From assembly GCF_000318095.2 (NCBI RefSeq), contig NZ_KB290705.1, forward strand, positions 133,936 through 172,800: a stretch of DNA of 38,865 bases. Direction: 5' to 3'. This DNA is from Alloprevotella sp. oral taxon 473 str. F0040 (GTDB lineage Bacteria > Bacteroidota > Bacteroidia > Bacteroidales > Bacteroidaceae). The notes under the pieces were generated by a model. The model was not told where the DNA came from, did not search any database, and saw nothing but the letters and a program-made list of their open reading frames with translations. Positions 1 to 38,865 of this stretch are shown here, piece after piece (the first letter of the stretch is position 1; each line of letters starts with the position of its first letter). The position numbers were made by a program, and so were the translations under genes.

Positions 1-399
1 CAAAAGGAAGGTTTTCCTTGTGCCATCATGGTGAGCATCGCTGGATTCTTGAGTTCTCCCTTCTATGCCGTCTATGGTGCCACGAAAGCCGCGCTGAGAA
101 GTTTTATCGAAAGTGTCAATGTCGAACTCTCGCGCGCCGATACTCCCAATCGCATTCTCAATGTTTCGCCCGGACACTTCAGCGGTTCGCAATTTGAAGG
201 TGGCACTTCCACGCAGCTCGATCAGCTTTTCCCACTGGCACAAGAGATACTCACACGCGCCCTTGCTCACGACGATCTCTACATCCCCCAATATGACGAA
301 GTGTTTCGCGCCGTGCTCGATCGCTACCAAGCCGATTTTCGCAAAGAGGGTCAGAGAGCCTATGACTACAAACTCCAATCTGGACGTGTGAAAAGCTGA
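1..399 (+). CDS. Short-chain dehydrogenase/reductase, C-terminal part (partial at window edge)
   Basis: The reading frame is open from base 1, so only the C-terminal part of an NAD(P)-dependent oxidoreductase is present. The visible part starts just before the SDR catalytic block: Ser in VSIAG and the YxxxK motif as YGATK, followed by the usual AALRSF helix. The next block (NVSPGHF) matches the region after strand 6, where classical SDRs have PG. The substrate cannot be told; SDRs of this shape reduce many carbonyls. The ATG at 28 is internal (the codons before it read ...PCAIM) and is not the true start. It is followed 70 bp later by the licD-like gene on the same strand. The family call is firm, the function open. 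Confidence 0.8.
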   Translation, partial: QKEGFPCAIMVSIAGFLSSPFYAVYGATKAALRSFIESVNVELSRADTPNRILNVSPGHFSGSQFEGGTSTQLDQLFPLAQEILTRALAHDDLYIPQYDEVFRAVLDRYQADFRKEGQRAYDYKLQSGRVKS

Positions 400-469
400 C
401 GCCTGCTTTGTATTCTCCACCCTATTCTTCCCCTCCCCGCCTTTCTTCATCCTCTCTCCTTACTGATTT

Positions 470-1285
470 ATGCCTCAACCTCCCATTGACCACGAAGCTC
501 TCCACGAGCGTTTCAATCCCGAAGGCTCACTTCTACGCCGCATGCAGCACCGCATGACCGAAATGCTCGGAGAAATCGACAAGATTTGCCGTCGCCACAA
601 CCTGAAATACTGGCTCTGCTCTGGCACTCTCCTTGGTTGCGTGCGCCATGGTGGATATATTCCTTGGGACGACGACCTCGACATCGAGATGCTTCGAGAG
701 GACTATGAGAAACTACTGAAAATTCTGCCCGAAGAACTGCCGGAACACCTGAAACTTCAGACGCCCGATACCGATCCAGGTTATTTCTTCCAGTTTGCCA
801 AGGTGCGCGACACACGCAGCTACCTAGAAGAGACCAATGACTACGACCGCATCTTCCAACTCAAGGGCATTTTCATCGACATCTTCCCTTACGAAAAGAT
901 GCCTCTCCCCTTGCTTTGGATTTCCAATCGCACTTTCGGGCGAGTATATAAGGTGATGAACAATCCCAACTACACGCCCGATCAGCTTATTGCCAAGGTG
1001 CGCCGCATCCGCAAGTTCAATGAGCGTTTCGTCTTCCCAGTGTTGCGCGCGATTGCCAAACTCTGGCCCACGAAATTCCTCAACTACAGCCCAGGCATCC
1101 CATACGACAACACGATTCTCCCAGAGGAAACCTTCCCCCTCACCACGGCAGAGTTCGATGGTCTGACAGTTCCCGTGCCCGCTGACACAGATGCTTACCT
1201 CCGTCGCAAGTTTGGCAATTACATGCAGCTTCCTTCTCTCGACAATCTCCATCCCCACAGCGCAAAGCTCACTATCGATGACTGA
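470..1285 (+). CDS. LicD family phosphotransferase-like protein
   Basis: A 271-residue cytosolic protein of the LicD family, whose characterised members transfer phosphocholine or other phosphodiester groups from a nucleotide-activated donor onto surface glycans. Family hallmarks are visible: YWLCSGTLLG at about 47-56, then RHGGYIPWDDDLDIEM at 59-74, whose acidic cluster is the expected metal/nucleotide site of this nucleotidyltransferase-like fold. The rest (VRDTRSYLEE, GIFIDIFPYE) also fits the family. It has no signal peptide or membrane segment. The stop overlaps the start of the next glycosyltransferase gene by 8 bases, so the two are probably translationally coupled and act on the same glycan. 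Whether the donor is choline, ribitol or another group cannot be read from sequence. Confidence 0.88.
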   Translation: MPQPPIDHEALHERFNPEGSLLRRMQHRMTEMLGEIDKICRRHNLKYWLCSGTLLGCVRHGGYIPWDDDLDIEMLREDYEKLLKILPEELPEHLKLQTPDTDPGYFFQFAKVRDTRSYLEETNDYDRIFQLKGIFIDIFPYEKMPLPLLWISNRTFGRVYKVMNNPNYTPDQLIAKVRRIRKFNERFVFPVLRAIAKLWPTKFLNYSPGIPYDNTILPEETFPLTTAEFDGLTVPVPADTDAYLRRKFGNYMQLPSLDNLHPHSAKLTIDD

Positions 1286-2258
1286 TTCCTCCCTTGCCCC
1301 CGTGGCACTCTTCGTTTATAATCGCCTAGATCACACCAAGCGCACGCTAGAAGCCCTAGCGGCCAACTATCTTGCGCCAGAAACGGAAGTGTATGTCTTT
1401 TCCGATGGCGGGCGCGACAATAGTTCTTGGCGATCTGTCGAAACCTTACGCGAATATCTCCACGAATTTGCGGAGCGCAATGCAGAGGAACACCTCTTCC
1501 GCGCCTTTCATCTCATCGAACGTCCCGAGAATTTCTATCTCGAGCGCAACATCATTGAGGGCATCTCCCAAGTCTTTGACAACCACGAGACGATTATCGT
1601 CTTGGAAGACGACATTGTCACAGCGCAGGGCTTTCTTTCCTACATGAATCGCGCTTTTCAGCTCTATCGCGAAGAACCTCTAGTGATGCACGTAGCCGGA
1701 TTCACTCATCTCAATCTGATAGATGAGCACCCCGAACTGTTAGAATCGGACAACGAAGCCTATTTCACGCCCCACATGGGCGGCTGGGGATGGGGCACCT
1801 GGCGCGATCGCTGGCAACATCACTTTGTCCACTACGCTTCTGCCCAAGAAGCACTCGAAGGTCTCACCAACGACGACATCGATGCTATGCAATATGGGGG
1901 CAATTTTCCCTGCCTTCACTCCATCGACCGCGACCCTATCCCTTGGGATGTCTGTTGGGAAATCGCTATTTACCGAGCTGGCGGACTGTGCCTCACACCT
2001 GCGCGCACGCTCATCCGCAATATCGGCTTACAAGGGGGCACACACTTCAGCGCCACTAGCAGTTGGTTGCAGCATTTCAGCTATGATCGGGAGCCCCTCA
2101 CGCGACCTCTCCAACTTTCGCACCGCACTCCCGAAAAATCCCCTGCCATAGAACGACTCTTCGCAGAAGCGATTCGAGACTGGGGCATCCGCTACACCTG
2201 GCTCGGTCAAGTGTTGCGCACGCTCAAACATTGGATAATCGGCAAACCCAAGCACTAA
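1278..2258 (+). CDS. Glycosyltransferase, GT-A fold (GT2/GNT-I-like)
   Basis: A glycosyltransferase of about 326 residues. The N terminus has the nucleotide-sugar binding start of GT-A enzymes (APVALFVYNRLDHTKRTLEA, about 7-26) and a metal-binding acidic motif LEDDIV at about 109-114, followed by FLSYMN; the order resembles GNT-I-like bacterial transferases. A WGWGTWRDRW stretch and a DPIPWDVCWE block lie in the second half. The frame is open upstream to 1191, but the ATG at 1278 is preferred because it leaves only an 8-base overlap with the licD-like stop and the protein then starts directly at the first strand. With the LicD-like neighbour it probably decorates a lipopolysaccharide, capsule or glycoprotein glycan. 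Sugar and acceptor are unknown. Confidence 0.82.
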   Translation: MTDSSLAPVALFVYNRLDHTKRTLEALAANYLAPETEVYVFSDGGRDNSSWRSVETLREYLHEFAERNAEEHLFRAFHLIERPENFYLERNIIEGISQVFDNHETIIVLEDDIVTAQGFLSYMNRAFQLYREEPLVMHVAGFTHLNLIDEHPELLESDNEAYFTPHMGGWGWGTWRDRWQHHFVHYASAQEALEGLTNDDIDAMQYGGNFPCLHSIDRDPIPWDVCWEIAIYRAGGLCLTPARTLIRNIGLQGGTHFSATSSWLQHFSYDREPLTRPLQLSHRTPEKSPAIERLFAEAIRDWGIRYTWLGQVLRTLKHWIIGKPKH

Positions 2259-2320
2259 CTTCGCCAACAACAGCTGAGGTGTTTACACCACACTTCGCAT
2301 TCTTTTTGCAACAATCCACA

Positions 2321-2359
2321 GAGGACAAGGACATCAACGCCCTTGTCCTCTTGCTTTTT
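2321..2359 (+). terminator. Rho-independent terminator after glycosyltransferase
   Basis: A perfect 10-bp stem (GAGGACAAGG at 2321-2330 with CCTTGTCCTC at 2341-2350), a 10-base loop and a T-rich run ending at 2359. It closes the SDR/licD/glycosyltransferase group 62 bp after the last stop. Confidence 0.8.
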
Positions 2360-2465
2360 CTTCACAAAAGAACAAGCTCATCAAGGTCAAATGAACCTAA
2401 TACTTCAAGGCTCTCTTTGCGCTCATCTGAGCATTCTCACAGACAAAAGGGAGAGTCGCGATAAA

Positions 2466-2568
2466 AAACTCGGAGAGTTTCAAAAAGTTCTCCGAGTTTT
2501 TTCAAAAGTTCTCCGAGATTTTTTAGAAAAAGTCGGAGATTTCTATGCACACTCTCGGAGATTTCTTG
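2466..2568. repeat. 21-bp phased CTCGGAG/CTCCGAG repeat island, copy 1
   Basis: Five CGGAG or CCGAG cores start at 2471, 2492, 2513, 2534 and 2556, i.e. spacings of 21, 21, 21 and 22 bp. Between the cores lie A/T-rich spacers such as TTTTTTCAAAAGTT. Cores of opposite orientation pair: ACTCGGAGA near 2468-2476 can form a 12-bp stem with TCTCCGAGTTTT, and TCTCCGA with TCGGAGA further right. The island fills most of the 446-bp gap between the glycosyltransferase and the WG-repeat lipoprotein; the rest holds the terminator at 2321 and the promoter at 2619. I see no convincing gene here. Confidence 0.85.
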
Positions 2569-2618
2569 TAAATAATCGCAAAACCTTCGCTTTACTCTCT
2601 CAAAAAGAGAGAAAACAC

Positions 2619-2649
2619 TTGGATGGTCGCCAAGGAAATCCTAACTTTG
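2619..2649 (+). promoter_or_regulatory. Bacteroidetes-type promoter of the WG-repeat lipoprotein
   Basis: The -7 box TAACTTTG (2642-2649) matches TAnnTTTG exactly. TTG within ACTTGG (2619-2621) sits 20 bp upstream, as expected for the -33 element. Transcription would start near 2655, giving a leader of about 50 bases before the ATG at 2705. Confidence 0.75.
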
Positions 2650-2704
2650 TCCTTATACCAATGGAAGATTTTCTACTACAAACCTTTACTAAAACTACCT
2701 GAAA

Positions 2705-4606
2705 ATGAAAGTATCTAACCTTTTTACCCTATTGTTGCTCGCCATCTCCGCAACAATCACCAGTGCTTGTTCCACTGAATCACCCTCTCATGAGATAGAA
2801 GCTTTGGCTTTCCGCAGCTCCGAATCTGGTCGTTGGGGCATCGTGAGCATGGACGGCGAAGTCATCGTCAGAGATTACTTCAAGAACGAACCTACTGTCG
2901 CAATGGATGGCAGATATTTCGTAAAAAATGACGAAGGACTGTGGGAGATGTATGACCTTTCAACCCAACCGCAAAAAAAAGGTGGGAAATACGTCTACAC
3001 TTCTGGCTTTTACCACGGCAGAGCTTTGGTGACGGAGCGCAATCAAGGGATTTCGCTCATCGACACTGAGGGAAAAGTGCTGAAACATCTGGATCGCATC
3101 GCCAATAAATCGGTAGAAGAAATAGCAAGCTTCGACCAAGGCTACGCCATCTTCATGACCACCGACAGTTTGTACGGAGCCATTGATGAAAACGGCACAT
3201 GCGTCGTCCAGCCCTCTTATTGCTATTTGGTGGCAGACGAAGGAAATTTCGTGGGCATCCCCAAGCAATACAAAAGAGTCATTCTTTCGGACGACAGCCC
3301 TCGCAAATATGCCCTTGATCTCTTCGACAAATCAGGAAGAATGCTGCATCAATTTCAGTCGTCGGAGTTTGAAGAACTCACCACAGGCAACGATAAATTT
3401 GCCATCGCCACGAAGCAAAAAGACAAAGAAAGCTGGACTTTCTACAACTTTAAGGGAGATGTGCTCTTTCGCTGCCCAGAAAATGTGAAGAATATCACGG
3501 CCATCAAGGGAAATAACTTCATCTATTCCAACCGAAAAGGCTTTGGATTGATGAATCTCAATGGAGAAATCTTGATTCCTGCCCAATATGCTGACTTAGA
3601 ATTTGATGGAGACTATCTCATTGCTACGATAGAGAGCAATGTCGATAGGAAAAGTATCTGGCTCAATCAGTACGGACAAAAGGTGGGCTCTGAGGCTTTT
3701 GAAGCTATCTACAATGCTTCTGACTTTGACAACGAGCATGCCGTGGTGAAAGTCAACGAAATGGGCTATAGTCTAGTAGACCTTAAAGGAAACCCGCTGA
3801 AACACCAGCCCGACATGGTAGAAGTGGGATGGAAAAAAGGCGATGATTTCATCCAGTCTGACATTATAGATTTGAATGAACTGCTCAACCAACTGAAGTT
3901 TAGTCCGCAAGGTGTAGATGGACTTTCCTTCCGTTCTTCTGCAGAAGTTGGAGCAAAACACTGGGCAGAAGTGAGTGGTGAAATCGAAGATGAAGAAGCC
4001 TTAGAAATGCTCCCTGCATTGTTGGGAAATCGCGCTGACCTCACCTACACCCTCAACGTCATGGGCATCCAAACCGAACTATATGTTGAGTATAATCAAC
4101 TGATGAGCCGCCACAAAGCAGGCAAAAATGGTCTCTTCCCAACGAGTGAATTGGACTATGAAGCGGAGAGAGAGGAAATGATGTCGCACAACTTTGTGTG
4201 GAATGACACATATCCCATGTCTTTCGCCATGAAAATAGCGAATAAAGGTAAGATGCACGGCAGACTTCGTCCACTTTTCAATGCGATAGTGGCGCGTTTG
4301 CAGCAAACTGGTAGCCTGATGAAAGGCAATAATGGAGCAAAAATCTTCAAACTCAAGGATGGACACCACGCGATTGTGGCATTAGAACCTCATTCCGTCT
4401 TTGTGATTTGGGGTAAAATAGAGGGAATTGAAGACTATGATATTGAGTTTTTCAAAAACCACAAAGAGAATCTCAACATTACCTCCGAAGAACTGAGCGA
4501 AGACATGACGGACGGACTCTCTGACCAAATGATGATGGAGGACAGTTCTTCGGAAGATAGACCCATGTCCTTAAAAGAAACCATCGCCAATCTAGGAAAC
4601 AAATAG
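2705..4606 (+). CDS. WG-repeat lipoprotein
   Basis: A 633-residue exported lipoprotein. Residues 1-21 are a lipoprotein signal peptide with lipobox TSAC and the lipidated Cys at 22. Residues about 40-370 contain degenerate WG beta repeats of the type G-[IL]-[IVM]-[ND]-x-x-G-x-x-[IV]-x-x-x-Y: GRWGIVSMDGEVIV, YGAIDENGTCVVQPSY and FGLMNLNGEILIPAQY are the clearest. WG repeats form repeated beta sheets and usually bind partners; no enzyme activity is known from them. The C-terminal 250 residues are of another type that I do not recognise, and end in an acidic, Met- and Ser-rich tail. It has its own promoter and a strong terminator, so it is probably monocistronic. Location is likely the outer membrane or periplasm; the function is unknown. 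Confidence 0.82.
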   Translation: MKVSNLFTLLLLAISATITSACSTESPSHEIEALAFRSSESGRWGIVSMDGEVIVRDYFKNEPTVAMDGRYFVKNDEGLWEMYDLSTQPQKKGGKYVYTSGFYHGRALVTERNQGISLIDTEGKVLKHLDRIANKSVEEIASFDQGYAIFMTTDSLYGAIDENGTCVVQPSYCYLVADEGNFVGIPKQYKRVILSDDSPRKYALDLFDKSGRMLHQFQSSEFEELTTGNDKFAIATKQKDKESWTFYNFKGDVLFRCPENVKNITAIKGNNFIYSNRKGFGLMNLNGEILIPAQYADLEFDGDYLIATIESNVDRKSIWLNQYGQKVGSEAFEAIYNASDFDNEHAVVKVNEMGYSLVDLKGNPLKHQPDMVEVGWKKGDDFIQSDIIDLNELLNQLKFSPQGVDGLSFRSSAEVGAKHWAEVSGEIEDEEALEMLPALLGNRADLTYTLNVMGIQTELYVEYNQLMSRHKAGKNGLFPTSELDYEAEREEMMSHNFVWNDTYPMSFAMKIANKGKMHGRLRPLFNAIVARLQQTGSLMKGNNGAKIFKLKDGHHAIVALEPHSVFVIWGKIEGIEDYDIEFFKNHKENLNITSEELSEDMTDGLSDQMMMEDSSSEDRPMSLKETIANLGNK

Positions 4607-4626
4607 CAGCGCACTGCAACAAAACA

Positions 4627-4661
4627 AAGTCCGCATCCCTACACGCGAGGGATGCGGACTT
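4627..4661. terminator. Bidirectional terminator between convergent genes
   Basis: A perfect 14-bp stem (AAGTCCGCATCCCT at 4627-4640 with its complement at 4648-4661) and a 7-base loop, with T-rich sequence on both sides when read on either strand. It lies between the ends of the lipoprotein gene (plus) and the DUF4132 gene (minus) and can serve both. Confidence 0.85.
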
Positions 4662-4686
4662 ATTATTTTGAGCGAAAGGGGCTAGA

Positions 4687-7600
4687 CTAGGACTGCACAT
4701 GCGGTTGAATCCACTGCAAGATGGTGGGATCTTTGAGTTTATTATCCTCTGCGAGAAGCACCACCTTGGAGATAATCTCCACCGTCTTGGGATCTTCATC
4801 CATGAAAGGCAGATAAATACGGCCGCGGTGCTGACTGTGCACAGGGATAATGGGAATTACTGTGCCGCCCTCTTGGCGCACCAAACCAGAACCTAGATGA
4901 ACGGTGTAGTTGGCGAGCATGCCTTTGATGTAGACATGGTTGCCGCTGATGCTGACATTGGCAAATTTCATCAACTCTGCTGTGCAGCGCACGATGGCAG
5001 CACGGAGTTCCTTGGTGCTTTGTCCAGTTTCGGGGTCTACACCTCCCACAAAGGCGATGCTCACCGCCATGTCGATATCGCGCATCACCTCACTGTACAA
5101 CAGAGGATCTAGGTCGGCAATGTGGAGATCTGGCACACCGGGCACATAGCGAGTGCGAGAGAACCGCACATATTCTATGGTGGGAGCTTCAACAGCTGAG
5201 GGAGAGAACCAGTCGGCTCGGGCATAGAGCGAAACGCAGATGCCTTGCGCAAGGAAGACTTTCTGCAATCCACCCTCATAACTCGCATTCCAGCCACGAG
5301 AACGCAAGGCTGCAGCGGCTTGTTTCACCTGAATTTGATAGCCACTATAGCGACGTGACTCTCTCAGCTCGGCCTCTTCCGGCATGGGCACGTAGAGTTC
5401 GCGGAAGACTTGCTTGAAGGGCTGCACCAACTTCTCAGCAAAGAGGTGAGACTGCCATTTTGCCCACAGTCCAGCTGCGTTGAAATCTACGGGGTGTGCG
5501 AGAAGAAGTGGCGATTTTCCATACTTTTTCACCCCATCTAACGTGGCGAGTCCTTCGGCGGTGGGAAGTCCGAACTGCTGGTCTTGGAGAAGCACGAGCT
5601 TTTTGAACATCGGACTCACCACGGGATTGGAGAGAATGGCGCGCACATCGTCCATGGCTAGCGGAGTGCGGCGTTGCATTATGTCTTCCAGTAGGAAGCG
5701 CGCACGCTGATGTTGGGCTTTCCACGCCCTGCTCACCTCCGCTATCTCCAGATATTGCGGATGCTTCTTGAGTTTTGTAGGAATCCCTTTGAGCAACTTC
5801 TTATCTTTGAGGATTTGCAACCTATTGGTGCCGTCGTCCTTGAGGGAGATGATGCAGGAATATCCTTCGATGTCGATGCCTTCTAGGTAGTTGGCTGCGC
5901 TTTCCACCTGAAGGGCTTCCATGCGCCACGTAAGTTGCACGGGATCGGCAAAGCCTGCACCACGAGAAAGATTGAGGAGCGCAATCTCCCATACGCGTCT
6001 TTCAGAGTCTTGTCGCTGAGCACCAAACTGTTTTGACTCTTTGAGGAACTGCTGAATGCGAAGATAGCGACGTTGGATCGCAGCATCGTCACGATCGGTG
6101 AGCAATCCTAGTGCGCACACAGCATCTTTGTTGCGCTTCTCTTTGATTTGCTTCAGGAGTTCTTCCTCTGTCACCTTGCCTTGCACGACATCTGCATAAC
6201 GGCGTGCCCGAGTGTGGATGGCACCACTGCCGATGTATTTGGCAGCCTTGGAGCAGATTTCAAAACGCTCTTCTCCGATTTCTTCAAGAGCTTGGCGGAA
6301 GAGTGCCTCGTCAAACGCACCATCTGCGAGATCTAGAGGGTCTAGTTCGGTGTAACGTGCGATGAGTGCCTTTTTTTCGTCGTTGCCCATCTCACGAGCA
6401 TGGGCGATGAAGTAGTAATAGGCGGTACGGAATCCGCGCCAATTCAGACGTTGCTCCACAAAATCCAGCCACTGTGGCGCGAAGAATGCGAGTTCTACGA
6501 GGAGTTGTTCCGAGATGTCTGCCAACATCTCGGGCGTATCTGTGGGAAGCGGGTAACAGCTCGTCGCCAAACTACTGAGGATGGAGCGGCGCTCTGTGCC
6601 ATAAATGTCGATTTTGAGGTGATCTTTGCGCACTGCCTTCATGATGCGCGCCACACGCTCTGCCCCTTTGAGCACGAGAATGTAGCAGCACTGATGAAAC
6701 GCCTCAGTAGCCTCTGTGGGAGCATTGCGACGTTGCATCTCCACTTCAAAGAGATGGTTGATAAATCGATCGACTAAATCTCGGGTGTTTTGGCTATAAC
6801 AAATCAAATTGACCTCGTCTCTTGCATATTTCTCCAGTTCTTCCACCTTTTTCAGGCTCAGTGCTCCCCAGCGATGGGCATAAGCCAGATCCATCATATC
6901 TTGCAAGCCGCGGAATTTTTCATATTCCATCTGCGTATACAGCTGGTCTTCGTTGATGGTTCCATGCGCAAGCAGCTGAAGCAGGACAGCCGTCGGAAGA
7001 TAATAAACATCTTCCCAGTCCTCTTGGCAAGCAGGTTCGCCCCATCTGTGGTAAAACGCAAGAAACATCGGAGCTACGCGCTCAAACTCGCCCTGCATGT
7101 TCGATTCGCACGCATGGATGGCGTATTTCAATGGAAATCCTCCAGAGATAGGATAGATTGCATCATCGCGATACCTGTAGGGTTCCTTATAAGTCTCTTG
7201 TGGGGTATACCAATAACACAGTTGGCAGAGGGTGTAAGCATGGGAGAACACCAACTCAGGTCGCCGTTTCTTCACCATGTGTTGGAGAGCCACGATCATT
7301 CTCTGGAACTTCCATAAATGGGTCCACTGCACTCGCCCGCCGATATCGCCAAAAGGATAACCGTTCAAAGGCAAGGGCAACACCCCTAGTCGGTCATTGA
7401 GCAAAAGATAACTCATCATCAAATCAAGAGCTAAGACTTTTTCGTCGGTGATGTCGTAACGTTCGATCCAACCTTTCCAGAGTTCCGGGTAAGGGAGCTG
7501 ATTTACCTCTGTGGCACCGTTCCACATAAAACCGCCGTCATAGAGACATAGCGTTTCTCCCCTTTCGTCTTGGTAGGTGAGTTCCTTGTTATCCTCAAGG

Positions 7601-9753
7601 ATTTGGGCAAAATCGTCATAGATAGCTTTGACATCTTTTTCTGTTAAGGGGAAGAGTTTGGACAAATCTAGTTTGGATTTGCTGGTTCCCCTGGAGAAGA
7701 TTCGAGCAAGCAAAGACTTTTTCTTGGAATCTATGGACACCCACTGCGAAACAGGGCTTGCGGCGAAACGTTCTGCGTCAGCAAATGGATTTTCAAAGGG
7801 GAGTTTTGGCAGCTCTGTGGGAGTGAACAAGCCGAAACGTAGTTGACTGTCGCCTGCATCTCCCACTTGCGCTGCTTTAGCTTCACTCTTTCCGGCTGCG
7901 GCTCCACTGTCAGCAGCACCATCCTCAGAGATTTTCTTCTCTGACTCGGTCACTTCGCCAAACTTCTCGCGCAAAATGGCACTGCCCTCACGGAGTTCCA
8001 CCAGACAATCGGCTATATAGTCGCCATTCGTACACAGCAATCGCTCATAAGCTCCCACCAAAATGTCATCGGGCTGCGTGAGCAGCAACTGCACTGCGCG
8101 TTGGCGCGTGGTGGAAACCTTGGATTTGAATTTGGCATCAAGGAGTTGGATTTCCTTATCTGTGAATTGTTCGCGCAAGAACGCCTCGCGGAATACGAGA
8201 AACAGGGCATCGTTCTCAAAATTCAAAGCATTGCGCAAGAGAAAACCTCGACGCGCCTCGGGAGATCCCATAGGAAGCACGTAGGAAAAGAAGAAATCTG
8301 TATATCCATCTTTGTCACTATTGTAATAATAATAGGAGGAGAAGATATTTACTCCCCATGAGGGAATCTTCTGCGCAAGGAATTTATCCACAGCAGCTTG
8401 CGTGTGGAGGAGCAGAGAGATCGTATATAAGACATTGATAACGCTTTCGCGCGTGAAAGAAATGCAGAACCACTCGAATCCCGGATGGACCACTTTATTC
8501 TTCGCTTTGAGTGTTGGCAGCCAATCTAAAATTGTTTGGTGCAACACCTCCAGTTTTTTCCGAGTATTCTCGCTGAATGCTATCGCCTTTTTCGTTTTAA
8601 CGAAATGGTCTAATACGTCTGTTCCTCTAAACTCATTGATGATGTAGGCACGAAAAGTAGGTTCTTCTAATCGAAGAGTAAATACATCGAGATGCAAAAA
8701 GTCTATATAGTGCCTATCTTCCAGATTGACACGATTTAAATACCACAAGGCAGCCACAGAGACCTGCGAGGGTTTGTCACTAGTCAGCAGCGCTTCAGCC
8801 TCGTCAAATGCCACTTGCGCATCGACACAGCCCACAGTATAGAGCGCAATATAGACAAGTAGCGGATTATCTCCTGCATAAGCAGTGGCGAGTTCCTCGG
8901 GATGCTCGAGATATCGGCGAATGGCGTGGAAGATAGTCGCAATATCCTTATCTTCAACCTTTTCGTATCCCAATCCGCACCAAGTTTGCACGGCACGACG
9001 TACAGAGCTATAGCGCAAAAGTCCCTCTTCGTCGACGACTTTTAGGAGTTTGAGGTAGAAATCCATGTTGTAGGAATCACCACTCTCCAGGATTACTTGT
9101 CGCAATCCCTCTTGCAACTTAGCTGCTTTCAGCAGGTTGAGGAGCAAATCATGGAGTTCTTCGTTGTCACCACGCTCGATAGCGCAGACTAATTCGTAAG
9201 ATAAGATGCCAACATTGTTTTCTGAGGTGATTACGTCCTTAGCAGCGGCAATGACTTCGGCATTGCCTTGGCGTAAAGCGGCTCCAATGAAAGCGCTATA
9301 ACCGACCTTTCTAAACTCCTGTAGGCGCATTGTATGGCGCCCACGAACAAGATCGTCTAAACTTGCTCCATGAAGAGCTATCATAAACGCATCGACGACT
9401 GTCTCTCTCACAGTAGCTTCCGACAACTTGCCTGAATTAGACAAGCGGAAGCGATAAATGCTGCGCATCATCCCCTTCGTTTCCTGATAACCAAGGAGAT
9501 ATGCCAGAATTTCACTGAGCCACGAGGGCAACAGGTGGGGAAGATGGTAACCAGCTATGAGCAGTTGGGAATGCACTAAGGAACCGATGGTCAGTTCTTG
9601 TAAGGACTTGTGGAGTTCCCAAGGAGATACTTCAGACAAATCCTTAGATTTTACGGCTTTATACAGCACTTCTTCGACCTTGTTCAATGAGTTGACATCG
9701 ATTTGAGCTAAATAATCCTTCTTAAATAGTTCTGCTTGTTCTGGAGTACGCAT
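4687..9753 (-). CDS. Giant DUF5724/DUF4132-type protein
   Basis: A 1688-residue cytosolic protein with no signal peptide or membrane segment. Residues 1 to about 595 are mostly helical and repeat-like, in the manner of HEAT-type scaffolds. A low-complexity Ala/Glu/Lys/Ser linker follows at about 598-630. The rest resembles the DUF4132 family: blocks such as YPLNGYPFGDIGGRVQW-like sequence, YLEGIDIEGYSCIISLKDDG and a conserved C-terminal module with SRTRYVPGVPDLHIADLDPL, RDIDMAVSIAFVGGVDPE and GNHVYIKGMLANYTVHLGSG. E. coli YehI (MolR) is the best-known DUF4132 protein; the biochemical role of the family is not established. The small gene upstream on the same strand is probably its partner. The ATG at 9753 is the first in the frame and directly abuts a heptanucleotide repeat. 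I am fairly sure of the family, not of a function. Confidence 0.75.
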   Translation of the reverse strand: MRTPEQAELFKKDYLAQIDVNSLNKVEEVLYKAVKSKDLSEVSPWELHKSLQELTIGSLVHSQLLIAGYHLPHLLPSWLSEILAYLLGYQETKGMMRSIYRFRLSNSGKLSEATVRETVVDAFMIALHGASLDDLVRGRHTMRLQEFRKVGYSAFIGAALRQGNAEVIAAAKDVITSENNVGILSYELVCAIERGDNEELHDLLLNLLKAAKLQEGLRQVILESGDSYNMDFYLKLLKVVDEEGLLRYSSVRRAVQTWCGLGYEKVEDKDIATIFHAIRRYLEHPEELATAYAGDNPLLVYIALYTVGCVDAQVAFDEAEALLTSDKPSQVSVAALWYLNRVNLEDRHYIDFLHLDVFTLRLEEPTFRAYIINEFRGTDVLDHFVKTKKAIAFSENTRKKLEVLHQTILDWLPTLKAKNKVVHPGFEWFCISFTRESVINVLYTISLLLHTQAAVDKFLAQKIPSWGVNIFSSYYYYNSDKDGYTDFFFSYVLPMGSPEARRGFLLRNALNFENDALFLVFREAFLREQFTDKEIQLLDAKFKSKVSTTRQRAVQLLLTQPDDILVGAYERLLCTNGDYIADCLVELREGSAILREKFGEVTESEKKISEDGAADSGAAAGKSEAKAAQVGDAGDSQLRFGLFTPTELPKLPFENPFADAERFAASPVSQWVSIDSKKKSLLARIFSRGTSKSKLDLSKLFPLTEKDVKAIYDDFAQILEDNKELTYQDERGETLCLYDGGFMWNGATEVNQLPYPELWKGWIERYDITDEKVLALDLMMSYLLLNDRLGVLPLPLNGYPFGDIGGRVQWTHLWKFQRMIVALQHMVKKRRPELVFSHAYTLCQLCYWYTPQETYKEPYRYRDDAIYPISGGFPLKYAIHACESNMQGEFERVAPMFLAFYHRWGEPACQEDWEDVYYLPTAVLLQLLAHGTINEDQLYTQMEYEKFRGLQDMMDLAYAHRWGALSLKKVEELEKYARDEVNLICYSQNTRDLVDRFINHLFEVEMQRRNAPTEATEAFHQCCYILVLKGAERVARIMKAVRKDHLKIDIYGTERRSILSSLATSCYPLPTDTPEMLADISEQLLVELAFFAPQWLDFVEQRLNWRGFRTAYYYFIAHAREMGNDEKKALIARYTELDPLDLADGAFDEALFRQALEEIGEERFEICSKAAKYIGSGAIHTRARRYADVVQGKVTEEELLKQIKEKRNKDAVCALGLLTDRDDAAIQRRYLRIQQFLKESKQFGAQRQDSERRVWEIALLNLSRGAGFADPVQLTWRMEALQVESAANYLEGIDIEGYSCIISLKDDGTNRLQILKDKKLLKGIPTKLKKHPQYLEIAEVSRAWKAQHQRARFLLEDIMQRRTPLAMDDVRAILSNPVVSPMFKKLVLLQDQQFGLPTAEGLATLDGVKKYGKSPLLLAHPVDFNAAGLWAKWQSHLFAEKLVQPFKQVFRELYVPMPEEAELRESRRYSGYQIQVKQAAAALRSRGWNASYEGGLQKVFLAQGICVSLYARADWFSPSAVEAPTIEYVRFSRTRYVPGVPDLHIADLDPLLYSEVMRDIDMAVSIAFVGGVDPETGQSTKELRAAIVRCTAELMKFANVSISGNHVYIKGMLANYTVHLGSGLVRQEGGTVIPIIPVHSQHRGRIYLPFMDEDPKTVEIISKVVLLAEDNKLKDPTILQWIQPHVQS

Positions 9754-9755
9754 GA

Positions 9756-9895
9756 GATTAGACAGTAGATATAAGACGTTAGATATTAGACGTTAGACGT
9801 GAGAGGCTAGACATTAGACGTTTGACCACCGATATTGAACATTAGACCGACAATCTTGGACGTTAGAAGTTAGAAAGTTGACGTTAGCCCCTAGA
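9756..9895. repeat. Phased heptanucleotide (nnnTAGA) repeat, locus 1, 20 units
   Basis: The 140 bp read as 20 consecutive heptamers without a phase slip. The last four positions are mostly TAGA and the first two or three vary: GATTAGA, CAGTAGA, TATAAGA, CGTTAGA, TATTAGA, CGTTAGA and so on. CGTTAGA is the commonest unit. The middle units (9819-9860) are more degenerate but keep the 7-bp phase. The tract lies between the stop of the small beta-grasp-like gene and the start codon of the DUF4132 gene, beginning three bases from that ATG, so it would be in the transcript of the pair or hold the DUF4132 promoter. Confidence 0.85.
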
Positions 9896-9945
9896 AATAT
9901 AGGAATTGGCAATCAAAAACACGGAGGAAATCTTCCATATTCACC

Positions 9946-10356
9946 TTACCACAGCAGGCCAGTGAGGAAGGTGAGGCGAAGAAATGCGACTTCGCTACCC
10001 TCTTTCAGGGAGAGTGCGGCATCGAGGTCGGTCACTTCTTCACCATCAACGAAGATACGCACCAAACCATCGGCAAATGCCTGGAGCATCACCTGAAGGG
10101 CACGCTCTGGAGTGTCGTGATTTTCACCATAACGGCTGGCGAATTTCACGCGCCCTTCCTCGGATTGTGCAGCAATCTCTTCCTCGGTGAGAGGAAAATC
10201 ACTGACCACTGTTTGAGCTTCACGAAGACCATGAAGGGTAAACTCAGTGAGCAACTGCCGCAAGGTGCTGGAAGCCTCATCCAAAATGAAAGGATGACGC
10301 CCCAATTCTTTGCGACTTCCACTGCGCTTGCGAATGAAATAAATGTTCATAGGCAT
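9946..10356 (-). CDS. Small protein, probable ubiquitin-like beta-grasp fold, partner of DUF4132 protein
   Basis: A 136-residue soluble protein I cannot name from a characterised family. The N terminus (NIYFIRKRSGSRKELGRHPF, then DEASSTLRQLLTEFT) reads as two strands and a helix as at the start of MoaD/ThiS/ubiquitin-like domains. The middle is a charged helical insertion. The C terminus (VRIFVDGEEVTDLDAALSL then KEGSEVAFLRLTFLTG) strongly resembles the last strands of MoaD/ThiS proteins, where LKDGDEVAF leads to the final GG. Here the chain ends in TGLLW, with no terminal Gly-Gly, so thiocarboxylation or conjugation is not supported as encoded. It is upstream of the DUF4132 gene on the same strand, 192 bp apart across the heptamer repeat. 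ATG at 10350 (MNIYF) is an alternative start. The fold is inference from pattern only. Confidence 0.6.
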   Translation of the reverse strand: MPMNIYFIRKRSGSRKELGRHPFILDEASSTLRQLLTEFTLHGLREAQTVVSDFPLTEEEIAAQSEEGRVKFASRYGENHDTPERALQVMLQAFADGLVRIFVDGEEVTDLDAALSLKEGSEVAFLRLTFLTGLLW

Positions 10357-10385
10357 AAACTAAACTCTAATGTGCGATAACTCTG

Positions 10386-10397
10386 CGCATATATGCG
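10386..10397. promoter_or_regulatory. 12-bp perfect palindrome upstream of the beta-grasp-like gene
   Basis: CGCATATATGCG is a perfect palindrome 30 bp before the start codon of the gene at 10356. It could be an operator for a dimeric regulator; no TAnnTTTG box was found next to it. Function is unproven. Confidence 0.3.
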
Positions 10398-10410
10398 TTG
10401 TACATGCCAT

Positions 10411-10454
10411 AAAATCAAAAAAAACGGCCATTCTTAGGGCAAGAAAGACCGTTT
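10411..10454 (-). terminator. Rho-independent terminator after the T9SS-tail protein gene
   Basis: Read on the minus strand, an imperfect stem (AAACGGTC...GGCCGTTT, with an inner CTT/AAG pairing) is followed by a run of T (the A run at 10417-10424 on the plus strand). It lies 80 bp beyond the stop at 10535 and insulates the beta-grasp/DUF4132 genes from upstream transcription. Confidence 0.75.
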
Positions 10455-10534
10455 ATGCTGAGAGTTCGCATAAAAAACGAAGACTATATATAAAGTATTC
10501 TGTGAATGCATAGGCCGTAAAGCTGAGTGTCGCT

Positions 10535-10930
10535 TTAGCCTATGGTAATGCGGCGTGCCACTTTGCCCACTTTGACGATATAAATGCCACGATCTACATT
10601 GAGCGTAAAGGAATAATCATCACTTTCTACGCGATGGGTACTCACCTTAACGCCGGTGATGTTGTAAACCATCAAAGTAAGCCCTTCTGCATGCTGGACA
10701 CGAATTTGATTGCCTCGCACAGTGATTGCAATTTCATCCAAACCGGGAGCTTCCATCTGCATGGGTGCCTCGGCTAGTGTCGCAGCATTGCCTTGAGACT
10801 CACTAGCAACAGAAACCTGTCCTGCTGCGAAAGAGTCAAGATGTCCCAATTTATGTTGAGCAGCTGCCGATAGAGCGAAACCACTCACGAAGAAAAGGGC
10901 TAGATAGATGCGGAGTATATGTTGTTGCAT
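10535..10930 (-). CDS. Small secreted protein with T9SS-like C-terminal tail
   Basis: A 131-residue exported protein. Residues 1-24 are a Sec signal peptide with likely cleavage at SAAA-Q. Residues 25-65 are a short Ala/Ser/Glu-rich linker. From about 68 to the end it has the shape of a type A sorting domain of the type IX secretion system: a beta-strand (QIRVQHAEGLTLMVYNITG), a second part with SFTLNVDRGIYIVKVG, and a terminal basic strand (KVARRITIG). Normally this domain sits at the end of a large cargo protein; here almost nothing else is present, so it may be a remnant, a decoy or a small surface protein in its own right. It has its own promoter and terminator. The function is unknown. 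Confidence 0.72.
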   Translation of the reverse strand: MQQHILRIYLALFFVSGFALSAAAQHKLGHLDSFAAGQVSVASESQGNAATLAEAPMQMEAPGLDEIAITVRGNQIRVQHAEGLTLMVYNITGVKVSTHRVESDDYSFTLNVDRGIYIVKVGKVARRITIG

Positions 10931-10956
10931 AGGCTTAAAATGCTAAGTGATTGTGG

Positions 10957-10987
10957 CAAATATACAACAAAATGTGGAGTATGCCAA
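10957..10987 (-). promoter_or_regulatory. Promoter of the small T9SS-tail protein gene
   Basis: On the minus strand the -7 box TATATTTG (10957-10964) matches TAnnTTTG, and TTG within CTTGG (10985-10987) lies 20 bp upstream. The leader would be about 20 bases. Confidence 0.7.
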
Positions 10988-10991
10988 GATT

Positions 10992-11390
10992 TTATCCTTT
11001 TTTCTGCTCATTATTACGTGCTTCTTTGTCTAACTCTTGAGGAAGACGGAAAGCAGTGTACAATTCAAAGACTACGGCTATGGAGAGACACACCTTCCAC
11101 TCACCACCTTGCAGGGGCAATAAGCGAAAACTACTCACGAGCATGAGTACTGCACTGACCATGAGTAGGAGAGCACCGATAATTTCTTGACGTCGCAGGC
11201 GAATAATAGTCGTGTTTTTACCTTCATAACGGCGCAACATCTGCGTGCCCCCATAAGAAAGCGCACCTAAAGTGAAGACATAAGGAGCATATTCAGCCAT
11301 GACGCCAGCAAGCGGTAGGAGAGCACCTACGATAAGAAGCACACCGCCAATCATGGAAATGGCATTTTGCAAAGGGGTAAGGGGTTTCAT
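10992..11390 (-). CDS. Four-helix membrane protein of unknown function
   Basis: An integral inner-membrane protein of about 132 residues. Hydrophobic segments can be seen at about 9-30 (ISMIGGVLLIVGALLPLAGV), 34-52, 70-90 (IIGALLLMVSAVLMLVSSF) and 100-115; short basic loops (MLRRYEGK, IRLRRQE) separate the second and third. The C-terminal tail is charged and probably cytoplasmic. I do not recognise a named family. The start at 11390 (MKPLTPLQ) is preferred to ATG 12 bases upstream (MLLMMKP), which is also possible. It follows divIC by about 80 bp on the same strand and may be cotranscribed with divIC, queF and queC. Confidence 0.6.
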   Translation of the reverse strand: MKPLTPLQNAISMIGGVLLIVGALLPLAGVMAEYAPYVFTLGALSYGGTQMLRRYEGKNTTIIRLRRQEIIGALLLMVSAVLMLVSSFRLLPLQGGEWKVCLSIAVVFELYTAFRLPQELDKEARNNEQKKG

Positions 11391-11470
11391 CATAAGAAGC
11401 AAAGGGGAAGTGAAGGTAAAGATCTCAAGAAAATCGAATTACAAAAGAGGAGAAGGCCTCTCACAAGTTC

Positions 11471-11779
11471 CTATTCGTCAGAGTCATTCACCACCACATA
11501 GACATCTTCATTGGCTTTTTTCATGAAGAGCTTCACCCGCGCCACTTTCTCCACGGCTTCGGGCGAATTGTCCATAAGGCGAAGTGCACGAGAATCTTCC
11601 TTATACTGCTGTTCAAATTGCGCAATGTTTTGCTGCAACTCATGATTATTGCGAGTGAGCAAGAAGATGTTGAGCGCACTATGTTCGTCAAAAATGCCAG
11701 CACCCAGCACAAAAAGAATAGTGATAAAGGCGATGCGAAAACGCCAAAGCCGAGAAACGATGGAGGAAAGACTAACCAT
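11471..11779 (-). CDS. Septum formation initiator family protein (DivIC/FtsB-like)
   Basis: A 102-residue single-pass membrane protein of the divisome. A basic N terminus (SRLWRFR) leads into one membrane helix (about 14-32, IAFITILFVLGAGIF), a helical coiled-coil region (LLTRNNHELQQNIAQFEQQY) and the C-terminal block AVEKVARVKLFMKKANEDVYVV, which resembles the end of Bacteroidetes DivIC-type proteins (ARExxFMKxxNEDVxxI). In other bacteria FtsB/DivIC forms a trimer with FtsL and FtsQ/DivIB and helps to activate septal wall synthesis. The frame is open to 11842, but the ATG at 11779 (MVSLSSI) puts the membrane helix at the usual distance from the N terminus. It ends in acidic residues (NDSDE). 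Its neighbour queF is unrelated in function. Confidence 0.82.
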   Translation of the reverse strand: MVSLSSIVSRLWRFRIAFITILFVLGAGIFDEHSALNIFLLTRNNHELQQNIAQFEQQYKEDSRALRLMDNSPEAVEKVARVKLFMKKANEDVYVVVNDSDE

Positions 11780-11847
11780 GCTGCAAGAGACGGGGATAAG
11801 TGAGAAACAACTATAGCGAAGTACCTGATTCGCTAGCCACAAGAGGC

Positions 11848-12312
11848 TTAAAGATCATGCTGCTGCAAACGATAGGCAGCAAGTTCTGCGTAGCGAGTAC
11901 CAGGCTTTCCGTAGTTGGCATAAGGATAGATGCTGATGCCACCTCGGGGAGTGAAGAGTCCAGTGACCTCGATGTATTTAGGATCCATGAGGCGAATGAG
12001 ATCTTTCATGATGACATTGACACAGTCTTCGTGGAAGTCGCCATGATTGCGAAAGGAGAAGAGATAGAGTTTGAGGCTTTTGCTCTCTACCATCTTTACA
12101 TCGGGGATGTAAGAAATACGGATTTCGGCGAAATCAGGTTGGCCAGTGATGGGACAGAGAGAGGTGAACTCTGGGCAGTTGAAGCGCACCCAGTAGTCAT
12201 TTTCTTGGTGCTTGTTGACAAACGACTCGAGCATTTCTGGTGCGTAGTCCGTGGGATATTGAGTGCCTTGGCTTCCGAGATGTTGGAGGCCTTCGGTTTC
12301 GCGTTGTGACAT
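11848..12312 (-). CDS. queF: NADPH-dependent 7-cyano-7-deazaguanine reductase QueF
   Basis: A 154-residue cytosolic enzyme that reduces preQ0 to preQ1 with NADPH in queuosine biosynthesis. It is the short, unimodular type. The active-site Cys is C53 in [13 protein letters not shown], with the acidic partner D60 in the same stretch. The QueF family signature is complete: [20 protein letters not shown] at 76-95. The C terminus ([15 protein letters not shown]) is also typical. The gene lies 42 bp downstream of queC on the same strand, so the last two steps to preQ1 are encoded side by side and probably cotranscribed. Confidence 0.96.
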
Positions 12313-12354
12313 AAGGATAATAACTTATATAAGTAGGAAATTCTAGAGAAATGA

Positions 12355-13020
12355 TTACTTGTTGGTTGTCTCTTTGGTGAGCAGATATTGCTGCAATCCT
12401 GCTTGGCGCAACTGGCAAGCGGGACAATGTCCACAGCCATCACCTACCACTCCGTTGTAACAAGTGAGTGTGCGCTGACGAATCAAGTCGAGCACTCCGA
12501 GTTCATCGGCAAGCGCCCAAGTTTCGGCCTTATCGCGCCACATGAGTGGCGTGTGAATGCAGAACTGTTCGTCCATGGCTAGATTGAGCGTGACGTTCAA
12601 ACTCTTGACAAAGTTGTCACGACAATCCGGATAGCCCGAGAAGTCAGTCTGTCCCACCCCAGTGACTAGATGAAAAATGCCACGTTCGCGAGCATAAACC
12701 GCTGCGATGCTGAGAAAGAAGAGATTGCGTCCAGGCACAAACGTATTGGGCGGTGCATCAGCAGGCTTATTCTCGTCCATGGTGAGGGAAGTGTCGGTGA
12801 GCGAATTACGACCAAGCTGTCCCAACAAGGGTACATCCATCACCTCAAAGGGCACATTCTGTTCAGCACAAATGGCGCGCGCCAACTCTACTTCGGCAGC
12901 GTGCTTCTGTCCATAGGTGAATCCTAGAGCAAAGACTTCGTCAAACTCACGAAGTGCCCAAAAAAGACAGGTGGTGGAGTCTTGTCCCCCACTCAAAACA
13001 ACGAGGGCTTTTTGATTCAT
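12355..13020 (-). CDS. queC: 7-cyano-7-deazaguanine synthase QueC
   Basis: A 221-residue ATP-dependent enzyme that turns 7-carboxy-7-deazaguanine into preQ0 with ammonia. The PP-loop SGGQDSTT (10-17) binds ATP. A single zinc site is formed by Cys at about 187, 196, 199 and 202 in [19 protein letters not shown]. Other family blocks are [14 protein letters not shown] and the [14 protein letters not shown] segment. It is the first gene of a probable queC-queF unit. queD and queE are not in the window. I found no clear TAnnTTTG promoter upstream; the 229-bp gap holds a 21-bp repeat island. Confidence 0.96.
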
Positions 13021-13061
13021 GACTGAATGATTTGGATAGCTGATGGGAGAGACCTCTCCGA

Positions 13062-13186
13062 TAAAAAACTAGGTAATCGTCCTAAAACTCCAAGAGTTTC
13101 AAAATTATCTCGGAGATTTTATAAAAATTCTCGGAAATTTTCAGAAATATCTCGGAGATATTTTGAGAAATCTCCGAGAATTTTAG
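13062..13186. repeat. 21-bp phased CTCGGAG repeat island, copy 2
   Basis: Cores start at 13069 (CTAGG, degenerate), 13090 (CCAAG), 13111 (CGGAG), 13132 (CGGAA), 13153 (CGGAG) and 13174 (CCGAG): five spacings of exactly 21 bp. The last two form a perfect 10-bp stem (TCTCGGAGAT with ATCTCCGAGA). The island lies between queC (start) and ndh (end), both on the minus strand, and its right-hand hairpin could help to terminate ndh transcription. Confidence 0.85.
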
Positions 13187-13249
13187 TTCAATAGTCCAAG
13201 AAAGATGATAACGGCCTATGAGATGCTCTGTAGAAGTTCCCCAAAAGCA

Positions 13250-14650
13250 TTAGGATTTCTCCTGGGCATTTTTAGCATCAATCTCTTTTTCTTGGGCATC
13301 TACTCCCTCACTCAGCAAGTCGTTGCCCCAGTGTTGCGAAGCGAGACGAGCTTGGCGGTCCACCACCTCTTTGGCTTTGCGGGCATAAACTATGAAGCGC
13401 AGCGATTGAGCATAGGAAACATAGTTCCACACCCAGTTGAGGAAAACAATACTCTTGTTGCGGATACCCAAAATGCTGCGGAGATGGACAATGAGCCACA
13501 TGAACCACGCAAAGAAACCAGCCATCTTCACTTCGCTAAATTCGGCTACGGCGCGATTTCTTCCGACAGTAGCCATAGCTCCAAGGTTCTTATAGCGGAA
13601 AGGCTTGAGCGTTTTACCCTTCTCTAGGGCTTTGAGATTGCGAGCTAAAAGTTTTCCTTGTTGAATAGCAACTTGTGCCAACTGGGGATGTCCCCCTTTC
13701 CAACGAGGATCGCCCTCAGGCATGATGCACTGGTCGCCGATGGCAAAGACACCGTCCAATCCTTCTACTTGATTGTAGGCATCAACCACAATGCGACGAC
13801 CACGTCCCAGGTATTTGGGATCAAGATTGCCCACAGTCTCTCCTGCTACTCCACTCACCCAAATGAAGGTGCGGGTAGCGATTTGTGTACCGTCCTTCAA
13901 GATGACACGATGATTTTGATAGTCTGTCACCATCTTGTTGAGCAATACATTGACGCCCATGGTGCGGAGGAAACCTTCGACATGCGCCGAAGTGGGAGGA
14001 CTCATGGCTGGAAGTAGACGTGGTCCAGCTTCGATGAGGTAGATGTTCATCAAACTCGAAGGCATGTCGGGATAGTCCTTGGGAAGAACGTAATTTTTCA
14101 TCTCCGACAATGCACCAGCCACTTCGACTCCAGTGGCGCCACCACCAACAATCACAACATTGAGCAGTTCTTGTCGCTCGGTTTCACTGGAGCAGGTGAG
14201 AGCGCGCTCAAAATTTTCGAGCAAGGCGTTGCGGAGTCCCATAGCTTCACTCACATTTTTCATGGGAATGGCGTGCTCTTCCACGTTTTTATTGCCGAAG
14301 AAGTTGGTGGTTGTTCCTGCCGCAAAGACCAGATAGTCGTAAGAAATCTTGCCTATCGAGGTTTGGAGTATCTTTTGGTCGGTGAAAACGCTACGCACCT
14401 CAGCCATGCGGAAATAAAAATCCTTACGACCATGAAAGAGTTTGCGGAAAGGAAAGGATATACTGCTAGGCTCGATGCCTGCCGAAGCCACCTGATAGAT
14501 CAGAGGTGGGAATTGGTGGTAGTTGTTGCGGTCGATGAGGACAACTTGGAAGTTAGAATCCTTGAGTTTGTTGGCCAATTTCAAACCACCAAAGCCACCG
14601 CCAACGATGACCACACGCTTTTTATCGGATTGAGGTACGTTAAACGCCAT
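13250..14650 (-). CDS. ndh: Type II NADH dehydrogenase (NDH-2)
   Basis: A 466-residue membrane-associated flavoenzyme that oxidises NADH and reduces quinone without pumping protons. The FAD Rossmann motif VVIVGGGFGGLKLANKL is at about 13-29, the second dinucleotide motif VIVGGGATGVEVAGAL at about 165-180, and the C-terminal FAD motif DGVFAIGDQC near 300. After residue 370 there are hydrophobic and amphipathic stretches (FFAWFMWLIVHL, IVFLNWVWNYVSY) that fit the membrane anchor of the family. The length is normal for Bacteroidetes members. It ends in a polar Glu/Lys-rich tail. The next gene upstream, gpsA, is 142 bp away; the gap holds a 15-bp palindrome at 14725-14739. The redox role with glycerol-3-phosphate metabolism may be linked but is not shown. 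Confidence 0.93.
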   Translation of the reverse strand: MAFNVPQSDKKRVVIVGGGFGGLKLANKLKDSNFQVVLIDRNNYHQFPPLIYQVASAGIEPSSISFPFRKLFHGRKDFYFRMAEVRSVFTDQKILQTSIGKISYDYLVFAAGTTTNFFGNKNVEEHAIPMKNVSEAMGLRNALLENFERALTCSSETERQELLNVVIVGGGATGVEVAGALSEMKNYVLPKDYPDMPSSLMNIYLIEAGPRLLPAMSPPTSAHVEGFLRTMGVNVLLNKMVTDYQNHRVILKDGTQIATRTFIWVSGVAGETVGNLDPKYLGRGRRIVVDAYNQVEGLDGVFAIGDQCIMPEGDPRWKGGHPQLAQVAIQQGKLLARNLKALEKGKTLKPFRYKNLGAMATVGRNRAVAEFSEVKMAGFFAWFMWLIVHLRSILGIRNKSIVFLNWVWNYVSYAQSLRFIVYARKAKEVVDRQARLASQHWGNDLLSEGVDAQEKEIDAKNAQEKS

Positions 14651-14792
14651 GTGAGGATGTAAGAAAGGATAAAATGTTATGGAGCAATGCCAGAAAGCAC
14701 CGTGCTACCCATTAAATTCTTGTGCTTATATTATATAAGGAGTGGCGAAGAGCTTTGCAATCCTTCGCAACGAGCAGTGTCAACAGATGGAA

Positions 14793-15848
14793 CTATCTGA
14801 TGGAATCGGTGAGGAGTTTGATTTCGAGTGGGGGAGATATGCGCTCATACAAGATGTTGTAGACAGCATCAAGGATGGGCATGTTCACTCTATAACGCTG
14901 ATTGATGTGGCGCATACAGCGCACACCATAGTAGCCTTCTGCGATCATCTCCATCTCCATTTGAGCATTCTTCACGCTGTATCCGCGACCAATCATTTGG
15001 CCGAACACACGATTGCGCGAGAAGTTGGAATAACTCGTCACCAACAAGTCACCAAGATAGGAACTATCGTAGACATTGCGCTCAATAGGATAGACTGCAG
15101 TCAAGAAACGATGCATTTCTTGCACTGCACTTGCCAAAAGTACCGAGAGGAAGTTGTCACCATATTGCAATCCCGAGCAGATGCCAGCTGCGATGGCATA
15201 GACATTCTTGAGCACGGCAGCGTATTCGATGCCGATAACATCTTGTGAAACTGATGTTTTCACATAGTCGTTGGCCACCAACTGCGCCATAGTGCGAGCA
15301 CGCTCCATGTCTGTGCATCCAACTGTGAGATAGGTGAGGCGATTGAGCGCCACTTCTTCAGCATGACTTGGCCCCCCTAGCACCATCAACTGGTCTTCGG
15401 GCACACCTAACGTGGTGCGAAAATACTCTGTGCACACCACGTTCTCATCTGGCACAATGCCTTTGATGGCGGTCATGATGTACTTATTGTGTAGCTTGAC
15501 TTTGAGTCTTTTGAGCTGGGCTTTGAGATAGGGAGATGGGGTGACGAAGATGAGGGTATCGGCTTGGCGCACCACCTCATTGATGTCGCTACTAAAATGG
15601 ATGCGATCAACGGGAAATTTCACCGAAGTGAGGTAAGTGGGGTTATGTTCATAGCGACGAAACTCTTCAATTGTTTCGTCACGACGCACATACCATTCAA
15701 TCTCGGGCACACTTTCTAGCATGATTTTAGCGATTGCTGTCGCCCAAGATCCACTACCAATGATGGCGATTTTCCCAGGAAACTCGGCCAAACCGCGACT
15801 GTCTTCGTTGCTGTCGCCAAATCCGAAGAAAGAACTGAAACTAGGCAT
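14793..15848 (-). CDS. gpsA: NAD(P)-dependent glycerol-3-phosphate dehydrogenase
   Basis: A 351-residue cytosolic enzyme that reduces dihydroxyacetone phosphate to sn-glycerol 3-phosphate for phospholipid synthesis. The nucleotide-binding motif KIAIIGSGSWATAIAK is at about 26-41, preceded by an extra 25-residue Ser/Phe-rich N terminus. TLIFVTPSPYL and IMTAIKGI follow in family order. LGGPSHAEEVAL and YAAVLKNVYAIAAGICSGL carry the catalytic Lys; the C-terminal NRVFGQMIGRGYSVKNA block closes the substrate site. No later Met fits before the Rossmann motif, so the start at 15848 is kept. No promoter was identified just upstream. Confidence 0.95.
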   Translation of the reverse strand: MPSFSSFFGFGDSNEDSRGLAEFPGKIAIIGSGSWATAIAKIMLESVPEIEWYVRRDETIEEFRRYEHNPTYLTSVKFPVDRIHFSSDINEVVRQADTLIFVTPSPYLKAQLKRLKVKLHNKYIMTAIKGIVPDENVVCTEYFRTTLGVPEDQLMVLGGPSHAEEVALNRLTYLTVGCTDMERARTMAQLVANDYVKTSVSQDVIGIEYAAVLKNVYAIAAGICSGLQYGDNFLSVLLASAVQEMHRFLTAVYPIERNVYDSSYLGDLLVTSYSNFSRNRVFGQMIGRGYSVKNAQMEMEMIAEGYYGVRCMRHINQRYRVNMPILDAVYNILYERISPPLEIKLLTDSIR

Positions 15849-15926
15849 AAGGAGAAGTAGGCTTAAGTGTGGTCGATAGAGGAAATAAAATGATATACGA
15901 CTAAGGATTATCCTACACCACTACGC

Positions 15927-15934
15927 TATCTTTG
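15927..15934 (+). promoter_or_regulatory. Orphan promoter-like -7 box on the plus strand
   Basis: TATCTTTG followed by C is an exact match to the Bacteroidetes -7 box, but it faces only the minus-strand lysS 3' end. No -33 TTG stands at the right distance. It may be a chance match, or start a short RNA ending at the hairpin at 15979-16018. Confidence 0.3.
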
Positions 15935-15970
15935 CGCAGGAGTTGAGGAGGACGTATCACAGGTCGATAG

Positions 15971-16018
15971 AAAACACTGCATTGGTGAGGCGATATATCC
16001 TATCGTCCCCACCAATGC
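15971..16018 (-). terminator. Terminator after lysS
   Basis: A 9-bp stem (GCATTGGTG at 15979-15987 with CACCAATGC at 16010-16018), extended above an internal loop by CGATA/TATCG. On the minus strand it is followed by AGTGTTTT. It starts 18 bp after the lysS stop. Confidence 0.7.
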
Positions 16019-16035
16019 GGCATGATGTGATGTGC

Positions 16036-17766
16036 TTATGCACCAAGGGCTTCAATCCAAGCTGCGATGTCAGCTACCGAAGGCTTGGTGATATCGAGCT
16101 GATATTTCTTGATTACTTCGCCCATCTGCTGTTGGATCTTCTGAGGATTGGCTTCCTTGAGGTCTTGCACCAGATAGTAACCCACCTTTTGCAGCACGGG
16201 CACTAACTCAGCTGGGATGCCGAGGGGAAGATAAGCCTCAACCTTGTCCTTGGCAGGGAGTTTCTCAGGCTTCATTTGAGGGAAGAAGAGCACTTCTTGG
16301 ATAGTGGTGTTGCCAGTAAGCAGCATGACCAAGCGGTCGATACCGATGCCGATACCAGAAGTGGGAGGCATGCCATATTGGAGAGCGCGGAGGAAGTCTT
16401 GGTCGATGAGCATTGCTTCGTCGTCACCCTTGTCAGCCAAGCGCATTTGTTCGAGGAAACGCTCTTCTTGGTCGATGGGGTCGTTTAACTCTGAGTAAGC
16501 ATTCGCCAACTCCTTACCGTTTACCATCAACTCAAAACGCTCGGTCAAACCAGGTTTGCTGCGGTGCATTTTGGTGAGGGGCGACATTTCCACGGGATAA
16601 TCCGTGATGAAGGTGGGCTGAATGAACTTGCCTTCGCAAGTTTCACCGAAGATTTCATCAATCAGCTTGCCCTTACCCATGGTGTCGTCCACCTCGATGC
16701 CGAGCTTCTCTGCGATGGTGCGGATTTCCTCTTCAGACTTGCCGTTGAGGTCATAGCCAGTCTCTTCCTTGATCGCCTCGAGAATGGGGAGACGACGATA
16801 GGGAGCTTTGAAGCTAATCACCTTGCCATCGATTTCAGTTTCGGGTTTACCATTGACCGCGATGCAGATTTTCTCCAGCATACGTTCGGTAAATTCCATC
16901 ATCCAGTTGTAGTCCTTGTACTGCACATAGAGTTCTACACAAGTAAACTCAGGATTGTGCGTGCGGTCCATACCCTCGTTGCGGAAGTTCTTGCCAATTT
17001 CATAGACACCTTCAAAGCCACCTACTATGAGACGCTTGAGATAAAGTTCTGTCGCAATGCGGCAATACATCTCTTGACTCAAAGCATTGAAGTGTGTGAT
17101 GAAGGGACGCGCAGAAGCACCGCCAGGAATATTTTGGAGGGTGGGAGTTTCTACCTCAGTGTAGCCAGCTTCGTCTAGGATACCACGCATGGTGGTGATC
17201 ACCTTTGCGCGCTTGTAGAAGGTTTCTTTGACGTTAGGATTAACAATCAAGTCTACATAGCGACGACGATAGCGCAATTCAGGATCTTCAAAGGCATCAA
17301 ACACTTCGCCATCCTTTTCTTTTGGACTGGGAAGTGGCTTCAAACTCTTAGCCAAAAGAGTCAATTCGCGCACGTGCACGGAAATTTCACCAGTTTTGGT
17401 GCGGAATACAAAACCTTTCACTCCGATAAAGTCACCCAAATCAAGGAGTTTCTTCACCAAAGAATTGTAAAGGGTCTTGTCTTCTTCGGGACAGATGTCA
17501 TCACGCGTGATATAAACTTGGATGCGTCCACGAGAGTCGAGAAGTTCAAGGAAAGTTGCCTTACCCATCACACGGCGACTCATCATACGACCTGCGATGC
17601 AAACCTTACGGGGTTCGTCTTCATCGCGGAAGTTTGCAATGATTTCATCGCTAAAAGCATTGGTGGGATATTCTGCTGCTGGATAAGGATCAATGCCAAG
17701 GGCACGAATCTCATCGAGTGACTTGCGACGAGCAATCTCTTGCTCACTGAGTTCGAGGATATTCAT
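16036..17766 (-). CDS. lysS: Lysyl-tRNA synthetase, class II
   Basis: A 576-residue class IIb aminoacyl-tRNA synthetase that charges tRNA-Lys. The N-terminal OB-fold anticodon-binding domain spans about 55-170 ([18 protein letters not shown]). Class II motif 1 is around [15 protein letters not shown], motif 2 is [15 protein letters not shown] and motif 3 is [15 protein letters not shown]. About 75 extra residues follow the catalytic core ([20 protein letters not shown] onward), a helical tail seen in Bacteroidetes LysS. The frame is open to an ATG at 17895, but 17766 ([10 protein letters not shown]) agrees with where the family starts; the upstream 43 codons would lie inside the transcript, so an N-terminal extension cannot be fully excluded. 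It has a promoter box at 17921. Confidence 0.95.
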
Positions 17767-17920
17767 AGGATTGTATTGTTCAATTCTGTAAGATTTGCTG
17801 CTGTGATTTAGCATCCTTTCGGCCTCCTTTAGGAGTCCATCATTGAGGCTTTGGGAAAAGTTATTTATCTCCTTGTCCACAATCAATTGGCGCAATCTTA
17901 GGCTAATGTAATATTTGTGG

Positions 17921-17928
17921 CAAAGATA
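17921..17928 (-). promoter_or_regulatory. Promoter -7 box of lysS
   Basis: Minus-strand TATCTTTG, followed by GCC, matches the Bacteroidetes -7 box. The leader to the chosen start at 17766 would be about 150 bases. No clear -33 TTG is present at 20 bp. Confidence 0.6.
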
Positions 17929-17974
17929 CGATTTTCTTTTGAAAGTGTCCGTGCTGTACTAGGACATTTCACGC

Positions 17975-18030
17975 TATTCTTCCAAGAGTTTTTCAAATTT
18001 CTACCGAGTTTGCACAACAATCTTGGGAAC
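17975..18030. repeat. Possible degenerate fourth copy of the 21-bp phased repeat
   Basis: TCCAAGAGTTTTTCAAATTT followed by CTACCGAGTTTG closely resembles part of copy 2 at 13088-13118. The cores CCAAG (17982) and CCGAG (18004) are 22 bp apart. It lies in the 387-bp gap between the divergent lysS and yhhQ genes; the rest of that gap holds the two promoters and the candidate riboswitch. Confidence 0.45.
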
Positions 18031-18056
18031 GTGCAACTTATTTACTCAGAAATTCG

Positions 18057-18064
18057 TATCTTTG
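18057..18064 (+). promoter_or_regulatory. Promoter -7 box of yhhQ
   Basis: TATCTTTG followed by C on the plus strand. Transcription from about 18070 gives a leader of some 85 bases that contains the candidate preQ1 riboswitch. Confidence 0.65.
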
Positions 18065-18113
18065 CAGCCCTGTCGCCGCTTCTTCATCTCCAAGTGTATT
18101 GAGGAGCGGGGGC

Positions 18114-18147
18114 AAAGTGTAGTTGCTAACCACTCTAAAAACAAGAC
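18114..18147 (+). promoter_or_regulatory. Candidate preQ1-I riboswitch before yhhQ
   Basis: The leader has the parts of a class I preQ1 aptamer in order: a short P1 arm AGTG (18116-18119), an 11-base loop ending GCTAAC, the second P1 arm CACT (18131-18134), and an A-rich tail CTAAAAACAAGAC. The loop end and tail resemble the known T. tengcongensis aptamer (GUAAC before P1', AACAAAACAAGG after). UUG in the loop can pair with CAA in the tail to make the H-type pseudoknot. The tail ends 6 bases before the ATG at 18154, so ligand binding would hide the ribosome-binding region, i.e. translational repression. P1 is only 4 bp, so this remains a candidate; the downstream gene supports it strongly. 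Confidence 0.62.
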
Positions 18148-18153
18148 TTTTTT

Positions 18154-18840
18154 ATGTCCTCTTCTAAAAATGTGAGCCTTTCGCTCTTAGTGCTGAGCGT
18201 AGTGTTCTGTGTGTGCCTCGTGGCATCTAATCTGTTTGAAACGAAATTGGTGCAAATTGGTCCAATTTCCATGACCGCAGGTTTTCTAGTTTTTCCCATT
18301 TCTTACATCATCAACGACGTTGTCGCCGAAGTTTGGGGCTACCGCAAGGTACGCCTGCTCATCTGGCTGGGTTTTTTCATGAACTTCCTTGTCGTTGCCA
18401 TCGGACAGCTTGCGGTGTACCTTCCTGCAGCTCCCTTCTGGAAAGGCGAAGAACACTTTGACTTTGTCTTCGGTCTGGCTCCGCGCATCGCTTGTGCCAG
18501 TTTCATCGCCTTCATCATTGGCTCGTTTCTCAACGCTTGGGTGATGAGTCGCATGAAAATCTCTGATGGCGGCAAGCATTTCTCCCTCCGCGCTGTAGTT
18601 TCCACCTTAGTAGGCGAAACAGGCGACTCACTCATCTTCTTCCCCATCGCATTTTGGGGCTTGGTGTCTATGACGGAGATGCTCAAACTTATGGCGGTGC
18701 AAATCGTGGCTAAGACGCTTTACGAAATTATTGTACTGCCGATCACCATTCGCATCGTAAAATGGGTGAAACATCGCGAACAAACAGATGTATTCGACCA
18801 CAATGTGGACTATCGCATTTGGAGAGTCTTCGATGTTTAA
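18154..18840 (+). CDS. yhhQ: Queuosine precursor transporter YhhQ (VUT family)
   Basis: A 228-residue inner-membrane protein with about six membrane helices. E. coli YhhQ imports preQ0 and preQ1. Family blocks visible here are LVASNLFETKLVQIG and ISMTAGFLVFPISYIINDVV near the start, EVWGYRKVRLLIW, the cytoplasmic VMSRMKI-type loop and LVGETGDSLIFFPIAFWG. The last, with FPISYIINDVVAE, carries the polar residues expected in the substrate path. The gene stands alone between its promoter and a terminator, with a candidate preQ1 riboswitch in its leader. The presence of queC and queF a few kb away shows that the cell both makes and imports precursors. Confidence 0.92.
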   Translation: MSSSKNVSLSLLVLSVVFCVCLVASNLFETKLVQIGPISMTAGFLVFPISYIINDVVAEVWGYRKVRLLIWLGFFMNFLVVAIGQLAVYLPAAPFWKGEEHFDFVFGLAPRIACASFIAFIIGSFLNAWVMSRMKISDGGKHFSLRAVVSTLVGETGDSLIFFPIAFWGLVSMTEMLKLMAVQIVAKTLYEIIVLPITIRIVKWVKHREQTDVFDHNVDYRIWRVFDV

Positions 18841-18947
18841 TCTGATTTAGCAGACTGTTTCTCCCTCAATTTTCTTTAACTATGGCTCTTTTCGTACCTA
18901 ACATTGAGCGAAAATCCTAGTTTCTTTTTAATTTGCAACTTCACCAT

Positions 18948-18983
18948 AATGGGGCAATGCGCATCATGTAGCATTGCCCCATT
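18948..18983. terminator. Terminator between convergent yhhQ and GH20 genes
   Basis: A perfect 13-bp stem (AATGGGGCAATGC at 18948-18960 with its complement at 18971-18983) and a 10-base loop. T-rich sequence follows on the plus strand. It lies between the ends of two converging genes and can serve both. Confidence 0.8.
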
Positions 18984-19016
18984 CTTATTTGGGTTTTGTC
19001 TTCAAAAATCAAGGCA

Positions 19017-21860
19017 TTATCGCACTATCTTCTGCCCTTCTTCCGACACAAGAATGCCTCGTGAAGTGCTGACTATGGGACGTCCTTGCAAATCATACCA
19101 TTGAGCAGTGCCAGCAAGCGCGGCTGCCGCTTTCTGCACTCCTGTGATCACACCATTTTCCATGCGCACTGGGGTGAAAAGAAACTGACATCCTGTGTCG
19201 GTACTATTAGTTCCACTGCCCCAATTTAGCAAACGGAAACCTTTTCCTCCATTGCCCTGATTGAACTGTTTGCCATCTGAGCTGCTTATCGTGAAGAGCC
19301 CAAAAGTGGAAGCCGATTTTAATTGCCACCCCTTGACAGGCCGCATGGCGGTGGTTACCAGATTCTCACCCACAACGATAGGAGAAATGTAGGAATTGTC
19401 AGAATAATTTCGCAAATCGTAGGTATTATCCTCGCGCAACAAGCATCGCCATAAACTTTTCTCTGTGGCTTTTTTCTGACTCACCATCGGTTTGCCCACT
19501 TGCTGCAAAGTAAGCAACAGTTTGTCACGCAGAGGCGTGGAGATTTCATACAACACATTTGCCGTTTCACTGGGGGTGAGCGGCATATTCACACTGGTGC
19601 TGACAAAAGATTGCAACAAGGCTTCATAGGCTGTTTGGAGTCGCGTGAAGAGTTGTTGACTCTTTTCGTCGGAGAGTGTGGAGAAGTCTTCGCCTTTCAC
19701 CTGATGGAGGACAGCATTTATCTCCTCAGCGAGCGAAAGAGGGTAATACCCTGGGCGATTCCCCACCTTATCGCGAAGTGTACGCTCGACTTCCTTGACC
19801 AACTGCGCCAAACGTCCAGCGACAATACTTTTGATTTTGTCAGGCGAATAGATCACATTTTCTAGTGCATTACGTCCGCTCTTGTCGGTGAGTACGAAGG
19901 TGAACATCCATTTTTTGAGGCGCGTGCCATTCGGATTGAAGGGAAGTTTGAGCAGCACCTTGTTCCACCCCATTTTGAGGGAAATTGGTGCAGCAGGACG
20001 GGCTGTAAAATTCTCGTCCTCCAACAAATTTTCGTTGGTCATTGATGTCTTACCCGCATTCTTCCAAGAAGGAGCCGGGATTTCCCTATCGTTGAGCCAA
20101 ATCTTTGCCCCCATTCGATCCCAATGCCCATTGTTCGGAGCAAGATCCTTCTCCGATCTGCCATAATTATAGATTTCGATGAGCGCACCTACATCTTGTG
20201 CTTTGGGCGAATAGACATACGTCCAAGCATAAGCCGTGGTGTTCTCTTTCGGCTGGGCATAATAGGCAGGAATCGTGCCTTCGCCCCACGTGTGCCTCAG
20301 ATAGATGCCAGCTCCAGTGGCATATCCTGTGGTGTAAGTCAGACCTTGATAGGTGTAACTACTCTTCAAACCTTCCGTTTCTGGGGGAAACCTCTGCGCT
20401 GCATTGCCATGATTGGGAAAAGCCTCTGTGATTGCCCACTGCACATTCGTTTGGCGCACATAGGGAATGGACACCTGCTGCAAAGTCGTGGCTTTGTGAT
20501 AGAGGAATCTCCGTTCCCAATCGGCAAATTCCTCATATTCTTCACCTGAAGATGGGAGCATCACCCCACCCTTTTCGACATATTCTTTGCCACCTCCTAT
20601 CCATCCACGCTCCGCAGAGGCAAGTGCGTTGGCATAGAAGTTGTTTTGTACCACAATGTCGTCTTGCGTGGGGAGTTTGCGGTCGTTCCACGGACAAGAT
20701 ATCGTCCCTGCGATTTCTGCATTCCCACGCGCAGCATAATAGATGCTACTTTTGTAGATGCCCACTAGGTCGGCAAAGACATCAAAGTGGTTGGTATAAT
20801 TGTAGCGACAGTCAATATTAGGAATCCCTTTCACTAATTTTCCGCGTGTGCTCCACATCTGTGTCATGTCCACCTTGTGATTTTGGATAGCCACTCCATT
20901 GATGGGATTCCACACGACGGCCTTTTTGCCAAGACTATGGATTTTGTCGATGATCGTATTGAGGAAGTTCGGATAAGTTATCGTATGTTCATCAGCCCCA
21001 AAATGAATATAAGGCGCACGCACAAAGACTTTCGCCACCTCCTCTAGGATAGTTTGCAATTCTTGCATGCCTTGCTCGGTCTGCATATCGTGTCCCATGG
21101 CGCGAACAAAGGCTTGGCTGTGACCGGGCATGTCGATTTCGGGGATAATCGTCACACCGCGCTCGTAAGCATATTCCTCCAATTCGCGACACTCAGCCTG
21201 AGTATAGAACTTTCCAGGGAAGCGCGTCATGGAAGTTGCCGAGGTGAGTTGAGGGAAAGCCTTGACTTCAAAGCGCCACGCTTGATTTTCGGTCAAATGC
21301 CAATGGAACACATTGACCTTAAATTGAGCCAATAAATCAATTTGTCGCTTTAGTTCTTCGATATCAATGAAAGACCGCCCCACATCATGCATCACTCCAC
21401 GCACTTTGAAGGCTGGAAAATCTGTCATCGTCAGCGCTTCTATCTGCGGACTGCCTTCGGTGCCCAGTGAGAGTTGGTGTAGCGTTTGTGCCGCTCGCAC
21501 CACGCCGATGGGTTCAGCCACAGTGATTGTAATCAGGTGGGGAGAAACGTCCAATTGATAGCCTTCATTACCAAATCCAGCCAATGGATAATCAAAGGTG
21601 TTGAGCGATTTGTCCACTATAACTCGCACCACTGCCTGTGCACTCTCAGAGAAAGTAGCCCCACTTGCGGAGAGCACTTTGCGAAGTAGCGGCGTTTGGG
21701 TTGCATCCTCCAAACGAAGTGCACGCTGCAAGGCGAAAGTCCCTGCCTGCTTGGTGAGTTGTAGCGGACGAGGAAGGAGATGTTCTGTTTTCGCAGGCGA
21801 AGATAAGGAGAAAGCACCAGCACAAATGAGGCTAACTAGTTTCAATGGTAATCTAAACAT
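19017..21860 (-). CDS. Secreted beta-N-acetylhexosaminidase (GH20) with C-terminal accessory domains
   Basis: A 947-residue exported glycoside hydrolase that should remove terminal GlcNAc or GalNAc from glycoconjugates. Residues 1 to about 22 form a signal peptide (MFRLPLKLVSLICAGAFSLS). A GH20b-type N-terminal domain (about 30-150) precedes the catalytic barrel, which contains RGVMHDVGRSFI, VFHWHLTENQAWRFE and the catalytic Asp-Glu pair D290-E291 in HFGADEH. About 450 residues follow: a beta-rich region, a helical stretch (near 690-760), and a probable carbohydrate-binding module ending in the WYDLQGRPI...GILVSEEGQKIVR tail, which resembles a T9SS-type sorting end. The frame is open to 21941, but the ATG at 21860 puts the signal peptide at the N terminus. 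Likely role: host or microbial glycan foraging outside the cell. Confidence 0.88.
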   Translation of the reverse strand: MFRLPLKLVSLICAGAFSLSSPAKTEHLLPRPLQLTKQAGTFALQRALRLEDATQTPLLRKVLSASGATFSESAQAVVRVIVDKSLNTFDYPLAGFGNEGYQLDVSPHLITITVAEPIGVVRAAQTLHQLSLGTEGSPQIEALTMTDFPAFKVRGVMHDVGRSFIDIEELKRQIDLLAQFKVNVFHWHLTENQAWRFEVKAFPQLTSATSMTRFPGKFYTQAECRELEEYAYERGVTIIPEIDMPGHSQAFVRAMGHDMQTEQGMQELQTILEEVAKVFVRAPYIHFGADEHTITYPNFLNTIIDKIHSLGKKAVVWNPINGVAIQNHKVDMTQMWSTRGKLVKGIPNIDCRYNYTNHFDVFADLVGIYKSSIYYAARGNAEIAGTISCPWNDRKLPTQDDIVVQNNFYANALASAERGWIGGGKEYVEKGGVMLPSSGEEYEEFADWERRFLYHKATTLQQVSIPYVRQTNVQWAITEAFPNHGNAAQRFPPETEGLKSSYTYQGLTYTTGYATGAGIYLRHTWGEGTIPAYYAQPKENTTAYAWTYVYSPKAQDVGALIEIYNYGRSEKDLAPNNGHWDRMGAKIWLNDREIPAPSWKNAGKTSMTNENLLEDENFTARPAAPISLKMGWNKVLLKLPFNPNGTRLKKWMFTFVLTDKSGRNALENVIYSPDKIKSIVAGRLAQLVKEVERTLRDKVGNRPGYYPLSLAEEINAVLHQVKGEDFSTLSDEKSQQLFTRLQTAYEALLQSFVSTSVNMPLTPSETANVLYEISTPLRDKLLLTLQQVGKPMVSQKKATEKSLWRCLLREDNTYDLRNYSDNSYISPIVVGENLVTTAMRPVKGWQLKSASTFGLFTISSSDGKQFNQGNGGKGFRLLNWGSGTNSTDTGCQFLFTPVRMENGVITGVQKAAAALAGTAQWYDLQGRPIVSTSRGILVSEEGQKIVR

Positions 21861-21930
21861 AAGGAGAGAATAGAAGAGATGTACGTATCTATCTAATACA
21901 ATAGGATATCTATCAAACGATAGTTGAATA

Positions 21931-21938
21931 CAAAGATA
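21931..21938 (-). promoter_or_regulatory. Promoter -7 box of the GH20 gene
   Basis: Minus-strand TATCTTTG. The leader to the ATG at 21860 is about 65 bases. It faces away from the phosphatase promoter at 22035, making a divergent promoter region of about 100 bp. Confidence 0.6.
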
Positions 21939-22034
21939 CAAAAACTCCAGAGGAGTTGCTCTTTCTCATCGCAGTTTCTTAGATAGACGTCCTGTTTCTC
22001 ATGAGAAAGATACTATCACCTCAAAAAAATCTCG

Positions 22035-22042
22035 TATCTTTG
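22035..22042 (+). promoter_or_regulatory. Promoter -7 box of the phosphatase gene
   Basis: Plus-strand TATCTTTG, exact TAnnTTTG match, about 33 bases before the ATG at 22076. No clear -33 TTG is seen. Confidence 0.6.
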
Positions 22043-22075
22043 TGCAGCATTCAAGCATATACTCACTAGCCTCTT

Positions 22076-22540
22076 ATGAAGATCCTTTTTATTTGTCTTG
22101 GCAACATCTGCCGTTCTCCGTTGGCCGAAGAAGTTTTTCGCCAAAAAGTTAAATCAACTGGTCGAGTTGCGGACTTTCCTACCATTGATTCGGCAGGAAT
22201 GATAGACTATCACGAAGGAGAACTCCCTGATCATCGCATGCGCCAACAAGCCGCAGCGCGTGGCTACGCACTCACACACCATTCTCGTCCCATGACCGCA
22301 GAAGATTTTCGCACCTTTGATTGCATCGTTGCCATGGATGCAGACAATCTCCGCAGACTGCGCGAAAAATGCCCTGAACCAGAGTTGATGAACAAGGTGG
22401 TGTTGCTCTCCGACTATCTCACAGCGCATCCTGATTTCACGTCAATTCCCGACCCTTACTACGGCACTCTGGCTGATTTCGACCTCGTGATTGACCTCTG
22501 CGAGGATGCTTGTGCGCATTTGCTCACGCAATTATCATAG
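22076..22540 (+). CDS. Low-molecular-weight protein-tyrosine phosphatase
   Basis: A 154-residue cytosolic phosphatase. The P-loop C-x5-R-S is CLGNICRS at residues 7-14, with C7 as nucleophile and R13 binding phosphate. The general-acid Asp is D126 in DPYYG (126-130). DSAG at 38-41 is also typical of the fold. Bacterial members dephosphorylate tyrosine kinases of exopolysaccharide export or other phosphotyrosine proteins; there is no such kinase in the window, so the substrate is unknown. The gene has its own promoter and is followed 93 bp later by a DUF2461 gene on the same strand. Confidence 0.95.
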   Translation: MKILFICLGNICRSPLAEEVFRQKVKSTGRVADFPTIDSAGMIDYHEGELPDHRMRQQAAARGYALTHHSRPMTAEDFRTFDCIVAMDADNLRRLREKCPEPELMNKVVLLSDYLTAHPDFTSIPDPYYGTLADFDLVIDLCEDACAHLLTQLS

Positions 22541-22633
22541 AAGCAATGAAATATAGAATAATGCCATAGACATTTGTAATAAGGCTATCCACCTTTTCAG
22601 ACAACCTCCCAAACTACTAGATTATACTCTTCT

Positions 22634-23338
22634 ATGAAATCTGTCATCAACTTCCTTCAACAGCTCCAAGCCAACAACAATCGAGAATGGTTTCACGCTC
22701 ACAAAGAGGAATATAAGGCTGCGCAATCCCGTTTTCATGCCTTTGCCGAAACCATGATTGCGCAGATTGCCCAGTTTGACCCTACCGTGGCTGGACTAAC
22801 GGCAAAAGATGTGACCTATCGCATCCAACGCGACACCCGTTTCTCGGCAGACAAGCGTCCCTACAAAGGACACATGGGCTTATTCATTGCGCGTGGCGGT
22901 AAGAAATCGGGCTATTCTGGCTATTATTTCCAGTTGGGCGCAGACCAGAATGCCGCGGACTTTGGAGGCATACATTGGGAATCGCAACACATCATTGCCC
23001 CAGGGCATTACTGCATCGAGCCCAAAGCACTTCGCATCCTTCGAGAAGACATCATGGACGGCGAGGGCGATTTCGACAAACTAGTGCGTGAAATAGCCGA
23101 CACTCGCTTTCAACTCCTGCACTTCAATGAGCTGAAACGAAATCCCAAAGGCTTTCCTGCCGATGCACCTTGGAGTGAATATCTGCGCCTTAAAAGCTTT
23201 TGTCTTGCTTTTGCCCCAACCACAGAGGAAGTTACTGCAGCAGATTTCCCTGAACGCTTAGCCCAATACTTTAGCACTACGACACCTTTCCTCAACTATA
23301 TCAACAGAGCCATAGACTTTGCTCGAGAAGAAGAATAA
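22634..23338 (+). CDS. DUF2461 family protein
   Basis: A 234-residue soluble protein of the DUF2461 family (PF09365, TIGR02453). Typical blocks are NFLQQLQANNNREWFHAHKE near the N terminus, then TYRIQRDTRFSADKRPYKGH and the Gly-rich strand with SGYSGYYFQLG; the C-terminal part (LKRNPKGFPADAPWSEYLRL, KSFCLAF) also fits. The biochemical function is not established for this family. It has no signal peptide. It follows the phosphatase gene on the same strand and may be cotranscribed. A small hairpin (AGCAACT with AGTTGCT, 23382-23397) lies 44 bp after the stop and may be a weak terminator. Confidence 0.88.
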   Translation: MKSVINFLQQLQANNNREWFHAHKEEYKAAQSRFHAFAETMIAQIAQFDPTVAGLTAKDVTYRIQRDTRFSADKRPYKGHMGLFIARGGKKSGYSGYYFQLGADQNAADFGGIHWESQHIIAPGHYCIEPKALRILREDIMDGEGDFDKLVREIADTRFQLLHFNELKRNPKGFPADAPWSEYLRLKSFCLAFAPTTEEVTAADFPERLAQYFSTTTPFLNYINRAIDFAREEE

Positions 23339-23466
23339 GAAACTGGTAGAGGCTGGGCAACACCTTGGGAAATCCCAATTTAGCAACTCAAGTTGCTTAT
23401 TGCGCTATTCTGAGCGTTCAAAATGTTTTTCCAACTTAAATTCTCGAATTTTCCTATACATTTTTC

Positions 23467-23497
23467 TTGGAAGTCTTATAATAAAAATATACTTTTG
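23467..23497 (+). promoter_or_regulatory. Promoter of the Cys/Lys-rich secreted peptide gene
   Basis: The -7 box TACTTTTG (23490-23497) matches TAnnTTTG, and TTG within CTTGG (23467-23469) lies 20 bp upstream. The leader to the ATG at 23559 is about 55 bases. Confidence 0.7.
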
Positions 23498-23558
23498 CGG
23501 GAGATAAAACAGATTTATCTGACAAATAACATTCATACAACCACAAAAAACAGACAAC

Positions 23559-23870
23559 ATGAAACTATTCAATGCAAACGCTGCGGCTAAATGCCTCGCA
23601 TTCGCCGCTCTCCTCTCCTTCGGTCTCAATGCTGCTGCACAAGACGTAAAGCAAGATGACAAGCAAGAACAAAAGGCTTGCTGCAAGAACGGCGACAAAA
23701 AGTGCTGCAAGAAAGAAGACAAAAAGGACAACAAAAAGTGCTGCAAGAAGGAAGACAAGAAATCTTGCAAGAAGGGTTGCATGAACGACTGCAAAAAGGA
23801 ATGCAACGAAAAGAAGGGTTGCTGCGGCGAACAAGGTTGTGGCGACAAAAAGAGCTGCGACAAGAAGTAA
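23559..23870 (+). CDS. Secreted Cys/Lys-rich small protein
   Basis: A 103-residue protein I cannot assign to a named family. Residues 1-27 are a Sec signal peptide (core CLAFAALLSFGLNAAA, cleavage before QDV). The mature part, about 75 residues, has 14 Cys and about 27 Lys, arranged as imperfect repeats of CCKKEDKK and CKK with Asp and Glu between; the middle Cys are paired (CC), later ones are single or in GCC and GCG. There are almost no hydrophobic residues, so a folded hydrophobic core is unlikely; a metal-binding or disulfide-rich extended chain is more plausible. It has a good promoter and a strong terminator, so it is likely a real gene. The low-complexity sequence means composition alone gives chance matches to metallothioneins. 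Confidence 0.7.
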   Translation: MKLFNANAAAKCLAFAALLSFGLNAAAQDVKQDDKQEQKACCKNGDKKCCKKEDKKDNKKCCKKEDKKSCKKGCMNDCKKECNEKKGCCGEQGCGDKKSCDKK

Positions 23871-23911
23871 CCTTGCTCCCTTTCTAGTGCAATTTGCACT
23901 TCCAGCATAAA

Positions 23912-24081
23912 CGGAGGTGTTGCAAAACTCGTTTTGCAACATCTCCGTTTTGTTTGACAAAGGAATAAATGCTAAGCATTGAGATGGAGGGTGAAGGGAA
24001 GGTACTGAAGTATGTGACCAAAGCTAATTTCGAAAATAACGCAGCAGTTTCCCCTTGATTCCCCTGAGTTTTTTTGTACCT
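23912..24081. repeat. 170-bp repeat with terminator-like hairpin and MITE-like part, copy 1
   Basis: It is homologous over its length to 26366-26542. It opens with a hairpin (17-bp stem, 23912-23947) and T-rich tail that can terminate the upstream Cys-rich gene. The next part (from about 23949) carries AATGCTAAGCATT, a hairpin whose stem is kept in the other copy with a different loop, then GAGATGGAGG, GGTACTGAAGTATGTGACC and AGCAGTTTCCCC. The terminal inverted repeats that are clear in copy 2 are only partly kept here. The rest of the gap to groES (24082-24320) holds a candidate groES promoter box GAACTTTG at 24182-24189 (poor match), a small hairpin at 24263-24281, and no gene that I can see. 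Confidence 0.85.
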
Positions 24082-24320
24082 TTCACTATTTCAGCGTATA
24101 CATTTGTTCAATCGCCTGTTTTTCATGCAGACTGTAACTGACAAAATGTCGTTTTTATAAAATAAAAAACAAGTTTGGCAGGAACTTTGCATTCTATGAA
24201 ATCAACAAAGCAAGCATTTGCTGCGTACTCTAATCTCTCCAACGAGAAAAACAAAGAAAAGATGTCGAAGAAACATCGACAATTTCTCATTGCATTTCAA
24301 ACACATAAAGATATAAGACA

Positions 24321-24593
24321 ATGAATATCCAACCTCTAGCTGATCGCGTACTCATCAAGCCCGCGCCCGCAGAAGAAAAGACCATTGGTGGCATCATCAT
24401 CCCCGACACAGCCAAAGAAAAGCCTTTCAAGGGCGAAGTGATGGCGGTAGGACAAGGCACCAAGGACGAAGAAATGGTGCTCAAAGTGGGCGATGTCGTG
24501 CTTTATGGCAAATATTCTGGCACAGAAATCGAAGTAGAAAACGAAAAATACCTCATCGTTCGTCAGAGTGAAGTCTTGGCTGTAGTGAAATAA
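24321..24593 (+). CDS. groES: Co-chaperonin GroES
   Basis: A 90-residue subunit of the heptameric lid of the GroEL chaperonin. The N terminus [19 protein letters not shown] is typical, followed by the mobile loop [16 protein letters not shown] that contacts GroEL, and the C-terminal [20 protein letters not shown] with the terminal strand VLAVVK. The gene is 65 bp upstream of groEL on the same strand and the two form the usual operon. I saw no CIRCE inverted repeat (TTAGCACTC-n9-GAGTGCTAA) upstream, so heat-shock control would not be by HrcA of the classical type. Confidence 0.97.
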
Positions 24594-24649
24594 GTCTAAG
24601 CATTACACACTCCCTCCCCTACTTCTTCCTATTACTCTCTCAAAAATAG

Positions 24650-26296
<1,647 letters not shown>

Positions 26297-26365
26297 TCTC
26301 CCACACTTCCCTTAAGTTCAACGCTGAAGACTTACATAGCCCTTCAAGCACTGAGCTCCAAAGAT

Positions 26366-26542
26366 AAGGAGATGTTGCAAAACTCATTTTTGCAGCATCT
26401 CCTTTTGGTGTTTTATAAAGGGATAAAATGCAAGGCATTGAGATGGAGGCTGAAGGGAGCGTACTGAAGTACGTGACCAAAGCTGAATATCGAAAATAAC
26501 ACAGCAGTTTGCCCTTTATGAAACACCCTGTTTTTTGTACCT
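26366..26542. repeat. 177-bp repeat with terminator and MITE-like element, copy 2
   Basis: The left part is a strong terminator hairpin (17-bp stem, 26366-26382 with 26388-26404, then T) that ends groEL transcription. The right part (26407-26527, 121 bp) is bounded by 16-bp terminal inverted repeats with one mismatch: GGTGTTTTATAAAGGG at 26407-26422 and CCCTTTATGAAACACC at 26512-26527. Inside are further hairpins AATGC/GCATT and GCGTACT/AGTACGT. Size, inverted ends and lack of coding capacity resemble a MITE. No target-site duplication is obvious. The rest of the gap to 26636 shows nothing else. Confidence 0.85.
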
Positions 26543-26636
26543 AATCGGGAGAAATTCCCCCATCGCTCACATTTGTGGCAAAGGATGCCCGTGGATAGTG
26601 TCGATGTGTCGCACCTCAGCTAGGTCACCACCGCCA

Positions 26637-27440
26637 TTACCCCTTATCCACTGGACGTTTGAGCAAGAGCAATTCGCGTTTGGTCTCCGCATCAATGCGA
26701 TAAGACTCACGAATCTTCTGAATCGCCTTGTTGTGTGTCCATGCAGGAAGGAGATTTTGTGCCAACCACATTTGGGTCTCTTCGGGACAATGGGTGAAAC
26801 ATTCGGCCACCGCCCACGCCACTGCCATGCGCACATAGTAGTCTTCGTGAGTGATGGCAGCAAGTTGCGCTAAGAATAGTGCTAGATGGCTTGGTTTTGC
26901 AAAATACTGCAATCCCATCACCACAGCAAAACGAATTTCGTAGGTGCGCTGTGCCGAGAAATAGGGCAAGATGAACGACCAAACCTCCCCTTCGTGCGCT
27001 GCCACCCAGCGTTTTCCACCCGAAAAACTAAAGATGTCGCACACCGACCAACTGTGGATGCTGGGCACCCATCGCGCCACACGTTGCAGATAGTCAGCCA
27101 CGTCGGTGACACGCCACTGACTCAGCACAAGCCCATGCAGGGTTCGGGCCTCCATCCATCCGAAATCCGCTTCTGGTTGTACTGATGCTCCATTCTTTTG
27201 TTCAGACTCATGCAGTTTTTCTAGCGCAACATAGTGCGCTGCCAAACTTTCGGCTTCCTGCAAATAGTCTTCTTGCGTGCCGCTTTTGATGATGTCTTTC
27301 GCCAGTTTGCGCAAATCGGGAATACGCACTCCCAGCACACCAGGAATGTTGGGATGCAAGCGTTGGTTGAACTCCATATTGCCACGTTGGGCAAGCGACA
27401 AAAGGTGTTGGTCGATGGTTTGGCTGTGAATCGTGTACAT
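26637..27440 (-). CDS. DNA alkylation repair protein, AlkD-like
   Basis: A 267-residue protein made of HEAT-like helical repeats, of the AlkC/AlkD family. AlkD removes 3- and 7-alkylated purines from DNA without base flipping. Visible features are GVLGVRIPDLRKLAKDI near the N terminus, DFGWMEARTLHGL, and the block SIHSWSVCDIFSF in which W131 and D135 correspond to the family's aromatic and catalytic-Asp positions. The C-terminal PEETQMWLAQNLLPAW and NKAIQKIRES are typical too. The frame is open to 27500, but 27440 (MYTIHSQTID) is chosen since a promoter box lies between. It stands alone and its -7 box is at 27481. Confidence 0.87.
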   Translation of the reverse strand: MYTIHSQTIDQHLLSLAQRGNMEFNQRLHPNIPGVLGVRIPDLRKLAKDIIKSGTQEDYLQEAESLAAHYVALEKLHESEQKNGASVQPEADFGWMEARTLHGLVLSQWRVTDVADYLQRVARWVPSIHSWSVCDIFSFSGGKRWVAAHEGEVWSFILPYFSAQRTYEIRFAVVMGLQYFAKPSHLALFLAQLAAITHEDYYVRMAVAWAVAECFTHCPEETQMWLAQNLLPAWTHNKAIQKIRESYRIDAETKRELLLLKRPVDKG

Positions 27441-27480
27441 AGTGCGCAGAGTTGAACAAAAGATTACGGAGAAACGACTA

Positions 27481-27488
27481 CAAAAATA
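27481..27488 (-). promoter_or_regulatory. Promoter -7 box of the AlkD-like gene
   Basis: Minus-strand TATTTTTG matches TAnnTTTG and lies about 40 bases before the start at 27440; it excludes the upstream ATG at 27500. No clear -33 TTG. Confidence 0.5.
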
Positions 27489-27551
27489 GGTATTTTTCAC
27501 TGCATTAAAATCATTTATTAGGCAAAATCAGCCTGATTATCCACAAAAATG

Positions 27552-27559
27552 TAACTTTG
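27552..27559 (+). promoter_or_regulatory. Promoter -7 box of the permease gene
   Basis: Plus-strand TAACTTTG followed by C. Transcription from near 27565 would include the heptamer repeat at 27572 in a leader of about 130 bases before the ATG at 27699. Confidence 0.55.
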
Positions 27560-27571
27560 CAGGGGAATAGA

Positions 27572-27634
27572 GATTAGACGTTAGAAGGTAGACGTTAGAC
27601 AATAGACGTTAGAAGCTAGACTTTAGACGTTAGA
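27572..27634. repeat. Phased heptanucleotide (nnnTAGA) repeat, locus 2, 9 units
   Basis: Nine heptamers in strict phase, each ending in TAGA: GATTAGA, CGTTAGA, AGGTAGA, CGTTAGA, CAATAGA, CGTTAGA, AGCTAGA, CTTTAGA, CGTTAGA. CGTTAGA recurs mostly at every second unit, so a 14-bp super-repeat is visible. It starts with GATTAGA like locus 1 (9756), and again lies just upstream of a gene, here inside the predicted leader of the permease gene. Confidence 0.88.
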
Positions 27635-27698
27635 GTCTTCCTTTCGCCCCCTCTACCTTAGGACAACGTCTTGAGATACCACACAAAAAACTAAACTT

Positions 27699-28979
27699 AT
27701 GCAAGAAATACTCCGACTCATTCACGAGATGTCGCCCTATCTCCTCCTCGGCTTCTTCATCGCAGGACTGATGCACGCCTTCGTGCCTGGACGACTTTAC
27801 AGCCAATATCTCAGCGGAAACGACCTCCGCTCCGTACTCTATGCCGCGCTCTTCGGCATTCCCCTACCCCTCTGCTCATGCGGGGTGATTCCCACCGCTA
27901 TGTCGCTGCGCAAAGAAGGGGCTTCGCGCGGGGCTACCACCGCTTTCCTCATCGCTACTCCTCAAACGGGAGTGGACAGTATCTTTGCAACCTACTCTCT
28001 CCTTGGACTTCCTTTTGCGATAGTTCGTCCTGTGGCAGCACTGGTCACGTCTGTCTTTGGCGGAATGATGATGAATCGATTTGCCCCCCTCGAAACTGAA
28101 GCTCAGAAAGCGGCAGTAGATGCAGAAATCAGCAAAGCTACCTGCACCATCGAGGCGCAACAACCCTCCTTTCTTGGAAAACTGGGCATCGCCTTCCGCT
28201 ATGGGTTTGTCGATATGATGCACGACATTGGCAAATGGCTTTTGATGGGTTTGGTCGTTGCTGGACTTATCACCCTCTTTGTGCCCGACAACTTTTTTGT
28301 GCAATTCGCAGAAATTCCCTTCCTCAGCTACTTTGTGGTGCTGCTCATCGCCATCCCCATGTATGTCTGCGCTACCGGAAGCATACCCATCGCAGCCGCG
28401 CTCATGCTCAAGGGACTCTCGCCTGGTGCAGCCCTGATTCTCCTCATGGCAGGTCCAGCAGCCAACATGGCTTCTGTGCTAGTGGTGCATCGCGCCTTGG
28501 GACGTCGCAATCTCATCGTCTATCTCGCATCGCTTATTCTCGGCGCAGTGGGCTTTGCACTCCTCATCGACTATGCGCTCCCACGCACATGGTTCACCCA
28601 CTTTGCCGCGCCTACAGATGCTAGCTGCCACATAGAAACTCCGTGGTTTCAATGGGCAAGCACGCTCCTCCTTGGTGCGCTTTTGATCTATGTCTTCATC
28701 GCGCTTCCACTGTGGAGAAAACTGCATCCGCAAACGGAATTAACCATCGACCAATCATCTTCTTCTGCCACTCCCGTGCGCAAGTTTGCCGTGGAAGGCA
28801 TGACCTGCAATCACTGTCGCAACCACGTGGAACGCGCTATTCTCGGAGTGGAGGGAGTGACCCAAGCCACAGTGTCACTCGAAGATGCCGAAGCTCAAGT
28901 CATCGGCACGGCTTCGGACGAAGCTCTCCTCCAAGCTGTAGCAGAGATGGGCTATCAACTCAAACCAAAACCGGAATAA
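27699..28979 (+). CDS. Permease with C-terminal HMA domain (SO_0444-type Cu/Zn efflux family)
   Basis: A 426-residue inner-membrane protein. The first 350 residues carry about eight to ten membrane helices of the YraQ/DUF318 permease type, with GIPLPLCSCGVIPTAMSL (Cys pair near the substrate path) and TPQTGVDSIFATY in the first half, and the mirrored CATGSIPIAAALMLKGLSPG and MAGPAANM in the second. The last 65 residues are a heavy-metal-associated domain with the metal site GMTCNHC at about 367-373. This permease-HMA layout is that of the SO_0444 family proposed to export Cu or Zn. The HMA would collect the metal in the cytosol. It has its own promoter and a strong terminator; no metal regulator is beside it. 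Confidence 0.83.
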   Translation: MQEILRLIHEMSPYLLLGFFIAGLMHAFVPGRLYSQYLSGNDLRSVLYAALFGIPLPLCSCGVIPTAMSLRKEGASRGATTAFLIATPQTGVDSIFATYSLLGLPFAIVRPVAALVTSVFGGMMMNRFAPLETEAQKAAVDAEISKATCTIEAQQPSFLGKLGIAFRYGFVDMMHDIGKWLLMGLVVAGLITLFVPDNFFVQFAEIPFLSYFVVLLIAIPMYVCATGSIPIAAALMLKGLSPGAALILLMAGPAANMASVLVVHRALGRRNLIVYLASLILGAVGFALLIDYALPRTWFTHFAAPTDASCHIETPWFQWASTLLLGALLIYVFIALPLWRKLHPQTELTIDQSSSSATPVRKFAVEGMTCNHCRNHVERAILGVEGVTQATVSLEDAEAQVIGTASDEALLQAVAEMGYQLKPKPE

Positions 28980-29097
28980 AACCTGCCACTCCTCCTGAGC
29001 ATCCGTCAGATTGCTCTGATATAACCTAGAGATGGGGCACAGATTCAACAGCGAACTGCGCGTTTTCCTTCCAATCTCTTCCCCCTTTCCTCAACAA

Positions 29098-29143
29098 AAT
29101 AGCGACACTGCACTAGAGAATTTCTCTGTGCAGTGTCGCTATT
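29098..29143. terminator. Bidirectional terminator between permease and acetyltransferase genes
   Basis: A long near-perfect hairpin: AATAGCGACACTGCA pairs with TGCAGTGTCGCTATT, and the inner AGAGAA pairs with TTCTCT. It lies between the ends of converging genes. Confidence 0.8.
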
Positions 29144-29171
29144 CTCATAAAGCGAGGAGCTACCTAAAGCA

Positions 29172-29747
29172 TCATTGGGAATCCTGCTCACTCTCTTCTA
29201 GCCATTTCACTGGACGGCAGGGATTGCCCACCGCCACGCAGTTGCTGGGAATGTCCTTAGCCACCACGCTTCCTGCACCGATGGTGACATTATCTCCAAT
29301 GGTGACACCAGGTAAGACGGTGACTCCCCCACCAATCCACACATTGTGCCCGATGGTGATGGGTTCTGCCCACTCTTGTCGTGAATTGCGCGCCACGGGA
29401 TCTGTGGGATGACAAGCCGTATAAAGCCCGACATTAGGGCCAATGAAACAGTTGTCGCCAATGGTGACTGGAGCTTCGTCGAGAACGGTGAGATTGAAGT
29501 TGGCAAAGAAGCCTTCGCCCACTGAGATATTGCTACCATAATCGCAATGAAAAGGCTGATTGACAATCACTCTTTCGCCCGTCTTGCCTAAAATTTGCTT
29601 GATTTTTTCCGTGCGCAGGGCATGGTCGGTAGGGCGAATCTGATTGTACTCAAAGACTGCATTTTGAGTGGTAAAAAGTTCAATAAGAATTTCAGGGTTG
29701 CAAGCATCGTAGATGTGCCCTGCAAGCATTTTTTCTTTTTCGGTCAT
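29172..29747 (-). CDS. Sugar O-acetyltransferase (Maa/LacA family)
   Basis: A 191-residue left-handed beta-helix enzyme that moves acetyl from acetyl-CoA to a sugar hydroxyl. The N-terminal MTEKEKMLAGHIYDACNPE is the typical Maa start. Hexapeptide repeats fill the rest: VTIGDNCFIGPNVGLYTACH carries the catalytic His of the H-P motif (HPTDPVARN), then ITIGHNVWIGGGVTVLPGVT and VTIGAGSVVAKDIPSNCVAV. The ending NPCRPVKWLEE is normal for the family. The sugar acceptor (maltose, galactoside or other) is not certain. The gene begins 15 bp after the pabC stop on the same strand, so they are probably cotranscribed, although their functions differ. Confidence 0.92.
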   Translation of the reverse strand: MTEKEKMLAGHIYDACNPEILIELFTTQNAVFEYNQIRPTDHALRTEKIKQILGKTGERVIVNQPFHCDYGSNISVGEGFFANFNLTVLDEAPVTIGDNCFIGPNVGLYTACHPTDPVARNSRQEWAEPITIGHNVWIGGGVTVLPGVTIGDNVTIGAGSVVAKDIPSNCVAVGNPCRPVKWLEESEQDSQ

Positions 29748-29762
29748 GGGATAAACTGAGAT

Positions 29763-30473
29763 TTAATGGGCTGTGAGAGGAAGGAGGGCTACCATGGGAA
29801 GTTCGATTTCTCCCCATGCCAGCATGGCATTGAACAGTCGGATGCGGGAAAATTCCGAAAGGCGATCGAGAGTCAGCGCGGAGTCTTCAAAGATTGTGCC
29901 AGTGCGCAGCAGAAAAGCTCGATGCGTGCCGCGGAGCAAAGGACGTGCCGGCGTATACCACCGTCTCTGCTGCTCGTGCCACAGGGCGATGTTGGCAATC
30001 GACGTGTCTGTGAAACACTTATCTCGCACCATGAGCACATCATCGCAGCCATTGCGTTGGTCGAAACACTCCATGATTGCCCTGCGATTGGTAGATTTAA
30101 GGGCGTAGTCCACATGATTGGCCTCAACTAGGCGGAGCGAGCGTACCAACCGTGGGGAATAACTCCGGAAGGTAATGGAGCGAATGCCCTCTGCCCCATA
30201 GACGATGCGCGCCATCGTGCGACCTTGGCGACAATCTTCGGGCATTTGTGCTGAAGCGGTAGCCCAGTGCTTGGGCAACTCTTTGCTGACATCTCGCCAC
30301 ACCAAGGCTTGACATGCCGCCTGCATGCGAGCCAGATGGAAAGGCCAGCGTAGCACTTCCCCATCAATGAGACAAAGGCTCTCCACCAATTCACAGATTA
30401 GGGATGAAGGTGCTGCATTCGCCTGAAAATCGGGTAAATAAATCAAGGATTCTTGGAAGAGTTGGTCAAACAT
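29763..30473 (-). CDS. pabC: Aminotransferase class IV, probable aminodeoxychorismate lyase (PabC)
   Basis: A 236-residue PLP enzyme of fold type IV. The probable Schiff-base Lys is K126 in VDYALKSTNR, and the C-terminal cofactor block is visible as CFTDTSIANIALWHEQQRRW and TPARPLLRGTHRAFLL. A short N-terminal region (LICELVESLCLIDGEVLRWP, then FHLARM) fits small PabC-like proteins of Bacteroidetes. In the pathway PabC splits 4-amino-4-deoxychorismate into p-aminobenzoate and pyruvate. The PabB-like gene is on the same strand about 1.9 kb away, which supports this role over a branched-chain transaminase. AraC and cupin genes lie between the two. It is followed by the Maa-type gene. Confidence 0.8.
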   Translation of the reverse strand: MFDQLFQESLIYLPDFQANAAPSSLICELVESLCLIDGEVLRWPFHLARMQAACQALVWRDVSKELPKHWATASAQMPEDCRQGRTMARIVYGAEGIRSITFRSYSPRLVRSLRLVEANHVDYALKSTNRRAIMECFDQRNGCDDVLMVRDKCFTDTSIANIALWHEQQRRWYTPARPLLRGTHRAFLLRTGTIFEDSALTLDRLSEFSRIRLFNAMLAWGEIELPMVALLPLTAH

Positions 30474-30509
30474 CAGTGAGCTATTTTGAGCTATCTACGA
30501 AGATTGGAC

Positions 30510-30615
30510 TAAAAACGTGGGAGACTTCTAAAAAGTTCTCGGAGTTTTTTCAAAATATCTCGGAGAACTTTTAGAAAAAGTCGGAGATTCTATACATAAC
30601 TCTCCGACTTTTTAT
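30510..30615. repeat. 21-bp phased CTCGGAG repeat island, copy 3
   Basis: Cores start at 30519 (GGGAG), 30540 (CGGAG), 30561 (CGGAG), 30582 (CGGAG) and 30604 (CCGAC): spacings 21, 21, 21 and 22, identical to copy 1. AGAAAAAGTCGGAGATT is shared with copy 1 almost exactly. The last two units pair as a 12-bp stem (AAAAAGTCGGAG with CTCCGACTTTTT) followed by T, so it may also end transcription. It lies between the end of the AraC gene and the start of pabC, both on the minus strand. Confidence 0.87.
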
Positions 30616-30645
30616 GCAGGAAAATGGGAGCAAGCTCCTACCACT

Positions 30646-31551
30646 CTATGCAGAAGCTATATGATGTCCCTTGTATTCCTCCTTAAACTCAGTAATGGTT
30701 TGCCCCGTCTGCTTCTTGAAAAAGCGCATAAAGTGTCCAGGTTCCGAGAAATGAAACTCGTAGGCTAGTTCGCTGGCTGTCTTGTTGGTAAATAGAATCT
30801 CATTTTTGATTTCTGCCAACAAGCGTTTTTTCAAGAGATGAGTAGCCGTTTGTCCATACTGCGCTTGCACTGCTGCATTGAGGGTCACGCGACTGATGTG
30901 GAGCATATCGGCATAGTCAGCCACTTGCTGATGCGTGCGAATGTGCTGTTCGAGGAGTTGTTTGAACTCATAAGCGTGATAATTCTTAGGAGCTGCAAAG
31001 GGAAGGTCATAAGAAGTGGCATATTGCCGATTGAGCAAGATGAGAAGATAGTGCAACAACGACACCATGATGTGATAACTATCGCCCACAGGATGCGCCA
31101 ACTCTTGCTGAATGCGATTCAACACCTGATCATATTCCATACAATGTTCGGATTGAACATCAAGAATGGGCGCAAAGTCTGTTTGATGACAATAGAGCAA
31201 ACGATAGGTGAAGAAGGGATCTGCCAGATAGATATTGAGAAAGTCGTGGCGGAAAAATAGGATACGCGCCTTAACCTCTCCTTCTTCGATGTGCCACTCT
31301 TGTTGCACATGGGGAGAAAGCACCAAAACACTATGATCTTTCAACTCGATTTGCTGAAAGCCATATCGCAAATTGCCTTTGACTTTGTCGAAAAAGAAAA
31401 GCTGAAAATAATCTGTCTTGAAGGTCGGATGCTCCATGAGTGCACCTTGTAGGTCGGAATAGTCGCCTACAGCGATATTGAAGTCTACCCCACAACGCGT
31501 GCGGCTGAAGGGTACTGTGGTGAGGGTGAAGGGAAGAGACGGAGTTCTCAT
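30646..31551 (-). CDS. AraC family transcriptional regulator
   Basis: A 301-residue DNA-binding regulator. The N-terminal part (about 1-165) is an AraC-type sensing domain of beta-strand character with VLVLSPHVQQEWHIEEGE. The last 100 residues hold the paired helix-turn-helix: QQVADYADMLHISRVTLNAA is the first, and KTASELAYEFHFSEPGHFMR the second, followed by FKKQTGQTITEFKEEY. It is divergent from the cupin gene at 31679, so that gene is the most likely target; the ligand is unknown. The start at 31551 (MRTPSLPF) fits a promoter only five bases upstream, which suggests a leaderless or nearly leaderless mRNA; the ATG at 31566 would lie in the promoter. Confidence 0.9.
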   Translation of the reverse strand: MRTPSLPFTLTTVPFSRTRCGVDFNIAVGDYSDLQGALMEHPTFKTDYFQLFFFDKVKGNLRYGFQQIELKDHSVLVLSPHVQQEWHIEEGEVKARILFFRHDFLNIYLADPFFTYRLLYCHQTDFAPILDVQSEHCMEYDQVLNRIQQELAHPVGDSYHIMVSLLHYLLILLNRQYATSYDLPFAAPKNYHAYEFKQLLEQHIRTHQQVADYADMLHISRVTLNAAVQAQYGQTATHLLKKRLLAEIKNEILFTNKTASELAYEFHFSEPGHFMRFFKKQTGQTITEFKEEYKGHHIASA

Positions 31552-31555
31552 GACA

Positions 31556-31586
31556 CAAATGTACAACTTCTTGATGATTTATCAAA
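31556..31586 (-). promoter_or_regulatory. Promoter of the AraC-type gene, abutting the start codon
   Basis: On the minus strand the -7 box TACATTTG (31556-31563) matches TAnnTTTG and a perfect -33 TTTG (31583-31586) lies 19 bp upstream. The box ends five bases before the ATG at 31551, so transcription would begin at or next to the start codon. Confidence 0.75.
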
Positions 31587-31636
31587 ATGGCAGAGTATAT
31601 ATCATAAAGGGTAGAAAGAGATTACGCCAAATGCAG

Positions 31637-31644
31637 TTCCTTTG
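31637..31644 (+). promoter_or_regulatory. Possible -7 box of the cupin gene
   Basis: TTCCTTTG followed by C is one base away from TAnnTTTG; no -33 TTG is seen at 20 bp. A weak core is what would be expected of a promoter that needs an activator such as the divergent AraC protein. Confidence 0.4.
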
Positions 31645-31678
31645 CACTTGTAATTAAAACCCTAAAAACTCAAAGAAA

Positions 31679-32116
31679 ATGGCTAAACAAGTAGAAGTAA
31701 AGAATCAAGGCAACCACTTCACAGCAGTAAACGTGGGCAAGTTAAACGAAATCAAGGACTATGCCCTTGACCTCGGTGTAATCACCATCCCTGGCAAAAC
31801 CTTTTTGGGACAGGCTCTTCAAACCACTGGTGCTGAAATCTCCTTCCAAAGTCTGGCAGCTGGTCAAGACTATGCTGCACGACATGCACACAAGACTCAC
31901 GAAGAACTCTATTTCTTCTTGAAAGGAAGTGGAGAATTTGAGGTGGATGGCGAATTTTTCCCTATCACAGAAGGTAGTGTGGTGCGCGTGGCTCCCAAAG
32001 GTGTGCGCAATTTCAAAAACACTGGCGACTCTGAAATGCTGATGCTCTGCGTGCAATATAAGGCAGACTCTTTCGGTGAAGAGGATAGCCCTATGAATGA
32101 TGGAATTATGATGTAA
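31679..32116 (+). CDS. Cupin-domain protein
   Basis: A 145-residue soluble single-domain cupin. The metal motif 1 is AARHAHKTHEELYFFLKG, with H69, H71 and E75 or E76 as likely ligands; the second motif is around GSVVRVAPKGVRNFKNTG. The C-terminal strand LMLCVQYKADSF completes the barrel. Such proteins range from isomerases and oxygenases to sugar binders, and the substrate here is unknown. The Met-rich end (PMNDGIMM) is unusual but not diagnostic. It is divergent from the AraC regulator, which probably controls it, and is closed by a hairpin at 32208. Confidence 0.85.
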   Translation: MAKQVEVKNQGNHFTAVNVGKLNEIKDYALDLGVITIPGKTFLGQALQTTGAEISFQSLAAGQDYAARHAHKTHEELYFFLKGSGEFEVDGEFFPITEGSVVRVAPKGVRNFKNTGDSEMLMLCVQYKADSFGEEDSPMNDGIMM

Positions 32117-32207
32117 ACCCTCTATCGTCAATCACCACGATGGCTAGGAATTGTGAGGAAAAACAGCTGACTGCTTTTACCTTACACCGCATGCAACTCA
32201 CTAAACA

Positions 32208-32242
32208 AACGAAGCGTTGGACTATCTGCTCAACGCTTCGTT
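32208..32242. terminator. Hairpin between cupin and pabB genes
   Basis: A perfect 12-bp stem (AACGAAGCGTTG with CAACGCTTCGTT) and an 11-base loop; no long T run on either side, so it is a weaker terminator call. It lies in the 229-bp gap between converging genes, in which I see no other gene. Confidence 0.6.
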
Positions 32243-32345
32243 ATGGTATATCTCCTAATTGCGCACAATGCAGCTTAAAGGAGGGGGATAAATCGCAAAA
32301 AAATCAGTGGCCCCATGCTCTACAATACTCTACGAAGAAAGGGAG

Positions 32346-33386
32346 CTATCCAATAGGCGCATAGACTTTGTCGAGTAATTCTTGATATTCGCTCTCGGCA
32401 TCACTCCGCGTGGTGATGCCACCTCCTGCCTTGAACACTAGACTGCCGTCTGGCTGCTCTTCGACAAAACGAATCATGACGGCACTTTGCAGGGAGGTTC
32501 CATCGAAACAGCCCATGATGCCAGTGTAATAGCCGCGATCGTAGGTCTCGGCTTCGGCGATGCTCCGCACCGTAGCAAGCTTGGGTGCTCCTGTGATGCT
32601 CCCAGCTGGTAGGAGGGGCATGAGTAGATCGCCAAGGTGCGAGAGATAGTTGTGGGACAGACGTCCCACGATTTCGCTACTCGTTTGGAGCAACGCGCCA
32701 CGATGGGTGTGAATCTCTTCGACATAGCGATAGCGTGCCACGTGCACCTCCGTGGCAATTTGGCTCAGGTCGTTGCGCAAGAGGTCTACGATGGTGGCAT
32801 GCTCGGCTTGCTCCTTGGCATTGGCGAGCAAGGTCTGCTCGGCTTGGGGCAAGGTGGCATCAATCGTGCCTTTCATGGGAAAAGTGCGAATCGTGCCATC
32901 GGCGATTTCGACAAAAGGCTCAGGCGAAAAGCAAACAAAATGCCCTGGCCAAAGGAGTTTGTAGGGAGCGCGTGCCGAAGTGTAGAGTTGCGCCAGCGTG
33001 AGATTGGTGCACACGGGCACAGCAAAGGTGAGGTTGGTCAAAAAACTATCGCCTCGATGAAGGTGGTGCTGGACGATGTGAAACGCACGATGGTAGTCGC
33101 TGAAAGTTGGTGCTGAGACTTCCCATTCAATCTGCGACGGCAGGGATGAACAAGTGGAAAGATGACCAGCGGAAATCGGAGAAAAACTTGCATCTACACG
33201 ACCAGTGAATTCAAATGCAAGGGCTGTGCCTGGCCAATCTTCGAGCGGAATCATTATGGCCTCAGAAACCTGATAATTGAACACAAAGAAGAAAGGCCGC
33301 CGCTCAGCACCCCACTGGTTCATGAGTTGCTGAGCGGTGGCCACATCGTGAGAGAAGGGTCGTAAAAGAGGAGACAGATTAGGCAT
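32346..33386 (-). CDS. pabB: Aminodeoxychorismate synthase component I (PabB-like)
   Basis: A 346-residue chorismate-utilising enzyme. The core has LLRNDLSQIATEVHVARY and the conserved AGSITGAPKLATVRSIAEAE, GYYTGIMGCF and FKAGGGITTRSDAESEYQE blocks of the anthranilate synthase/PabB/isochorismate synthase family. It is shorter than trpE-type enzymes, as PabB of Bacteroidetes often is. With glutamine amidotransferase (not seen here) it makes 4-amino-4-deoxychorismate, the substrate of PabC, which is also in the window on the same strand. ATG at 33386 (MPNLSPLLRP) is chosen: it overlaps the rhodanese stop by 8 bases and avoids a 12-residue extension. No trp gene is near, which favours PabB. Confidence 0.85.
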   Translation of the reverse strand: MPNLSPLLRPFSHDVATAQQLMNQWGAERRPFFFVFNYQVSEAIMIPLEDWPGTALAFEFTGRVDASFSPISAGHLSTCSSLPSQIEWEVSAPTFSDYHRAFHIVQHHLHRGDSFLTNLTFAVPVCTNLTLAQLYTSARAPYKLLWPGHFVCFSPEPFVEIADGTIRTFPMKGTIDATLPQAEQTLLANAKEQAEHATIVDLLRNDLSQIATEVHVARYRYVEEIHTHRGALLQTSSEIVGRLSHNYLSHLGDLLMPLLPAGSITGAPKLATVRSIAEAETYDRGYYTGIMGCFDGTSLQSAVMIRFVEEQPDGSLVFKAGGGITTRSDAESEYQELLDKVYAPIG

Positions 33387-33765
33387 TTTTCTCCACTTCA
33401 CGCCCGCTTGCTGCCCAACCAAGGAAACCAGAATCTAAATCTGTGACTTGAAATTTTAGTCGAGCCAAGAACATGGCTGCTTGTTTGCTACGCGCTCCAC
33501 TCCGGCAATATACTGCTACGGGGCGATTAGCATCTAGTTGGGTCTGTGCTCTAGGCAGGAAATCTGGAGCCATTACGTCCATGTTGGTACTTCCTGGGAG
33601 GTGTCCTTCTGCATACTCTAGCGGGGTGCGTACGTCGATGAGTTGAACATCGGGAGTGGATTGTAAGAAGGCTTCAAATTCACTGACAGAAAGGGAGGGA
33701 AAAGGGAGCATGGACTTAAAGAGCTTTTTGAGGGATTTGAAGATTTGAGCTATAAATCGTGACAT
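33379..33765 (-). CDS. Rhodanese-domain protein
   Basis: A 128-residue protein with a single rhodanese domain. The active-site Cys is C87 in VYCRSGARSKQA, the CxxGxRS loop of sulfurtransferases. DVQLIDVRTPLEYAEGHLPGS and the end FLGWAASGREVE fit the domain limits. An N-terminal stretch (MSRFIAQIFKSLKKLF) is hydrophobic and basic, perhaps a weak membrane or amphipathic helix. The frame runs up to 33900, but a promoter box at 33864 lies within it, so the ATG at 33765 is preferred. The stop overlaps the pabB start, so the two are translated together, though no shared pathway is obvious. Substrate and partner are unknown. Confidence 0.85.
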   Translation of the reverse strand: MSRFIAQIFKSLKKLFKSMLPFPSLSVSEFEAFLQSTPDVQLIDVRTPLEYAEGHLPGSTNMDVMAPDFLPRAQTQLDANRPVAVYCRSGARSKQAAMFLARLKFQVTDLDSGFLGWAASGREVEKNA

Positions 33766-33863
33766 AACCAAGAGATTTAAGACATGTTCTAAGCCTTCAA
33801 TGAAGGAGTTTCTAAGAACTAGTCTAAGTTTTTCGTGCAGCACTCGATGCGCTTGCACATAGG

Positions 33864-33894
33864 CAAAAATACGCTTTTCTACGGAAAGTGCCAA
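33864..33894 (-). promoter_or_regulatory. Promoter of the rhodanese-pabB unit
   Basis: Minus-strand -7 box TATTTTTG (33864-33871) with TTG in CTTGG (33892-33894) 20 bp upstream. The leader to the ATG at 33765 is about 90 bases. The rest of the gap to glnN holds a perfect 8-bp hairpin (34013-34032, GCTTATCT/AGATAAGC) and no gene that I can see. Confidence 0.6.
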
Positions 33895-34151
33895 GTGCAT
33901 GAGCAGAATTATCGTGTACGAGTTCTATAAGACTCCCCTCTACTGCTTTAAGACTGCACTTGTGGACTTTTATCTCTAGGAACATGAGATGTGAAGAACT
34001 CTATTTCATTTGGCTTATCTAGGCAGATAAGCACACAAATTCTGCAAAGACAAAATAGCAAACCAGCATATATTCTGCAAAAATAACTTACCACAATAGG
34101 GGAACGCACTGAAAAACAGAGATGAGCAGGGATTTTACCTTGATTTTTTCG

Positions 34152-34159
34152 TAACTTCG
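34152..34159 (+). promoter_or_regulatory. Likely -7 box of glnN
   Basis: TAACTTCG followed by C differs from TAnnTTTG by one base; it is about 50 bases before the ATG at 34210. A -33 TTG is not at the expected spacing. Confidence 0.4.
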
Positions 34160-34209
34160 CTAGTGAATTTTCACTTCATCCCTTTATTTTCCTCACACAC
34201 TCCTCACGA

Positions 34210-36399
34210 ATGAGCACATTGAGATTCAAAGTGGTCGAAGAGGCGTTTAAGAAACGTCCCGTGCCTGTGGCTGCTCCAGCCGAACGTCCGTCAGAATACT
34301 ACGGCAAGTATGTCTTTACGCAAGAGAAGATGCGCAAGTATCTCCCTCTCCGCACTTATCAACAGTATGTGCAGGCACTAGACAACGGTACTCCGCTCGA
34401 CATCCCTACGGCCAACGTGATTGCGCAAGGCATGAAACAGTGGGCCATCGAAATGGGCGTGACTCACTACACACACTGGTTTCAACCGCTCACGGAGGGT
34501 ACTGCAGAAAAGCACGATGCCTTCGTGGAACACGATGGCAAAGGTGGCATGGTGGAAGAGTTTTCTGGCAAACTACTTGTGCAACAAGAGCCTGATGCTT
34601 CGTCTTTCCCGAACGGCGGTATTCGTTCCACCTTTGAAGCGCGTGGATATACCGCATGGGATCCTGCTAGTCCAGTGTTTATCATCGGCGATACGCTCAT
34701 GATTCCCACTGTGTTCATCAGCTACACAGGAGAAGCACTGGACTATAAAGCACCGCTCAAAAAATCGCTTGCAGCAGTGAACCAAGCGGCTTTGGAGGTT
34801 TGCCGATATTTCTATGATGATGTGCAAAAAGTTTCCACCAATCTGGGATGGGAACAGGAGTATTTTCTTGTAGATGAAGGACTTTATGCGGCTCGCCCAG
34901 ACCTTTTGCTCACGGGTCGCACGCTGATGGGGCATGATAGTGCGAAAAATCAGCAGATGGAAGACCACTATTTTGGTGCTATCCCTGAGCGCGTGGCAGA
35001 GTTCATGCGCGATTTGGAAATCCAAGCCTTGGAATTAGGCATTCCCTGCAAAACTCGTCACAACGAGGTGGCTCCTAACCAATTTGAACTTGCGCCGATT
35101 TACGAAGAATGTAACTTGGCTGTAGACCACAATATGTTGCTCGTGTCGCTCATGCGCAACATCGCACGCAAACATGGCTTCCGCTGCTTGTTGCACGAGA
35201 AACCTTTTGCGGGGGTCAATGGTAGCGGTAAGCACAACAACTGGTCACTGACTACTGACACAGGCGTGATTCTTCACTCTCCAGGCAAGACACCTGAAGA
35301 GACCCTCCGCTTCCTCACCTTTGTGGTGGAGACTTTGGTGGGGGTATACCGCCACAATGGTTTGCTCAAAGCGAGCATCATGAGTGCAACTAACTCACAC
35401 CGACTCGGCGGACATGAGGCTCCTCCTGCTATTATCTCCTCCTTCTTAGGTAAGGAATTGAGCGAATTGATTGACACCGTGGCTAATTCTAGTTCGGACG
35501 AACTTACGGCTATGGGTGGAAAACAAGGGGTGAAGCTGGATATACCACAGATTCCCGAAATTCTCGTAGACAATACGGACCGCAACCGCACTTCGCCCTT
35601 TGCTTTCGTGGGTAATCGCTTTGAATTCCGCGCTTTGGGGTCTAGCGCGAACTGCTCTACAGCGATGATTGTGCTAAATACTGCCGTGGCAGAGGCTTTG
35701 TGCAACTTCAAAACTCGCGTGGATGCGCTGATTGCTCAAGGGACTGAACGCACAAGAGCGATTCTCACGGTGCTTCGTGAGGACATCAACACTTGTCGCC
35801 CTATTCTCTTTGATGGTAATGGTTATTCTGAAGAATGGCAAAAGGAGGCGCTCCGCCGTGGCTTGGACTGCGAGACAAGTTGCCCCATTGTCTTCGATCG
35901 CTATCTCGACGAATCGAGCATTGAAATGTTTGAGCGTATGCACGTGATGACACGCAACGAACTCGCTGCTCGCAACGAGATTAAATGGGAAATCTATTAC
36001 AAGAAGGTGCAAATCGAAAGCCGCGTACTGGGCGACCTTTGTATGAATCATATTATTCCCGTTGCAACCAAATATCAAAGCGTGCTGGTGGACAATGTGA
36101 GCAAGATTTTCAGTGCTTTCCCTGCAGAAAAGGCGAAACAACTGAGTGCTTACAACGTGACGCTCATCGAGAAAATCAATGCGCACACGGACTTCATCGT
36201 GAATGCTGTGGACGAAATGGTGAATAAGCGCAAGTTTGTGAACAAGCTCTCCTCAGTGCGCGATCTTGCCGTGGCTTATCACGATGAGGTGGAGCCTTAT
36301 CTTCACGCGATTCGCCGACATATCGACAAACTTGAATTGATTGTCGAGGACGAAATGTGGACACTCCCCAAATATCGTGAGCTTCTCTTCGTGAGATAA
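34210..36399 (+). CDS. glnN: Glutamine synthetase type III
   Basis: A 729-residue enzyme that forms glutamine from glutamate, ammonia and ATP. GSIII is the dodecameric type found mainly in Bacteroidetes and cyanobacteria, and the length fits. Recognisable blocks are GWEQEYFLVDE (metal-binding Glu), KTRHNEVAPNQFELAPIYEE, the GSGKHNNWSLTTDTG ATP/glutamate region, and NRTSPFAFVGNRFEFRALGS with the terminal active-site Glu/Arg. The C-terminal third is helical and specific for GSIII. It is monocistronic: its own promoter region upstream, a terminator 50 bp after the stop. No glnB or glnD-type regulator is nearby. Control by nitrogen is likely but not visible in sequence. Confidence 0.96.
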   Translation: MSTLRFKVVEEAFKKRPVPVAAPAERPSEYYGKYVFTQEKMRKYLPLRTYQQYVQALDNGTPLDIPTANVIAQGMKQWAIEMGVTHYTHWFQPLTEGTAEKHDAFVEHDGKGGMVEEFSGKLLVQQEPDASSFPNGGIRSTFEARGYTAWDPASPVFIIGDTLMIPTVFISYTGEALDYKAPLKKSLAAVNQAALEVCRYFYDDVQKVSTNLGWEQEYFLVDEGLYAARPDLLLTGRTLMGHDSAKNQQMEDHYFGAIPERVAEFMRDLEIQALELGIPCKTRHNEVAPNQFELAPIYEECNLAVDHNMLLVSLMRNIARKHGFRCLLHEKPFAGVNGSGKHNNWSLTTDTGVILHSPGKTPEETLRFLTFVVETLVGVYRHNGLLKASIMSATNSHRLGGHEAPPAIISSFLGKELSELIDTVANSSSDELTAMGGKQGVKLDIPQIPEILVDNTDRNRTSPFAFVGNRFEFRALGSSANCSTAMIVLNTAVAEALCNFKTRVDALIAQGTERTRAILTVLREDINTCRPILFDGNGYSEEWQKEALRRGLDCETSCPIVFDRYLDESSIEMFERMHVMTRNELAARNEIKWEIYYKKVQIESRVLGDLCMNHIIPVATKYQSVLVDNVSKIFSAFPAEKAKQLSAYNVTLIEKINAHTDFIVNAVDEMVNKRKFVNKLSSVRDLAVAYHDEVEPYLHAIRRHIDKLELIVEDEMWTLPKYRELLFVR

Positions 36400-36448
36400 A
36401 CGATGCTAGTGCATCACTTGTCCTATAAAAGTGATTTTATCAAAATAA

Positions 36449-36484
36449 AAAGGGCTGATACTTCCGTTGAAGTATCAGCCCTTT
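36449..36484. terminator. Terminator after glnN, bidirectional
   Basis: A perfect 16-bp stem (AAAGGGCTGATACTTC with its complement) and a 4-base loop. On the minus strand it is followed by TTTTTATTTT, so it serves the secreted-protein gene at 36544 best, and glnN as well. Confidence 0.88.
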
Positions 36485-36543
36485 ACGTTATGGTATAGCG
36501 CTAAAATTGCATTTGCATTTACGGGATAGCAATAGTAGAGATG

Positions 36544-37524
36544 CTATTCATTCATGCTTATCACATTATCGATTTGATAGGAGCCCTTTGACTGGACAAC
36601 ATGCACGCGGATACGTGTTTCCTGGCTTATAGTCTGTTGTCTGTTATCCTCCACCGCTGGCCACCTCAGACGCACTTCAAAATAATCGTCGGGCATTGGA
36701 GAGATAAACAGAGAATTCATATACGCTTCGACACAATCTTGTGTATCCAAGAAGATGTCGTAATCCCATTTTCGCTCAACAACAAATGGCTTAAAGTACT
36801 TGGGGGCACAACTCTTTATCAAGGCATCACAAATGTTATTGGAAGCATCATACATCGTTCCATTCATATATGCCATGTAAAAGCCGTAAAGGAACAGTGC
36901 TTTTTCCTTTTGCTCAGTTGATACAAAAGGGGCGATGCGGGAATACGCTTGACTAAAGTCAGGATGTGTATCTTGTAACGTGGATTTCTCATTGACCGTA
37001 AAAACGAACTCACTATTAGCCCGTAACCATAGCTTGCTCTTATCTTTGGCAGTCAAAGGGAAATCCTTTGCCACCTTCAAGCGCAACTCTTCACCAGTTG
37101 GAGTTGTCTTGTAGGAATGTGCCAAATTCTTAAGGAACACATCAGAACCTCCATCAATACAATTTGCAGTGTATGTCTTACCATTAAGCGTAAGACTAAG
37201 ACGGTCTGCCTGATTATAAGTCATATATTCAACTGCAAAATCTAAAAGTTCGGCAGCATATACCTTATAGGTGGCGTCATACACCGAATCTGGATCTACA
37301 AGAGTTACAAAACGTGCCTTTTGATCCTCACGTTGTATCGACATATTATTACCTATACGGAGATCCACAGTAGCCTTTGCAGGATAGGCTACAGCGGTAG
37401 AAAGAGAGTGATACTTTGACTGTACGAATGCAGGAGTGCCATAAGACTCTGAAAACGTGCTTTGAGCTGGTGACTCTGCTATGCCTAATGTCATAGCTAA
37501 GCCGATAAATAATGCGCGCATCAT
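36544..37524 (-). CDS. Secreted protein of unknown function
   Basis: A protein of about 326 residues that I do not recognise. Residues 1-21 form a short signal peptide (MMRALFIGLAMTLGIAESPA). The mature part has mixed alpha/beta composition with blocks such as TLNGKTYTANCIDGGSDVFL, KLWLRANSEFVFTV and a Tyr/Met-rich helix FLYGFYMAYMNGTMYDASNN. It has no lipobox, repeats or further membrane segments, and no catalytic motif that I can name. The frame is open to 37593; the start at 37524 (or the next ATG at 37521) is preferred because a -7-like box TATCTTTA lies at 37536-37543. It is probably periplasmic or exported. Its upstream side is covered by a 21-bp degenerate repeat. Confidence 0.65.
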   Translation of the reverse strand: MMRALFIGLAMTLGIAESPAQSTFSESYGTPAFVQSKYHSLSTAVAYPAKATVDLRIGNNMSIQREDQKARFVTLVDPDSVYDATYKVYAAELLDFAVEYMTYNQADRLSLTLNGKTYTANCIDGGSDVFLKNLAHSYKTTPTGEELRLKVAKDFPLTAKDKSKLWLRANSEFVFTVNEKSTLQDTHPDFSQAYSRIAPFVSTEQKEKALFLYGFYMAYMNGTMYDASNNICDALIKSCAPKYFKPFVVERKWDYDIFLDTQDCVEAYMNSLFISPMPDDYFEVRLRWPAVEDNRQQTISQETRIRVHVVQSKGSYQIDNVISMNE

Positions 37525-37535
37525 GGTAAAGGGTA

Positions 37536-37543
37536 TAAAGATA
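37536..37543 (-). promoter_or_regulatory. Possible -7 box of the unknown secreted-protein gene
   Basis: Minus-strand TATCTTTA is one base off TAnnTTTG and 12 bases before the start at 37524, giving a very short leader. No -33 TTG at 20 bp. Confidence 0.4.
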
Positions 37544-37555
37544 CGAGACGAAAAT

Positions 37556-37685
37556 GTGTAAGAAAGGAATACAAATAGCAAGAAAGACGACAAAAGCTGC
37601 GTGAGAAAAGATTAAAATTGAGCCAAAGAGAGACATAATTGCGTGAGAAAGGAGCTAGATTACGCGAGAAAGATAGAAACGAAAT
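37556..37685. repeat. Degenerate 21-bp tandem repeat near GCGTGAGAAAG
   Basis: Units with a GAAAG/GAAAA core begin at intervals of about 21 bp: GTAAGAAAGG (GAAAG at 37562), GCAAGAAAG (37583), GCGTGAGAAAAG (37605), a degenerate one near 37626, GCGTGAGAAAGG (37647) and GCGAGAAAG (37668). The rest of the stretch to 37865 is A-rich DNA in which I see no gene and no clear structure. Confidence 0.6.
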
Positions 37686-37864
37686 CGCCTTACGCACAAG
37701 TACATGCGAGCAATCTTGTAAACCTATCTACATCACAGCGCAAATGTAGATATAAAAGAGCAATTGCACAAATAATCCTGAGATTCTTTGAAGAAACAAC
37801 GAGTATAGCTCAAACAACAACAAGGAAAACACCAAGAAAATACTAGGCACTACATAAGAAAAAA

Positions 37865-38535
37865 CTAGAAATTCTCGAAGATGGATGAGAATTTCTCAAA
37901 AACAAGGAGAAATTGCACGGAGAAGATAAAGATTTCTAGAATAATAATGAAGATGTCCAAAAGAAACAAGGAGGAGTTCTCGAAGAAGAATGAGACTTCC
38001 TCAGAAAACTACAAGGAATTACACGGAGAAGAAAAAGATTTCCAGAATAATAATGAATATGTCCAAAAGAAACAAGAAGGACTCTCGAAGAAGGATGAGA
38101 ATTTCTCAGAAAACAAGGAGAAATTGCACGGAGAAGAAAAGGATCTGCAGGGTAATAATGAGGATGTCCAAAAGAAACAAGAAGGACTTCTCGAAGAAGG
38201 ATGAGAATTTCTCAGAAAACAAGGAGAAATTGCACGGAGAAGAAAATGATTTGCAGGATAATATTGAAGATATTCAAAAGAAACAAGGAGGACTACTCGA
38301 AGAAGGATGAGACTTCCTCAGAAAACTACGAGGAATTACATGGAGAAGAAAAGGATCTGCAGGGTAATAATGAGCATGTCCAAAAGAAACAAGAAGGACT
38401 ACTCGAAGAAGGATGAAAACTTCTCAGAAAACAAGGAGAAATAGCACGGAGAAGAAAATGATTTGCAGGATAATAATGAAGATAATCAAAAGAAACAAGG
38501 AGGACTTCTCGAAGAAGGATGAGGATACCTGAAAG
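37865..38535. repeat. Tandem array of 104-106 bp units, each splitting into five 21-bp sub-units
   Basis: Units start at ATGAG (or ATGAA) positions 37886, 37990, 38095, 38201, 38307, 38413 and 38519; spacings are 104, 105, 106, 106, 106 and 106, so six full units plus partial ends. The plus strand is strongly purine-rich. Two subtypes alternate: type A has AATTTCTC pairing with GAGAAATT across a 10-base loop; type B has TTCCTC pairing with AAGGAA or GAGGAA, so both arms changed together. Each unit can be cut into five blocks of 21, 21, 21, 21 and 22 bp with an A-rich, GAGGAT-like pattern. Open frames through the array (37881-38416) change from unit to unit because 106 is not a multiple of three; I do not call genes. 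Confidence 0.85.
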
Positions 38536-38603
38536 ATGAAGCTTAAAGATTCCACAAGATATGTGCCTATAAAAGCCCTACAGCTCTAAGTTCACCGTAA
38601 ATC

Positions 38604-38865
38604 AGCGCAGAAATGCAGTTTAAGCTCATACATTTACTCCTACGAACAGAAGCGTTTATAGACAAATATTTGCAGGAACACCACTAAATAGCGCAGAAAA
38701 GCATATTAGAGTTCATGTAAATGTCACCCAAACATAGGAGTGTACAAACACAAAATATCAGCAAATAACTAGTTAGGGGTGTAGAATCTGCGTTGAAACG
38801 CATGTAACTTGCTCCAACCTATAGTAGCACATAAATACAAAAAAGCCCCGAGTTCATTGTGAACT
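38604..38865. repeat. Degenerate tandem repeat of 87 bp, three copies
   Basis: Copy 1 begins with AGCGCAGAAATGC at 38604, copy 2 with AGCGCAGAAAAGC at 38690. The block CATACAT/CATGTAA recurs at 38627, 38714 and 38801, exactly 87 bp apart. The third copy is weaker and cut by the window end. The 70 bp before it (38536-38603) show no gene. Confidence 0.6.
38838..38865 (-). terminator. Left half of a terminator for a minus-strand gene beyond the window
   Basis: Read on the minus strand, the sequence has AGTTCA, loop CAA, TGAACT, then CGGGGC and TTTTTT. The outer GCCCCG arm must lie just past base 38865. It points to a gene on the minus strand that ends to the right of this window. Confidence 0.65.

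Follow-up and report, generated by a model that had tools for sequence, protein, structure and literature searches.

The Alloprevotella genome from which the analyzed DNA derives (2.55 Mb; hereafter G000) carries at least ~86 located arrays, mostly intergenic, in which a near-palindromic core, [C/G]TCSGA[C/G], recurs at 21-bp steps between A/T-rich 14-bp spacers. No two of the located arrays lie within 6 kb of each other, either in this genome or in that of a sister species (G061), and this minimum separation, seen in two sister species, is a new finding. We consider phased DNA-protein docking arrays that mark the chromosome to be the best reading of these elements, and we hold it with a little less than even confidence.

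Three arrays lie in the window – the whole stretch of 38,865 nucleotides that was analyzed – for which the original prediction had also claimed a weak fourth.

Array 1: 2469..2560, no strand assigned; five cores at 2469, 2490, 2511, 2532 and 2554, in steps of 21/21/21/22 bp.
Array 2: 13088..13200, no strand assigned; six cores at 13088, 13109, 13130, 13151, 13172 and 13194, in four steps of 21 bp and then one of 22.
Array 3: 30517..30608, no strand assigned; five cores at 30517, 30538, 30559, 30580 and 30602, in steps of 21/21/21/22 bp.
Claimed weak fourth island: 17975..18010, no strand assigned; unsupported, two cores with two mismatches, 22 bp apart by eye.

The core positions bear out the steps predicted for the first and third islands. 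The second is likewise an array, though its last step is 22 bp and the claimed run of five 21-bp steps is not seen; by eye only, an extra degenerate core lies near 13066. An array model built from rows that excluded the window sequences matched the three islands with E values of 3.8e-16, 3.1e-12 and 1.1e-11 and gave no match up to E 10 at 17975, where the prediction therefore fails. Array 1 lies between an ORF for a GT2 glycosyltransferase and one whose match to WG repeats is weak and falls below the cut-off; array 2 between a QueC-family ORF and an NDH2-like ORF; and array 3 between an ORF for a class IV aminotransferase and one of AraC-type HTH. Orthologous arrays are present in G061 for all three, that of array 2 holding seven units.

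The predicted excess of 21-bp spacing over random sequence is present in the window and across the genome. Window cores with at most one mismatch stood 21 bp apart nine times (mean 0.17 in 30 first-order Markov simulations), and CGGAG-N16-CGGAG occurred as 115 pairs in G000, as compared to 5 for the reversed-pattern control. When the gap was left free at 6–34 bases, direct TCGGAG pairs numbered 126 (control 10); among the 100 of these that were listed, a 21-bp spacing accounted for 88 and a 22-bp spacing for 10, with single pairs at 25 and 26 bp and none at 20. Inverted pairs numbered 45 (controls 1 and 1), with centers 21 bp apart in 36, 22 bp in five and another distance in four. Direct and inverted cores thus share an identical phase, with 137 neighboring cores in the same orientation and 60 inverted. 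Steps of 22 bp are frequent at array ends, and a typical array has mostly 4–7 units over about 70–155 bp. Across 255 oriented units, selected for at most one core mismatch and with the center G set by orientation, T, the second G and A reach 99–100% and C 89%, while the middle of the spacer is near random. The combination of exact phasing and degenerate sequence that had been noted in the window is thus a property of the whole genome.

Siting between genes was also correctly anticipated, with 2 of 53 arrays (L013 and L041) in likely coding frames. The gene context of 45 arrays (29 tandem, 8 divergent, 8 convergent) resembles that of other gaps (25/8/7), and a promoter role was rejected on this lack of orientation bias. 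We observed no correlation between array orientation and GC skew (rho 0.18, P 0.20, 53 arrays; rho -0.04, P 0.79, 38 arrays).

Many of these places are conserved in the sister species. Among 31 matched G061 sites, 24 hold an array by the model and 25 by the chain rule, which L020 passes without a model match; for matched sites fetched via synteny alone, the count is 11 of 18. Seven of the 31 lack a model-supported array, which indicates that single arrays are dispensable. Over 25 loci, the two genomes are 83.0% identical in the core, 74.7% in the spacer and 74.4% in the flank. In some G061 arrays the interior has been replaced, in that species’ own dialect; the pair L009/L196, with flanks 99% and spacers 77% identical, shows that interiors can outpace the flanks of the same locus in their change. 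The sister dialect contains ACGTCGGAG, in which a stem like that of CGTC-tagged REPs is absent by eye. Array orientation in G061 looked one-sided from 0.2 to 0.83 Mb, a split made post hoc and left unused.

The spacing of the arrays is markedly even. In G000, 60 arrays on seven contigs (of which 14 are known from a single listed core pair rather than from retrieved sequence) define 53 intervals with a minimum of 6.0 kb; a single interval is shorter than 8 kb, as compared to 15 expected, and 0 of 5000 random placements were as even. Neither 52 array-bearing stretches of G000 nor the surroundings of the three window arrays showed a second array within 2 kb (8.7 expected), and 29 stretches of G061, each of 4 kb, likewise held no second array. 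Thirty scanned 20-kb stretches of G061 (594 kb) contained no pair closer than 6 kb, as compared to 5.0 expected (P 0.0018). An apparently array-free gap at 295–437 kb in G061 arose from an incomplete match list: four scanned stretches there hold five more arrays. At 2.36–2.50 Mb, a region that carries Rhs-type and immunity genes, four scanned stretches hold one array. The exclusion is not genus-wide: in G009, an Alloprevotella with a different dialect, model matches are densely packed, and 53 of the 97 intervals measure less than 6 kb and 17 less than 2 kb; many of these matches are weak and partial, and the figures are raw interval counts.

Related species carry arrays of equal period in different letters, and many other Bacteroidales loci carry arrays, unrelated in sequence, with periods of 21 and 22 bp. 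Contig-1 stretches (up to 20 kb) from other genomes of the order contained six arrays in 261 kb, with periods of 15, 16, 20, 22, 23 and 23, and those from other groups of the phylum contained 18 arrays in 346 kb, three at 21 and one at 22. These counts do not show an excess of 21–22-bp periods for the order as a whole. Values from a consensus-stacking palindrome test were mostly non-significant, and a whole-array test was used instead.

We reasoned that these properties would be explained if each 21-bp unit were a dyad-like site for a putative dimeric DNA-binding protein. An array of mostly 4–7 units would then align as many dimers on one helix face, and the aligned dimers, binding cooperatively, could nucleate a compact nucleoprotein complex. 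The roughly 86 located complexes would be placed mostly between genes, whatever the gene direction, and at least 6 kb apart; such direction-independent siting and spacing suggest action on the whole chromosome and not on one adjoining gene. Possible roles include anchoring, looping, and topological or segregation marks. Site and protein might drift jointly to give each species its dialect, which the copying of unit blocks between loci would keep uniform. A phased protein-binding surface, raised as a candidate in the original prediction, fits best because direct and inverted cores share one phase and spacers diverge around a core that is kept. A wider proposal is that a chromosome-organising system has gone unrecognised in Alloprevotella and perhaps in much of Bacteroidales, one in which a putative protein polymerises along dyad sites two helix turns apart, from tens of spaced loading arrays whose alphabet co-drifts while a pitch of 21–22 bp is held. 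We regard this extension as speculative and rather doubtful.

The main rival to docking arrays, a real possibility though one we doubt, is that these are minisatellite- or MITE-like repeats in the style of BrickBuilt, selfish or neutral, that spread in the past and have been homogenised through ectopic gene conversion; copying in register would then preserve the 21-bp length of the unit. Consistent with copying between loci, 68 spacer pairs in distant arrays are identical at 13 or more of 14 positions (20.9 expected, maximum 36), some of them as neighboring pairs, and interiors can be replaced in the dialect of the species. Part of the 44 array ends examined carry an inverted AGTTGNNC-type motif at a 22-bp step, from which no TIR was defined, and a few arrays have flanking motifs common to several loci, as if a larger piece had been copied. 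The dense G009 arrays and the unrelated 21–22-bp arrays at many Bacteroidales loci also fit, as does a 23-bp array in P. gingivalis, going by part of the account in PMC4596501. Random insertions, however, are not expected to keep 6 kb or more apart, and the phase held by inverted cores and the conservation of the core above its spacer also count against this rival. In seven aligned loci where the array is absent or reduced (three or fewer G061 units by the chain rule), neither a duplicated target nor a clean empty site was seen by eye. Spacer identity is 0.537 between adjacent units (a slight, nominal excess), 0.493 between non-adjacent units of the same array and 0.503 between different arrays. 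Unlike in a growing minisatellite, adjacent units are therefore hardly more alike than unrelated ones, and the local duplication expected of minisatellites/VNTRs is not seen. Of the recombination or slippage origin that had been proposed, recent tandem slippage is thus unsupported, while the sharing of distant spacers and the swapping of interiors between species point to a possible part for recombination. CRISPR was rejected on repeat and spacer traits: the core is only 6–7 bp, and the 14-bp A/T-rich spacers are mutually related.

It is unlikely that the arrays are DNA-mechanical sites for gyrase or HU-like wrapping, read by bendability in the manner of BIME-2 or strong gyrase sites. In the G000 unit, GC content is highest at the core and in the middle of the spacer (44–47%) and falls to 4–19% in the A/T tracts, giving a 10.5-bp rhythm, and the length and spacing of the arrays fit as well. 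For comparison, the gyrase motif of E. coli extends symmetrically over 130 bp and has a 10.75-bp GC rhythm, and BIME-2 are gyrase sites, as given in sections of PMC6379681. The half-period rhythm is, however, non-significant in other dialects (42 arrays, Fisher P 0.13; 31 arrays, P 0.51), and a dialect-independent helix-turn rhythm was rejected because it was seen in G000 only. The core letters are also too conserved for reading by shape alone.

A role at the RNA level, with the arrays acting as hairpin-forming 3’ elements or as terminators for both directions, is also quite unlikely. Either strand folds better than its dinucleotide-shuffled versions (for 53 arrays, mean z -3.4 on one strand and -3.3 on the other, as compared to -0.8 for 21 control segments), and the hairpin potential predicted from opposed cores is thus present on both strands. 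Uniform arrays nevertheless fold worse (best-strand mean z -2.4, 14 arrays, as compared to -4.4, 39 arrays) and same-orientation neighbors exceed inverted ones, 137 to 60; the hairpins therefore look like a by-product. The suggested terminator role is unsupported because the arrays have no orientation bias, and intrinsic terminators were rejected since arrays are as frequent in divergent gaps as the share of such gaps elsewhere (29/8/8 vs 25/8/7). Rfam gave no match at gathering score in the window.

Palindromes of the REP type mobilised by a Y1 transposase (RAYT) are very improbable and, for the G000/G061 pair, largely refuted: the elements are small, mostly intergenic, clustered and partly inverted palindromes with a GGAG edge, but Y1_Tnp (PF01797), matched in four of eight genomes searched, has no match in G000 or G061, and exact 21-bp tandem phase does not figure among the REP traits set out in portions of PMC3733652.

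Dispersed intergenic repeats are a kind already known. The prediction that no named element would match agrees with Rfam, searched for the window, and with the literature searched, which covered few subscription papers and describes neither an exact two-turn phase in two orientations nor dialects nor a 6-kb minimum spacing. To our knowledge, Bacteroidales nucleoid organisation has been little studied, and docking sites would offer a handle on it. If the arrays are only repeats, concerted evolution keeps a pitch while letters change, and a mechanism for this is needed.

Among known systems, the Noc- and SlmA-binding sites of nucleoid occlusion are specific protein sites scattered on the chromosome and read as a mark. 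Those sites are palindromic and their binding proteins are known; we know of no phased arrays among them. This comparison, in which the Alloprevotella protein is putative, concerns only how the arrays might work. The gyrase motif and BIME-2 share a symmetric extent of about 130 bp with a one-turn GC rhythm, and BIME-2 an intergenic location (from parts of PMC6379681); the Alloprevotella arrays differ in their strict sequence core and in a rhythm that is non-significant in other dialects. PINSR of Prevotella intermedia is also a lineage-specific, non-coding intergenic repeat without TIRs, with 177 and 184 copies and about three quarters of its places common to strains, but it is a 188-bp element described without 21-bp phasing, as far as the excerpted report goes (PMC4755523). 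GTAG- and CGTC-tagged REPs and BIMEs are likewise many-copy short palindromes, mostly intergenic, that form REP dimers and clusters; CGTC-tagged REPs differ in having 8–9-bp stems and 4–5-nt loops and in being seldom clustered (selected text of PMC3733652). Identity with CGTC-tagged REPs was rejected, as the G000 unit (CTCSGAG/GTCGGAG) has neither tag nor stem by eye. In the Alloprevotella arrays clustering is the rule, the phase is exact, and no RAYT match was found in G000 or G061. BrickBuilt, with 19 copies of imperfect 23-nt tandem units in Porphyromonas gingivalis, shares with our arrays an origin in Bacteroidales, tandem units roughly two helix turns long that are dispersed between genes, predicted stem-loops and, as a possible likeness, inverted-repeat end segments. 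It differs in a repeat, AGAYCATARTATCCTCTCRTRTG, that looks unrelated by eye and in having a leader and a tail, up to about 300 nt long, that carry IS5-like TIRs (PMC4596501). The Alloprevotella arrays, for their part, are set apart from BrickBuilt by dyad-like units, both orientations in phase, at least ~86 located arrays and an exclusion distance.

The original prediction described three intergenic islands in which CGGAG/CCGAG cores recur at 21-bp steps; all three are present, with steps of 21 bp and some of 22 bp, while a weak fourth island that it proposed was not supported. Across the whole genome (G000; 2.55 Mb on 24 contigs), CGGAG-N16-CGGAG occurs 115 times versus 5 for the reversed pattern. 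With the gap between direct cores left free, 88 of the 100 matches listed (126 total) fell at 21 bp, the remainder of those listed being 10 at 22 bp, two at 25–26 bp and none at 20 bp. Inverted core pairs keep the same phase as direct ones, with centre-to-centre distances of 21 bp in 36 of 45 cases and 22 bp in 5.

We fetched 56 stretches of ~4 kb around listed core pairs, which together with the window contain 53 arrays by a core-spacing criterion (the chain rule). Six stretches lack an array by this rule, two of which (L004 and L029) match a later array model. Steps between units comprise 181 of 21 bp, 27 of 22 bp, nine that skip one unit and none of 20 bp, a step the rule permits. The 22-bp steps sit at an array end in 22 of 27 cases, and on part of the array ends AGTTGNNC appears at a 22-bp step, inverted between the two sides. 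In the oriented unit an A/T-rich spacer leads into [C/G]TCGGA[G] and a further spacer. It derives from 255 cores, with the centre G fixed by construction and a selection limit of one core mismatch. Conservation reaches 99–100% at T, the second G and A, and 89% at C; the middle of the spacer is near random. RNA folding of the arrays beats shuffles on both strands, more strongly in mixed-orientation arrays.

Based on a simple ORF caller, 45 arrays are intergenic (29 tandem, 8 divergent, 8 convergent), a distribution similar to that of comparison gaps of at least 150 bp (25, 8 and 7). Eight arrays lie inside ORF calls, with L013 and L041 looking truly coding on both sides. Genes adjoining the window arrays are ordinary.

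In G000 and its sister genome G061, the located arrays lie apart along the chromosome. Sixty were placed on seven G000 contigs (1.52 Mb); fetched sequence supplied 46 of them and single listed core pairs the other 14. The 53 resulting intervals have a minimum of 6.0 kb, with one below 8 kb (15 expected), and a coefficient of variation of 0.61 versus 0.96; none of 5000 random placements was as even. The 52 array-bearing stretches of G000 and the surroundings of the three window arrays show no second array within 2 kb (8.7 expected). The array model scored 150 candidates per genome and merged matches <1.5 kb apart, those merged among the listed matches all lying within ~200 bp of each other. Together with the arrays that it added, G000 has at least 86, with 0 of 77 intervals below 6 kb versus 17 expected before allowing for merging, and G061 at least 86, with a minimum of 7.0 kb and none below 6 kb versus 10.7 expected under the same merging; later additions brought G061 to at least 90 arrays and left the minimum at 7.0 kb. 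Past this short-range exclusion, spacing is still significantly even for G000 (P 0.004); for G061 it is not (P 0.13).

Because the model match lists are incomplete, we rested the exclusion on scanned sequence. Thirty 20-kb G061 stretches (594 kb; 22 selected for their synteny to the window or to G000 arrays, and 8 from apparent gaps) hold 26 arrays, some weak, and no pair closer than 6 kb versus 5.0 expected (P 0.0018). G000 and G061 share many array places and are thus not independent. The exclusion distance does not hold in G009, another Alloprevotella with the unit form TACTCCGCCGACAGTTTTTAC, where 145 model matches merge into 126 places and 53 of the 97 intervals measure less than 6 kb.

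All ten arrays first found at 0.22–0.83 Mb of G061 are one-directional (net G-centred on the + strand) and others are mixed, a post hoc observation that GC skew does not explain. Three G061 loci at 2.37–2.48 Mb (L289, L290 and L292) have no array matches and a GC content of 0.33–0.40, versus a mean of 0.49 in other stretches; the matches they do contain are of Rhs-type, baseplate-hub and immunity (Imm11/Imm43) genes.

G061 is Prevotellaceae bacterium Marseille-P2826 (LT608321.1, a 2.76-Mb scaffold), whose GlnN is 99% identical to that of G000 (83% for Alloprevotella sp. Lung230) and whose DNA is 88% identical to the window over 9.6 kb aligned. From these GlnN identities we regard G000 as an Alloprevotella. 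Matching G061 regions were compared for 31 of the 53 G000 arrays, some fetched for holding an array; 25 of the 31 have at least three units by the chain rule and 24 have a model match, L020 passing the rule without one. Regions fetched by synteny alone carry an array in 12 of 18 cases by the rule and 11 by the model. Across 25 loci (L020 included), identity is 83.0% in cores, 74.7% in spacers and 74.4% in flanks, with 0.19, 0.11 and 0.20 gap openings per substitution, respectively. Arrays at L001, L012 and L038 are almost unchanged, and at L009/L196 the flanks and array ends are near-identical and the interior is changed, with one unit fewer. The preferred core is ACGTCGGAG in G061 versus CTCGGAG in G000. 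Absent or reduced G061 sites display diffuse intergenic turnover and, by eye, no target duplication.

Among 36 same-genus genomes, exact-pattern excess is clear in G033 (the same genome as G061, judging from identical counts and positions), G013 and G018 and weaker in G032; arrays in G009 and G032 each have a distinct sequence of their own. A 21-bp period characterizes 28 of 31 arrays of period 20–23 in stretches of G009, G013, G018, G032 and G044. These were ascertained through CGGAG pairs spaced 21 bp apart, with some places (L142/L147/L271, L152/L270) double-counted. A three-core TCGGAG pattern has 41 matches in G000 and a single match across 60 further genomes from the phylum.

We also examined 79 named Bacteroidales loci around glnN, chosen without regard to repeats and with coding arrays left in. 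Their 77 tandem-like arrays show an excess of 21-bp (16) and 22-bp (24) periods, any other period occurring at most nine times, and 23 of 40 period-21/22 arrays are dyad-like at P ≤0.05 versus 10 of 37 others. We treat this excess as a lead, since the loci come from a single neighbourhood, near relatives are among them, and stretches elsewhere do not show it clearly. L102, L089 and L106, loci of up to 14 kb, each contain several different 22-bp arrays, each with its own letters, one including by eye a centre-S palindrome, ATCAGTGSCACTGAT. About ten loci from different species have 21–22-bp arrays of unrelated sequence within ~600 bp after the glnN match:

Arrays downstream of glnN: L079, L088, L097, L102, L106, L112, L120, L127, L129, L133

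Within G000, spacers from different arrays reach an identity of 13/14 or more in 68 pairs, versus 20.9 (maximum 36) after column shuffling, and some different arrays have two neighbouring spacers in common; pieces have therefore been copied between loci. The flank AATCAAGGAG is common to arrays at L025, L026 and L027 (contig C14, about 76–139 kb) and at L034, and an inner motif, TCGGAGATTTC....GAAATCTCCGA or a near variant, occurs at five C14 places, as if a larger piece had been copied.

The arrays are candidate sites of chromosome-scale protein docking on DNA, a mechanism that we infer from the pitch shared by both orientations, the strictness of the core against its loose spacer and, in this lineage, the exclusion distance. 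A close rival is that the arrays are a repeat family, consistent with replaced array interiors, the copying and the dense arrays of G009. Slippage, raised in the original prediction, fares poorly, as neighbouring spacers are scarcely more alike (53.7%, 123 pairs) than spacers of different arrays (50.3%; 49.3% for 122 non-adjacent pairs within arrays; 50.6% predicted from column composition alone).

Two other repeats occur in the window. A 106-bp tandem repeat (37872–38523; 6.2 copies, 85% matches), with a period that is not a multiple of 3, overlaps small ORFs. A heptamer tandem family (TTAGACG and variants; 9757–9867 and 27568–27634) has periods of 7, 14, 21 and 28, and a similar motif adjoins array L012. 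These heptamers recall the intergenic heptamer repeats of some Bacteroidetes (PMC4679880), though the letters differ.

The window has no Rfam match, no Y1 transposase match was found in G000 or G061, and searches of the accessible literature found no published description of these arrays. The nearest published systems found are BrickBuilt, REPs, PINSR and gyrase/BIME-2.
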